Source: Odiellus spinosus (Eukaryota; Arthropoda; Arachnida; Opiliones; Phalangiidae). Taken from it: a stretch of DNA of 64,000 nucleotides. The DNA lies in contig OY987234.1 in the NCBI GenBank assembly GCA_963920705.1, positions 22,525,794-22,589,793 on the forward strand, given 5' to 3'. The first letter of the stretch is position 1; every line of letters starts with the position of its first letter. The position numbers and the translations under genes are program-made. This document shows positions 1-64,000 of the stretch, in pieces. The notes under the pieces were generated by a model. It ran no database searches, was not told where the DNA came from, and saw only the letters and a program-made list of their open reading frames with translations.

Positions 1-1438
1 TTGTGTTTGGGCATATTTGACCCGAATGGATTGTTTCATCAAATAGAAACAATAGACTCCAGGGTATCCCAATGTTATTACTCCCTTTTTATTAACAGAA
101 GCGCGTAGTTTGGTCTTGGACCTTAAATTTCAGTGAAATCGGTTTTGTCAAAGCTTGGATCTTAAATTTCATAATAATTTAGTTCTACGCTACAATCTCT
201 TTAAGAGATCTTATCAGTATTGAGCAAAAACTCCGTGGGAATAATCTGCGTGAATTAAACTATTATTCAACATATTTTTTATCACGATAACATCGTGTAA
301 TGAATAATGATAATATTGCTGACACGGTAATTGCGTTATTGATGATTTTGGGACGTTTTTACAATAGTTTTTTGTCAATTTAGGTAATTTTGGGTTTTTC
401 CCCCAAGGTAAAACTTACAAGTTAGTCTAAAGAGATGCTTTCACTACTCCTTTTTTATTTAATGTCTATGCGTTATATTTTTTAGTCACGCGTTTAAAAT
501 TTTACAACCCTTGGTAAAGATAAATTCAAACAAATGGTAGTTTTTTAGATGAAGTACATTCGCATAAAAGACCGCTCGAAAGTGACTGTGCCAGAATCAA
601 CTGTAGGCTCTACAATAGTCAGGCGCGGTTATAAAATATTTATTTTTACTCTTTCAATAATATTTTTCTATTAAATTCAACATCACTTTAATAATGACGT
701 AGGAGGGAAAGAATATTTTATAGATTCATGACGCAGCTTGTTAATTTCCAATAGACCATTAATACGCTTACGTAAACTAGACTGCCATTTCTATATCGAC
801 AATATACCTATCTGATTCTAAATTTTCCTCCAATTACATTTCGCCTTATTATCGATAATTGGACCGCTATAAATCATGAGAAGCTGACTTAAAATTTAGG
901 TCCTTAATTGGAGTCGTGATTCAAATTGTTTAAACACGTTTCACTGTAGTGAACGCTGAAACCTTTTTCTCAAATCGATTTGAAATAATTTTGAACCCGT
1001 TAGTGCGAACGTAGCTATGATGAAAAATTAAATTTATGTTATTTCACTTTCCCTTTGTACTTTTTTATTATTAAGTGGAATTTTCAGAGATTTACAAATC
1101 AAATGTTTTCCCAAGAATGCGTATTTTCTTTGTGGAAAAAGAGGTGGTTAGGGTATTAGTTTAAATGATGATTAATTATTACAATGACAGGACACTTAAA
1201 TAATTGGAGAAATGCTAGAGGGGAGGGTTTTGTTACGTTAGCGATCAAAAATTTACCAGAATTTGACCTAAATCATATCAGAATTAAAAGGAACTCTAAA
1301 GAATGGGTGTAATTAATTATATTGCGTAAGAACTATGAATTTCGGGTAAAATTGTTTGTTGCACTTAATCCAGTTTTGGAATTTAAGGGTAATATTTAAC
1401 AATGATTTACAGTGAAAATATCACTTAAAAATGCAACT
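1..1438. other. Gene-free AT-rich stretch
   Basis: No open reading frame of note, no tandem array and no clear inverted repeat were seen on either strand. The stretch is AT-rich with scattered short homopolymers and ends at the CAGGG terminus of the first gtcaggg transposon. Confidence 0.6.
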
Positions 1439-2140
1439 CAGGGTTGCTACAGGTCAGGGAAAACAGGGAAACGTCAGGGAATTTGAAAATTAACCAAAAA
1501 AGTCAGGGAATTTTAAGATATTTTAAAAAGTCAGGGAATTTTAAGATATTTTAAAAAGTCAGGGAATTTTAAGATATTTTAAAAAGTCGGGGAATTTTAA
1601 GATATTTTAAAAGGTCAGGGAATTTTAAGATATTTTAAAAAGTCAGGGAATTTTAAGATATTTTAAAAAGTCAGGTAATTTTAAGATATTTTAAAAGGTC
1701 AGGGAGTTTTAAGATATTTTAAAAGGTCAGGGAATTTTAAGATATTTTAAAAAGTCAGGGGGTTTTAAGATATTTTAAAAGGTCAGGGAGTTTTAAGATA
1801 TTTTAAAAAGTTAGGGAATTTTAAGATATTTTAAAAAGTCAGGGGGTTTTAAGATATTTTAAAAAGTCAGGGAGTTTTAGGATTTTCTAAAAAAGTCGGG
1901 GAGTTTTAGGATTTTCTAAAAAAGTCAGGGAGTTTTAGGATTTTCTAAAAAAGTCGGGGAATTTAAAGATCTTTCGAGAAGTAATGAAATTACAAATCAT
2001 AATCCGCCGAAAAGATTCTAAGCTGACGGCGTGTCAGTTGTATAGATTAGAACAAAGATACGCCTGCAACAAAGTTTGGCGAACGCGATTGTATAAAAAA
2101 TAAAAGCTTAAAAATTGTGTAGTATTAGCTGAAACTGTTT
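1439..2140 (+). mobile_element. gtcaggg transposon copy 1, 3'-truncated
   Basis: The left end reads CAGGGTTGCTACAGGTCAGG, matching the family end. It is followed by roughly 16 tandem units of about 28 bp (gtcagggaattttaagatat plus A/T-rich tail), then the family's unique tail containing AAAGATACGCCTGCAA and TTTGGCGAACGCGATT. The terminal part found in complete copies (GTCAGGGAAAAACCTGG ... GGCAACCCTG) is missing, so the copy is broken at its right end. It encodes nothing recognisable and is inferred to be non-autonomous. Confidence 0.85.
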
Positions 2141-3559
2141 TTAGAAAATGGTTAAGTACTAGTTGTTTGACCTTTAACCTTAAGTATGGGACGCCTGTTT
2201 CCTTTAATAAAGTCAAGGGTTTTGTGGGGGAGGGGGGTTTAATGGGGTCTAAATATATATATTTTTAATAAGAGGCACGCATGTCAAGCTTCAAAATTGT
2301 GTAAAATTTAATCTTGATTTTTTTTTTTTTTTTTTTTTTTTTTCCAACCCCGTAGTGCCCCTTTTCTTTAGTGCGAAATAAATTTCGTAATAAGCCTATT
2401 AGGGGCCTAATTTTGGGAGATGTACTAAACTGTGGAACACGAAGTGTTTTCCCTGGAAAGACAACACCTCTTTTAAGGCAATTCTTTTCATTTAAAAAAT
2501 AGTGGGCCCCATTTGTAATTTGTATTCTCGACAACCGGAGATTTCACTGAACGTAAAAATTTACAATTCAATGGGATTTGATATTAACTACTTTTTGGAT
2601 CTATGAGATTTAACATTATTTATCAATACGCCTCAGTTTTGGTTATGCTTTGAACTTATATCGAAACATCAACTTTAAATTTTTAAAGTGCAAGTAACAG
2701 GCCATCGAAAAAACATTCTGAGAATTTTTTTAAATCCCGATAGATTACGTTTTTAGTTATGAAAACGTTGTGAAATGAAAATATGCATTAATTTATGATT
2801 AATTTTAATTTAGTTCTTATTATTTTATTCAAAATTTAATTCTATGACATAATCCATATTTTGCCAAAAATAAAACTCGTGTCACTAGCCCTTTTAATTA
2901 TAACCAAATACTAAAGTTAATTTTACCTCGTGTTGGCAGCGCGAGTGAAACTATATCCCCCCGCTATCTTTAAGTCAAAAAACAATAGATATGACGGGTA
3001 ATATAGTTTTGAGCCCGCTGCCAACTAGAGATACACGCTGCTAATTTTATGGACAATGCATTTTTCGCTTGATTTTTCACTAAAGCGTAAGCTGTCATTA
3101 GATAAATGATATTCTATTATATTAGCCGTGTTTTTAATGGGCTTCCGAAATTCTTCGTTGGAGGGGTCTCTGGAAGATTCTATCCCCGATTATTTGCCAG
3201 ATTTATAGATAATTACATTCGAGGGAAGTTTGCCTAATTAGAATAGTTAAGGCGGATTGATACGTAACGTTAATGCTCGTAGGAAGAAAGTAGTCCTTGC
3301 CAACTCGCTCCACAAACACTATAGTATTGCAGCCTAAAATACAAAGGTTGTTGGCACCATGATTGCGAACCTGTATGAAAACTTTATTTTAAGGATGCAA
3401 CCAATTCATGGTTCAATAATTATCTGGTAATTTAATTTCTCCTGAAGCTCGTGCTTAATTTAGATTACTTTCTTTATTGGGTATTTGCATTGTGTCTTTT
3501 TATTCGGGGTAAATTTGTACTAATAGCTTATCTGACATATTTGGATGTTCGCTATTGGT
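2141..3559. other. Gene-free stretch with poly-T and two copies of the 60-bp dispersed motif
   Basis: A run of 26 T lies at 2318-2343. A minus-strand fragment of the dispersed GAGGCGTATTGATA motif lies near 2610-2650, and a plus copy (AAGGCGGATTGATACG) at 3246-3298. No gene is supported. Short open frames here are low-complexity. Confidence 0.5.
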
Positions 3560-4330
3560 CAATTAAATCGTGGTTAAATCTGTTTAAAATAGATTAAATT
3601 AAATTCTGTTTAAATGGGTTTAAACTAGATTAGATTAAATCGTGCTTAAAGCTTTTAAATTAAATTAAATCGTGCTTAAAGCGTTTAAATTAAATTAAAT
3701 CGTGCTTAAAGCTTTTAAATTAAATTAAATCGTGCTTAAAGCTTTTAAATTAAATTAAATCGTGCTTCAAGCTTTTAAATTAAATTCGTGCTTAAAGCGT
3801 TTAAATTAAATTAAATCGTGCTTAAAGCTTTTAAATTAAATTAAATCGTGCTTAAAGCTTTTAAATTAAATTAAATCGTGCTTCAAGCTTTTAAATTAAA
3901 TTAAATTCGTGCTTAAAGCGTTTAAATTAAATTAAATCGTGCTTAAAGCGTTTAAATTAAATTAAATCGTGCTTCAAGCGTTTAAATTAAATTAAATCGT
4001 GCTTAAAGCGTTTAAATTAAATTAAATCGTGCTTAAAGCTTTTAAATTAAATTAAATCGTGCTTAAAGCTTTTAAATTAAATTAAATCGTGCTTAAAGCT
4101 TTTAAATTAATTTAAATCGTGCTTAAAGCTTTTAAATTAATTTAAATCGTGCTTAAAGCTTTTAAATTAATTTAAATCGTGCTTAAAGCGTTTAAATTAA
4201 ATTAAATCGTGCTTAAAGCGTTTAGATTAAGTTAAATCGTGCTTAAAGCGTTTAAATTAATTTAAATCGTGCTTAAAGCGTTTAAATTAAATTAAATCTC
4301 GGTTAAATATATTATTTAAATCGCGCTTAA
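3560..4330 (+). repeat. 30-bp minisatellite (about 22 units)
   Basis: The unit is TTAAATTAAATCGTGCTTAA plus AGCTTTTAAA, period 30 bp. Variants GCTTTT, GCGTTT and CTTCAAGC mark individual units. In 3670-3920 a four-unit order (GCGTTT, GCTTTT, GCTTTT, CTTCAAGC) occurs twice, so blocks of units were copied together. Both edges decay into looser TTAAATCG-like sequence. No coding role is visible. Confidence 0.95.
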
Positions 4331-5320
4331 CTCCAATGTTTATGTCATTTCAAAACTTTCAATGCAATGAACTTTTAAATTTCTTGGAAATCAAAAATGT
4401 AAATTAAGGCGAGTTTATAAACAATATTGAAACCTGTGTGATGTTCCATTTAGTTATCTACAGTGAAATAACGTTTATACGGACAGGAAATATACACATT
4501 CCTAGAAAAACCAGACAAAAATTGGAGCACAACCTTATTTTTTTAATAATTCGGTTTGTAGAAATGAAAACAATGGAGATTAACTTTCCCCTTCACGATC
4601 GAGTGACGATAATTATTTAAAATTGCCCATTCTAATCTTTAAAATGGATTTATAATCAAATAACGAGGGATTAAGCACTCCGCGTAATCGGTGTACAAGC
4701 CTGATACCTTTGTCTGACTGTACTGAGTTCGTATTTATCATTACCTAAATCTGTAAAAAGTAGCTTAATTTATGTAAAAACCTGTGGCTTTAACTGTACT
4801 AAAGGTATTACGTAACTGAGTGCGTATTTAGCGTTACCAAAAGCTCTAATAAGTTGCCTAATAGCGTAATATATGAAAAACAGCGTGGGAATTAATTATT
4901 TTAAATTTTTGAAAATGAAATTAACGTGTTTTAGCGTGATATCAATATTACGAGGCCCGAATTGTTGCGTGTCTACTCTAAGTAAGGTCGAGAAGTACTG
5001 GTTTTGTCAAAACATATTTAACTACTTGTACACTTTTTCAAGTACTTGCCGCTTGACATAAAGAGTGGATTAATGGTTTAGATAATGCCATCTTGGGTAG
5101 AGGAGTGATTTTTGATATCAGTTTTTGGGTTTTTTTCAAAATACTACACTATTTTAAAAATTGTGGTTCTTAAAACTGAAAGGCAACATCTAAACTCTAC
5201 AATAATATTTGATTTAAATATAATCATTAAATTAAATGTAATTAAAGTTGTAATTCCTAATTACAACTTCTCTTTCTAATTGTTCCAATTAAACCAAATG
5301 TTTTCATTTGCTTTTTAAAA
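4331..5320. other. Gene-free stretch with a short hairpin
   Basis: Two short open frames (60 and 62 codons) have AT-driven composition and no family resemblance. A perfect 11-bp inverted repeat (AAGTTGTAATT / AATTACAACTT, 3-nt loop) sits at 5245-5269, just upstream of gtcaggg copy 2. Confidence 0.5.
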
Positions 5321-5690
5321 CTGGGTTGCCACGGGTCAGGGAAAACAGGGAGAAGTCAGGGAATTTGAAAATGAACCAAAAAAGTCAGGGAATTTATAGA
5401 TATTTTAAAAAGTCAGGGATTTTATAGATATTTTAAAAAGTTAGGGAATTTATAGATATTTTAAAAAGTCAGGGAATTTAAAGATCTTTCGAGAAGCCAG
5501 GAAATTACAATCATTATCCGCGGAAAAGATTCTCAGCTGACGGCGTGTCAGTTGTATAGATTAGAACAAAGATACGCCTGCAACAAAGTTTGGCAAACGC
5601 GATTATATAAAACAATAAAAGCTTAAAATTGTGTAGTATTAGTCGAAACGGTCAGGGAATAGTCAGGGAATTTGAATCTGAAAAAACTGT
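5321..5690 (+). mobile_element. gtcaggg transposon copy 2, short array
   Basis: The left end is CTGGGTTGCCACGGGTCAGG. Only about four internal 28-bp units follow, then the unique tail (CAGCTGACGGCGTGTCAG, AAAGATACGCCTGCAA) and the subterminal repeat GTCAGGGAATTTGAATCTG up to AAAAAACTGT. The final GGCAACCCTG is missing. Compared with copy 1 the tail is the same while the array is far shorter. Confidence 0.85.
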
Positions 5691-6306
5691 AAAAATATAT
5701 TTTTAGTCCTAAACACTGAGGTCATATCAAAAACCACTTCCTCTAGTTTCAAGACGACTTTAACTTAACCTTAAAATGTAAAGGCATAATGGATTAATTA
5801 CTTTTTACACGCTATACACTCGAAAGGTCGATTTTTTTTTTTTTTTTTCCCTCACAGTCGAAAACCAAATCTGTTGTATCTTCATTGACACTGCAATAAT
5901 TTCTAATATTTTTCAATTTTCTATACATTGGGCGCTAATTATAATTTTGACCCGGAAGTTCCGGTACCAGTTCACGAACCTTAAGATTGCGTAAACCTCA
6001 CTGTATTGTTAAAAACATCGCGAATTTCGTAGTGTTATTTTCGTTTGATTTGAATTTTAGATTTTATATGGCGAAAGTTGTTTTCACTATTGATTTTATT
6101 GCAACGTTCGTCGACGAGTCATTTGCGTCTAAAACGTTTATAAATGTTAATTTTATTTCTATTTAACCCTAATGGCAGACTGTATGGAAATTACCAAGAG
6201 ATTAGAATAGTTCTCCATAAAGAAAAATCAAGATAGGGTTATTTAAAAGTCTGGTTTTTATCTCAAATGCAATCAAAAACGAAATTAAAAAACTTGGAGC
6301 TAATAA
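5691..6306. other. Gene-free spacer
   Basis: AT-rich sequence with a 17-base T run at 5832-5848. No gene, array or inverted repeat was recognised. Confidence 0.5.
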
Positions 6307-6847
6307 CAGGGTTGCCACAGGTCAGGGAAAAGTCAGGGAATTTGTAAATGGACCAAAAAAGTCAGGGAATTTGAAAATGAACCAAAAAAGTCAGGGAATT
6401 TTAAGATATTTTAAAATGTCAGGGAAAAGTCAGGGAATTTTAAGATATTTTAAAATGTCAGGGAAAAGTCAGGGAATTTTAAGATATTTTAAAATGTCTG
6501 GGAAAAGTCAGGGAATTTTAAGATATTTTAAAATGTCAGTGAAAAATCGGGGAATTTAAAGATATTTTAAAATGTCAGGGAAAAGTCAGGGAATTTTAAG
6601 ATATTTTAAAATGTCAGGGAAAAATCGGGGAATTTAAAGATCTTTCAAGAAGCCAGAAAATTACAGTCAAGAAAATATTTGAAGCTAACTGTGTCAGTTG
6701 TGTAGATTAGAGCAGAGATACGCCTGCAAAAAGTTTGGCGAACGCAATTGCAAAATAATATAAAAATAAAAGGTTAAAATTTGGGTAGTCAGGGTAAAAC
6801 CTGGAAAAGTCAGGGAATTTCAATCTGAAAAAACTGTGCCAACCCTG
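6307..6847 (+). mobile_element. gtcaggg transposon copy 3, both ends present
   Basis: Starts CAGGGTTGCCACAGGTCAGG and ends ACTGTGCCAACCCTG, giving a terminal inverted repeat of about 14 bp. The interior has a 39-bp array (gtcagggaaaagtcagggaa plus ttttaagatattttaaaat), so a stretch of it reads open as a 13-residue repeat by period alone. The unique tail with ATACGCCTGCAA and TTTGGCGAACGC follows. No target-site duplication is evident in the flanks (ctaataa versus gtttctt). Superfamily not determined. Confidence 0.9.
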
Positions 6848-7384
6848 GTTTCTTGGCACGGTGATTCCAAGAATAATTTCAAAAGCTGTTTTTAGCTCGA
6901 CGTTTTCCTTTAAATATTTTTATCCAGGGGGCAACTCGTCTCTGATCTAAGTGTTATGGGTGTTTTGCAATGATCATTATCATTATGCGTCTACCTTTGC
7001 CAGTATAGGGAAAACCACGCTAGTTATTATTTTCAGACCGTGTAGACGCGATTGCGTGAATTTTGACCCTAAGGCTTTAATTTTAATAATTGTTCAATGT
7101 TTTAAATTACTCCGCGGTGTTTTCTGCCAAACACGTACGCGTGTTTTCTTTGTAGAAAAGCTAACAATGAAAAGCCACTCTCATGTAACACGTATTATAT
7201 ATAAATAATAATCATGTTTAGACCATAAACATTAAACGAGCTTACTTCAATTCTCGGAACTAGTTCGCAAAGTTTTCGTTTTAATTTTATGACGAGAAAC
7301 CGAAGCCTTTTTGAAATCGTCAGACTTTTAATTTATAGAATTGAGGGAAATTTATGGCTCTTTTGATTTTAAATATATTTGAGA
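6848..7384. other. Gene-free spacer
   Basis: Contains an 85-codon open frame (6951-7208) with no recognisable domain or composition signal; treated as chance. No repeats recognised. Confidence 0.4.
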
Positions 7385-8000
7385 TTTTAAATGATCATTT
7401 TGATCTTATAATTGTAGTGAATTTGATCTGATATCGATATATGTTTCGATGATCATTTTAATATGATATCTAGAGTGTATTTGAATGATTTTGATCTCAT
7501 ATCTGTAGGAGAATTTGAATATTATTTTGATCTGATATCTATAGGTGAATTGATTCTATTATCTGATATCTGTAGGCGAATTTTTCACTGTATAGAGAAA
7601 TCTAATAGTTTTTAAACAGTAGTGGAGTTTGATCATCAGTAGGGACATTTGATCATTTTTAATCTGCGCATTTGATCATTTTTAATCTGCGCATTTGATC
7701 ATTTTTAATCTGGTATCTGTAGGGACATTTGATCAATTTTAATCTGTTATCTATAGGGGCATTTGATCATTTTTGATCTGTTATCTATAGATCATTTGAT
7801 CAAATTTTAATCTGTTATCTATAGGGCATTTGATCAATTTTTAATCTGTTATCTATAGGGGCATTTGATCAATTTTAATCTGTTATCTGTAAGGGAATTT
7901 GATAATTTTAATCTTGTATCTGTATGGAGGTTTGATCATTTTTAATTTGGTATCTGTAGGGAAATTTGATCATTCTGGTATCTGTATATATCTGTAAATA
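7385..8000 (+). repeat. Diverged GATC-rich minisatellite (about 34 bp)
   Basis: Units follow the pattern TTTGATCATTTTTAATCTG then TTATCTATAGGGGCA, about 34 bp. A shorter 23-bp version (GCGCATTTGATCATTTTTAA) is repeated at 7660-7710. Units before 7600 are older and blurred. Almost every unit carries the palindrome TGATCA. Confidence 0.85.
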
Positions 8001-8960
8001 TTTTAGGGGAAACTAGACCTTTTTTCAGTTCGTCTTAGCCTTTTTTCTCCATAACCTTTAAACCGGAAGATTCTGTATAAGCATTGTACAGGCACGATTA
8101 CTACGCCAACACAACGAATATAGTAGCTACACTACATCCGGGGGGGCGGTGGCTAAAAACTGAGTATACATCAACCGCGCTGAAAATATAATGTTAAAAC
8201 ATCATTTAATATTATATAACGAGTGTTTTCAAATATTTCACGTTGTATAACGTCGAAATAAATCAGAGGGTCTACGCAATTGTTTTTTAATTTCGTTCGG
8301 TATATGAAATCTATTTCTCCTTGAAAACTGAAATCGTATACCATCCACGTGCTTCAACCTTGATATTTGCACTCCCAACAATTCCCAATTTAAATCAGAT
8401 ATAGTTACCAATCTTACGTAAAGCGTCAAATATTTTCTATTCCCACTTTGACTTGGCAGTACGCTCAAAGCGGAGGCTTCCCTTATTTTTACAACAATTT
8501 ATATACAGTAGAAATAAAAAGGTATCCGTTTTCTACGCTCTGTCAGCTCTGCCAAGTCAAGCTGCATGGGATTATAAGTACGTGAGATATAACACTTATA
8601 TTACGAGACTTGAAAACTTGTTTTCACAATGACTAATCCTTCTTAATTTAATTAGACCAGGTCATTTGAAACGAAACTCCAAATATATATTAGTTCCAAA
8701 TATCAAAATTTATCCATCAAAATCGATTATAACTAATCTGAAATTTTAAAGCCATTAAAACCGAGTTTGTAGTCAATTAAAGATTCGCGGACTCAAACGG
8801 ACTTAGGCCCGAATTAGGCTTAGCGTAAAATCAACCAAAGATAGCGTAAAAGTGGATTTTTTATCGGTAATAGCTATAATTATATCGATTTTGGCTTTGT
8901 AAAGTCATTTTATTGTACTTAATGTTAATTTATAGTTAAAATACTTAGAAATTATCTCGT
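8001..8960. other. Gene-free stretch
   Basis: A 76-codon open frame on the minus strand at 8238-8468 begins at TTG, not ATG, and shows no known domain. TTAGGCTTAGCG near 8813 matches a short motif also present in the TTAA-type elements. Nothing else is supported. Confidence 0.4.
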
Positions 8961-9383
8961 TTAAGTGACATTTTGATAACTAGTTAGGCTAACGTGAGTA
9001 AAAATTAATGTTTTTTCATTGGCTATTGAATTTCTCTTCAAAATTACCAAAAATACTATTTTTTTTTTTTGTAAATTATCGGCCTTAAAAACTTCTAGAC
9101 AGTTCTCGAACATAGATTTCCTTGTCACTTTAATTCTATTTTTGATAAAGCGATTAATAGAAGTTGCCAAATGGCCAAGAGGAAATGAACACGAGTCTGT
9201 ATAATCTAAAATACATAGAAAACAATATATAAAATGTTTGTTTTGGGTCGCTTTGAGGTAATTTTCATCGCTAAAAATATCGTATTTGAAAATGGGATTC
9301 GTATCTCGAAGGTTTAATCCGTCTATTGTTTTAAAAGCAATACAGCGAAAGGCGGGGTAAATGTGATAAGCCCAGAACGACAT
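8961..9383 (-). other. Unassigned 140-codon open reading frame
   Basis: This is the longest open frame in the window not made of tandem repeats. It starts at an ATG (MSFWAYHIYPAFRC...) and is rich in aromatic and cysteine residues in its first half and lysine later. A lysine tract comes from an 11-base T run at 9060-9070. I recognise no domain, signal peptide or splice context. In DNA this AT-rich, one frame of this length in 64 kb is not far from chance. It could be a decayed transposon or gene fragment. Function unknown. Confidence 0.15.
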
Positions 9384-10354
9384 AATTAAGCCGCTTTTTG
9401 TTAATTAATCTTTTTATCGCGTTGACGAGGGTATACGATAAGAGGGATTGTTAACTTAATTATAATTAATTTCTAAAATTAATTATACTTAATATAAATG
9501 TTTAAAATAATTATTAACCAATTAGAAACGTTAGAAAAGGCGGGAAAAATATCCATAATAATCTATATTTAAACATCATTTAAATTCTACGGAGCTGTTA
9601 TAAAATAACCTTGGAAAGGGATAAAAGAATCGTTAAAAAGCAGGCGTTTGTATCGAAGATATTGCCTTCTTTCAAGGTTGCTACAAAGTATGATTTTCTA
9701 TACTTTTTCCAACCTTGAAACTAACAAAAATAGCCGTTAAATAGAACCCGTTTCTACTGCAGATGTTGCCTTTTTTCAAGGTTGGGAGGAAGTCAGAATT
9801 TATTTTACCGTCTGACGATTTTGATGTCTTTTAAAGGTTATTTAATAACCGTGGCTAGTTCTGTTTAGTTCAGTTCAAACTGAATTATCATTACGTGGAA
9901 AGGTTGAGGTGTATCGCTGCACAAATCCAGATCTTATAAAGGAAACCCCTGTCAGCTCAGTTTGAATATTATAGACCCATCATGCAAGGCATGCCTCTAA
10001 TTATATATTGCCTGACGTCTTATAAGCTTAAATATTGATTAAACGCCTCTTAATACACCCATAGTTAATCCCTTATAATATCCTTAAACGAGCTAATAAG
10101 ATTAAATTTTGACACTTCTTGATTTGAAGCCCTGATTTCAAATGACTTAATTATTATAATATTATATTCAAAGGGGAAAGTTGAAAGGTTGTGAGTTTCA
10201 AACTTAACCAATAAGCTTTAAAGTGTTAGTGTTACGTAATTTTAAGACTGACTCCTAAGATCAACCCTAAAATATGACTCAATTTCTATTTGGAGTTCGT
10301 GAAAAACCCTTGGCAGCCTTAAAATAATAATTTTTAACCTAGTTTTTCCTAAAA
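9384..10354. other. Gene-free stretch with a short imperfect duplication
   Basis: Two similar segments at about 9650-9680 and 9760-9790 share GTTGCCTTTTTTCAAGGTTG-like sequence. A motif GTTCGTGAAAAACCCTTGG at 10296-10314 recurs near 38410 and, reversed, near 15190. No coding signal. Confidence 0.45.
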
Positions 10355-10883
10355 CAGGGTTCGTACACGACCTGGAAATCCTGGAAAAGTCAGGGAATTT
10401 GGAAATTGACCCAAAAAGTCAGGGAAAAGTCAGGGAATTTGGAAAGTGGCCCCAAAAAGTCAAGGAAAAGTCAGGGAATTTGGAAAGTGGCCCCAAAAAG
10501 TCAAGGAAAAGTCAGGGAATTTGGAAAGTGGCCCCAAAGGTCAGGGAAAAGTCAGGGAATTTGAAAATAGCCCAAATGGTCAGAAAAAATAAATATTTTA
10601 GTACGTGTCAAGGAACTGTTTATGATTGGTTTACCAATCAGTTGCAACGTAATTATTATAAACTGAAAATATTTGCCTAAAGATTCAAATTGTTTCTCAT
10701 ATTTTAAGTAAACTATCAGCTGACCCCGATGTCAAATAAAATGTGGGAATTGCCAGCAGCTCGCTCGTAAGAATATATTCGTGAAAAAAGTTTTAAAATT
10801 GGTCAGGGAAATTATTTAGAAATGGTCAGGGAAAACCTGGAAAAGTCAGGGAAATTAACTTCCAAAATTTTGTACGAACCCTG
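10355..10883 (+). mobile_element. gtcaggg-related transposon with CAGGGTTCGTAC ends
   Basis: Terminal inverted repeats CAGGGTTCGTACA / TGTACGAACCCTG (13 bp) bound the element. The flanks show a possible 5-bp duplication TAAAA at 10350-10354 and 10884-10888, which is low complexity. The interior has about four units of 42 bp (GGTCAGGGAAAAGTCAGGGA plus ATTTGGAAAGTGGCCCC) and ends with GTCAGGGAAAACCTGGAAAA before the right end. The subterminal motif is shared with the CAGGGTTGCC copies while the extreme ends differ, so this is a sister subfamily. Confidence 0.88.
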
Positions 10884-11419
10884 TAAAAATCGGCTGAATT
10901 CTATTTAATTTATGGTCGACATAAAATGACGTGATACTACACCTTTAGATAACGAGACTAATCAACCCTTTAAACACATACTATTTTATGGTGAAAACCT
11001 GATTCCAATATTTTACTAGGTATTTGTATATAATAGCAAAATTGAACTAATTAGCGCCTCGAGATAGTCGTGCGAAATTTCGAAATATTTCTTTTAAAAC
11101 ACTTTTAATAATAGGTTTGACAGTTTTTATCAGTTCTTTTTAATTTTATGTAATTAGAAAACTTCAAATATTATCAATCATATTTGGGCTGATTACTAAA
11201 CTATATTGATATAGTTATGCTATCCAATTAATGTCCCCTAAAATATTAACTTAATTATTGGGAAACCAGTATTTGATTTTTCGATCTTAACGATTTCTCG
11301 CCCAATTTTTATTTGTATTTCATTCAACTGGGTAATTAGAACTTTGTTAATTATATAGTTTGGGAATAATTATTTAAAATTTCGTGTCAAATATTGACGT
11401 AATATGGAAATTGTTCTGG
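10884..11419. other. Gene-free spacer
   Basis: AT-rich sequence between a transposon and a minisatellite; no gene, array or hairpin recognised. Confidence 0.5.
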
Positions 11420-12075
11420 GGGTTTAAGTTAATATTAAACTAATATGACAGGAATTAGTTAATTTATTTAAATATTCAACTAATATATCGGGAATTAGTT
11501 AAAAAATTAAAATATTCAACTAATATGACGGGAATTAGTTAATAAATTAAAATATTCAACTAATATATCGGGAATTAGTTAATAAATGAAAATATTCAAC
11601 TAATATGACGAATTAGATAAAAAATTAAAATATTCAACTAATATGACGGGAATTAGTTAAAAAATTAAAATATTCAACTAATATGACGGGAATTAGTTAA
11701 TAAATTAAAATATTCAACTAATATATCAGGAATTAGTTAATAAATTAAAATATTCAACTAATATATCAGGAATTAGTTATTAAATTAAAATATTCAACTA
11801 ATATGACGGGAATTAGTTAAAAAATTAAAATATTCAACTAATATGACGGGAATTAGTTAATAAATTAAAATATTCAACTAATATATCAGGAATTAGTTAA
11901 TAAATTAAAATATTCAACTAATATATCAGGAATTAGTTATTAAATTAAAATATTCAACTAATATGACGGGAATTAGTTAATAAATTAAAATATTCAACTA
12001 ATATGACGGGAATTAGTTAATAAATTAAAATATTCAACTAATATGACTGGAATTAGTTAATTAACTAATGTGTCA
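11420..12075 (+). repeat. 40-bp minisatellite (about 16 units) with higher-order structure
   Basis: The unit is GGGAATTAGTTAATAAATTA plus AAATATTCAACTAATATGAC. Diagnostic variants are GACGGG or ATCAGG before AATTAGTT, and AAAAAATT, AATAAATT or TATTAAATT after it. From about 11640 to 11960 a four-unit block of 160 bp occurs twice in the same order. One unit near 11605 has lost bases (GACGAATTAGAT). Confidence 0.95.
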
Positions 12076-12151
12076 GTAAGATATTAAAAAAAAATTTGAA
12101 GTAATATCAGGGAAAAGTTGATAAATTTGAACTAAAATGACAGGTGGAAGT

Positions 12152-12225
12152 TAATATTATAATATAATATAATAATAATATAATATAATAATATAATACA
12201 ATAATAATATAATATAATATAATAT
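12152..12225. repeat. AT microsatellite
   Basis: Uninterrupted mixture of TAATA and ATAAT steps with no G and only one C. It directly follows the decayed end of the 40-bp array. Confidence 0.9.
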
Positions 12226-12556
12226 TTTGGAGGAGTTTAAAAAATTTAAAAATAATTCTTTCTTAACAAATTTGCATATTACTTAAAGATGCAACCTATA
12301 ATTATATATTTAAATCGTTTCATTTTGCCTTTAAGCGTATATGGTCTGAGGTAAAAACGTGGTAAAAAAGGTTCCAATCTAGTTCTTCAATATGGAGCTG
12401 AAATGGGTGTTGTTATATTCGAGTTTTGTAATATATTGAATAAGAAAAACTGGTAATGTCAAAAAGTATCTAATCCCCTAACAATTATTTAATCAATAAT
12501 AACTGGGTCAAACGTCTCTCTCCCGCCGTGATACCGACAATTTATCTTTGGGCTTT

Positions 12557-12588
<32 letters not shown>

Positions 12589-12696
12589 AAAAAAAACTAG
12601 AACTTCCAATAAATTTTATTAAGAAAATATACCTTCTTATATTATTAAATCCAATTCACTCTCTAGCGAAAGGGGTTTTAATTTTTACCTCAGAAA
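12226..12696. other. Gene-free spacer with a 26-base A run
   Basis: A run of 26 A lies at 12559-12584. A 94-codon open frame starting near 12528 runs through this poly-A and into the next transposon, and is therefore rejected as a gene. Confidence 0.55.
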
Positions 12697-13003
12697 CAGT
12701 CTTGCCACAGGTCAGGGAATTTTTAGATATGTTTAAAAAGTCAGGGAATTTAAAGATCTTTCAAGAAGCCAGGAAATTGCAATCATTATCCGCGGAAAAG
12801 ATTCTCAGCTGACCGTTTCAGTTGTATAGATTAGAACAAAGATACGCCAGCAACAAAGTTTGGCGAACGCGATTATATAAACAATAAAAGGTTAAAAATT
12901 GGGTAGTATTAGCCGAAACGGTCAGGGAAAATCGTTGGAAAAGGTCAGGGAAAAACCTGTAAAAGTCTGGGAATTTGAATCTGAAAAAACTGTGGCAGCC
13001 CGG
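12697..13003 (+). mobile_element. gtcaggg transposon copy, nearly array-less
   Basis: The left end is slightly changed (CAGTCTTGCCACAGGTCAGG) and the right end is CTGTGGCAGCCCGG. Only about two gtcaggg units remain, followed by the unique tail (AAAGATCTTTCAAGAAGCC, AAAGATACGCCAGCAA) and GTCAGGGAAAAACCTG. This shows the element core without expansion. Confidence 0.88.
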
Positions 13004-13129
13004 TATTGAAAAAGAGCTCTAGTGTCAGACACTCGTGTAAACTAAGACTTCGAAGCTTTATTTGAGAAAATATTTCAAGGGGTATGTTTTAGTTCTGAAA
13101 CTTGCCGGCTTTACTGTCTTCAAAATAAA

Positions 13130-13905
13130 TTAAAAAACTTTAATTTTACTTAAATGGATTTTATTTTTAACTAAAATCCTTAAATTTATTTGATATTCGG
13201 AGATTATTTTTAATTTAAACCAAAAAAAAACTTTAATTTCAATGAAATAGCTTTAATTTTAAACCGAAAACCTGTTAAAGAGAAAGCCTTTTTTAGAGAA
13301 ATTTTATGTGTTTTTATCTTTAACTCTTTTTCGTTTTAAATTAAAGTTATTTTAATGGCTTTAATTTTAAACCGAAAACCAGTTAAAAACAAAAACGTAT
13401 TAAATTTATCTAAAATAACTTTACTTTTAATAAACATAACCCTTTAATTTTACTAATATATCTTCAATTTTAACTTAAAAGCATTTAAATCGCTTTAATT
13501 TGAAATTAAAAACATTTAAATAGCTTTAATTTTATACCAGAAAGCTTTATTAAACTAAATACCATTTAATTTACTTTAAATTACTTGAATTTTAAACCAA
13601 ATACCATTTTAATTTCCTTTAAATTACTCGAATTTTGAAACGGGAACCATTTAAATAGAATTTATTTTATACCATAAACCTTAAAACAAATACCATTTTA
13701 ATTTCATTTAAATTACATTAATTTTAAACCAAATACCATTTAATTTCACTTAAATAACTTCAATTTTTATCCAAAAACCATATAAATTTTTTAATTTATG
13801 TCAGATACCTTTAATTAACCAAATACCAATTTAATTTAAATCACGTGACTTTTAAACCAAAACATTTCACTGAAATAGCTTTAATTTTGAACTTTAAACC
13901 TTTTG
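13130..13905. repeat. Old diverged tandem repeat (about 30 bp)
   Basis: Repeated phrases such as TAGCTTTAATTTTAAACC and AAATACCATTTAATTT recur at roughly 30-60 bp spacing with many substitutions and gaps. The array is older than the other minisatellites here. Confidence 0.75.
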
Positions 13906-14814
13906 ATCCGAAGCAAATCAACCCGAAAAGGGAAAATTTAAAAAATATATTTAACAATATATATTTATTGAAACAGCTTTAATTGAATTTAAATAATTTT
14001 AAATGTTTACCCCCCAAAAAAAAGCAAATAAATTACGAAGAAAAATCTGAATATATAAATTATTCTTTTGCTTTTTTAAATGAACTGTTATTGAAAATTC
14101 TAGATCTTTAAAAAAAAACCCTATATATGTTTTGAAATATAATGCTTTTAACTCATTCAACTATTATCGGAGTTTTACAACTTTTTTTTTCTCTTTAATT
14201 TAATGTGTTTTTGTTTAAAGTACCGGTTCTTTGCCTCTACCCTTAAACCTAGCTTTAAACTCTCGTAACTAAATATTTCCTTTGAACTCGCGTCATTCTG
14301 AAAAATGTAACATTTTTCGAGAAAATTACTTTTTAAAAAAGTTTTTTTTTTTGTTGAAGTTGGCCCATATTTCTTTCCCAAACTTAAATTTTTATCATTT
14401 TTTTCTGAAAAGCGACAGATTTATTTGACTTCTATAAGATAAAGATATAAAACGCGTCAAAACAACTAAAACTTTGACGTTTGAAATAAAAAAAGAATTA
14501 TATACAATTTTAAATATTAAGAAAAAGTTAAATTTACCTGAAAATTTATATCACTCGAATTTGACGTCATCACTGAGATAAAATCCATTTTTATCTGCTT
14601 TTAATTATGGTACCGTATTATTATAACTATTATTGTTATTATTAAATTTAACAAAAATTAATATTTTAACAAATATTAGTTCATAAACTAGTTTTAATTT
14701 TAACCCGTGACATTATTAGTCTTCACGTCATTTAAATCGTCACTATTTAATTTTAAAATAATTAATTTATAATTTAATTATTAAAATTAATCCGCGTTAA
14801 AACCATTTTTTAAT
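13906..14814. other. Gene-free, very AT-rich stretch
   Basis: Long A and T runs; a 68-codon minus-strand frame at 14175-14381 is lysine- and phenylalanine-rich from homopolymers and is not supported as a gene. Confidence 0.5.
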
Positions 14815-15120
14815 ATTATTTTTGGCGGGAAATTGGCGCCCTTTTTATATTAATCCCCAATTTTAAATTAGAGATAAGGAATAGAATTTAGCGGGGCGCG
14901 CGCGCGATTGAACGCGCGGGTTTGAAATGAGAGCGCGTGCTGAAACGTCGTCCGCTTTACGTTCGCGCGCGACAAGAGGGAAGGAAATATACGCGTCACA
15001 GTCGCGCGCGCAGACATTGGAGAATGGCGGGAAAAAAAACCGCGAACTCTCTCTCTATCTCTATAAAGAGAAACCGCTCTCTATACTCTAAGCAAGAGAT
15101 ACAATAAATTTTTCGTGTCG
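14815..15120. promoter_or_regulatory. CpG-rich block with E2F-like motifs, candidate promoter
   Basis: Against an AT-rich background this block is dense in CG steps (GGCGCGCGCGCG near 14897, CGTTCGCGCGCG near 14961, GTCGCGCGCGCA near 15001). It contains TTTTTGGCGGGAAATTGGCG at 14819-14838 and ATGGCGGGAAAAA near 15024; TTTGGCGGGAAA is the classical E2F site. A TATAAAG lies near 15062, amid CTCTCTCTATCT. TTTTCCCGCCC follows near 15449. No transcript can be proven. It is the best promoter or CpG-island candidate in the window, of unknown direction. Confidence 0.4.
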
Positions 15121-16477
15121 GCCGATAGAATTCAAAATATCTAAAGAACAAATCTCTCGAAAATAATCAATTTTAAAGTGAAGGTGGCACATATTTTTCA
15201 CGAACTCCAAATGGAAATGGGAAACCACGTTTTAAATCAAAAATCTCACCCATACTTCATGTTCCCTTTAAAAAGCCGAGTATTCTTGATAAAGCGACCT
15301 CTGTCGACTTGAAGTAAAAGCTTTTTTTCTGTTCTATTTTGGGAAAACCCCCTGCCCACACTCTTTAATGTATATAAAGTCCTTAGCTCCAATCCTTGAT
15401 TTTGATTGAATTTTCCGGTGATCTAGGGAGAAACTTGTTTTTTCGCCTTTTCCCGCCCTTTTTCTCGATTCCCGCGGCAAATTGCACGTGATTATCATAA
15501 TTATTTCGAGAGAGAAAACAAGTATACGAAAAAATGTTAAAAATTAGCGAGACGAAATTAAATATTTTTGGAATCGTGTTTTTATATCCATCCCGTGATT
15601 ACAGATAACCTAAGCGATTAATTAAATTAATTAGCTTATTTTTACTTTCATAATTTGAGTATCATTATCAGTTGTCATGGTTACACTCTGATTAGCACTT
15701 AATTTATTTTAAATTGAAATAATTATCTATTTTATTGAATTTTGATGAGAAAATATTGATAATTCGAATTAACGTGCAATATTTCCAATATTGTTACAAA
15801 TAACTTGATCTAAATTAAGAATAATTAGCCATTTTAAATACTGGTTTCCTGTGGTTCCTTTAAGCCTGTTTTTCTAATGGTTTAGGCCTATTTTAACGAT
15901 AAGGAATAGGTAGAAAAATCCCTTTTTGTAGATCTGCATTCTTCCTTTGAAGATGATCTACTTATGACCCTGCTTTATATACTTCTGGTCAAAGAAATAA
16001 AGCAAATTATCAAACTGAGGCTTTATATTGTTGTAAAAGTCCAGTTACAACCTTGAATGCCAGTTTTCCTATTGGATTTTCGGTCTCTTTCAAGGTTTTA
16101 ATTGAAAACATATTTTTAACTAATTTTAGAATTTGATAAGGAAATCTGACTAATATTTTATATATTTAATGGATTCTTTAAGATCTGTTATTAAGTTTCA
16201 AACTTTCACAAAAGGAAATTGGACTTTTATAATTAATGTATTATAATTCTTTGAGACAATATCACTGTACGAAATAATTAAAAGCTTAGGTGAACTAATA
16301 CATAATGTTATTTCACATTGAAAAAAAGTAGTTCGTGCAAACTGATCTTGAATTAACACGAATGTAATATTAGTTAGAAAACATTTTAATGAACTTGTAA
16401 CACAGACTTAGAACATTATAATATTAATGATTATAATTTTCATTGAATATCAAAATCTACATTGATGCCTTATTTTT
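15121..16477. other. Non-coding stretch with a remnant of a TTAA-type element
   Basis: From about 15878 to 15955 the sequence TTTAGGCCTATTTTAACGAT ... GCATTCTTCCTTTGAAG matches the right arm of the TTAA elements at 24682 and 28763, diverged. GTGAAGGTGGCAC...TTCACGAACTCC near 15178 is a reversed copy of a motif near 10296. If the neighbouring exon candidates are real, this could be intron or 5' flank. Confidence 0.45.
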
Positions 16478-16584
16478 TTATTTCATTTCAGATGCGTCAT
16501 CATCTTTTGCCCAATTAAAGGCATCGTAGAACGTCTCTGAAGGGTCACGTTTGACCACTGGAGCAGCGAGAGGCCAATCAACGT
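16478..16584 (-). other. Candidate 3'-terminal coding exon
   Basis: Read on the minus strand, an acceptor-like aactttttccag (ending at 16585) precedes 34 open codons and a TAA at 16478-16480. The frame reads in parts VDWPLAAPVVKRDPS, ETFYDAFNWAKDDDA, SEMK. Composition is protein-like, with an acidic cluster near the end, and local GC is higher than the surroundings. An AATAAA overlaps the stop. I do not recognise the protein. No upstream exon was identified, and an open run of this length can occur by chance, so this remains a candidate that competes with the plus-strand reading of the same interval. Confidence 0.25.
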
Positions 16585-16830
16585 CTGGAAAAAGTTTAAT
16601 TTGCGGTGTTGATACGAAATGATCGCGGGAACTCAGTCAGTACTTAGGTCAAAAAGTACCAGCAAAAGTTATCCCAAACGCGTAGTGCCATAAAGTCGAA
16701 ATTTAATTGGCCCAACAAAGTTGTCGCGTTCGCGAAGTTACGTGATTTTATTTTTTACGCGATGATCTGAACTTATCTAATGGACCATAAGTGCTACGAG
16801 AGATACACCAACTTCGAGACATCGAAATCT
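16491..16830 (+). other. Candidate 5' exon ending at a strong donor
   Basis: On the plus strand TTTTTTTATTTCATTTCAG is a good acceptor, and GTAAGTAAAA at 16831 is a consensus donor. Between them all frames are closed until ATG at 16780, from which 17 codons (MDHKCYERYTNFETSKS) run in phase to the donor. This would be a mostly untranslated exon with the first codons of a protein, downstream of the CpG block at 14.8-15.1 kb. No matching next exon was found: splicing to the acceptor at 17503 hits a stop after three codons. It overlaps the minus-strand candidate, and both are unlikely to be real. Confidence 0.22.
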
Positions 16831-16927
16831 GTAAGTAAAAACCATAATTTTTTATCCTATCCACTATATTTTACAATTTTACGCTAAGCCTAATTTAGGC
16901 CTACTTCAATTTGAAGTAAAAGTTTAG

Positions 16928-17075
16928 AGCGCGTGATTTTTGGCGCGAGCGTTGCGTATTGGTTATACATTCTAAAGAAGTGTGCGCGTGCTTTTTGGCG
17001 CGAGCGTTGCCAATTGGTTATACATTTTAAAGAAGTGGCGCGTGCTCTTAGGTTTGATGGCAGTTGGTTATTGAA
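16928..17075 (+). repeat. Tandem repeat (about 55 bp) with E2F-like and CCAAT motifs
   Basis: Two full units and one partial unit. Each full unit holds GCGCGTG, TTTTTGGCGCGAGCGTTG, then ATTGGTTATACAT and TAAAGAAGTG. TTTTTGGCGCG fits the E2F consensus and ATTGG is an inverted CCAAT box. The third unit keeps GCGCGTGCTCTTAGG and GTTGGTTAT. A regulatory role is inference from motif content. Confidence 0.6.
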
Positions 17076-17469
17076 TAGCTTTGAAAAGATATAAAAAGTT
17101 TAACTCGGTTAAGATTTGTTTTAATAGACCCTAAAATAAATAAAACGAGCTGAAAATCCACGCCCCTAGGCAAGCAATATTTAAGAAGGGGGTGTAGAAC
17201 GGGGCATAAAATCGCTACTACAGCCATCTATCGTGGTAAAAACTTATTAATAACCTTTTTTTTCGGTCATTCTTAAAAATAAATTAGGCTTGGGAAAATT
17301 AAGTAATTGATGTATTAAAATTTCTAATTAACCGCGATAAATATTAAATAAACAATTTAATATTTAAGCGTGGGTAAAACCTAGTGGCGAGCTTCAGCAG
17401 CTCAAAAATCATCCACTGTGACTTGTCTGCACCTACAAGGCCGCGTTAACTCCCTCGGAGGTATAGAGC

Positions 17470-17673
17470 GTGGTGACAATTCAAGGTGGTTTTCTCTCTA
17501 CAGGCGCTAAGATAAAATTGAGTGATTTACGGCGGCGCATTCACGTGACCAAACTCAGCCAATCGGGATCGGCCATATATTGCCTCTTCCCAGCAAGCTC
17601 TTGGGCAAGAGTGAAAGTCGTTGGAAAATTCGAACGATTTTATTTTAGGGTCTATTTGAGGGGTAAATATTGA
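17470..17673 (+). other. Exon-like open segment with promoter-like motifs
   Basis: GC-richer than its flanks. GGTTTTCTCTCTACAG ending at 17503 is an excellent acceptor; the frame beyond it stays open (KIKLSDLRRRIHVTKLS, then ..LFPASSWARVKVVGKFER) to a weak donor GGGTAAATA near 17664. The same stretch holds CACGTGACC, AGCCAATCGG and CATATATT, which read as E-box, CCAAT and TATA-like elements. Exon and promoter are alternative readings. No protein family recognised. Confidence 0.18.
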
Positions 17674-18240
17674 TATTTAGAACTAACATATATTTAGGGA
17701 TTTCTTTTGAATAATCTCGTCTAATTAATAAATCAATAATTAGCTATTTTTAAAACAATTCCTTTTCGTTTTAAATATAATTTAATCCGAATTAATCCCA
17801 CAAATTAAGTATTTAGTTTAATATTCCGTTTATTATATAACGTTATTATATAATGATAGTCGGCATTGAACAAATGCCATAATTATACTTAACCCTCGTA
17901 CAAAAATATTTTGAACGATGGTACGTGATTCTTATTTCAATTTTATTTCGGCGTAATCACCGTATCATTTTCAATTAGATCTTAACTCCCGGATTTTAAT
18001 TTTACATTAGCGGATCGTTTGATAATTTTAAATGAAACATTAAAAAAGGGGGATTATAAATACATTAATTAGATTAAACAAAATTAGTTTTTTTTCGTTC
18101 ATCATTATCACTATTAAGGAACGTTTAAAATTTTAAATTAAATTAATTTAATAGTATTTTATTTTGAAATGAAAGTTAGGTTAAACCTAGGAGTATCTTT
18201 GATAGATAGAGATGAATAACAAAACCAGGCGTTTAAAGAA
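17674..18240. other. Gene-free AT-rich stretch
   Basis: No gene, array or strong inverted repeat seen. Confidence 0.5.
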
Positions 18241-18350
18241 GTCCTCTAACGGCAAATAATTCGGGAAAAAGTAGTAAATAAACAAAACTTGAGTTTCTGC
18301 TGGTTTTGTTAGTTCTATTTTTGCCAGGCTACTATTTGCCATTAGAGGAC
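18241..18350. mobile_element. Small inverted-repeat element (110 bp)
   Basis: Arms GTCCTCTAACGGCAAATA and TATTTGCCATTAGAGGAC are complementary at 17 of 18 positions. The flanks add a weak AAAGAA / TCTTT extension. The interior holds TAAACAAAACTTG and TGGTTTTGTTAG, also partly complementary. No clear target-site duplication. Probably a MITE of unknown family. Confidence 0.6.
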
Positions 18351-18589
18351 TCTTTCTAACAACAAGTTTTGTTATTTATGGATAAATATAAGTATATTAT
18401 TCATTTTTCTAGGTTTAATTAGTCTTATTGAATGTTTAACCATACTGTTTAAATATTTGATTCTCTATCGTATATATTTTCATCCGTTTTTATTCTGATC
18501 TCAGAGGTCAAACCGTTTCAGAATAATTATAATTGCTATAAAAGTCATACAAACGTATACATTTTCATTGAAAATTAATTAGTTCATGT

Positions 18590-18932
18590 CAGAAGCCGAT
18601 GAAACCCTCCTTTGAAGTCTATTACTCCCGGGTCTTGTCTACCCCTCTCTGTATGGGTTATTCTCAAAAGGCGCGATTCGTACGCCTCCTAACGGTAGAT
18701 GTTTTCGGAGCGGGAGTTCGTCGAGCGAATATCTCTAGCAGCCTCGGAGTTCGTCCAAAAAACGTCGTCGTTTGTGGAGAGAGAGAATTTCCAATTTTCC
18801 GTAGACAGGGGGGGGGGGGGTGAAGTAGGACCCCTTCTAACTCGTAAAATTGTGAATTTTACCCGTACAGAGAGGAGCGCTATATGGAACATTGGAGTAG
18901 TAGACTTCAAAGGAGGGTTTCATCGGCTTCTG
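18590..18932 (+). mobile_element. MITE family A, copy 1
   Basis: Bounded by CAGAAGCCGATGAAACCCTC and its complement, with inverted ends of about 32 bp, then an internal inverted CCTCTCTGTATGGGT. The 7-bp flanks TTCATGT are identical (18583-18589, 18933-18939). A run of 11 G lies in the interior where other copies have 6-8. Open frames of 74-95 codons on both strands are by-products of its composition and recur in every copy. Non-autonomous; its transposase is not in the window. Confidence 0.96.
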
Positions 18933-19020
18933 TTCATGTTTACAACTATTTACCATTTTTTTCTATTGATTCAGCCAATGATATAGTCGCAATTCCCCAT
19001 AGATAAACTTTCAAAATGAT

Positions 19021-19202
19021 GTACGTGTACATGATCGAAAAAGGGGGCTATTTGATCGAAGCCCAAAGGGTCCATTTAATCGACCACAAAATGTGATCCA
19101 CAAAATTTAAAAATAATAATTAAGGGTGGTTTGATCTTAATAAACATTTTTCCGGATCAACTGATACGTCGATCAAATAATTTTTCGATCAGAGGTCCGT
19201 AC
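19021..19202. mobile_element. Imperfect inverted-repeat element with GATCGAAAAA arms
   Basis: The ends GTACGTGTACATGATCGAAA and the complement of TTTTTCGATCAGAGGTCCGT share about 16 positions. A second internal pair TTTGATCG / CGATCAAA lies inside. No flank duplication was found. Tentative MITE, followed by dispersed motif copy at 19252-19313. Confidence 0.4.
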
Positions 19203-20004
19203 TAGCCCAAAACTCCACCCACGACGGGCTACTTCCAATTTAACGCGACTATCGAAGGCATACGCGGAATAATACACAATGTTAATGGTCATAGAAATAA
19301 AAGTAGTTTTCGATAACTTCTATTGATATCAAAATCTGTTAGTGATGGGTAATCAGAATAAGTTTGAACAAAGCAATACCCTGCCTTTTATCATCGTTTG
19401 GTTTTTTAAAGAGAGTATGAAGTATATTAAAACGAAAAATGGGAAATTTGTTTACCTAACTCTAAAATGGGGATACCTAATCATTTTCAAGTATACATAA
19501 TGGGTTGCCTAATCGCGTAATTAGTGTACAGATTTTACGGTAGTGATTAACGCCTCGCTTGTTTACGTAATAAAATATAGGGAATTTCAATACTTCATCC
19601 TCCCTTTAGTTTAAAAATAAAAGAGAAGTTATCCTTGAAAGTGTTGAAGTTTCAAACCGATTTTAACTATAATCTCGTCCATGAGCAGTTTTCAGAACTA
19701 CTTTTAATTCTAAAGAAATTTAACACGGTGTATTTATTCGCCCCAGCTGTTGATAGTTTGCAAAGTTATTCGTGAAAATGATGGGTGTATTGTAAAAGGG
19801 GCGCTAGCAATTTATCATTCTTTACAATCGTACCCGTCAAATCGATTCTCAAGTTTTTTTCTTCTGCTATATATTGGGAGGGTTGCGTTTTCAAATAAAA
19901 ATTCTTATAGCAAATACTGACCGATAGAAATATTTTTTTATATCTATACCTACCTATATAATACTGCTGGGAATGATTGTTCGACTTCTCAGACAATTTC
20001 ACTA
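19203..20004. other. Gene-free stretch with dispersed motif and a TTAA-element end
   Basis: The 60-bp dispersed motif (ATACGCGGAATAATACACAA ... AAAAGTAGTT) lies at 19252-19313. TTCATCCTCCCTTTAG near 19596 resembles the right end of TTAA-type elements. An 83-codon minus-strand frame (19766-20017) has no recognisable domain. Confidence 0.45.
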
Positions 20005-20786
20005 AAGCCTCGTTCATACATAGGCCTAAATGCGTTTCGTTGCGGTTCGATTTCTATAACTGGTTATGAAACCAACGTGAGAAATCAGTTCGTGTTGGTT
20101 CGGGAAGCAGCTTGGCCAAGTCGCTTCGGTTCAATCCGCTTTGAAAATAACGAGGCGGGGAGACAAATTTGCTGATAAATCTTAAAATAACGCGATTAAA
20201 ATTATACTTTCTGTCAAAAATTATTAACCAACGATTTACAAACACGATTTACTAATTAGTTTGAACAGAAGCCGATGAAACCCTCCTTTGAAGTCTACAA
20301 CTCCAATGTTCCATATAGCGCTCCTCTCTGTATGGGTAAAATTCCCAATTTTACGAGTTAGAAGGGGTCCTACTTCATCCCCCCTGTCTACGAAAAATTG
20401 GAAATTCTCTCTCTCCACAAACGACGACGTTTTTTGGACGAACTCCGAGGCTGCTAGAGATATTCGCTCAACGAACTCCCGCTCCGAAAACATCTACCGT
20501 TAGGAGGCGTACGAATCGCGCCTTTTGAGAATTACCCATACAGAGAAGGGTAGACAAGACCAGGGAGTAATAGACTTCAAAGGAGGGTTTCATCGGCTTC
20601 TGGTTTGAGATAACTATTTAAAAATTTTAAATTCTGGGCATTTTTTAAAACGACGCTAAGCCTTGGCTTAGGTCGAACCGGGGCGAACGGCCGCGAACCG
20701 TCTTGTCAGCGTGTGAACCAGGGAAAATGGAAAACGCTTCGAACTGGTTTTGGAACCGATTTTGCCTTCAAGTGTGAACGAGGCTT
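20005..20786. mobile_element. Host inverted-repeat element interrupted by MITE A copy 2
   Basis: Outer ends AAGCCTCGTTCATAC and GTGTGAACGAGGCTT are complementary over about 15 bp with one mismatch. Subtracting the nested MITE and its duplication leaves about 438 bp. Both halves are unusually rich in GGTTCG and AACCG words. Target duplication is unclear. A similar theme (CGTTCACGC ... GTGTGAACG) occurs in the 111-bp element at 58357. Confidence 0.55.
20266..20602 (-). mobile_element. MITE family A, copy 2 (nested)
   Basis: Complete copy in the opposite orientation to copy 1, ends CAGAAGCC / GGCTTCTG. Flanking 7-mers are GTTTGAA (20259-20265) and GTTTGAG (20603-20609), six of seven matching. 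It splits the element spanning 20005-20786, so it is the younger of the two. Confidence 0.95.
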
Positions 20787-21149
20787 AAGAAAAGTCTGTC
20801 AGGAACTGATGGATAAACCTCTTACTTCTCTCGGAGGTCGATCATCTTTGGTAACAACCGGTTGTAATGAAAGAAATTAACCATTTCATCGACTAGTCTT
20901 AGAAGTAAATACGCCCTTCTTATGGAATCAAAAGGTTATAGCTCAAAAACTTACTCGAACCCTTCTCGTACAAGAATGAATTATTTAAGCCTCGTTATAA
21001 GTATTTAATATTTTCTCATAAGTATGACAGTATAAGGACAATCGTCTCATTTCGTTCGTCTTGAAGTCGATTTAAACCGTTTTTCTAAATCCATTTCTCG
21101 TACCTGCTTCGGGAACCAATTTCAATTTACGTTTAACAAAAGTTAATTT
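20787..21149. other. Gene-free spacer
   Basis: No gene or repeat recognised between the nested element and the 30-bp array. Confidence 0.5.
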
Positions 21150-21530
21150 AAAAAAGGTTACTAAAAGTTGCAATTTTTTGGTAATTTGGTTACTAAAAGT
21201 TGCAATTTTTTTTTTTTGTAATTTGGTTACTAAAAGTTGCAATTTTTTGTAATTTGGTTACTAAAAGTTGCAATTTTTTTTTTTGTAATTTGGTTACTAA
21301 AAGTTGCAATTTTTTGTAATTTGGTTACTAAAAGTTGCAATTTTTGTAATTTGGTTACTAAAAGTTGCAATTTTTGTAATTTGGTTACTAAAAGTTGCAA
21401 TTTTTGTAATTTGGTTACTAAAAGTTGCTTCTTATGTAATTTGATTACCAAAAGTTGCTTCTTATGTAATTTGATTACCAAAAGTTACTAGTTTTCAAAT
21501 TTGGTTACTAAAAGTTAGTATTTTCATAAA
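21150..21530 (+). repeat. 30-31-bp minisatellite (about 12 units)
   Basis: The unit is GTAATTTGGTTACTAAAAGT plus TGCAATTTTT, with T-tract length varying from 5 to 11 between units. Later units change to TTGCTTCTTATGTAATTTGA. Open frames on both strands arise from the period and are not genes. Confidence 0.95.
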
Positions 21531-22533
21531 TTAGGAAAGTTAATTTATAAAATTTGCGCAAAACGGATAATTTTTAGTTCATTTTAGTTTATTTTTGGTA
21601 GTTGATTACTAAGACCTTTGAGTACTATTTTGTCATACTTACGAAAATTATCTTACTTATGATATAAGGTTAATATTTTGTCTCCATCGAAAAATAGTCT
21701 GCGGATCAATATTTTGTTGTTAAAACTGCTAGCTCTTGAAGAAACTTTAGATTTATCTGAAATTTGTCCTCGTTTAAAGTTTGACCAAAAATTCCTTAGT
21801 TTATCCTTCACAAAGTTCGCGGTTTTATCCCTATTGGTCAATCAGAACTCTCGTTATGTTAGCTCTCTAACAACCGATGGTTTTTCGAGAAACTTTGGTC
21901 CTTTATATAGACATAATTCCTCGCGAATTGACATTATAGCCTGGAATCGAAGCCGAACCCGAGTTTGACCTAGACCACTAGCGTTATATCGTGGCTTGGA
22001 AAGTATAGAAAAAGTCGAAACTAAAAGTAAACGACCGGAATCTTGCCTTTTTTGCCTTTCCTCGTACCATTCTTATCTTCTCTCTCAATCGTCTGTCTTC
22101 TTTTTATTTCTTTTCGGTTGTCTGATCTACTGAAAAATAACTGCCCAACTTTTTTTTACGTTCAATAGTGAAAGGAGGAAATGGCGGGAAAAAGCTTCCT
22201 CGGATAGAATAGTAATCGACCAACTCTATCGAGCCAAAGAAATCACAATCCTCCCTTTCTTTATGATTATTTTTCTTGTTGAAAGGGATACTAGGTTCGG
22301 GAAACAAAATATAGATTTCGATTGTTAAAATATGCCTAAAAATATTCGATCAAAATTAGGCCATCTCGGGTATAAATCCCGTTAAAATTATATATTTTAC
22401 ATAAATTCATTTTCAATATTTAAATTCGCTTTAAAATAACTCGTTTCCATCAAAATTAAAACTTATTTCCAGCCCTATTGTATTTCGGGGTCACGCGCCG
22501 TGGCTGCGCGCGCCGCCACAGCTCGCCAAAACC
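21531..22533. other. Gene-free stretch, GC-richer at its end
   Basis: A 96-codon frame at 21678-21968 and a 67-codon minus frame near 22104-22307 show no domains. GCGGGAAAAAG near 22179 is another E2F-like word. From 22488 base composition shifts to CG-rich (GTCACGCGCCGTGG, GCGCGCGCCGCC), next to the GC-rich hairpin. Confidence 0.45.
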
Positions 22534-22604
22534 CATAGCCTCCTCGATCACGCGCTTCGGCTATAGCGCGAGCGCAGCCGAAGCGCGTGATCGAGGAGGC
22601 TATG
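22534..22604. mobile_element. 71-bp perfect hairpin element with 7-bp target duplication
   Basis: Arms at 22534-22562 and 22576-22604 are perfect complements over 29 bp (start CATAGCCTCCTCGATCACGC, end GAGGAGGCTATG) around a 13-nt loop. The 7-bp flanks CAAAACC are identical (22527-22533 and 22605-22611). Ends are CA...TG as in MITE families A-C. It is GC-rich, unlike its surroundings. Best read as a very short MITE; the stem could also extrude as a cruciform. Confidence 0.88.
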
Positions 22605-22611
22605 CAAAACC

Positions 22612-23274
22612 TAAGCCTATTTTGACTGATTTCAAAAACGAGTTAAGCCTAACGGCCGCGGCTCCGCTCGTCTCGTCCAAAAATGTTTACAATTTCGCGA
22701 TTTTTAAGTGCCCAACGATTGTTTTTAGTGTTAAAATTAATCACTAAACGGTAAATTAGTCAGTGTAGGTGTAGTTCTGGATTATTCCACCGTTCTTATT
22801 AGTTTAAAATTCCAATGCCGGCGTACTCTACGGGTGATTATAGCTATTCGTAATTTCGAGGGATTTAAGGATTCGTGTAAGGTAAATCAATTATCATCTT
22901 TAATTAAGATCAGTTCTATTTATTATTATTATTTTTTAAATACATTTTGACAGTCAAATTTTTCTCCGATATTTTAAGCATCCCTTTAAACCACGACTCG
23001 TTGAACGAATGATATAAAATAGCTAGCGTATAAGTACAACCAATAGAGTTAATAGCGAGGAGAAAAAAAGAGGGTTTTTGGGGTCAACCGTGTTGGCTAT
23101 TAATTAGTTTCGCCAATATAAACCAATATAAATAAACTACTTTGTCGAAAGAGGGGTCGATCACTCCACGTAACTGATGACGTAGTCGGTTGTACCGATT
23201 TAACGAAATTAAAGTAAGGCTCTCATTGAATTTTCGAGTGATCCAAAAAGAATATATTAACGTATTCTGATATC
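22612..23274. other. Gene-free spacer
   Basis: Begins CG-rich (AACGGCCGCGGCTCCGCTCG near 22650), then AT-rich. No supported gene. Confidence 0.45.
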
Positions 23275-23683
23275 TTCCCTGTAAATGATACCAGAAGCCG
23301 ATGAAACCCTCCTTTGAAGTCTACTACTCTAATGTTCCATATAGCGCGCCTCTCTGTATGGGTAAAATTCCCAATTTTACGAGTTAGAAGGGGTCCTACT
23401 TCATCCCCCCTGTCTACGGAAAAGTGGAAATTCTCTCTCTCCACAAACGACGACGTTTTTTTGACGAACTCCGAGGCTGCTAGAGATATTCGCTCGACGA
23501 ACTCCCGCTCCGAAAATATCTACCGTTAGGAGGCGTACGAATCGCGCTTTTTGAAACTAACCCATACAGAGAGGGGTAGACAAGACCCGGGAGTAATAGA
23601 CTTCAAAGGAGGGTTTCATCGGCTTCTGATGATACCGATACGTCATGAAATCCCCATTTCCATGATATATCGCTGGAATTTAC
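23275..23683. repeat. Foldback repeat H, copy 1, split by MITE A
   Basis: The left piece CCTGTAAATGATAC (to 23291) and the right piece CGATACGTCATGAAATCCCC ... TTCCATGATATATCGCTGG (from 23636) match the uninterrupted copy at 26522-26586 once MITE A and one 7-mer are removed. H itself folds: ATCATGGAA against TTCCATGAT. Confidence 0.85.
23292..23628 (-). mobile_element. MITE family A, copy 3
   Basis: 337 bp, ends CAGAAGCC / GGCTTCTG, flanked by perfect 7-bp duplications ATGATAC (23285-23291, 23629-23635). The related sequence at 26528-26534 has a single ATGATAC and no insert, which confirms both the element boundaries and the duplication length. Confidence 0.97.
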
Positions 23684-23785
23684 ATGAGGCTTAGTGTTAT
23701 TATAAAACGCAATTTCTATTTCAAAAAACCAAGATGAAATACACTTATTTCAGATGTCTTTATGAAGTTATCAAGATAACCGTGT

Positions 23786-24066
23786 CAAGGAGGATCAGAG
23801 AAGGAGAGGAAATGTGGGGACGGCGCGGTTCCTACTGCGTCGGCCTAAACTCCCACTCTGGGAGAACGGGGGTAGAGACGTTTCGTGGTAAAATGTTGTC
23901 GCGTGGGTAAAACGAATCCTTTATGAGACGCGCTAGCTAGCGACCACGTGACAACAGTTTACCTCGAGAATTTCCTATCCCCCCTTTCCACCCGAGTGGG
24001 AGGTTGGCTCTTCTCTCTCTAACTCAACGCAGCCCCACATTTCCTCTCCTTCTCTGATCCTCCTTG
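23786..24066 (+). mobile_element. MITE family C, copy 1
   Basis: 281 bp, inverted ends of about 34 bp (CAAGGAGGATCAGAGAAGGA and complement). Perfect 7-bp duplications ACCGTGT at 23779-23785 and 24067-24073. More of the interior is also palindromic (GTTGTCGCGTGG against CCACGTGACAAC, CCCACTC against GAGTGGG) with GCGCTAGCTAGCG near the centre. GC-rich compared with flanks. Differs from the copy at 49204 at one position by eye. Confidence 0.97.
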
Positions 24067-24073
24067 ACCGTGT

Positions 24074-24681
24074 CTTATTTTATTTCTTTTAATAAGTGTA
24101 GGTAGGATACCTGTCGCGAAATTTCTCTTGGCAAAATTAATTTTAGATTTGCACGCTTTCTAACTCAACCCCCGGTTTTTTTTCTCGCCGTAGGCCTTGG
24201 TCTATTAATTAAATGAAATGGTCATTGAATTATTAAACACTTCTTTTTTCCCGCGTTCTTTAATTAATTAGATTACGCTTCATCACGTACGCTTAGCTTT
24301 TTAATTAACTTCTGAAGAAAATAACGAATGTTTATCTACGCGATATTAACTTTCTTTAACATTTTAATTAAGATAAAGTCATACGAGACTGTCAGTTTTT
24401 TTACGTAGTTTCCAAATGAAAGAAGAACCCAAACTCCCTTTTGTTCTTCCTCAGTAGCGGAATTTTTATTTTTAATATATTAAATCCTCGTAATTGGCTA
24501 AAATTTGCGTAATATTTAATTTATAAATATAATTTTAACGATCTCGACGAAAATACAATTCAAATATCATATTTCAAATATTTAGTTTCACCAAAAATAT
24601 TTTAATTAAAAATTATTAGATTTCATTTTCCCTTTAATACTATTTTTTGAGCTAAATAATAACCTAGCCTTATTTACTTAA
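24074..24681. other. Gene-free AT-rich spacer
   Basis: No gene, array or additional element recognised; ends at the TTAA target site of the next element (24678-24681). Confidence 0.5.
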
Positions 24682-25114
24682 AGGGAGAATGCAACCTAAT
24701 TACAAGTGATTTTTTATTGATTCCTTATCGTTTAAATAGGCCTAATCCACTACTGAAAATATTTACAAACAAATATTAAACTAGAAATAAATTTAAAACT
24801 TACCCTGAAAATAGGCTTAGTGGGATTCATGGAGGTCCTGTTTTCCTCGCGTGTAAGGTCTAGCGACCAATCGCGCGCGACGTAAGTCTCGTGGAGACTC
24901 GCGTGAACGACGGGCCTTTGCTCATTGGTCGCTAGACCTTACACGGACGCGATTCAGGACCTCCACGAGTCCCGCTAAGCCTATTTTCAGGGTAAGTTTT
25001 AAATTTATTTCTAGTTTAATATATGTGTTGTAAACTTTTTATCGATGGATTAGGCCTATTTAAACGATAAGGAATCGATAAAAAAATCACTTGTAATTAG
25101 GTTGCATTCTCCCT
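24682..25114. mobile_element. TTAA-type foldback MITE (family D), copy 1
   Basis: Starts AGGGAGAATGCAACCTAATT and ends with its complement, flanked by TTAA on both sides (24678-24681, 25115-25118). Almost the whole element is palindromic: arms contain AATAGGCCTAATCCAC, AACTAGAAATAAATTT and TTACCCTGAAAATAGGCTTA. The central part is GC-rich with TGTAAGGTCTAGCGACCAAT and its complement. TTAA targets are known for piggyBac and Kolobok; superfamily here is not decided. Confidence 0.92.
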
Positions 25115-25118
25115 TTAA

Positions 25119-25663
25119 ATATCTTGCTTACAAAATAGTTTTTCCAACTCTAAATTTTGTTGATATATTACCCAACACTGTCTTAATCAACAAACTAGGA
25201 TTATACGTATATTTAATTATAAAACAACTTAAAATATCAGTGGAACCATTTAATTTTAAATATATTATTTATTATAGTTCTGAAAGGCAAAATATAGCTT
25301 TATATACTGAACTCTAAAACTGATACGAACTATAATTTATTTTATTATACAATTTATTGCCGGGAAATATAAATTTTATTTAAAAAAATTAAAGTTTTTA
25401 GATTGCTGATCACGTTTCCTGAACTAATTTTCAGGGTTTAAGAATATATAGACACTAAATCAATATTTTTTTAACCCCGGATATTTGAATACTAGCGAAA
25501 GTTGATGCGGATTAATACACGATGTTAAATCTCGTAGCTGTTCTTGAAACACGCGTTTAATAATTTATACACCTTTATAAAGGTTTGACTATCATGATAT
25601 AAATAAAATTTAAAGAATAACCCAAAACGTAATTCGTGTTCGTACGTCCATAACCTTTTCCAC
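25119..25663. other. Gene-free stretch with dispersed motif copy
   Basis: The dispersed motif (ACTAGCGAAAGTTGATGCGG ATTAATACACGATG) lies at about 25486-25545. A 71-codon frame starting near 25102 begins inside the TTAA element and is AT-driven, so not a gene. Confidence 0.5.
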
Positions 25664-25760
25664 TATGTTCTAGAAGGCTACAGAAAAGTTTGGAGAGATC
25701 TAGAAAATTCTGGAAAGTTATAAAAAGGTCTGAAAAAGTCTAGAAGATTCTGAAAATTTT
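25664..25760 (+). repeat. TTCTAGAA-type repeat, unexpanded copy
   Basis: CCACTATGTTCTAGAAGGCT then ACAGAAAAGTTTGGAGAGAT and several GTCTAGAA/ATTCTGGAAAG words. The first part matches the left border of the expanded 30-bp array at 43815, so this is a short relative. Confidence 0.7.
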
Positions 25761-26521
25761 GATTTAAGCTTAGAAATCTTGCATTTTGTATGTCCCTTTA
25801 TTTTTATCGAGTTTTTATTATTGGAGGGTAATATCCTATTACTTGATAAATATTAATTATTAATCAGAGTAATTGTTGCAAAACCATTTTTTAATTGGCA
25901 TTTACTTATATAATATTTTATACAATTCAAAATGTGTTTGATAAAAAAACTTTTAAAATTATTTTGCGCAAATTGAATACGGGGCGTTTGGGTTGTTCTT
26001 TTATTTTAAATTTTTTTAACTTTCACGTTAGATAATAAGTTCTGGTTTAAAATATTACGTGTCGATTTGAATCCCGTGATTTTCGTAGGGTAGGATAAAG
26101 GAGGGAATAAACTCACTCGTGTTCCGCCTTCGTGGCGTTTAATATTAATTGAAATATCTCTTGAAATATTTCTAATTAAAAAATATCTTATTTGAGCTGT
26201 TTTTTTTTTTTTCTTGGGCGAATGAAAAACTTACTAGGGTTCATTTTCGCTCTCTTATAGTAATTTATCACGCGTCCGAGTTCGTTTGAGTTCATTTTTA
26301 AAGTCATTTAGAAAGTGTGATCGAAGTAGTTCTGACAGGTCGAGATTTTAAAGTTTTTTTTATTTATTTTGCAACCCAATTTTTTAAAAATACTTGTAAT
26401 TATTTTCATTGATGATTTCCTTCATAATTATCCGTGTAAGATGAAGGTCAGCTAACCTTTAAACTTGCTTATTGAACAGGACTCTGATTTTTTTGCCCCT
26501 TATATTAGCTTGTTCCCAGAT
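25761..26521. other. Gene-free stretch
   Basis: AT-rich, with an 11-12-base T run near 26200. No gene or repeat recognised. Confidence 0.5.
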
Positions 26522-26586
26522 TTACCTGTAAATGATACCGATACATCATGGAAACCCCACTTCCATGATATATCGCTGGAATATAC
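26522..26586. repeat. Foldback repeat H, copy 2 (uninterrupted)
   Basis: CCTGTAAATGATACCGATAC followed by ATCATGGAAACCCCACTTCCATGAT read in two halves forms a stem of about 13 bp with a 7-nt loop, then ATATCGCTGGAATATAC, which pairs imperfectly with the left edge. It is the empty-site counterpart for MITE A copy 3. Confidence 0.8.
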
Positions 26587-27170
26587 GGGTTAATTAGTGC
26601 ATGAGCCATTAAACAACTTAGTTAATTGAACAAGGCTCTGATTTGTTTACCCCTTGTTCGGAAATATTCCAGTAAAATATAATCTTGTAGCCAGGTCCTG
26701 AATGTCGAAACTTCCTGGTTTTTGACAAATTTAAAGAGAGTTCGTAAATCAGCGTAGTTTATTGCCTGAAATACTCTAAATTATTTTCTTGTTTGATCGT
26801 ATTTTTGTGGAATTTTATTTCAGCTCGCTTATGACGTAATAATTCCATATTTGGTAACCGAGCTTCAGAGTAAATCTTAACTAGATTTATGTTATTTACC
26901 AAAGCATTTCGAAGAGGTTTTTCTTCTTGCTTTTACGCGAAGCTCCTCTAGTTTTCTTTTTCTTCTTCTTGAAATTGAAAGTTACTTGTTTTTAATTCAC
27001 TTAAGTTTTTTATTATTTAATATAAACTTCCAGCCCTTTAAATATTTAATTCCATTTTAAAGTTCTAGTGTTTGAAGTTTTCCGAAATATTTATTTAACC
27101 TTCTTCGAGATTAAATAATAAATAATAACCAATTTGCGTCATATTAAGGGGATAATGAAAACTACTAATA
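26587..27170. other. Gene-free stretch
   Basis: No gene, array or element recognised before the TA-flanked foldback element. Confidence 0.5.
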
Positions 27171-27320
27171 CCCTCTTCAGACGAGGCGTAATTAGCCGTG
27201 GTTTAATCAGATTTAACCGAGGTTTACATAGCCTTTTCAGTTCAATAAACCTCGGTTAATTTTGAATAAACTATGGTTAAATCTGATTAAACCGGCTAGT
27301 TACGCCTCGTCTGAAAAGGG
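27171..27320. mobile_element. TA-flanked foldback MITE (family F), copy 1
   Basis: Ends CCCTCTTCAGACGAGGCGTA and the complement of CGCCTCGTCTGAAAAGGG, flanked by TA. The arms continue with GGTTTAATCAGATTTAACCG and its complement, leaving a short loop. TA target duplication suits Tc1/mariner-type elements, which is inference. Confidence 0.8.
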
Positions 27321-27412
27321 TATAACGTGTTATTTTTATTGTTTTAAGAAGGTTAATGAAACTTACCTAAGGTTTCGCGTTAATTTACAAAGGCTTAGCG
27401 GGCTGATATTAG

Positions 27413-27490
27413 CAGGGTTGCCGCGGGTTAGGGAAAAGTCAGGGAGTTTGAAAATGAACTAAGAAAGTCAGGGAATTTTAAGATATTTCA
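27413..27490 (+). mobile_element. gtcaggg transposon, left-end fragment
   Basis: CAGGGTTGCCGCGGGTTAGG followed by two gtcaggg units, then abrupt loss of similarity. Only the left end survives. Confidence 0.85.
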
Positions 27491-28762
27491 GGATTATCAT
27501 GAATCATTAAACATCTTAGTTAATTGAACAGGGCTATGATTCGTTACCCCCTTAGATTAACGCGTTCTTATATCGGCGTAAATGAAATGTTGATTGTAAA
27601 AATATTCAGGGGGAGCATATTTTAACGTAAGGAATCAGAAAAAATACTTAATTTAAACTGATAATATCCATTTATGGCAGTATGGGTAACCTGGTAATTA
27701 CAGCTCTATCGTTACTTTCCCATTTCACCCAAAAAAATAGCCCAAAATAATTTTTGTCTGGCTACTATTTTTCCCACATTTCCGCAATTCGTTTGAGCGT
27801 CTGATGTTTGTATTCTTAGTGATCTGGTTTTCATAAACTCTCGCTTAAGATAGCGGAAATATTCGCACCCCATCTCTCCAGTTGGAACCAAAAATACTAA
27901 TTTCATTTGGATTCTCCATTGATTCGGTAAACGGTGTTGATGTAATTCTAATCTACGAATAGGGAGCCTTACTTCCGCTAATCTGTGGCAACAGCTTTCG
28001 GTAATTGACGCGTGGTATAATTTTATTTTTTTAATTTATTTTTCCACTCTCTTTTTAACGCCCGCGCGACGCTACTGTTATTATAATCGCTAGATTTTTC
28101 CTTCCCACGAGGAACGGAGGATGATTTTTCATCTCGCGAGTCCGTCGTTAATCCCCTACAAAGGATTAACCGCGAGTTCCGCGGAGCGGAAGCAATTAGG
28201 CTTAGAAGCGATTGAGTGAAAAGCTAGAAAGATCTTCGCTTACTCCCTGTTTTCACTCCATTGTTTCTATTCGATTAAACTGACTGTATAGAGTTATAGG
28301 GAAATTTGCGAATGTATTTTTATAACCACGAATTTTAATATATACGACATAACTCGAGCCAGTTTGCAAACTTGGAATATTCCAGTAACGGGACTGAGTT
28401 TGGTGTGTTTACTGTTAAAGGGTTGATGAACGCAGTTTTAAATAGAGTTTGAAATTGAGAAACAATTTCGCGCCAAAATTTTGGTGCTTTAGCCATTATG
28501 AGTTAAAAGGTGATTAAAGCGTTGCTGTAGTTCAATTGTGGCCGTTTCGAACAGTAGGAAAGAGTTAGTTTACTACTAAAATTAGTAGTAAAACTTCAAG
28601 AATTGTCTTTTATGAATTTGCTAGTTCTTACTTTAGCTTCCACTGTTTGCCGTTAGGGGCGCTTATGAATGTCATGTTTTGTTATTCCTCTTTACCCCTT
28701 TAGGAAGTTGTACAGTAATTAGTCCTTGGTACAATTTGTTGGAAAGTTTAAGTGTCCCTTAA
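27491..28762. other. Gene-free stretch with a short hairpin
   Basis: A 64-codon minus frame (27712-27906) has no recognisable domain. CG-richer sequence at 28060-28200 (CGCCCGCGCGACGC, CCGCGAGTTCCGCGGAGCGG) could be regulatory but has no other support. A perfect hairpin TTTACTACTAA / TTAGTAGTAAA lies near 28567-28592. Confidence 0.4.
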
Positions 28763-29196
28763 AGGGAGAATGCAACCTAATTACAAGTGATTTTTTTATC
28801 GATTCCTTGTCGTTTAAATAGGCCTAATCCACCGATAAAAAGTTTACAATACAAATATTAAACTAGAAATAAATTTAAAACTTACCCTGAAAAGAGGCTT
28901 AGCGGGATTGATGGAGATCCTGAATCGCGTCCGTGTAAGGTCTAGCGACCAATGAGCGAAGGCCTGTCGTTCACGCGAGATCTCCACGAGACTTACGTCG
29001 CGCGCGATTGGTCGCTAGACCTTACACGCGAGGAAATCAGGAGCTCCATGAATCCCGCTAAGCCTATTTTCAGGGTAAGTTTTAAATTTATTTCTAGTTT
29101 AATATTTGTTTGTAAATTTTTTAAATAGTGGATTAGGTCTATTTAAACAATAAGGAATCGATAAAAAATCACTTGTTGTTAGGTTGCATCCTCCCT
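28763..29196. mobile_element. TTAA-type foldback MITE (family D), copy 2
   Basis: AGGGAGAATGCAACCTAATT to its complement, between TTAA at 28759-28762 and 29197-29200. 434 bp, the same palindromic design as the copy at 24682, with the asymmetrical centre (CAATGAGCGAAGG versus CAATCGCGCGCGAC) in the opposite order, so the two copies are inserted in opposite orientations. Confidence 0.93.
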
Positions 29197-29200
29197 TTAA

Positions 29201-30349
29201 AGAAAGTATTGAGAGAACGTGGGAAAAAAGCCTAACATGTCTGCAATCCAAAATAATATATTTATTAGTTATATTTTCAATTTAGATTCATTCTTAGTTG
29301 CTTGGTTTGGGTTACGTGGTATATTATAGACGTATACGCGTAATTTATCTTTATACACTCTTATGGCGTCATATCATCCGCGCTCTTCGTCCCTTTGCCG
29401 TCTCCGAGGCGACTCCCGAACTCGTTAGTCGCTTCGCCTGTAGTTTTCGTTTGTTCTTCACTTTCTCGCTTGTCCAAAATTTTCGAATCTCGTTAAAATT
29501 CACTCTTGTACTACTCGTTTCGCGGTGGTTATTCAGTACTCGCGTTTTAACTTCGCAAAGATAACTTTCAACTCTCTCTCTCTCTCTCTCTCTCTCTTTC
29601 GAGATCCCTGTATTATTTAGCCTTTAACCTTATTCTTGGATCGACTTGGAAGTTTTAATCCCATTGGGTTTTTATAAAATTGATAGCGTTAACGAGATAT
29701 ACTTAGACAGTTTCGTAGCAACCGACGGTTCGAATATAAATTATTTATAGGACTTGTTTGAACTCCTTATTACGGGGAACACGCATCTCGTTATAACCGA
29801 AACTTTTCAGTATCTGTAGCTTACGAAAGGATGAACTGGAATTTTTTTTTTTTTTTTATAATTCTAAGAACGCGATAGCATTCGTAGTTATTAACCCATG
29901 ATCATGAATTTCCCGCAATTATTATCCAATCAGATTGCTCTCTATTTTCCCATTGAAATATATAACTAGGGCCGGACGTTTCTATGACATTTTACCATTG
30001 GACGAGATTGTCCAGAAAGTGTAAAATAATTTAAATAATTAATTTAAGATATAATCTACATAGAAATAGTCAAATAATGAAATATTTTCGTAAAGGTGTA
30101 CTTTTACTAGTGAGGCGTGTTAAACTTTTGGGAAAAGTTCCATTTTTTGACTCTTTTTATTACTTTAACTCGCGTTACGGGGTTTTATCTTGTTCCGCCT
30201 GCATGCCTGCATTGCACCCTGCTCATTTTCCATATCCTCGAAATCCCAGCTTTTATATTTCCCTTCAAGGTACGGTGGTGCCTTTACAAAGCGCTACCTT
30301 TGAACTTCACCTATAAATATTTTTGAACTTTATTTAACTCTAAACCTAT
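29201..30349. other. Gene-free stretch with microsatellite and GC-richer patch
   Basis: 29330-29570 is moderately CG-rich with an 88-codon frame starting at TTG and lacking a domain. A (CT)13 run lies at 29572-29597 and a T run at 29842-29857. Overlapping frames of 69-79 codons at 30077-30326 are not recognisable. Confidence 0.4.
29572..29597 (+). repeat. (CT)n microsatellite
   Basis: Thirteen perfect CT steps; read on the minus strand it is a GAGA tract next to the GC-richer patch. Confidence 0.95.
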
Positions 30350-31415
30350 TAGGGTTGCCACAGGTCAGGGAAACGGGGAAAAGTCAGGGAATTTGAAAAT
30401 GAAACATAATAGTCAGCGAAAAGTCAGGGAATTTGAAAATGAACCAAAAAAGTCAGGGAAAAATCAGGGAATTTGAAAATGAACCCAAAAAGTCAGGGAA
30501 AAGTCAGGGAATTTGAAAATGAACCAAAAAAGTCAGGGAAAAGTCAGGGAATTTGAAAATGAACCAAAAAAGTCAGGGAAAAGTCAGGGAATTTGAAAAT
30601 GAACCAAAAAAGTCAGGGAAAAGTCATGGAATTTAAAAATGAACCAAAAATTAACCAAAAAAGTCAGGGAATTTGAAAATTAACCAAAAAAGTCAGGGAA
30701 TTTGAAAATTAACCAAAAAAGTCAGGGAATTTGAAAATTAAACAAAAAAGTCAGGGAATTTGAAAATTAACCAAAAAAGTCAGGGAATTTGAAAATTAAC
30801 CAAAAAAGTCAGGGAATTTGAAAATTAAACAAAAAAGTCAGGGAATTTGAAAATTAACCAAAAAAGTCAGGGAATTTGAAAATTAACCAAAAAAGTCAGG
30901 GAATTTGAAAATTAAACAAAAAAGTCAGGGAATTTGAAAATTAACCAAAAAAGTCAGGGAATTTGAAAATTAACCAAAAAAGTCAGGGAATTTGAAAATT
31001 AACCAAAAAAGTCAGGGAATTTGAAAATTAAACAAAAAAGTCAGGGAATTTGAAAATTAACCAAAAAAGTCAGGGAATTTGAAAATTAACCAAAAAAGTC
31101 AGGGAATTTGAAAATTAAACAAAAAAGTCAGGGAATTTGAAAATTAACCAAAAAAGTCAGGGAATTTGAAAATGAACCAAAAAAGTCAGGGAATTTGAAA
31201 ATGAACCAAAAAAGTCAGGGAATTTGAAAATGAACCAAAAAAGTCAGGGAATTTGAAAATGAACCAAAAAAGTCAGGGAATTTGAAAATGAACCAAAAAA
31301 GTCAGGGAATTTGAAAATGAACCAAAAAAGTCAGGGAATTTGAAAATGAACCAAAAAAGTCAGGGAATTTGAAAATGAACCAAAAAAGTCAGGGAATTTT
31401 AAAATATTTTGAAAA
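30350..31415 (+). mobile_element. gtcaggg transposon with expanded 29-bp array
   Basis: The left end TAGGGTTGCCACAGGTCAGG opens the element. First come about six 40-bp units (gtcagggaaaagtcagggaa plus tttgaaaatgaacc). Then follow about 25 units of 29 bp (gtcagggaatttgaaaatta plus accaaaaaa). Units with TTAACC and TTAAAC alternate mostly as cc-cc-ac, an 87-bp higher-order repeat. The last eight or so units carry TGAACC. Neither the unique tail nor a right end is present; similarity stops after one TTTTAAAATATTTT unit. Confidence 0.93.
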
Positions 31416-33231
31416 AACACAATCTTTACTATTCAACAAAATTCTTCCAAATAGTAGACCAAATGAAATTACCTGAGTTTTTAAAAACGAAAAAAGTTGA
31501 CCATGAAAAAAATTTAAAATGCTTATATATTAATTTGTTGAATTAATTTAATTTTGGTCTATTTGATAGAATTATGTTTTCAATTTTCCAATTTAGATTT
31601 ATTTAGACGATTCCTCATTAGGAAGGTATATTTTCTTACATTATTATACGCTGAGAGGTGGTTGAAATGAAAAGTGAAACTGACGTCACGTATACGTAAT
31701 AATAACATCGTGAATTTTCACTTTCTCGTGATTAAAATGGCGAACAAGTTGCCCCCATTCAAGTCAAATTAGTTCGTCTATTTCAATGATTAGCATCATT
31801 TCTATTCTAGCCAACCAATCCGCGACATGGGATGCCTTCGTTATTTGTGAAGGCATCCCGTAATTATTGTTACGTAGATTAGCGTAGGGTTTGAGTGTTT
31901 CAAAAATGAAATGACGCGAGACTATATAGTCCGGTCATTGCGCAGCCATATATACTATATACTTCGCGGGGATATTTCTGGTGACTACCTTCTTCGATCG
32001 AGTCTGAATGAATTAACGATTGGTTACGATAGAAACTCGATCAAGCAAATTATACGACTTTCACCCGGTTCGAAGCGACCAAATTTCATAGTAAGGTTTA
32101 TAAAGGACCACAATAGTTTTAAAGGGGCGTTGAAACGAATGAAATTGAGACATATTTAAAATAATATCGATTATTCGAATGAGAAATGGGTGTAATATGG
32201 CCTAAAAAACTTTTTCAACAGTTTTCTAGTAAAAAGGATTTGAAATTCACGTTTTTCGAGAGAAGTTAAAATTTTTAGGAAAGGGGCGTGGCCAATTTTC
32301 GCGCCATTTTGTATCTCGAACCTCGAATTCTCGCTGTTTTTCGAACAAACCCAGGCTTTATTTCCCAATTCTATCCAGAGAATTCCACTGGATACTCTTG
32401 AACAAGAAAAATCACTCGGAGAGCAATCGGAGCTTTAAACTTTTAGACTTGGACCTGTTGACAAATAAAAATTGTCAGAATTAATTTCTCTTGTAGCTTG
32501 GGGTTGGTCGAAGGATGAGATATATATGGGCCCTTGGGGGGGGGGCATTTTCTGGGGATACTTAACAAATACCGATGCAGGTTCATTATTGGGTTGTTCC
32601 AAGGCTAATCTAATACTATAATATTCAAGTTTCATCCTCCCTTTACTGTTTAATACAATGCTGAGGTTTCGGAAGCCTGTAGGGCTTCGATGCGTAAATC
32701 CGATCACGTCCCTCTACTTAATGGTAATTGGACGCGCGACCATCCTCTAGATTCGCTCATTTAAGCAATTACTTTAATAACCCTATCCCCTTCCTTCGAT
32801 TATACCGTTGTAATATTACTTTGTATTCTGTTAGGACAGTTACGTAATATCAGTATTAATTTTATTAATCTCGCGGTGGATCGTATACTCTTTTTCTTTG
32901 TTTCAATTCGGCTAATTTGCGGCTTTCTTTGAAGTCACGTTATGCAGCCCGGTTTCTCGACGAAACCCTCGGGGTCAAATTAAAGTTGTTATAAACCTTG
33001 AATAACCGATTAAGGTGATTATTACAAATTTATTAGGTATAATTTAATCGTAATACGAGCTGTCGTTGCGTAAGTTTTACACGATTATTATAATTCGGAG
33101 GATATAACTAGTTTTTATATATGGGCAATAAAATAGAGAAAAATAAATTAAACTAGGGGTCAGATTCGTAATACAATACAGTAAACTTTAACCCAGATAT
33201 TCTTTAATCTATGAACAATTATTTTAAAAGG
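31416..33231. other. Gene-free stretch with a perfect hairpin and unassigned frames
   Basis: A hairpin GGGATGCCTTC / GAAGGCATCCC with 9-nt loop lies at 31829-31859. An ATG-initiated 82-codon frame at 31911-32159 (MTRDYIVRSLRSH...) is basic and protein-like but matches nothing I know. Minus frames at 32171-32368 and 32435-32707 are likewise unassigned; the latter includes a G run and TTCATCCTCCCTTTA, a TTAA-element-like end. Confidence 0.35.
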
Positions 33232-33534
33232 TAGGGTTGCCACAGGTCAGGGAAAAAAGGGAAACGTCAGGGAAATTAAAGATATTTTAAAAAGTCAGGG
33301 AATTTAAAGATCTTTCAAGAACTCAGGAAATTGCAATCATTATCCTCGGAAAAGATTCTCAGCTGACCGTGTCTATTTGTTTGATTAGAACAAAGATACG
33401 CCTGCAACAAAGTTTGGCGAACGCGATTATATAAAAAATAAAAGGTTCAAAATTGGGTGGTATTAGCCGAAAAGGTCAGGGAAAAACCTGGAAAACTCAA
33501 GGAATTTGAATCTGAAAAAACTGTGGCAACCCTG
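33232..33534 (+). mobile_element. gtcaggg transposon, compact complete copy
   Basis: TAGGGTTGCCACAGGTCAGG to CTGTGGCAACCCTG; the inverted ends match over 13 of 14 positions. Only two gtcaggg units and the unique tail (GCAATCATTATCCTCGG, AAAGATACGCCTGCAA, TTTGGCGAACGCGATT) lie between. At about 303 bp this approximates the basic element. No target duplication is clear. The right flank ATTCTCCCTTTAAAT looks like the end of a TTAA-type element. Confidence 0.92.
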
Positions 33535-34561
33535 AATTCTCCCTTTAAATAATTTCTTATTTTTCAATGACTTTGAAAACCATGAAGTATTTAAGTCTAT
33601 TTATCCAAATTATTGACATGGAAAAAACCTTTTTTTTTTCTTGATTAAAAAAAAATTCATAAAAAAACGTGATTAGAATTTGAATTTCCCCAAAAATAAT
33701 TGAACCTGGTTATATTAGCCCGTATCAGGCGTTATCCCTTAGCTCTCCTCGGGCCTAATCGCGTCATGTCCCTTTCAATTACTTACCAATTACTCTAAAA
33801 TTACTCGTACGTGGTTATACTCAAATCTGGATATTATTATTAACATTGCGTAACTCTTAATTGCTAACCAGTTTTCTACAAAACCATGATACGTACAAAA
33901 TGTACGTCATATTTTTCTTTAAGTATATGATTGTTTTGAATATTTTTCGGAGAATAATAATTCAAGAGCGCTTTACTTTAAAGGGAGAAAAATTTATTTA
34001 TACATAATTTTATGCCAGGTAAAAAATAAGTATTCGTTGAAATTTTAATCTATTTAAAGGGCGGGTGAAAATAAGTGATTTTTAATTGCATTATTTTATA
34101 TTCGAAATAAATTGGGTACAGAAATTAATTAGGATTAACTGGTTTTTTGATTGGTTAATCTTAATGTAAAGAACAAGTTTCCGGTTGTTCCCCCGGCCAA
34201 ATCCCCCCCAAAATTTTATTTCCGCTTAAATATTTTTACATATTCGTGATTAGCACACTTATATTATTAGCGTGACTTATGATATTAATATATAACTAGA
34301 GTTTCAGCACTAGGAAATTATTCAAAAGTAATTTATAAGTTAATCTATGGTCCTCGGGCGTAGAATAAAATGGGAAGATAATAACACATTTTGATCGACT
34401 CTTTTTGGTAGAATTTGGTTATGTCTTTCTTATTAAATGACGTCATCAATAATATTAATGGTATGGGTAAAACCACGGATGAAATTCCGAAAAAACAAGT
34501 TATATAATCAAAATATTACTTCTTCAAGTACCAGTTATAATTCTTCTTGACAAAACATAAC
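33535..34561. other. Gene-free AT-rich stretch
   Basis: TTTAAAGGGAGAAAAATTT near 33979 looks like a left end of the TTAA-type group without a partner. No gene. Confidence 0.5.
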
Positions 34562-34898
34562 CAGAAGCCGATGAAACCCTCCTTTGAAGTCTACTACTCT
34601 AATGTTCCATATAGCGCTCTTCTCTGTATGGGTAAAATTCCCAATTTTACGAGATCGGAGGGGTCCTACTTCATACCCCCTGTCTACGGAAAATTGGAAA
34701 TTCTCTCTCTCCACAAACGACGACGTTTTTTTGACGAACTCCGAGGCTGCTAGAGATATTCGCTCGACGAACTCCCGCTCCGAAAACATCTACCGTTAGG
34801 AGGCGTACGAATCGCGCCTTTTGAGAATAACCCATACAGAGAGGGGTAGACAAGACCCGGGAGTAATAGACTTCAAAGGAGGGTTTCATCGGCTTCTG
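34562..34898 (-). mobile_element. MITE family A, copy 4
   Basis: 337 bp, ends CAGAAGCC / GGCTTCTG, perfect 7-bp duplications ACATAAC at 34555-34561 and 34899-34905. Internal sequence nearly identical to copies 3 and 6. Confidence 0.97.
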
Positions 34899-36776
34899 AC
34901 ATAACTTAAATTGTGGGATGAATAGTATAAAGATACTTAGTTTGTTTAAAATTCAAATTAAAGAGTTGGTTAAAGTAGGCGAGCAATCTGGTTCAATTTG
35001 AACTTTGTCAAGCTCGCGAAAATAATATTTAGAAATTTAAATAATTTCCGAAGCTGATTTTACTTTTAATTTCAACGTTTTCTCATACAATAACGAATGA
35101 AATCAGCTTTTCCTATCAGGAAAAATCTTATAATTTGGTCATAAATGCTCCAAATGTGAAAATTCGTTTCAAATTCGACCAAATAGACATATTTTGGCCG
35201 ATATTTATCGACTGGTCTATGACGGATCAGTCGGTGCTAACAATATCGAGCTACCGGAAGTAGAAATAACCCAGTTTAAGCTTAACGAAACCCGTCCTTG
35301 AAAATTGAATGGAGACGGTTGAAATTAGTAGTATGTGTTAGCCTTCCGTTTTAATATAATTTTTTGCCCAATTTTGTGGTAAATTCTTACATATTTTTGA
35401 TTTCCTATCTTTGTCATTGATACTGATTCTTGTGAAGGTTGCTTCTAGATCTATATACTTCGTGTCAAATTTTACCTGACACCTTTAGAAGAAGTGGGCG
35501 CGATTCTTTTTCCTTTAAACAGTACTGAAAAAGGTCTCCTATATATTCAGTCGAGAATACTCTTAGAATAGTATACATTTCCACTTCTAATGGGAAGGGA
35601 AAAAATATTTTTTTTTCGTAAAAAAGTTGGGTTGTAAAAAGTTTTATCTTTGAATGACAGAAACAGCTGAGTTTGAGAGTTTGTTTCGCTGTTCTTTTGG
35701 AAGTTCAAATCGAAATGGGGCGCTGTTACTTTATCCCTGACAAGTCTTTCTTTATAAACACGCTTATATGACCAGAAAAAATACAAAACTTTCTTTATAA
35801 CGAACCTTATTTAATTTCTTTTTGAATGAAACCGACGTTAATTCTACGCCATTTTTTTCTCCCGACTCCTTTACAATTTTTTTTTTCCTAATAGTGTACA
35901 ATATTTTGTCCAAAAATTCGCGTTAATAGAACTTATATTTTTACCTATATTCTCTGAATTTAGTCAATTTTGAAAATAACCATGGTTTACCATTGCCAAT
36001 AACGGTAATTTTGATAGGGTAAATTTAGGATTACCACCCTTCTTCAAGGCCCATTTTATTATCAAAAACAAAAAGAGACAGAAACTCAGTTTGTTAATTT
36101 TGATTTTTAAAATTCTAATAGCATATATATGACGTTATAAATGACGTCAATGTGTTGTTTTAAACATATTAATTTACGTATTATGCTCTAATATTCAATT
36201 ATCTTCATCGCGTCTCGAGGAAAATAAACCGGATATTTCATATTTAAAATGAATTTATTTTAAAATTCTAATGCATAATGTTCCGGCCTCCAATTGAAAT
36301 AGGAAAATTCTATAACGAAAATTGGCTATAAATATTTTACGTATTTTCTCTGGTTATATTAGTAATATAATTAGTTTTTTCATATTAATGAATTCCTGTT
36401 AAAACCCATATTCTGAATTTTACACCACTGGGTTGAATTGTTTTTAAGAAACTTAAATTTAAACGAATTAAAATGACAAAAAATCCAAAAATTATATAAC
36501 GATAATTCGTTATAAATATATTTTGTCTTCATCTTTGAATAGAAAAATATAAATTTAATCTCTTTTTATAAGGAAAGTAATTTAAATATAATTTAAATAC
36601 GAACAATGATTTAAAAACTAAAATTCTTCTATATCGAAATTCGTTATAATTCCTTACCTTTTTCTACGTCGATTCGCGTATGAATAGAAATTTAAATTTA
36701 ATTTCTTTTTAAAGGAAAATAATTAAAATATTTACGGTTTAAAAAACCTCAAATCTTTTTAATTCTTTATATTATT
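34899..36776. other. Gene-free stretch
   Basis: A 79-codon minus frame (35547-35786) has no recognisable domain. GTGTCAAATTTTACCTGACAC near 35463 is a small hairpin. The rest is AT-rich without arrays. Confidence 0.45.
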
Positions 36777-37136
36777 AAAGTGGTATAGCAACTAATGATA
36801 TTTATAATTTAAATATGCCTAATCCACCAGTAATACAATTTTAATAAACTAGAAATTTAAAATTGAAATTAGGCTTAGCTGGATTCATGGAGATCAGCTG
36901 TTTTCTTCGCATTAACGGGTCAGGGACCAATCGAATTTTACTGAAAGGCTCATCAAGATCTCGTCTTAACGATAAACCTTCGCTCATTGGTGGATTTAAC
37001 CCTTCAATGCAAAGGAATTCAAAATCTCCATTAATTTAGCTAAGCCTATTTTAGGGTTTTTTAATTGTGGCCTATTTAATCAATTAAGGAGTCGATAAAT
37101 AAAATCATTGGATGTTAGGTAACATTCTCTCTTTAC
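36777..37136. mobile_element. TTAA-type foldback element (family D), decayed copy
   Basis: Phrases AATATGCCTAATCCACC, AACTAGAAATTTAAAA, TTAGGCTTAGCTGGATTC, CTCATTGGTGG, TAGCTAAGCCTATTTTAG and GTTAGGTAACATTCTCTC follow the order in the intact copies at 24682 and 28763, with many substitutions and gaps. It has lost CpG-rich words, as expected for an old methylated copy (inference). Confidence 0.8.
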
Positions 37137-37189
37137 TAAAATAAATATATTTAAATTAGTTTCCTCTATATTATTAATATTACTACTAC

Positions 37190-37607
37190 CAGAGGTATAT
37201 AATAACCCCCTTCGGGGGGAAGTATGAAAGGTAGGCAAAATCGACGAACAACGAGTGCCCGGCGTAAATCGCGGCGGATCGACACGCCGCTTTACTCCCA
37301 AAAAATAGTTACACCATTTTGAACCTCACTAAATTTTCCCTACGCGCGCTTCCGGAACTCGCGAGCCGAAGTCAACCTTCGACTCCATTTTAACAGACAG
37401 CCTGACTCCCGAGACAGGAAGTTCTAAACGCAAATCGAGCCGTCTTGTTTATACAAAGACCATTTACTAGAGTAGCGACATTGAGAAGTCCAGCGCGAGC
37501 TAGTGGCCTAGATAGTCAGCAGCGGGCTCTCGTTGTTCGTGATTTTTAGCATTGGTAGTATAGGGGCTTTCATACTTCCCCCCGAAGGGGGTTATTATAT
37601 ACCTCTG
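37190..37607 (+). mobile_element. MITE family B, copy 1
   Basis: 418 bp with inverted ends of about 40 bp: CAGAGGTATATAATAACCCC, then CTTCGGGGGGAAGTATGAAA, which contains its own CCCCCTTCGGGGG hairpin. Flanking 7-mers CTACTAC and TTATTAT match at only four of seven, the three differences all C/T. The right flank is an ATT microsatellite. The interior is GC-rich. Confidence 0.9.
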
Positions 37608-38577
37608 TTATTATTATTATTATTATACTAAAAAAAATATTGGAATTCAAACTCTGTCCCTTCATAAAAATAACTTCGACGGTTTCCTCTAGAAATAAGA
37701 TGATATTTGCACCCAATATTTCTTCTTCCATCGTACGCGACAATTCCACCACTCGTTTTAAGACTTTAAACGACCCGAGAGGCGGTAGCGGCGCAAATAT
37801 AATTAAGACCCAATCAATTAATCAGAACAACTTAACAAACCGGATTAAAAAAAAAAGTCAAATATTACAAATTAAACTTTTTTCTTTTCAACCCAATTTT
37901 AAGCTAAAGAATTTGATTTTTTTTTATAACTCGGATCAGTTTGCGATAGGAACAAAGTTGAGGCGGATTGATACGCGATATTAAACTTCGTAGAATAAAA
38001 ATAGTTCTAGTATAATTACTATAAATGTTATCTTAATCCTGTTGTAGCAACTTGAGTTATTTGAAAAAAAAAAATCATACCTCATGTATTTTCTTTCAAT
38101 TAGCCCGGAAACCTAAATTGGTTTCGTCATCATTTTCCTTGGCTCTCATTCGCCAAATATCTCGAGAGTCGCAAGTTTTCTAGAAATAATCTAAGACAGC
38201 TTAAAATGACTTAATCACCATTTTTTTTTTTTTTTCGAAGCGTATAGATTCCATTTTTAGTTTCAGTTAGAATCAAAATATCCAGGCGACCACATGAAGT
38301 AGTAATTCGGAGAATTTTAATTTTAAAAATTTCGTAAATGTCGATTTATAAAATATAAATATTCACATATGGTATTTTTTCTATGACACCCGAATATGCT
38401 ACAAAATTTGCATTTAGTGTTCGTGAAAAATCCTTGTCACCTTCACTTTAAGAAACACTCAACGCGTGTGTTCCAATACTTCCTGTGTTTAAAAAAGTTT
38501 TTTTTTTCAACTTCAAAGATGAAAAGTTTATTTATTTATTAATTTCCAATAAGGTTTTACAGTTTAAAGGGAAACTA
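37608..38577. other. Gene-free stretch with dispersed motif copy
   Basis: A 114-codon frame at 37640-37984 ends inside the dispersed 60-bp motif (AAGTTGAGGCGGATTGATAC at 37956 onward), so its C-terminal part is repeat-derived. It has no domain and is not annotated as a gene. TTCGTGAAAAATCCTTG near 38411 is the third copy of a short motif also near 10296 and 15190. Confidence 0.45.
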
Positions 38578-38858
38578 TAAGATAAAAAAGGAATTTTTTT
38601 ATTGATGTTCAGAATCTATACACAAAATAGATAAAATTCAACAGAGAAGGAGATACCGTCCAATCACATCTCCCCAAAAAAATCGTGTTTCCAAAGTGAA
38701 ATTATGATTGGCTAGTATACTCTTTTCTACATGGATCTTAGACGTTTTAAATAAGAGTGAGGCAAGACAAATTTTACTTTTCAATACGAAGTTCATTTTT
38801 CGCCACAGGTATTTAGATTAGTTAGCGGTTTTTGTAACTGAAAATCTACAGTTTTCTC
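38578..38858. mobile_element. TTAA-type MITE, second subfamily, copy 1
   Basis: Flanked by TTAA (38574-38577 and 38859-38862). Ends AGGGAAACTATAAGAT and the complement of ATCTACAGTTTTCTCT match with one gap. The interior GAAGGAGATACCGTCCAATC resembles GAAGGGGATACCAGCCAATC in the element at 63257, so these form one subfamily. Confidence 0.65.
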
Positions 38859-38862
38859 TTAA

Positions 38863-39677
38863 AGAAAGCGGCTCTTTCAATTTTAAACCCCAAAATATCG
38901 TTACAGTTTTCTGTCACCGAGAGAATTTCTACACACACCCTTCTGTTTCGCGGCGGATGGGGAAAAAGGGTTATTCATTGGGAAACCACCTCCGCGTTTA
39001 GACTGTAATTCATTTTGCAGTCTTAAAAATAAAATTTACTGTCGTCTTGGGTAACTTATTTTATCGCTGGCAAAACGAAAGAGTTGCGTAATTGCTTCGC
39101 CCTTAAAATTGTCGTCGCGAAGATAAAAGGGATACTAACGTGATATTGTCAAAATTTGGATTTTAAAGATTTTGCAGAGGGGGGGGGATGACCCCGTGAT
39201 GTAGCTTAATTTGACTGTACTATGATGATTTCGTAACTGGGTTCGTATTTAGCATTACCAAAGGAGGAATACAGTCACGTAATCGTGTTAAAGGTAGATT
39301 GAAACCTAACGAGAGATTTGTCAAAACAAATATTTTCAGGGATATAATTTCTTGGATTCTCGTAGTTAAATCGTGTTACTATCCCTTTAAGTGAGCTAAG
39401 GGTTATTTTTTCCTGGGTTTTGAAAGAATTTTACAACTTACCCGTCATCGTATGTCGTCGTTTCTAATTCTCAGGAAAATAACTAAAATTTGTCGCTCTT
39501 TAAAACGACGATTTTTAAGAGCAACTGTCTTATACGTATAAATAAAATTATATAATTAAAGGCTTGTTTTCAAAAAGGGGTTTAGATTTTTAGGAACAGG
39601 AAAAGGTGTGTACTATATCAGGAACGCCGAGAACTCTTTCCTCATGACTTCAAATAATGTTCTGTACCTTAAGAAGG
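38863..39677. other. Gene-free stretch
   Basis: Includes a run of 10 G near 39179-39188. No gene, array or element recognised. Confidence 0.5.
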
Positions 39678-40031
39678 AATAGTCCTGGTCGATTTGCCGG
39701 AAATGGGCGCTTGTCTCGTAGCCGCACCGCCATCTTTTTATAGTAACAGGCTGCCAGACTATTTTTAATTTTATTTCCCACAAACCAAATTCAAGTTACA
39801 ATTATCACCACCCGTGAAAAAGATGTTAAGTCACGGGTACTAGCCAGCCCGTAACTTGGTTAGCTATGTCATCATAAATGCAAATTCAAGTTGTTAGTCT
39901 GTCGATCTTCACTAGAACAGATCACTCGAGCGGACGAAAATTTCACGCTACAAAAAGATGGCGGACATTCACGTGACAAATTTTCGTGAGCGTCTCTAGA
40001 CTTCCGGTTTTTTAAATCGACCAGGACTATT
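39678..40031 (+). mobile_element. MITE family E, copy 1
   Basis: 354 bp with inverted ends AATAGTCCTGGTCGATTT (18 bp). Just inside, CCGCCATCTTTTT at one end and AAAAAGATGGCGG at the other form a second inverted pair. An internal hairpin CCCGTG / CACGGG lies near 39812-39837. TA lies within the ends (AATAGTCC ... GGACTATT), so a TA target is possible but not shown. The second copy is at 61764 in opposite orientation. Confidence 0.88.
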
Positions 40032-40583
40032 GTATAAGTATCCCAAGGCAAAGGTTGAGATATTTGAAATTAGCTCCTAGAAAATCAATGATACTTCTCT
40101 CTGAACACGGGTGCGCGACTGTTGAAACATTTTTACAGGGGCTAAGTACGCTAAAACATAAATCAATTGGTTAGTAATACCGCTAGCTCCAGAATGCTCC
40201 GTTAGTTTTTTCCCCACCAAAACGCAGTTTTATTCACCTCATCAGCTTTATTATTAACTGAAAATGTTTATACTTAGTTGAACCAATAGACGTCATCTTG
40301 TTTATAAATATATTCTGCCAGTAAATAGCTCGTACTAAATTTTCCCACACGCTCTTTCTCTCTCCCTCTCTACGCCAGTCGTAAAATCTCACTCGTAATT
40401 CGCGCGGAAGCTGTGAAATAACTCGAAAGGTAGAATGAATCTCGTCAACACGCAATTTTCCTATCGATTTATTATAGGTAAAATAGGCCCTGTTAAATTC
40501 TAATCAGCTTTACAAACAAATATTAAACTAGAAATAATTTTTTAAAGTACTTGGAAAGTAGGCTTAACTAGAATCCATGGAGA
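40032..40583. other. Gene-free stretch with a partial TTAA-element arm
   Basis: A 73-codon minus frame (40234-40455) begins at TTG and has no recognised domain. From about 40480, AAATATTAAACTAGAAATAA and GTAGGCTTAACTAGAATCCA match the left arm of family D, diverged. Confidence 0.45.
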
Positions 40584-40820
40584 GTTAGATATCTCGCCAA
40601 CAAACAAAAGCGCGCCAACTTCCTAAGCCTAATTTGAAACTTCCTACGGTCTGAATTACGCGCGCGCTGCTCACGTGATTGGATAACGAAGATATTTCAA
40701 ATATTCATTGGTGGAAAGTTCGATATCTTGCCGACAAACGAACAAAAAGCGCGCGAACTTCCTAAGCCTAATTTGAAACTTTTTACGGTCTGAATTACGC
40801 GCGCGCTTTCACGTGATTGG
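40584..40820 (+). repeat. Tandem duplication of a 134-bp GC-richer segment
   Basis: Segments starting GTTAGATATCTCGCC (40584) and GTTCGATATCTTGCC (40718) share AGCGCGC, AACTTCCTAAGCCTAATTTG, ACGGTCTGAATTACGCGCGC and CACGTGATTGG at a spacing of 134 bp. Placed where the centre of a family D element would be, so it may be an altered centre of such an element (inference). Confidence 0.85.
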
Positions 40821-40896
40821 CCGGGATCCAATCATGGATGGATCCTTGTTGTTAAGTCTACTTTAAGCGCGTAATAAGGCTTATTTTTACGATAAA

Positions 40897-40967
40897 TAGG
40901 GTTCGTATAAACCTGAAATAGTTGGAAATATCAGGGAATTGGTTTTCTCAATGTTGTATGAACCCTG
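40897..40967 (+). mobile_element. Minimal gtcaggg-type element (71 bp)
   Basis: TAGGGTTCGTATAAACCTGA at the left, a single ATCAGGGAATT, and TTGTATGAACCCTG at the right. The inverted ends match the CAGGGTTCGTAC subfamily at 10355. It looks like an internally deleted derivative keeping only the ends. Confidence 0.75.
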
Positions 40968-41607
40968 GATCATACGGAATCAATAGAATTGTTTTTGAGT
41001 CTTTATTCTCACTTTAAGTTTGAGTAAAATTTGTAAACTAGGGAAAGCTGAGGCGGATTAATACAAGATGTTAATTCTCATAGAGTATAAAAGTAGTTTT
41101 ACGATCTGTTCGCTTCCTCGTGTACTGGAGGGCGAACTTAATAGCCGAGGCGCGTCAAACATTCGCTAGATTCCGTTCCTTGATAGAGTTATCTCATTTT
41201 GAGCATCCCCCATCCCGCGGATAAGATCCAGAGAAAGAGAGGGTTGAGAAAGATGAGTGGAAAGGACCTTATTTCATCTTAATTCTTTAGCGAGTATACT
41301 GCTACTCTACCCCTTATCTCTAGGATTTTATTCTTAGAGATAAAGGGTTCGTATACTTTAGCGTGTACTGATATATCAAGATGAAATAATTTATTAGAGA
41401 AACAGCTTCTAAGATTAATAGGTAGAATAAGCGAAATCTATTCATGTTTTCATCACGTTTCGAATCTATTCTCCTTATATATCTAACTTCTAAAGAAAAA
41501 AGCGGACAAATTGTAGAGATAATATCAAACGCTAATAAGCAAACCTTATTGTGTAATCCCAGTTATTATCTGATGGTCAAATTTCAGTTTTTAAATAAAC
41601 AAAAAAA
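40968..41607. other. Gene-free stretch with dispersed motif copy
   Basis: The motif GAAAGCTGAGGCGGATTAAT to AAAAGTAGTTTTACG lies at about 41038-41103. A 90-codon frame (41444-41716) runs into the next MITE and is not a gene. Confidence 0.5.
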
Positions 41608-41771
41608 GGCTATTTTGAACAATAGTCCCCGGACGCCATTTTGTTTTATTCATTTTTCTATTTTCCCCACAAAAAGTGAACATTGGGTTAGGTTAGGTTA
41701 CGTAAGGTTTAGGTAAGGTTAGGTTAGGTTATATAGTGAATGGCGTCCGGGGACTGTTGTTCAAAATTGCC
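41608..41771. mobile_element. MITE with telomere-like GGTTA repeats in its centre
   Basis: Inverted ends of about 33 bp: GGCTATTTTGAACAATAGTC continuing CCCGGACGCCATT, and the complement AATGGCGTCCGGGG ... AATTGCC. Flanks CAAAAAAA (41600-41607 and 41772-41779) are identical 8-mers, though low complexity. The interior contains GGGTTAGGTTAGGTTACG and AAGGTTAGGTTAGGTTA, that is, TTAGG steps as in arthropod telomeres, mixed with TTTAGG. Confidence 0.85.
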
Positions 41772-41877
41772 CAAAAAAATTGTCATTAAAACTTGAGGAC
41801 TAGCTTATCATATGTATTTGTAATTGTACTTCCCTTAGACGCTGAACATTTAATCAAAAATAAATAAAATCTAGAAC

Positions 41878-41930
41878 AGGTAGATTAGGTTTATTTATCA
41901 CTTGTTGTTAGGTTTCATTATCCCTTTAAA
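41878..41930. mobile_element. TTAA-type element, solo right end
   Basis: TAGATTAGGTTTATTTATCA then CTTGTTGTTAGGTTTCATTA and TCCCTTTAA match the right arm of family D. The rest of the element is absent. Confidence 0.7.
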
Positions 41931-42780
41931 TGGAAACCATGAAATATCTTTTTAATTTATTTATATAGCGCTCAAAATTATGAATAAATTCTCCATAATT
42001 CGTTTCTAGGCTTAGCGTACCTTTAAAATTAACGAATTAGTTAACTTCCCACGAAATATAAAGTTCTGTTAATACGAAATTTTAGCTTCATAACTCACGT
42101 GAAGAAAACTAAAATTGATTTAACGTGAAATCTATTTCACCTTTGATTTGTCAACCTGAACGAAAGTAAGAGCGTATCTTTAATCTTTAGATGTAAAATT
42201 AGTAGAGATATTCAGTTACGTATGGTTTGTAGGCGCTGACAAATCCGGTTGGAGTTAGATAATGTAAAAGTTTATCTTCCAACTCGTCTCAACCCTACGC
42301 GATGCGGATAAACACTAGCTCTTTTCCGTTTATCAAATCTTTCGCGCCTTTCACGATGAGAAACAAAAAGATGATTGTTTTAACCAGGTTTCTTTTCGGA
42401 TCGTTCACCCGGGCCTTATTTTTTTTCCTTAGGTATATATATTTGTTTAATTGGAGGTTTCAACTAAATCCAAAGCCACGGTGTATTGATACAAAATGTT
42501 AATTCTCTTAGGGGATTAAAAGTTAATCCAAGCTTTATTTTATTGAAAAGTTTTCGCGTCAACCTCCGAGTACTTTCACTCTTATTTTTAGTTGTTTATC
42601 ATTTCTTTTACGCCATTTTTATCTTGGCTGACAAATTTCCCTTCCTCTATCGGAGCTTTCTTCAGATTTACGAAATTTTGAGACACTGGAATGCGAACGG
42701 TATCTTAGTTTTCTTAATCTTGCCTTCTCTGATGGTTTTGAGATATTCATTTTTCCATTAATCATTTAGTTCACTTTTAC
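41931..42780. other. Gene-free stretch with dispersed motif copy
   Basis: A diverged copy of the dispersed motif (AAGCCACGGTGTATTGATAC ... GATTAAAAG) lies at about 42468-42527. Two overlapping frames of 66 and 91 codons pass through it; the second is hydrophobic and leucine-rich from T-rich DNA and is not supported. Confidence 0.45.
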
Positions 42781-43116
42781 CAGAAGCCGATGAAACCCTC
42801 CTTTGAAGTCTATTACTCCCGGGTCTTGTCTACCCCTCTCTGTATGGGTTATTCTCAAAAGGCGCGATTCGTACGCCTCCTAACGGTAGATATTTTCGGA
42901 GCGGGAGTTCGTCGAGCGAATATCTCTAGCAGCCTTGTAGTTCGTCAAAAAACGTCGTCGTTTGTGGCGAGAGAGAATTTCCAATTTTCCGTAGACAGGG
43001 GGGATGAAGTAGGACCCCTTCTAACTCGTAAAATTATGAATTTTACCCATACAGAGAGGAACGCTATATGGAACATTGGAGTAGTATACTTCAAAGGAGG
43101 GTTTCATCGGCTTCTG
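42781..43116 (+). mobile_element. MITE family A, copy 5
   Basis: 336 bp in the same orientation as copy 1. Flanking 7-mers CTTTTAC (42774-42780) and GTTTTAC (43117-43123) differ at the first base. A 112-codon frame spans the whole element and is repeat-derived. Confidence 0.95.
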
Positions 43117-43814
43117 GTTTTACCCTAGTTTTCAGATTATAGTTTGAATTTAGGAAAGTTTAATTTTAATTTCATATTAATTTTAAACTTTACTGTTAAG
43201 TTGTCGGAATTTTAGGTTTTCTAACATCCTCGGGTTGTTAATATAAACTTAAATATAAATATGGAACCACTTAGCTTTTCATTATTTTCTATTCGCTATT
43301 AAATCATCTTTGAATAATTTATTTCAAAAGATGTTTTTTTTTTTTTTCTTTTTATTTCTGCTTTTGATAATAATTATGTAAATGAATGTTTCGCCTCGGA
43401 TAGCGGAATCATTTTGATTTAATTTTTATTTTAGGAGATTCTTCCGAGAATATGAATTGTTGAATGGATTACCTGCTAGAATTAAAGGTGTTGTGGAATG
43501 CGTTAACCATTAATAATGAGAGACGCTGTAGAAAATAATCGTCATATTATTTTACTCTGTTTAATCAGTATTAAGAGTACGCGTTTAATCAATATATAGA
43601 GTAGATTTAATTACTTCTCTTATCCCTTTTGCTAAAATATTTTACCAGATATTTTGATACGCTGACGAAATATTCTTGGTATCGAGATTCTGAGGCGATT
43701 CGGGTATAGCAAAAACTAATAGTTAACGAGAAATCAGCCAAAATGATGTTCTTTTAATTCTAAGCTCGACTGTTATCAGCGTTTTTAAATAGTTTAGAAA
43801 AGTTAAATTGCAAT
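43117..43814. other. Gene-free AT-rich stretch
   Basis: Long T run near 43334-43347. No gene or repeat recognised. Confidence 0.5.
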
Positions 43815-44245
43815 TTTTCCCACAATGTTCTAGAAGGTTACAGGAAAGTCTGGAAGGTCTAGAAAATTTGTTAAAAGGGCTTAAAAGTTCTAGAAAATTG
43901 TAGAATGGGCTTGAAAGTTCTAGGAAATTGTATAATGTGCTTGAAAGTTCTAGGAAATTGTAGAATGGGCTTGAAAGTTCTAGGAAATTGTAGAATGGGC
44001 TTGAAAGTTCTAGGAAATTGTAGAATGGGCTTGAAAGTTCTAGGAAATTGTAGAATGGGCTTGAAAGTTCTAGGAAATTGTAGAATGGGCTTGAAAGTTC
44101 TAGGAAATTCTAGAATGGGCTTGAAAGTTTTAGGAAATTCTAGAATGTGCTTGAAAGTTCTAGGAAATTCTAGAATGTGCTTGAAAGTTCTAGGAAATTG
44201 TAGAATATGCTTGAAAATTCTAGAAAAGTCTGGAAAATAATTTCT
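43815..44245 (+). repeat. 30-bp TTCTAGGAA minisatellite (about 12 units) with bordering copy
   Basis: The border reads CCACAATGTTCTAGAAGGTT, matching 25664. Units are GAATGGGCTTGAAAGTTCTA plus GGAAATTGTA, period exactly 30 bp, so ten or more units keep one open frame (GLKVLGNCRM repeats). Later units have TTCTAGAATG instead of TTGTAGAATG. The palindrome TTCTAGAA has the TTCnnGAA spacing of a heat-shock element; function is inference. The open frame is a consequence of period and is rejected as a gene. Confidence 0.95.
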
Positions 44246-44904
44246 ATGAAGTTTTGGGCCATTTGCTCTCTATCTACTGATTTCGTGTTTATTACGAGTT
44301 TCTGAATATAAAGCTCCAGATAAACTTATTTCTTTGAAAATGAATCGTCCCTCGAGAGTGGTTGAGTTTGCCAAAGGGATAACCGCGTATCCTAGATTTT
44401 TTTTCTATTAAGCTAGCGAAGAAATATTTATCATTTTTTTTTTGTCACTTTTTGCCTACCTTACCCCAGTTGTCCTTCCAAGCTCCTATCACTGCGCTTA
44501 TTTTTCTTTCGAAGCCATATATTACGGTAAAGTTAGCGTGAAACGTGTCGCGAAGAATCCTCCCGAAGATTTCAATATACCCGAATATACAGGCTGATTT
44601 TATTACCGATATCTCGTAAAAATCCGAATTTTAACTAGTCACGTGACTATTATAGATCCCGCAGTTAACACTTCCTCGTTCTGTCACGTGATACTGATGC
44701 TTTAGCGCGGTCTTTTTAGTGAAAGTACTTAATCCAGAAAAAGTCCTAGCTACCTTTTTGTATGAAAATGATCTAGAATCAAATCATATTCAAGATTTAA
44801 GCTCATTTATCTTTTGATAATCAGTTCAAATTTAAATTTTCATATTAAGTTTTTTTGCCTTCCTTGTAAGAAATAATAATAATATGGGAGGATATAAGTT
44901 ATAT
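44246..44904. other. Gene-free stretch
   Basis: Includes TAGTCACGTGACTA near 44638, a palindromic E-box. No gene recognised. Confidence 0.45.
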
Positions 44905-45293
44905 CAGAGGTATATAATAACCCCCTTCGGGGGAAGTATGAAAGCCCCTATACTACCAATGCTAAAAATCACGAACAACAAGAGCCCGCTGCTGACCATC
45001 TAGGCCACTAGCTCGCGCTGGACTTCTCAATGTCGCTACTCTATAAACAAGACGGCTCGATTTGTGCTTAGAGGAGTCAGGCTGTCTGTTAAAATGGAGT
45101 CGACGGTTGACTTCCGCTCGCGAGTTCTGGAAGTGCGCGTAGGGAAAATTTAGTGAGGTTCAAAATGGTGTAACTATTTTTTGGGAGTAAAGCGGTGTGT
45201 CGATCCGCCGCGATTTACGCCGGGCACTTGTTGTTCGTCGATTTTTGCCTACCTTTCATACTTCCCCCCGAAGGGGGTTATTATATACCTCTG
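44905..45293 (-). mobile_element. MITE family B, copy 2
   Basis: 389 bp, reversed relative to the copy at 37190. Ends CAGAGGTATATAATAACCCC and complement, perfect 7-bp duplications GTTATAT at 44898-44904 and 45294-45300. Shorter than copy 1 because of internal deletions. Confidence 0.95.
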
Positions 45294-45835
45294 GTTATAT
45301 ATAAAAACTTTAGCTATTTTTGGAACTTTTTGCGGCGTTGTCGTCGTGAGTTGTGACTTTCTACGCGTCTTCCCACCACACTTTTTTTTTCTCTATTTTT
45401 TTTCTATTAATCAGTTTACAAACTAGCGAAAGCTGAGGCGGATTGATACTCAATATTAAACTACATTGAGTATAAAAGTAGTTGTAACGAATTGTAACGT
45501 AATTTATAATGTATGTTGAAGATCATCGTTTGTAGGGAGCGTTATGAAGGGCGTAGATTGGGGCTTATTCTTACTTTTAACAGTGTAGCGTTTAATTGCG
45601 TGCGTGTGTGTGTGGGCTATGGTTATATAGAGTCTCCTTCAGCAAATAACGTGAACAAATATCGAAACTAGGCGAACTTTTTGGCGGAACGAAAAGATCC
45701 GGAAGAGAGTGAGAGAGAGTTCTGTTATTGACATTGATTTCACGACTATCTTGACTCCCCCAGCATTTCTAGTTTCAATCTCAATTTTCTACGCCCACCA
45801 AACTAAGCTCCCTTTCAACTTTTAAAGGAATGGTA
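45294..45835. other. Gene-free stretch with dispersed motif and simple repeats
   Basis: A good copy of the dispersed motif (ACTAGCGAAAGCTGAGGCGG ATTGATACTCAATATTAAAC) lies at about 45420-45490. Short GT and GAGA tracts occur near 45600 and 45706. Confidence 0.5.
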
Positions 45836-45890
45836 TAAGAAGAAATAATTTTTTTTTTTGGCAAGGCACCCTTGGCTCTATAGCTTCCCT
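45836..45890. mobile_element. 55-bp TTAA-flanked mini-MITE
   Basis: AGGAATGGTATAAG at the left and CTATAGCTTCCCT at the right are imperfect complements, between TTAA (45832-45835) and TTAA (45891-45894). A T run and GGCAAGGCACCCTTGG fill the centre. Confidence 0.55.
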
Positions 45891-45894
45891 TTAA

Positions 45895-47973
45895 ATCAAT
45901 TTATTTTCGCTCTTTTTGATGGTGCTTAGAATTTGCACCAGGCTGATTTTGTAGCTTAGACGTTTCTCTTTAAGAATTTATCCACGATTCAATCCTATAG
46001 CCTTAAATAGTCGCCAGCTCATTTTGTTGTTGTATAAACCCTGATGAACCTTAATCTCCGTTTTTCATTACTCCATGGTTACGATACCCAATAGAAAACG
46101 GCCAAAGTTTTCGATAAAGCTCATCCCATGGAGTAATAACAACTTAGTAATTATTTTTCTACCATTCGAATTATTTTTTTTTTATCGTGGAAATTACAAC
46201 CCACATGATTCTTTTGACAAGGTATTGGCTGTAGCCCAGAGAGCGCGGCTTTTAAAATTTATTCGTTTCATTTCCCGGTATTTTTCTCCGCTGGCTCTCG
46301 AGTTTGATCGTTAATGCTTATTATAAAATACTTGGTCGCCTCAAGGTCGCTTTTAGACAACGTTATGGCAATTAATATTATTTATTAACGGCGATAATTT
46401 GCGTCGTGAAACGCTCGTTCCACGAATCAACGGAATCAGTTGATGTTCTTAGCGAACGCCAAGCTTTAACCCTATAGGAAAACCAATCCTTTTACTATAG
46501 AAAGAAACGTAGCTTAGTACGCGCTTAAAGATTTTTCTGATACAAAATACACCGATGATAACTTGTAGGAACGTGCGTATCCGGTTTCTTCCTAGTTTTT
46601 AAAAACATCCTAATTATAGGGAGAGTGTAAATTTATTAAGTTGAATCCTTGTTGAAGATGTAAGGACTGACTTTCAAGTATAAATAGTTCAAGGAGTCTG
46701 ACTGAAAAGCGAATTGGTTAAGCATTCCGAGGATAATTCTCTCCTACGCATGCTCGTTTTCTTGACCAATGTCAGTCGTCTTTGACCCTAGCGAGCGGAA
46801 ACGTAGGTCTGGAGATAGAGTTTAAAACCTCCGCTTACCTTTTTGTCTACGCCTTTTTAGCAGTTAGGTGAAGACATGGTTAATACTTTTTAAGTTCTAA
46901 GCTAACAGACAATTCTGGGCTAAAACGCGCGAGATATTTGTTTGAATGTTTGTTTATCTATGGTTCCTTTTGTTATTTGGAACGAAAGGGGAAAAACCCT
47001 TTAAGGATATAGTCAGCCAATAAAAATCCTTTTCGGTGAGGTAATCTTTCCCCGGGAATATCTCGAGTCTGAAAACTCTCGCGAAACTATTTGTAAGCGG
47101 CTCTGATTCATAGGCAAAGGGGAATGGAATAAATTCCAATGCCCTGTTCTAGAAATTTTCTTTTATTTATTTATGATTCTACCTTATTGTTTGTCCCTCC
47201 GTACGGACATTAAATAAATTTCAATCTACATAATTATGAGTATAATATAATAACAAAAATCTTTAATTTCCTTTCCACGCTCACTTTAACTAATTTTATT
47301 ATTTTTATGGTCGACGAAAGAGTTTTAAAAGTTTAATCTTAAGATCTATACTTAACTCCAGTTGGTACAATTTACTATTTAAATTAAATTTAACTTCAGT
47401 CGACACAAGGACCTAGGATTGTTTTTTACTGAAAATAATAAAATATGATATTTAAGCATTTTTCCTCCTGAAAAACCTTGAACGAATATGACAGACTTGG
47501 AATTGATTATCAAGACCCTGTTGCTAAGCCTAATGGTCCTTTATTACGCATTTTTGTCGCCAAGGGGGGTATAGCTTAGTGTTTCCACTGTTAATTGATT
47601 GGTTGTTTAGTTATATGATAAAGTATCTAAGCCTTGGCCTTGTATTTTTCCTATTATTTCTTAATAGTGTACGAAGTTTGTATTTAATTTATAGCCCTAT
47701 ATCTCTAAAATTAAGTTTGCGGTTTGTTTTCTTAGAAACTATATTTCTTTTTCGAGATTAAAAGTTTCAAATTCGTGAAACAACCGTTGTAGTTTAACGC
47801 GAGGACGAACAATTTATTTTGAATTTTTCGGGGAGGGGGTCGTGTAAGCTGTCCGGCAATTAGAGGGTTTCTATTTTAATTGGATTATCTTTCAACCCGA
47901 CCCTAGTTCTAAACTTCACCGTAGTTCAAGCTTTATACTCTCAGTCAACGTCACAAGAGATAGTAGGTCCTAC
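45895..47973. other. Gene-free stretch with unassigned frames
   Basis: An inverted pair TTACTCCATGG (46068-46078) / CCATGGAGTAA (46126-46136) encloses 47 bp. A 79-codon frame starts within it. A minus frame at 46954-47139 (starts TTG; ..FAYESEPLTNSFARVFRLEI..) is protein-like in composition but unrecognised. TTGTATAAACCCTG near 46030 may be an end remnant of the gtcaggg group. Confidence 0.35.
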
Positions 47974-48312
47974 CAGAAGCCGATGAAACCCTCCTTTGAA
48001 GTCTACTACTCTATTGTTCCATATAGCGCTCCTCTCTGTATGGGTAAAATTCCCAATTTTACGAGTTAGAAGGGGTCCTACTTCATCCCCCCCCTGTCTA
48101 CGGAAAATTGGAAATTCTCTCTCTCCACAAACGACGACGTTTTTTTGACGAACTCCGAGGCTGCTAGAGATATTCGCTCGACGAACTCCCGCTCCGAAAA
48201 TATCTACCGTTAGGAGGCGTACGAATCGCGCTTTTTGAAACTAACCCATACAGAGAGGGGTAGACAAAACCCGGGAGTAATAGACTTCAAAGGAGGGTTT
48301 CATCGGCTTCTG
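47974..48312 (-). mobile_element. MITE family A, copy 6
   Basis: 339 bp, ends CAGAAGCC / GGCTTCTG, perfect 7-bp duplications GTCCTAC at 47967-47973 and 48313-48319. Shares private differences with copy 3 (CGCTTTTTGAAACTAACCC), so these two are sister copies. Confidence 0.97.
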
Positions 48313-49203
48313 GTCCTACTAACCCTTGCTTTTAAATTATATGACAAGTGATGGAGCGATTTTTATATCTTTGAAACCGTTTTTGAAAGGGGTCAAGTAT
48401 TGAATTTTTGGATCATTTGTGTGAAATTTATTTGAACTTATACGAATTCATTCCTTTAAAGGGACAATTCAACCTGATAATGAGCGATTTTTCTATCATA
48501 TTTATTATATTTAAATTAGGCTTAGCAGGGATCCGTGGAACGTTTTCTCCATGATGATACTTTGATATGACTTAAACTTCTCTAATATCTTGAACGACAA
48601 TTCTAATACAAAGTTTTAAAATGCCTTTTATAAAATGTATAGAAATTATTCTTCAGTCGAAACACGGCTTTCACGCTTATTATTAATGATTGTAAAGCAA
48701 ATATTGAAATATGGTCGGAGCACGAACTTTCTCTCTCTCGTTCCTTTTCTAAACCCCTTTTTCTTATTTTTACTCTTTTAGAAAATCGTGGACAAGTCAG
48801 TAATTAATGGTTCCTTAAATAAATCAGGGGCGTAGAGTGTTTTATACCCGTTGCTGACTACTATATTCGGACTAATAATTATTAGTCCCTCTTGGCTTTA
48901 CCACTTTTACCAGCCCTCCCTTATATCGCGCCAGCTCTCTTCGCAAAATCCGCGACCAAACATACTTCGGAAAAGTTTAGTAATAATTATAAAGCCTTGA
49001 CGTTTCCCATTTTAAGTAGATCCTAGAAGAAGAGTTCGGGATGGGTTACGTATTACCAGAAACGTAGTATTGGCAAGAAATTAGTTAACAGAGACGTTCT
49101 TTACATCCTAATAATGATGATTTCTCGTTTTTCTAATTGTTTCTGGTACAGCTTTATAATGACTAAGAGAAATAATTGGACTGGGATTTTTAAGTTGTTT
49201 AAG
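48313..49203. other. Gene-free stretch with TTAA-element arm
   Basis: TTTAAAGGGACAATTCAACC at about 48456 and TTAGGCTTAGCAGGGATCCG near 48516 are the left arm of a family D relative, without a right arm. No gene. Confidence 0.45.
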
Positions 49204-49484
49204 CAAGGAGGATCAGAGAAGGAGAGGAAATGTGGGGACGGCGCGGTTCCTACTGCGTCGGCCTAAACTCCCACTCTGGGAGAACGGGGGTAGAGACGTT
49301 TCGTGGTAAAATGTTGTCACGTGGGTAAAACGAATCCTTTATGAGACGCGCTAGCTAGCGACCACGTGACAACAGTTTACCTCGAGAATTTCCTATCCCC
49401 CCTTTCCACCCGAGTGGGAGGTTGGCTCTTCTCTCTCTAACTCAACGCAGCCCCACATTTCCTCTCCTTCTCTGATCCTCCTTG
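49204..49484 (+). mobile_element. MITE family C, copy 2
   Basis: 281 bp, ends CAAGGAGG / CCTCCTTG, perfect 7-bp duplications GTTTAAG at 49197-49203 and 49485-49491. By eye it differs from copy 1 only at one base (TTGTCACGTG here, TTGTCGCGTG there). This copy keeps the internal palindrome with CCACGTGACAAC intact. Confidence 0.97.
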
Positions 49485-50224
49485 GTTTAAGTGAGTGCGG
49501 AACTTACCCAAGTCGCGAAACATAACCGCGCCACTAATTAATAATTAAGGACAATGTTGTTTAAAAATCATTCGCTCTGAGAAACGTGAGGTTAAAGTTT
49601 AATTAAAATACGCTAATTAAATTTTGTCCTTTTGGCTATTCGAAAATAAGTTCATATTACATTTACATACATGGTATCCAACTTCTCGAACAAATTGCCA
49701 TTCAATTTTTCGTCATTTTTCCTTAATTTTCCCAAGATTAGAATCATTTAATTGTATCATGTGTTAATTTTTTTTTTTATTTTTATTTAATTTCAAATAG
49801 AAAAATACAAATACATATTTCTAGTATATTTTTGATTCGCCATTTTTTTAAATATTCTCAAAATTATTCAAATCCAGCGTTTGTTTCTTCTTCAGGCCTC
49901 ATTTAACCGTAACTAGTCTCGCAAATGTGTTGAATGTTATTCTTGGCTTATAAAAATAGACCCGCTTACCGAAATTTTTCCGGATTCTTACGATAAATTT
50001 AAAGTTTCCGAGACATTTTTCTTATTCAAGTTCTTTATTTTACCGAATTCTTCTCATTAAAGGAAGAGTGAAGTGGCAAATTAAGCTCTTTATTATTGAT
50101 TCACGTCCGGTAGTTAGTCCTAGATCAATCACTGTCTAGTTAATCTACGATCATGATCAGCTAATTAATATAATCACGTTTTAATTTAATCCACGACGTC
50201 TAATCGATCTACATTCGCTGCGCT
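49485..50224. other. Gene-free AT-rich stretch
   Basis: ATTAAAGGAAGAGTGAAGTG near 50056 resembles a TTAA-type left end. No gene. Confidence 0.45.
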
Positions 50225-50470
50225 CTATCTAATCAATTAAATCATAGTTTTAATCAAGATTTCGACTGTTTAATCAATTAAATTATGATTTTAATCAAAA
50301 TTGCTTTTGTAATGAAGTTAATCGTGATTTAAATCAAGATTGCTTCTCGGTAATGAATTTAATCATGATTTTAATCAAGATTGCGTCTGTTTAATCCATT
50401 AAAATCATTATTTTAATCAAGGTTTCGCCTGTCTAATCAATTAAATTATGATTTTAATCAAAATTCGAGA
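50225..50470 (+). repeat. Diverged 40-bp tandem repeat (about 6 units)
   Basis: Phrases ATGATTTTAATCAAGATTGC and CTGTTTAATCAATTAAATTA recur at about 40 bp with substitutions and small indels. Confidence 0.85.
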
Positions 50471-51013
50471 CACTCTAGCGGCCGCAGTCGCCACGTGTAA
50501 ATAGTGAAATAGAAGCCCCACTCTTTGGAGAAATTCATTCCGGAGTGGGGGGGGGGGGGAATATAGCCATGCGCGGCCCGCCTAAATTCCAAGACTCTCC
50601 CGACTCAAAATATCCAGGAAGAGTCCAAATCATTCGAGCCAGACAGGGGTGATGGCTTTTTTGTCTATTTTTAAGTGATATTGGCTAGTAGGTATACCCA
50701 GTCCTTTGCTGACAGTATTAATCTACATGGCGTAGTTATGAACTTTTGGCATAACTAATAAATCTCTTTATTTATTTACCGAGAACTTTTAAGAAGCTTC
50801 GAGTCTAGTATCTAGATAATGTCCCGAAGATAAAGCGATTGCTTCGAAATATCGTTAAATAAATTATTAGTTAAAAAGTTAATAGTTAAAGTGCAGTGTA
50901 TCTTTCTGAATTAATAATTTTATAACGAATTTAACCCGAAACAAGAATAGGGAAAACAAGTTGTTAATTGCGACTTAAAAAATTCAAATTATAGCTAGTC
51001 TTCTCCTTTAAAC
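50471..51013. other. Gene-free stretch with a G run
   Basis: A run of about 13 G lies near 50547-50559 following CATTCCGGAGT. No gene recognised. Confidence 0.5.
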
Positions 51014-51350
51014 CAGAAGCCGATGAAACCCTCCTTTGAAGTCTACTACTCCAATGTTCAATATAGCGCTCCTCTCTGTATGGGTAAAATTCCCAATTTT
51101 ACGAGTTAGAAGGGGTCCTACTTCATCCCCCCTGTCTACGGAAAATTGGAAATTCTCTCTCTCCACAAACGACGACGTTTTTTGGACGAACTCCGAGGCT
51201 GCTAGAGATATTCGCTCGACGAGCTCCCACTCCGAAAACATCTACCGTTAGGAGGCGTACGAATCGCGCCTTTTGAGAATAACCCATACAGAGAGGGGTA
51301 GACAAGACCCGGGAGTAATAGACTTCAAAGGAGGGTTTCATCGGCTTCTG
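51014..51350 (-). mobile_element. MITE family A, copy 7
   Basis: 337 bp, ends CAGAAGCC / GGCTTCTG, perfect 7-bp duplications TTTAAAC at 51007-51013 and 51351-51357. Confidence 0.97.
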
Positions 51351-51357
51351 TTTAAAC

Positions 51358-53260
51358 CTTAAAATACAAAGTGCACTGTCTGTAGATTACGCGTGAAATT
51401 TGACCTTCGATAAATCCAGACTTTTTTATACATTTTCAAAATTGCCTCTCTCTTTTCTACATTTGAAATAATTGAAGCTTTTTCCCGGAAGGGAATGACG
51501 TCGGGGAATGAATCTTGGCTTTTAAAATTTCCCAAATTAAATTCTCGCTATTTTTACGTCGTAAAAGGGAATTCCGAGTCCCAAATGATTCGCTCCGCTT
51601 TCATTTTTAATTCGCTATATATGTTTCGAAACTAAATTTCAACAACTTCTATAAGAATCCAGTTTAAATTTAGATTTAAATGGCTAGTCGCGTTTTTTTT
51701 CGGCAATTTATTTTACCCAGTATGATATTATCATAAGCATAAGTACCATAAGTAAATTAACACCCATAAGTAACCAAATATCAACATCTGAAGTCCTGGT
51801 TTAGTTAAAATGCAACCTTAAACTCGTGTTTCTCCAGATGATTTAATTAAAAAGCAGACATATCCAAAAAATGCCCCACCTTTAAATTAATATTACTCTA
51901 ATTTATAATATCATATTTGAAAATATTGCGCGATTTTAAAGATAAGAAGAAAAAATTCTATTCAATCTCAAATACTCTAGTTTTCGATCGCCGCTAGTTA
52001 AAAATTAAATATGAAACTTGTAAACATGATAGCGTAATTTGCGTTTGAAAATTAATATTGATTAGATTAATATGATAGGCGAGTACGTAATGTATTAACC
52101 CATATTTCCAAACCAGCGTATTATTAAAATTGGGCGTGTTTGGGTCTCGATCTAAATATTGAAGAGAATAAGAAAAAAAAAAAAATATATGTTAAGAAAA
52201 ATAATCATTTTAAAAGTCTTGTCAAATCGTCTGAAAAAAAATCTAAAAGATTAAAATCTTTGAAAATATTATTTTTGATTAAAATAAACGAGCTATTCGT
52301 TCGGAGTCTGATTTTTCAAATTTACGTTTTATTGATTATAAAAGGAGCCTGTCGAAAAACTCGACAGCTGAAAGAATTGACCATTTGTCTTACGACTTAG
52401 CTTAGAATATTTTACGAATAAAAACATTCTGATATTTAATCATATTTTTAATTCTAAACCCAATTACGAATTTTGCAGATACTTGAAAACTTACAAATAT
52501 TGCGAATTATTACCTTTTTTTTCCATTTCATTTTTTATCGCGTTTTAGAACTAAAACTTTCTTGATGTCTTCTTTCTTAAACTATAAATCTAAAAACGTG
52601 TAAGTTGTCCTTTATTTTGACGAAATAAGGCTCTATATGCTAAAATAAATGATGTATCGGTTTTTTGTGTGTTCCAAAAGGGTACGCGTTAAGTTTAAGT
52701 TCTCGTACAGACGATGGAAATGAAATCATTTAATTCATTTAACTAGTATTCTATTTAACGAATTCCCCCCAATTTTACTGTAACAAAATTATTTCTTAAT
52801 ACACTTTAGACCCCCACACAAAATTTCAGTCCTTTCGATTTGAAATATTATATTTTTTTTATAATTTTAAGGAGTAGAAAACTTGTTTTCTGGATACGTT
52901 CCTATATTGATTTGTTTTTGCCGTATCTTTTGATCTGAAAATCAATTTTTTTCGGGGGATTTAGCCATAATATAACGCATCACTAATGCGGACGAATTTA
53001 ACTCGCTACAGACAAAAAGGTAATAAAATAAAATCTCCTTGAAGCGGTTCATAAATTCATGGCCGATTTAGGATCAAGAAATAAGCCAAAAATCGTCGAA
53101 AATATCATAAATTTTACTCTGGAAATGGACACTTAGTCTAACAGAGCTTGATGTTTCTAATAAACGAGCTAATAAATCTTGGAAAAAAACGTTCGAAATA
53201 AATAGCCAAACATCATCTCCGTGAATAGAAATATTAGCTTTTCTATTCTATTGAATTATT
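51358..53260. other. Gene-free AT-rich stretch
   Basis: An 86-codon lysine-rich frame at 52140-52400 reflects A runs. No gene, array or hairpin recognised. Confidence 0.45.
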
Positions 53261-53276
53261 TAAAGGGATACTGAAA

Positions 53277-54334
53277 GAAATATATGACCCTTGAACTTGA
53301 AGGACTATTGCCATTGAAAGAAATATGATATGACCCTTGAACTTGAAGGACCATTGCCATTGTAAGAAATATGATATGACCCTTGAACTTGAAGGACCAT
53401 TGCCATTGAAAGAAATATGATATGACCCTTGAACTTGAAGGACCATTGTCCTTGAAAGAAATATGATATGACCCTTGAACTTGAAGGACCATTGCTATTG
53501 TAAGAAATATGATATGACCCTTGAACTTGAAGGACCATTGCCATTGTAAGAAATATGATATAACCCTTGAACTTGAAGGACCATTGCCATTGAAAGAAAT
53601 ATGATATGACCCTTGAACTTGAAGGACCATTGCTATTGTAAGAAATATGATATGACCCTTGAACTTGAAGGACTATTGCCATTGTAAGAAATATGATATG
53701 ACCCTTGAACTTGAAGGACCATTGCCATTGAAAGAAATATGATATGACCCTTGAACTTGAAGGACCATTGCCATTGAAATAAATATGATATGACCCTTGA
53801 ACTTGAAGGACCATTGCCATTGAAAGAAATATGATATGACCCTTGAACTTGAAGGACCATTGCCATTGAAAGAAATATGATATGACCCTTGAACTTGAAG
53901 GCCCATTGCCATTGAAAGAAATATGATATGACCCTTGAACTTGAAGGACTATTGCCATTGAAAGAAATATGATATGACCCTTGAACTTGAAGGCCCATTG
54001 CCATTGAAAGAAATATGATATGACCCTTGAACTTGAAGGACTATTGCCATTGAAAGAAATATGATATGACCCTTGAACTTGAAGGACCATTGCCATTGAA
54101 ATAAATATGATATGACCCTTGAACTTGAAGGACCATTGCCATTGAAAGAAATATGATATGACCCTTGAACTTGAAGGACCATTGCCATTGAAAGAAATAT
54201 GATATGACCCTTGAACTTGAAGGCCCATTGCCATTGAAAGAAATATGATATGACCCTTGAACTTGAAGGACTATTGCCATTGAAAGAAATATGATATGAC
54301 GCTTGAACTTGAAGGACTATTGCCAATTGGTACA
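53277..54334 (-). repeat. 46-bp satellite (23 units)
   Basis: The unit on the plus strand is GACCATTGCCATTGAAAGAA plus ATATGATATGACCCTTGAAC plus TTGAAG. Variants (CTATTG, CCCATTG, AAATAAAT, TTGTAAG) allow unit typing: the order AAT, ACC, ACC, GCC, ACT in units 11-15 recurs in units 18-22, a seven-unit (322-bp) offset. The unit has no stop in any minus-strand frame, so a 309-codon minus frame with a 46-residue period arises. I see no start context, splice site or domain and treat it as non-coding. The array begins 16 bp after a TTAAAGGGATACTG end. Confidence 0.96.
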
Positions 54335-55240
54335 CAGAGTTTATTGCCATTGGTTCACGCGATATTGAAGCAAAACGGGGTTTATTTTGTAGTCTTGCCT
54401 AGAATAATGTCACTGTTCCGCCATTTTCTCCTGTACCTTTGATAAGTATCATACCTAAAATGGTATCCCGCATCATCAGGTACGCACGTTTGTTGAAAAC
54501 ATTGTAGCGTCATTACTGATGATAATGATAGTTTCTAATAGTTTTGTTAAGCAATTCCAAGGCTTTAAAAATATACGTCCCTGGGAATAAATACGGAATA
54601 AACGTTTATATTCGCGACTATACTTTAATGATAGTGAAATTAGTATTATTTCGTTTAGCGAAATTTAACAGGGATTTTCCCTGTATGAGGAAATTGAAAG
54701 TTAATTCCAATTCAAGTTGGAAACAACGCTGAAAATAAACAACCCCTTATGATTAATTAGTTAAAACTGAGACGAAGAGGGAGCCTAACTCTGTACGTAT
54801 TGTCAACTCGATATGAGAATTAATTCTAGTAAATGGTGATTATTTATATATAATAAACGTATTATTTACTATTTTAAATTGAACCTTTTAGAATAATTTC
54901 CCCGTATTTTCTTTCATTAATTTTGTCACGCGGACAAATACGTTTTTGATGATTAAATCTAATGATCAATCAAACTCCAATGAACGCCCTGGAAACGTGT
55001 CGTGTTAGTTTCTCTATACTTTTATCTACATAATTTTTTTCGTAGCGGACAAGTTACATTTTAAGATAAAAAAAAACTTGTTTTTAGATTGCATTCTCCC
55101 TTTAAGATGAAAAAAAAAAGTTTCGCGATAAAAACACTAAATATAATTAATTTTAGAACCTCATTAAATTTCGGGTGAATGGGGGGGAGGGGGCTAAAAG
55201 TGTCTGTCAATCGATCTTCTTGGGTAATTTCGGGTTTACC
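54335..55240. other. Gene-free stretch
   Basis: A TTAA-type right end (GATTGCATTCTCCCTTTAA) lies near 55078-55103. A short G-rich tract (GGGGGGGAGGGGG) lies near 55180. No supported gene. Confidence 0.45.
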
Positions 55241-55410
55241 TTTTTTTGGCGCAATTAATTATTGAAAAGAGCGCCAAACCCCGCATGCAGCGGGTCGGGA
55301 AAGCTTCTATAATCAACGCCTCTGGATAGGAGGAATCTCTCGCCATGGGTGTGCCACTCCCTGGCTTCTTACACTCTCTTCTCAAGAGGCTCTTCTTAGA
55401 TTATAAATAA
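55241..55410. other. Compact GC-richer block: E2F-like pair and tiny open frames
   Basis: TTTTTTTGGCGC and GCGCCAAA, inverted E2F-like sites, lie at 55242-55253 and 55270-55277. Hairpin CCCGC / GCGGG follows. GCCATGGG at 55343-55350 gives an ATG in strong context on the plus strand followed by 21 codons (MGVPLPGFLHSLLKRLFLDY..) and TAA at 55408. The minus strand has an equally good ATG from the same palindrome with 36 codons. Neither peptide is recognised. Could be a small gene start, a structured RNA or a decayed element. Confidence 0.2.
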
Positions 55411-57087
55411 TAATGTCCCGAAGGCATTTTTATTTTTATATCGAAGATATAACAATTACCCAAGACCTCGTCGCTTCGTACAATCGAGGCTTTCATTTTC
55501 CCACGGCCATCGTAAACTTTAAAACAGAAACCAGTGTTTTTGTTCGATGAGATTTAGTTAATGAAGGGAAAGGGGTTATAATTTCCATCTAGGAAACAAT
55601 ACGGGAGTACCAGACAGGGAAAAGGGGGCTGAATTTTATTTGGCAATTCTTGCTCACTTAATTTTTACACACAAAACTCTACTCGATTTGGGCAGTGACA
55701 AACTAAATCTCTGGCCAAGAAATGGAAAAAAAATATGCCAGGCTGTTTTTATATTCACGCGTGACGTGGGTTTTACTTCTCATCTCATAGCCAATGAGTA
55801 AAAAAATATTTTGGGTCAAAAATGCTCCAATGTAGTAAATGAGGTTCGTGACAAAAATTATTAACTTTTTATTTCATTACTTAATTTTTAGCCTGATCGA
55901 GTAACCCTTTAGAATTAAAATTAATCTCAATTAGTATGATCTAAAAGTTTGACGATCATAGTGATCGCGGAAATATTTAAAAAAATAACCGAGATTATAA
56001 AATACTTAAATTTTTATGTATTTTTTTTTCTATGGTGCGTATATTTTATTTGTTTTTGGAAATCATGAAAATCTATCACAGCCACTTTTTATTACTCCGA
56101 TTCAAGTGCAGTGTAGTTCTTGAAACTAGAATTTATCTATATTTTGCCGATCGTTCTTGAATAGTAAAGTGTTCCTAGATTTTAGTTTGATAATAAAAAC
56201 TTCAGTCAGCGAAAAAAAAACTCAAAATAAGCGGAAAATATTTTTTTTTCACTAACACCATTTTTTTTTTTTTTTTTTTCTTTCGAAAAGAAAAAGTGGT
56301 GTAATTTTAAACCCTGACAAAGTCAAGAGTTCAGAACTTCCTCGTTTTTTTTTTTTGGCGTGTTTAGTCTTATCTGGGAGATTCTTAGAGTCTCAGAGAG
56401 AAAAAGAATTTTCTAAAAATAAACTTTCTCCCAGATTCGATAGTTTTTTTTTAAAACTTGAGTGGGAGTTTTTTCGTCTATAATTCGTTCCATTACTTTA
56501 AACCAATACTGCCAAAGCCAATTATAAACGCCCTCTTAAATTTCTAGTGTCATATACATTAACTTTATTAGCTATTTTTAAATTTGAACCAATTTTATGA
56601 ATTTTAAATCAGATATTTGAAAAAAAATAAATGAAAAAAAAAAATATTATTAAAAGGCAAATTAACAAATTTAATTGCCAAAATGTTTGGGAAAAATTAA
56701 GAATGTGTCAAAATGTTAAGGAGAATCAAAGAAATATTCAAAAATAGGCGTAACTTATAGAAAAAAATCAAGGAAATTGGAAACTTGACTTAGACATTAT
56801 CATAAATAGGTTACAAGTTTGGGAAAGGTTAAAGGTAAAATATGATATAGAATTGTAATGGAAGTATGAAATCCAACTTGTTCCTTTTTGTTTACAAATA
56901 TTTGTAACTAAACCGCTTGCCTTTATGATCAGATCTCGTTATAATTGGTCTAATTTTGACGCTTTGACTATAATAAGTTATATTTCAATACATTACCACG
57001 AGGTTTAGCCTTTAATAGTATGTCTAAGACTATCCAAACTTTATTTTCTTTCAAGGGTGGCCTGTAGTTAAATTAATTACAAACAAA
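55411..57087. other. Gene-free stretch with poly-T hairpin
   Basis: At 56253-56304 a 19-base T run is bordered by AACACCA and GAAAAGAAAAAGTGGTGT, an imperfect inverted repeat. Otherwise AT-rich sequence without genes. Confidence 0.45.
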
Positions 57088-57402
57088 TTAGTTTTCCACG
57101 CTCAATCTCGCGTTTCGTATTTTTTTAAATTTGACACAGTTTTGAAATTTTGGTGGTCTAGAGTTTGAACCATCTCTATACTGTAGATGAAATGATCGAT
57201 CGTGTTCACAAATTTGATGGCGGGTGTTGAGGGCCAAAGGAAACTTATACGCTTGAAAAGACAGTGGCTTTATACGTACTAAATATATAACTAGTGTTGA
57301 CAGGCAAAAGTGACAGTGAATTCTGTGTTCCATCCTTCCTCGTGATGAGATCGTGACTTTTCTTTTGAACCAGAGATGGTTTTCGTAAAAGTTAAGGATC
57401 AT
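57088..57402 (-). other. Unassigned open frame (105 codons from first ATG)
   Basis: A non-repetitive minus-strand frame runs from a TGA just upstream of 57426 to a stop at 57088; the first ATG reads MILNFYENHLWFKRKVT. It has several histidines and cysteines (HRIHCHFC) but no complete motif I can name, and no splice or promoter context. Could be a decayed transposon-derived frame or chance. Confidence 0.15.
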
Positions 57403-57719
57403 CTTGATTTCTTGAGGTTTATCCAATCATTTTCGTCCATTCTACGAATGATACAGATATTTTTAGATGTGTCTAGAAATTTTGTGGTAATTCTTGTGAC
57501 ATAGTTCAGATTACGTGGGCATCCACAATTAAAAATAATAAAAAAAAAAAATCCAGAGGCCGTAACGCATAAAATAAATAATAGATTGGATGATTTACCA
57601 TTTGTTAATTTCTATTAAATGTGGGAATGGAGGCTACTTAAATTTAAGGACTAAATTTTAGCGGCTTAGAATTTTGGAGGTCAACTTTTTCTCATTTGTG
57701 CGGCCCTTAAGTTTTCTTC

Positions 57720-58115
57720 ACATTTGAGGCCCCTTTTTCAACACATTTGGAGGCCCGATTTGGCCCCCTTTTCTACACACATTTGAAGCCTCTTTTCTAT
57801 AAGTTTGGAGGCCCCCTTTGGTTCTTTTTTCTACACATGGAGGCCCCTTTTCTACACTCATTTGGAGGCCCCTTTTCTACACTCATTTGGAGGCCCCCTT
57901 TGGCTCCCTTTTCTACACACATTTGGAGGCCCCCTTTGGCTCCCTTTTCTACACACATTTGGAGGCCCCCTTTGGCTCCCTTTTCTACACACATTTGGAG
58001 GCCCCCTTTGGCTCCCTTTTCTACACACATTTGGAGGCCCCCTTTGGCTCCCTTTTCTACACCCATTTGGAGGCCCCCTTTGGCTCCCTTTTCTACACAT
58101 TTGGAGGGCCTTTTC
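57720..58115 (+). repeat. 36-bp satellite (about 9 units)
   Basis: The unit is ACACATTTGGAGGCCCCCTT plus TGGCTCCCTTTTCTAC, period 36 bp. Earlier units are shorter (24-27 bp) and lack TTTGGCTCC. Because the period is a multiple of three, several frames on both strands stay open for 80-123 codons with 12-residue repeats; these are not independent evidence for genes. Confidence 0.95.
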
Positions 58116-58356
58116 TAAACATCAAGTAGGCATTTGCCTACTGTTGGAGTTGCCACTGAAATGAAACGTATATGCGACGAAGGTTGGGCCCTAAAAGATC
58201 TAAACTTTGTTCAAGAGGAGTTTGCGAAATAGTAAAACCTTGAACCATGGTAATACGCAATTTTGAAACTCAAATATAATTATTTTCGTATCCACCTCCT
58301 TGAATTAATTATAATTTTACTTCCAAGTCACGATTTGCGAATGAAAAAGTAGTCTA
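58116..58356. other. Gene-free spacer
   Basis: No gene or repeat recognised between the satellite and the next inverted-repeat element. Confidence 0.5.
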
Positions 58357-58467
58357 CGTTCACGCTAGAGACTTTTAAAGAGCTTCGAACCGTAGTTGAT
58401 CGAAAAATTAAACCGTTTGACCTTTCCAAATTGGTTCAAAAGTGTTTCAAAGTATCTGGTGTGAACG
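58357..58467. mobile_element. 111-bp inverted-repeat element
   Basis: CGTTCACGCTAGA and TCTGGTGTGAACG are complementary at 11 of 13 positions. The interior has TTCGAACC and GGTTCAAAAG, similar in vocabulary to the element at 20005-20786. No clear target duplication. Confidence 0.5.
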
Positions 58468-59993
58468 CCGCGAAAGGGAGACGAAGAAGGAAGTAATAAC
58501 TTTACTTTCAGTAGCGCGCTAACTTTTATTTCCGCTTTTTTGCCTCTCTTTCTTTCGCTCTACTTCCGCTCTTCCGGAATGGTTTTCAAATTCGATTTTC
58601 CGCCAGACGTTTTAAATTATACTTAAAGTCAAAAAAAGGGTGGTCTGGGTCAACAGGGTCAGTGTCTAAATCTTTTCTTCTCAGGATGAAAGTGAAAGTA
58701 CAGACAATTAAATTGGATTCTCATAAAGATGGTCTACATTTTTATATTAACAGAAGGAGATAAAGGGAAAAGGCAGCCACTGCCTATCCCTAATAATTTA
58801 GTTGTAAAAGGTTTTCCATTTCAGCTTAAAATTCCAAAATATGTATTTTTATTTTATTTGGAGGCTTTATAAAGGATAAAAAAGCTTCCAAATTTTGAAA
58901 TTGAGATTTAGGACCAGCGAACAACGCTTACAAGTCCAGAAATAAGATTTATAAGCCAATTTGACATAGCTTTGAGAATCGGAGGTAGGGGGATGATCCA
59001 GACCCACGCCCCCTAGTGAGCGCGTGAGCGGACCCAAGTCCCCACGTGCGCGATGTTTTGGCGGGAAAAGCGCGCCAAAATTTACATAATTCAATGACAT
59101 TAATTCCTTTAATTTTCTTTTATATTTAAACAAAACTCTTCCGCGTATTTGCGTGAATTTAAATATAGTCGTCAACAAATAACGAATGACGTACTTAAAT
59201 CTATATTAGATATTACGAAACAGATTTAAAATTCCTAGTAAAATTCTTATCATTTTATTGAAGAATCTTCACCACGAAAATCTATTTTATAATATTCTAA
59301 TAATAGTTCGCATTACCAAATCAGATTCAACAGAAAAGCTAACAGAAATATTTTCAAATTTTATTTTATTATTTAACAGTGAGCAACGAATCTTACGAAA
59401 TATCGCGTAGGCATGACGTTGTTGACCTTTATAGTTCATTTAACTTTTATTTGACATTCAATTTGACGCCTGGATAGCTTCTTGGCACTATAAACCGGTA
59501 AATAGATAGTCTAGCTAACACAGACCACCTTTACGAAATCAAATTTTTGTTTGGCGAAGCGTATAAACCCCTTTTTCGCGCCAAAATATACTGCATGGGT
59601 GGCAAAAAGGTGAAAATCCAGCTATATATATATTATTTGATGTTTGTTTAAGGCTGATGCGTTTATAAACCCATAAAAAACATGTTTCTGCTCCAAAGAT
59701 AGAAATATAGTTTTAGTACATCTAAAACACCTTTTCTACCTGCTAATACCGAAAATAAATTTAAATATGGCAAGCGCATTGCTCAAAAGATAGCTACAAT
59801 TCCTGCACATAATACAAAGGGCCACAAAATAATGTGAATTTGAAATCCTCTTTACAAGAAAACGGTTGTATATTTTTAGGTGAAATTTTTATACACGCGT
59901 TATAGAGCATAATATACCCATTTCAATCGGTTTGTACGGATTTTATTTTGCCACGTAATTAGCAGAATCAGAAACGTTAGCTTTTCCACAATA
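58468..59993. other. Gene-free stretch with E2F-like palindrome
   Basis: CTTCC/TTTCC-rich pyrimidine sequence at 58540-58575. A 103-codon minus frame (58867-59178) crosses the E2F-like palindrome and has no recognised domain. No gene is supported. Confidence 0.4.
59056..59082. promoter_or_regulatory. Paired inverted E2F-like sites
   Basis: TTTTGGCGGGAAAAG is a textbook E2F match and is followed at once by CGCGCCAAAA in reverse. CACGTG lies 14 bp upstream. A nearby gene is not visible, so function is uncertain. Confidence 0.35.
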
Positions 59994-60225
59994 CAGGGCT
60001 GCCACGGGTCAGGGAAAACAGGGAAAAGTCGGAGAATTTTAAGATATTTTAAAAAGTCGGGGAATTTAAAGATCTTTCAAGAAGCCAGGATTACCACGTA
60101 ATTGAAAATATTTATTTTTAAGTATTATAAAAAATAAAAGGTTAAAAATTGGGTTGTATTAGCCGAAATGGTCAGGGAAAATCATTGGAAAAGGTCAGGG
60201 AAAAACCTGGAAAAGTCAGGGAATT
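59994..60225 (+). mobile_element. gtcaggg transposon, internally deleted copy
   Basis: CAGGGCTGCCACGGGTCAGG at the left, two array units, a tail lacking the GATACGCCTGC segment, then GTCAGGGAAAAACCTGGAAA and GTCAGGGAATT. The right terminus is lost. Confidence 0.85.
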
Positions 60226-61099
60226 CAACCATTTAATTTAACCATTCCCCAAACAGACTTACCATTGCTTATCAAACCAAATAAGCTGTTCTCGTTATGC
60301 AAACTTAATTTTTAACTTATAAGGAAAGGCGGGTGATGAGAATCAGCTGCCGTTTAATTTACCTACCTAATATTGAAAGAAAATGGTCATTTAATTCTAT
60401 TTTGTGGACTCTTTTTTACCTTATAGTATCCTTACTCAAATGGCGGCGGTTTCTAACAATAGAAAAAACAGAAAAAACAAAGAGAATAAATAAAAATTAT
60501 GATTTTTCTTTCATCTTGAAATGTACAAAGTGCGCGAATGAGATTAAATAGTGATGGCAGGCTGAACTACGTCTCCTTTTTTGAAGGTTTGATCCCCTAC
60601 AACAACAAAACATTTTTTCCCAAGTTATTTCTCGGCCCCTTTTTATATTTTTGGAACAACTGCTAAGCCTTTTTTCGCTTCTTTCGCGCTGCGAAGTCTT
60701 TCGTACTGTAAAACTAAGCTAGCTTTATATCTAAATCATGCCTATAATACCCGCTGCCAAATCCAGGTGAAAATTATATCCGTTTTCCCGTCATACTTGT
60801 CACATTTCCATAAACTCGCGTCGACTACCGAAAAATCTATTTTTAGGCTTAGCCTAGAATATTGATTAAATCGTCGAGCTAGAATCGTCCAGTCAATAAT
60901 AAACCCCCTTAACCAAAATGCTCGGAATATTAAAGGTATGATGTCACCAATTTTGTCTGAGATCTAAATGATACGCTTACGTTTTTTGATGCCTATATTA
61001 TTAATTAAAAGTCAGTGGTTAATTAAAAAAAAGCTATTGATGGAACGAATATTATTCAACTAAATTCTATGATTGGTCAATTTTAAAATATGTATAATA
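60226..61099. other. Gene-free stretch
   Basis: A 72-codon frame at 60333-60551 starts ATG and ends CTKCANEIK, with no recognised domain. No repeats recognised. Confidence 0.4.
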
Positions 61100-61227
61100 C
61101 CCTTTCAGACGATGCATAATTAACCAAGGCTTAATCAGATTTAACTGAGGTTTATTGAACTAAGTAGGCTATGTAAACCTCGGTTAAATGTGATTAAACC
61201 GGCTAATTACGCTTCGTCCGAAGAAGG
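61100..61227. mobile_element. TA-flanked foldback MITE (family F), copy 2
   Basis: CCCTTTCAGACGATGCATAA and the complement of GCTTCGTCCGAAGAAGG, TA on both sides. The interior TTTAACTGAGGTTTATTGAA and GTAAACCTCGGTTAAATG fold back. Related to the copy at 27171. Confidence 0.78.
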
Positions 61228-61763
61228 TATAAGGGTAGAAAGAAATATTACAATTTCGTAGAGATTCGTGTAACACTTATCATCGAAGTATTATATACTT
61301 CTGTAATAACCAAATTAATTTCCGTTACCTCTTCATTAATTAAAGCGCGCACGATCGATTAACGATAAGCCTAATTTTCTTAATTTCCATCCCTATTAAA
61401 AAAAAAGGTTCAATTTTTTTGTTGGAGTCAATTTTTTTCCAATTTTTTAGCAATATAATCTATATCTTTGAGTTGGGATAGACTACTTTTATTTTCTATG
61501 TAAGTTAATATACGAATATCCCTCCGCCTTAGATTTGTACACGCTGACAAGTAAAATAAATTTAAATATATCCTATTTTTTACGCACGAAAAGTTCTCTG
61601 ACTCAAAATTTGAAAAAAAAAAAAAATGTATACCCTACAATGAACTAACTCCTTTTAGAGTTTGCTTCGATTAACTCCTAGAACATCTTTATAGGGAGGG
61701 GATCAGAAACTAATATTTAACACGAAATAACTCGATAGAATAGCTCTGCAGTATCCAGGAGCG
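61228..61763. other. Gene-free stretch with reversed dispersed motif
   Basis: ACTACTTTTATTTTCTATGT ... CCTCCGCCTTAGA at about 61482-61535 is a diverged minus-strand copy of the 60-bp dispersed motif. Confidence 0.45.
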
Positions 61764-62051
61764 AATAGTCCTGGTCGATTTCCAAAACCGGAAGTCTAGA
61801 GAACCTCGGGAAAATTTTGGCGGGGAAAACTTTTTGTCACGTGATCGTCCGCCATCTTTTTGTAGTGTGAAAATAGCTACAGACTAACCAACGCCTCCTA
61901 TACTTTATCATATAGGAAGCGTTGGACTAACAACTTGAATTTGGTTTGTGGGAAATAAAATTAGAAATAGTCTGGCAGCCTGTTACTACAAAAAGATGGC
62001 GGCGCGACTATGAGACAAGGGCCCATTTCCGGCAAATCGACCAGGACTATT
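61764..62051 (-). mobile_element. MITE family E, copy 2, carrying a nested 36-bp element
   Basis: Ends AATAGTCCTGGTCGATTT and complement; reversed relative to 39678. Subterminal GTCCGCCATCTTTTTGTAG and AAAAAGATGGCGGCG are again inverted. The central hairpin of copy 1 is missing, and a 36-bp hairpin with a 7-bp duplication is inserted at 61889. Confidence 0.88.
61889..61924. mobile_element. 36-bp micro-MITE with 7-bp target duplication
   Basis: CAACGCCTCCTATA and TATAGGAAGCGTTG pair at 13 of 14 positions around an 8-nt loop. GACTAAC flanks it on both sides (61882-61888, 61925-61931). The related MITE E copy at 39678, read on its minus strand, has CAGACTAACAACTTGAAT with one GACTAAC and no insert, which is the empty site. 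Ends are CA...TG as in families A-C. It is too short to be more than a pair of ends. Confidence 0.9.
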
Positions 62052-63256
62052 GGTCAGTTGCCGATGGGTCCTACTTGATAATGTACACATACCTCAGATT
62101 TCTATCGCGTCTAAAGGGATAGTTAATTATCTCAAATAATTAAATCAAGTCCTTAAAATTGGGTAATTAAATAATGAAATATTTATATTTTACAATCTAA
62201 TTTCTAATCTCACCAATTCTCGTAATAAAAATTACGAAAAGCTTTAGAAAAGTGATTGTGTGAGAAATTTAAAAGAAAATTTTCAACCAATTACGTATTT
62301 AGCGTTGCCAAAGGCTGTAGTTAGTAGACACTACGTCTGATTTCTTGTTAACTAATAATTTCTGGTCGCTTTATATTAAGAGAGAATTTCTACCATCGAA
62401 CCAAATTGAATGTGAACGTTCTAGAGAGTATATTAGCTGAGAAAAAAGTGTGCGAGATTGTTTTCGATAAACATCTGCCGTTTTCCATCCAACTATTTTA
62501 AGTCCAGCCGTTTCGAGATATTACCTTTTTTCTTTTTTTGTCCTTTTTCGTTTCAGTTTGGCTGCTTGGCGCAAAAACCAAATCAATATATACTTACCTA
62601 GATATTAAAGAAAGAAAGAGGCGAGATAAAATTCTTCTAGAATAAATTATACGAGTATTAGAATTTAGGGTTCAATAAAGTTGCAATTTTTACGATTACT
62701 TTTCAATTTAGCAAATGATTGGAGTTTGCCCCTTGGAAACTATTCGGTTGGCTTCCCCCCTGAGCTCCAAAGTTCGCGGAGAAGTTAATCTAATAGATTC
62801 TAATCCCGAGGCTAATTACTTTTGCAATTACCGAGTTAGACTTAAATTTAGGCTTAAGTTAGAACGGTCTCTTCATTCTTAATTTAATTTAACTTTGAAA
62901 TTTATTTAAACTGATTTAAATATATGATTAAATAGGCTTAATTCTCTTTAATCTTCGGATAATCTACTTACAAACTGTTCGAAATAGATTTCAAATATAA
63001 AATCTAATCAAAATATTTAAGTACAATTAGGAGATAAAATTAATCTTTTCAATCTTAGATTACTTTAAACACCTCTAAACCTAGCGGATAGATTTAAAAA
63101 TTAAATAAATAATAATAATAATAATAATAATGCAATTTAGGAAAATGGAATTAGTGGATCGATTTTGGGGTGTAGAAAAATTTGTATAATCGCTTGGTTG
63201 AACCTGATTTTGCCTAGCTCCTACTTTAGTTAATAATTTCTCCGGTATTCAATTAA
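62052..63256. other. Gene-free AT-rich stretch
   Basis: A short (AAT)n run lies near 63108-63131. No gene recognised. Confidence 0.5.
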
Positions 63257-63608
63257 AGGGAGACTGAAGTAAAAACTTAATTTTTAGATTTCTTTGACTA
63301 TAAAATATATTCTATTTAGTACAAAAAATAATCTAAAAATCGCGAAATATTATTAAAATAATAACTTTTAAATTTCTAACTTCTAGGTCGACCACCATTT
63401 TGAATCATGCTTGGAAAGAAGGGGATACCAGCCAATCAGATCTCGTCTTTTATTCCAAAATTATATATTCTACATGAAACAAGATGGCGCTGGTAAAACG
63501 CGAACTTTTAACCTCAATTTTAAGAGTAATTAATCAAAGTTTAAAATATTTCACTGGGTGAAGATTTATTAACAAAATAGGGTTGTTTTTTTTTCTCTTC
63601 ATTCTACC
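63257..63608. mobile_element. TTAA-type MITE, second subfamily, copy 2
   Basis: TTAA at 63253-63256 and 63609-63612 flank ends AGGGAGACTGAAG and the complement of CTTCATTCTACCT. The interior GAAGGGGATACCAGCCAATC matches the element at 38578. About 352 bp. Confidence 0.6.
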
Positions 63609-63612
63609 TTAA

Positions 63613-64000
63613 AATCCCGTGGTAAGATTGGAAATTGGAAAATGAGGTAGGTTGAAGCGGTAACGCCTCCCTTATCACGCTCTGTTGGAGTTAATACAGC
63701 TGAGATGTTTGGGCCACAGAGGGGGAAAAAACCCAAAATCACTGAAAAGTAGCTTTGTTCAAAAACGCTTTGTAGAACTAGCGAATACTGAGGCGTATTG
63801 ATACACCATGTTGAACATTACGAGCGCTTGAAGTAGTACTTAAGTACCAATCCCTTTTACCTCCTATTGAAAAATTAACGCCACGTAGCTGCCCAAAAAT
63901 CGTTAAAAGTTAACGCCTAAACTTTTAAGACATGAATTTTTTATTTTTATTTTCAATATAAACCCGAATGAAGTTAATGTTTAGATATTAGGGGAATGTG
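63613..64000. other. Gene-free stretch with dispersed motif copy
   Basis: ACTAGCGAATACTGAGGCGT ATTGATACACCATG to GAAGTAGTAC at about 63778-63840 is another copy of the dispersed motif. No gene. Confidence 0.5.

Follow-up and report, generated by a model that had tools for sequence, protein, structure and literature searches.

The 13 short insertions that we analysed in the genome of Odiellus spinosus (64,000 nucleotides of contig OY987234.1, hereafter the window) are probably the work of P-type transposition: those labelled A to D would be non-autonomous, MITE-like transposons of the P superfamily, belonging to several families of the form that duplicates 7 bp of target, and the hairpin E would be an excision footprint. 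This likeliest reading is an ordinary one, in which several P-superfamily families are present and both the duplication length and the end dinucleotides are traits of the lineage.

Insertions and target site duplications

All 13 insertions of the original prediction were found at their positions (window coordinates):

18590..18932, minus strand: A1, family A, 343 bp, duplication TTCATGT
20266..20602, plus strand: A2, family A, 337 bp, duplication GTTTGAA/GTTTGAG (6/7)
23292..23628, plus strand: A3, family A, 337 bp, duplication ATGATAC
34562..34898, plus strand: A4, family A, 337 bp, duplication ACATAAC
42781..43116, minus strand: A5, family A, 336 bp, duplication CTTTTAC/GTTTTAC (6/7)
47974..48312, plus strand: A6, family A, 339 bp, duplication GTCCTAC
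51014..51350, plus strand: A7, family A, 337 bp, duplication TTTAAAC
37190..37607, plus strand: B1, family B, 418 bp, perfect 41-bp inverted ends, flanks 4/7
44905..45293, minus strand: B2, family B, 389 bp, duplication GTTATAT
23786..24066, plus strand: C1, family C, 281 bp, duplication ACCGTGT
49204..49484, plus strand: C2, family C, 281 bp, duplication GTTTAAG
22534..22604, no strand: hairpin D, 71 bp, arms 29 nt, loop 13 nt, duplication CAAAACC
61889..61924, no strand: hairpin E, 36 bp, duplication GACTAAC, read as a probable P-type excision footprint

Every one of them (13/13) begins with CA and finishes with TG, and 7-bp duplications are kept in 12/13, perfect in 10/13 and matching at six of seven positions in 2/13 (A2 and A5), just as had been claimed; the flanks of the remaining insertion, B1, lie inside a TAN microsatellite and agree at only 4/7 positions. 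The seven copies of family A (336–343 bp) diverge pairwise by 1.2–4.2%, C2 is 99.6% identical to C1, and the inverted ends of A to D measure 29–41 bp. The window is rich in repeats, and the elements are tiny and carry no genes.

A blind scan was run for inverted repeats spanning 24–5000 bp, with 12-nt arms and at most two mismatches, located between exact direct repeats; low-complexity arms and low-complexity duplications were removed. Pairs starting with CA numbered 2, 1, 10, 0, 0, and 0 for duplications of 5, 6, 7, 8, 9, and 10 bp, against means of 1.25, 0.35, 0.05, 0.05, 0.05, and 0 in order-3 Markov controls (n = 20), and the ten pairs at 7 bp are exactly the ten insertions with perfect duplications. 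With any start, 32 pairs were seen at 7 bp (6.9 expected), the 22 without CA being for the most part matches within AT-rich sequence or tandem arrays. A more permissive search, which admitted CA...TG insertions of up to 2,500 bp and one mismatch in the duplication, found the 12 insertions with duplications and two unconvincing pairs (18792–20400, which lies within the inverted A1/A2 copies, and 31437–31576), while its five controls gave 0, 2, 0, 3, and 2. Neither procedure found a CA-ended insertion with an 8-bp duplication in the window.

Empty sites were sought for all 13 insertions, and the strong match obtained for A3 confirms that insertion, since a paralogous copy of its target exists uninterrupted:

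26501..26586, plus strand: empty site paralogous to the A3 target, 85% in an alignment of 87 columns, one ATGATAC

For A1, B1, and D the candidates were either weak or microsatellite sequence, and none was obtained for the sites other than A3, E (see below), A1, B1, and D.

Target-site preference

The duplicated sites prefer GTnnnAC, a preference that is new in this analysis: 29/48 positions agree with the motif (12.0 ± 2.9 expected), a score equalled in 0/20,000 random and 0/20,000 local draws. The preference is strongest in family A; the five sites outside it score 10/20 (5.0 expected), with 195/20,000 draws as high, and C1 and D fit poorly (0/4 and 1/4, respectively). Mirrored target positions are complementary in 23/72 pairs, which 2,668/10,000 random sets match or exceed.

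Among P-superfamily elements, 1360 (hoppel) of Drosophila melanogaster resembles the window elements in its modal 7-bp duplication (98.21% of 279 sites) and its GTTNAAC target (PMC3276498); that motif, taken from Drosophila, scores 39/72 over the 12 sites (20.0 expected). Galileo, also of Drosophila, is reported to duplicate 7 bp at GTANTAC or GTATTAC (PMC4168063), and the P element itself 8 bp at GTCCGGAC (PMC3276498). The original prediction had proposed one class of 7-bp transposase, with P and Dada as candidates; P-type enzymes stand as the best candidate, strengthened by the target motif, and Dada was dropped.

Relationships among the families

Each of 22 local alignments between families was compared with 300 dinucleotide shuffles. 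The best joined A7 to reversed E (shuffles as high in 3/300) and the second-best B1 to reversed D (7/300), neither of which appears convincing after 22 tests; the A7/E score arises because both contain the 10-mer ACGCCTCCTA, which occurs eight times in the window, in the seven A copies and once in E. The families had been described as unrelated in sequence, and this largely holds, apart from a small motif, GCCTCCT, common to A, D, and E. It occurs ten times in the window, always within elements (once per A copy, in both arms of D, and once in E), stands at positions 5–11 from the ends in both D and E, and was not present in B or C.

A homology between A and C was also considered and rejected: shared 8- to 10-mers were raised relative to mononucleotide shuffles, but strict alignment of A7 with C1 was unconvincing (55/300 and 50/300 dinucleotide shuffles as high). 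Looser scoring gave 2/300 in one orientation only, from a 44-column low-complexity alignment that was not counted.

Hairpin E

E consists of 36 nt between perfect 7-bp duplications, with arms of 14 nt, not 17 nt, that pair at 13/14 positions (one mismatch). The repeat that holds it has a paralogue in which the target is uninterrupted:

39678..40031, minus strand: paralogue of the repeat holding E, with ACAGACTAACAACTTGAATTTG uninterrupted at 39881–39902 of the minus strand

This paralogue agrees with the E site over 3 nt to the left and 12 nt to the right of the single duplication.

The anatomy of E is that of a P-element excision footprint, in which the two duplications enclose as much as 17 nt from either element end together with a short junction (PMC2895639), and E is therefore probably a scar rather than an element. 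In Table 1 of that report, 63/66 end-joining products kept both duplications, with 4–44 nt between them; 33/63 fall at 30–44 nt, a range that includes the length of E, and 30/63 are shorter than 30 nt (PMC2895639). Those products come from laboratory flies lacking Rad51 (spn-A), in which gap repair is blocked, and have 8-bp duplications, whereas E is a genomic relic with 7 bp (PMC2895639). A search of the window for a second footprint-like CA...TG insertion (14–60 bp, exact duplications) found none. The count of five mobile families that had been given for this locus needs correcting, as E is probably a footprint and should not be counted as the fifth.

Origin of the insertions

If the insertions are P-type, A to D, with their unrelated inverted ends, would each have a separate autonomous partner, and a P-type (THAP-domain) transposase whose gene lies elsewhere would bring the CA...TG ends together, excise them, and insert them at a GTnnnAC-like target through cuts staggered by 7 bp, the fill-in of which would create the duplication. 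On the 5' strand such an enzyme would cut some 17 nt inward from either end, so that end joining could leave both duplications, at most 17 nt per end, and a short junction. More tentatively, a 7-bp P lineage, perhaps one outside flies, may have spawned the several MITE families with unrelated ends, and E might then be a natural fossil of a 17-nt staggered excision. The 7-bp P elements used for comparison (1360 and Galileo) are both from Drosophila.

The likeness to 1360 concerns duplication and target, and no transposase turned up among the 10 of 37 ORFs of the window that were scanned. Galileo likewise has several subfamilies and transposase-less copies (PMC3573991), although its inverted repeats are variable and reach 1.2 kb and more (PMC3573991, PMC4168063), in contrast to the 29–41 bp of A to D. 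The P-like Pdre2 of zebrafish shares short ends (13 bp) that start with CA and finish with TG, but is described with an 8-bp duplication and a transposase-like gene (PMC10983969).

An unlikely alternative is that the insertions are hAT-type MITEs that make 7-bp in place of 8-bp duplications. CA...TG ends are frequent among hAT elements, and NTNNNAN is matched at 17/24 positions of the target sites (8.0 expected). The GTnnnAC motif alone cannot separate P from hAT, because GT...AC is also reported for hobo, which prefers GTNCGNAC (PMC3276498); the duplication of hobo is, however, 8 bp in 99.83% of 1,198 sites (PMC3276498), a length with no CA-ended case in the window, and a literature search for hAT elements with 7-bp duplications listed only a paper on Galileo. 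E would also be left unexplained, since hAT excision is not known to leave long pieces of the two ends behind.

The original prediction went further and had one transposase tolerate all five unrelated ends, a proposal that appears unnecessary and that we regard as rather improbable. The families do agree in the length of their duplications, in their terminal dinucleotides, and in the targets they prefer, and GCCTCCT (A, D, E) together with ACGCCTCCTA (A, E) is a weak lead towards a common binding site; yet the former is missing in B and C, and no alignment between families was convincing. Shared traits of this kind belong to lineages, so that distinct transposases from a single superfamily produce the same pattern, and several families, each served by an autonomous partner of its own, fit equally well.

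Slightly less probable again is that the elements belong to some other superfamily that duplicates 7 bp, either one not yet described or, for example, a Mutator-type variant. Pfam searches of 10 of the 37 ORFs in the window yielded no transposase (sole match FERM_C, E 0.11, below the cut-off), and root-knot nematodes are reported to carry a 936-bp element, so far unclassified, that has inverted repeats and 7-bp duplications (PMC3169594); the ends and target motif nevertheless fit P-type elements with no new assumption. Dada-type elements, which make 6–7 bp duplications (PMC3706591), are a very remote candidate contradicted by end structure and targets, as Dada-U6 and Dada-U1 are described without terminal inverted repeats, which measure 29–41 bp in the elements A to D, and those Dada elements whose ends are defined are described as inserting into small RNA genes (PMC3706591), whereas the targets here vary and the window gave 0 Rfam matches at the gathering threshold and 0 tRNA genes.

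The locus illustrates how much can be learned about the class of non-autonomous elements from nothing but the length of the duplication, the target motif, and the shape of a scar, and it suggests that very small palindromes flanked by short direct repeats may mark past P-type excisions. Should this be true, palindromic insertions of 30–44 bp between 7- or 8-bp repeats could serve to count P-type excisions in any genome, and if autonomous partners were found, the locus would test family-specific end recognition against conserved target choice in P-type transposases.

The end patterns of B, C, and D and one tandem unit had 0 matches in viral contigs. The ends of family A gave one 21-mer match and 14 17-mer matches in public prokaryote and viral contigs, 21 nt being the longest among the matches listed (40 BLAST rows), and these look like chance.

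Target site duplications and empty sites

Each of the 13 insertions of the original prediction was recovered at its position, and reading 7 bases on either side gave perfect 7-bp duplications in 10/13 and six matching bases of seven in 2/13 (A2 and A5, copies of the short, gene-less inverted-repeat family A), as had been claimed. B1, one of two copies of family B, lies in a TAN microsatellite, and its flanks match at four of seven bases. In order to escape the selection made in the original prediction, an unbiased scan was run for exact 5- to 10-bp direct repeats around an inverted repeat of 24–5000 bp, with low-complexity pairs removed. Pairs starting with CA numbered 2, 1, 10, 0, 0, and 0 for 5, 6, 7, 8, 9, and 10 bp, respectively, those at 7 bp (mean of 20 Markov controls, 0.05) being precisely the ten perfect insertions. 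With any start dinucleotide, 32 pairs of 7 bp were seen vs. 6.9 expected, the 22 non-CA pairs being mainly AT-rich or tandem-array matches, and a less strict scan returned the 12 insertions with six or seven matching bases, together with two pairs that do not convince.

When the A3 flanks were fused around a single ATGATAC, the resulting sequence matched a paralogous uninterrupted one at 26501–26586 (85% over 87 columns, E-value 4e−22), and this empty site shows that A3 is a true insertion. The 36-bp hairpin E (61889–61924) sits within a longer inverted-repeat element, present twice and without a clear duplication at either place:

about 61764–62051, inverted-repeat element containing E, ends AATAGTCCTGGTCGATTT / AAATCGACCAGGACTATT
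39678–40031, minus strand, paralogue of this element

The paralogue carries ACAGACTAACAACTTGAATTTG without E at 39881–39902 (minus strand), which is only partial evidence for insertion, since just three bases match left of the duplication and the paralogue is otherwise rearranged.

Anatomy of the families

Divergence is 1.2–4.2% among A copies, 0.4% between C1 and C2 (family C), and ~10% between B1 and B2. The inverted ends match over 41 bp (B1), 34 bp (C), and 32 bp (A7) before a first mismatch; those of the 71-bp hairpin D (22534–22604) measure 29 bp, and those of E 14 bp including one mismatch. GC content is 48–63% in the A–D inserts examined (family A represented by A7 alone) vs. 33% in the window, which E (42%) also exceeds, by less. 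Alignment between families A–E gave nothing convincing. All 10 occurrences of GCCTCCT in the window (both strands) fall within A, D, or E: one per A copy (seven), one in each arm of D, and one in E, whereas B and C lack it. A 10-mer with this heptamer as its core lies inside every one of the seven A copies and at the left end of E:

18682, 42873, 61891, plus strand, ACGCCTCCTA
20501, 23527, 34797, 48211, 51249, minus strand, ACGCCTCCTA

As a candidate common binding site, these shared motifs are a lead and no more.

Target preference and relation to known transposons

At the 12 usable sites (B1 omitted), duplication position 2 is T in 8/12 and position 6 is A in 9/12. The motif GTnnnAC, scored at four positions per site, matched 29/48 vs. 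12.0 expected, a score reached by 0/20,000 random and 0/20,000 local draws. Outside family A, the five sites matched at 10/20 vs. 5.0 expected (195/20,000 draws equally high; C1 0/4, D 1/4); family A thus shows the preference strongly, and the remaining sites lean the same way but less markedly. Symmetry inside single target sites was not above chance across the 12.

Resequenced Drosophila gave GTTNAAC with 7-bp duplications for 1360 (P superfamily), GTCCGGAC with 8 bp for the P element, and GTNCGNAC with 8 bp for hobo (hAT) (PMC3276498), while Galileo has GTANTAC or GTATTAC and duplications of 7 bp, or 8 in three copies (PMC4168063). 1360 and Galileo resemble these insertions in length and GT...AC motif; zebrafish Pdre2 has CA...TG ends, as the insertions do, and an 8-bp duplication (PMC10983969). 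Combined, 7-bp length, GT...AC, and CA...TG point to A–D being P elements of the 1360/Galileo kind. The target motif taken alone would allow a hAT origin, as it fits hobo too, and this is countered only by duplication length and perhaps by E. Dada, also a candidate originally, is ruled out by its end structure and targets (PMC3706591). Among the open-licence matches listed, there was no clear case of P-superfamily MITEs with 7-bp duplications outside Drosophila, which does not prove absence.

Duplication length and target choice are traits of a transposase lineage, while end sequences are family-specific. The data would be explained by the coexistence, in a single genome, of several P-type families that each have MITEs. 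Of the single tolerant lineage originally proposed, one transposase class is supported, with P-type the best candidate, but one enzyme of unusual tolerance that accepts all ends is not required.

Hairpin E as a probable excision scar

P transposase cuts the 5′ strand 17 nt within the element (PMC7776569). Among end-joining products from Rad51-deficient Drosophila (our count from PMC2895639 Table 1), both full duplications were kept in 63/66 isolates, 4 to 44 nt apart (30–44 in 33/63, exactly 36 in one), and part of a duplication was lost in the other 3/66. E has perfect duplications 36 nt apart and arms alike for 14 nt, diverging after; it resembles these laboratory footprints in spacing and in keeping both duplications. 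As two regions for transposase binding would scarcely fit into an element of 36 bp, a P-type excision scar appears a simpler reading of E than an element, and E would then point to a P-type cut independently of duplication length. The 29-nt arms of D exceed what a simple footprint would leave; D could be a minute element or the outcome of gap repair that was aborted.

Gene content and other repeats

No Rfam match at gathering threshold and no tRNA gene was found within the window, and Pfam, run on 10/37 ORFs, gave only a sub-threshold FERM_C match; by inspection, the other 27 comprise 22 of tandem-array or element sequence and 5 of neither. Tandem arrays of 46-bp and 36-bp units (53144–54455 and 57694–58121) contain long open frames in several frames, which are probably not genes. 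Arrays of 28–40 bp units with the core GTCAGGGAATTT and several unit lengths are dispersed across the window (1413–2000, 5295–5574, 6301–6687, 10342–10583, and 30336–31555). A near-palindromic element of roughly 440 bp, with arms of about 200 nt and ends AAAGGGAGAATGCAACC, occurs in two copies (24675–25121 and 28759–29200), and related copies of a third short inverted-repeat family, core TAACCGAGGTTTA, lie at 27152–27339 and 61096–61233.
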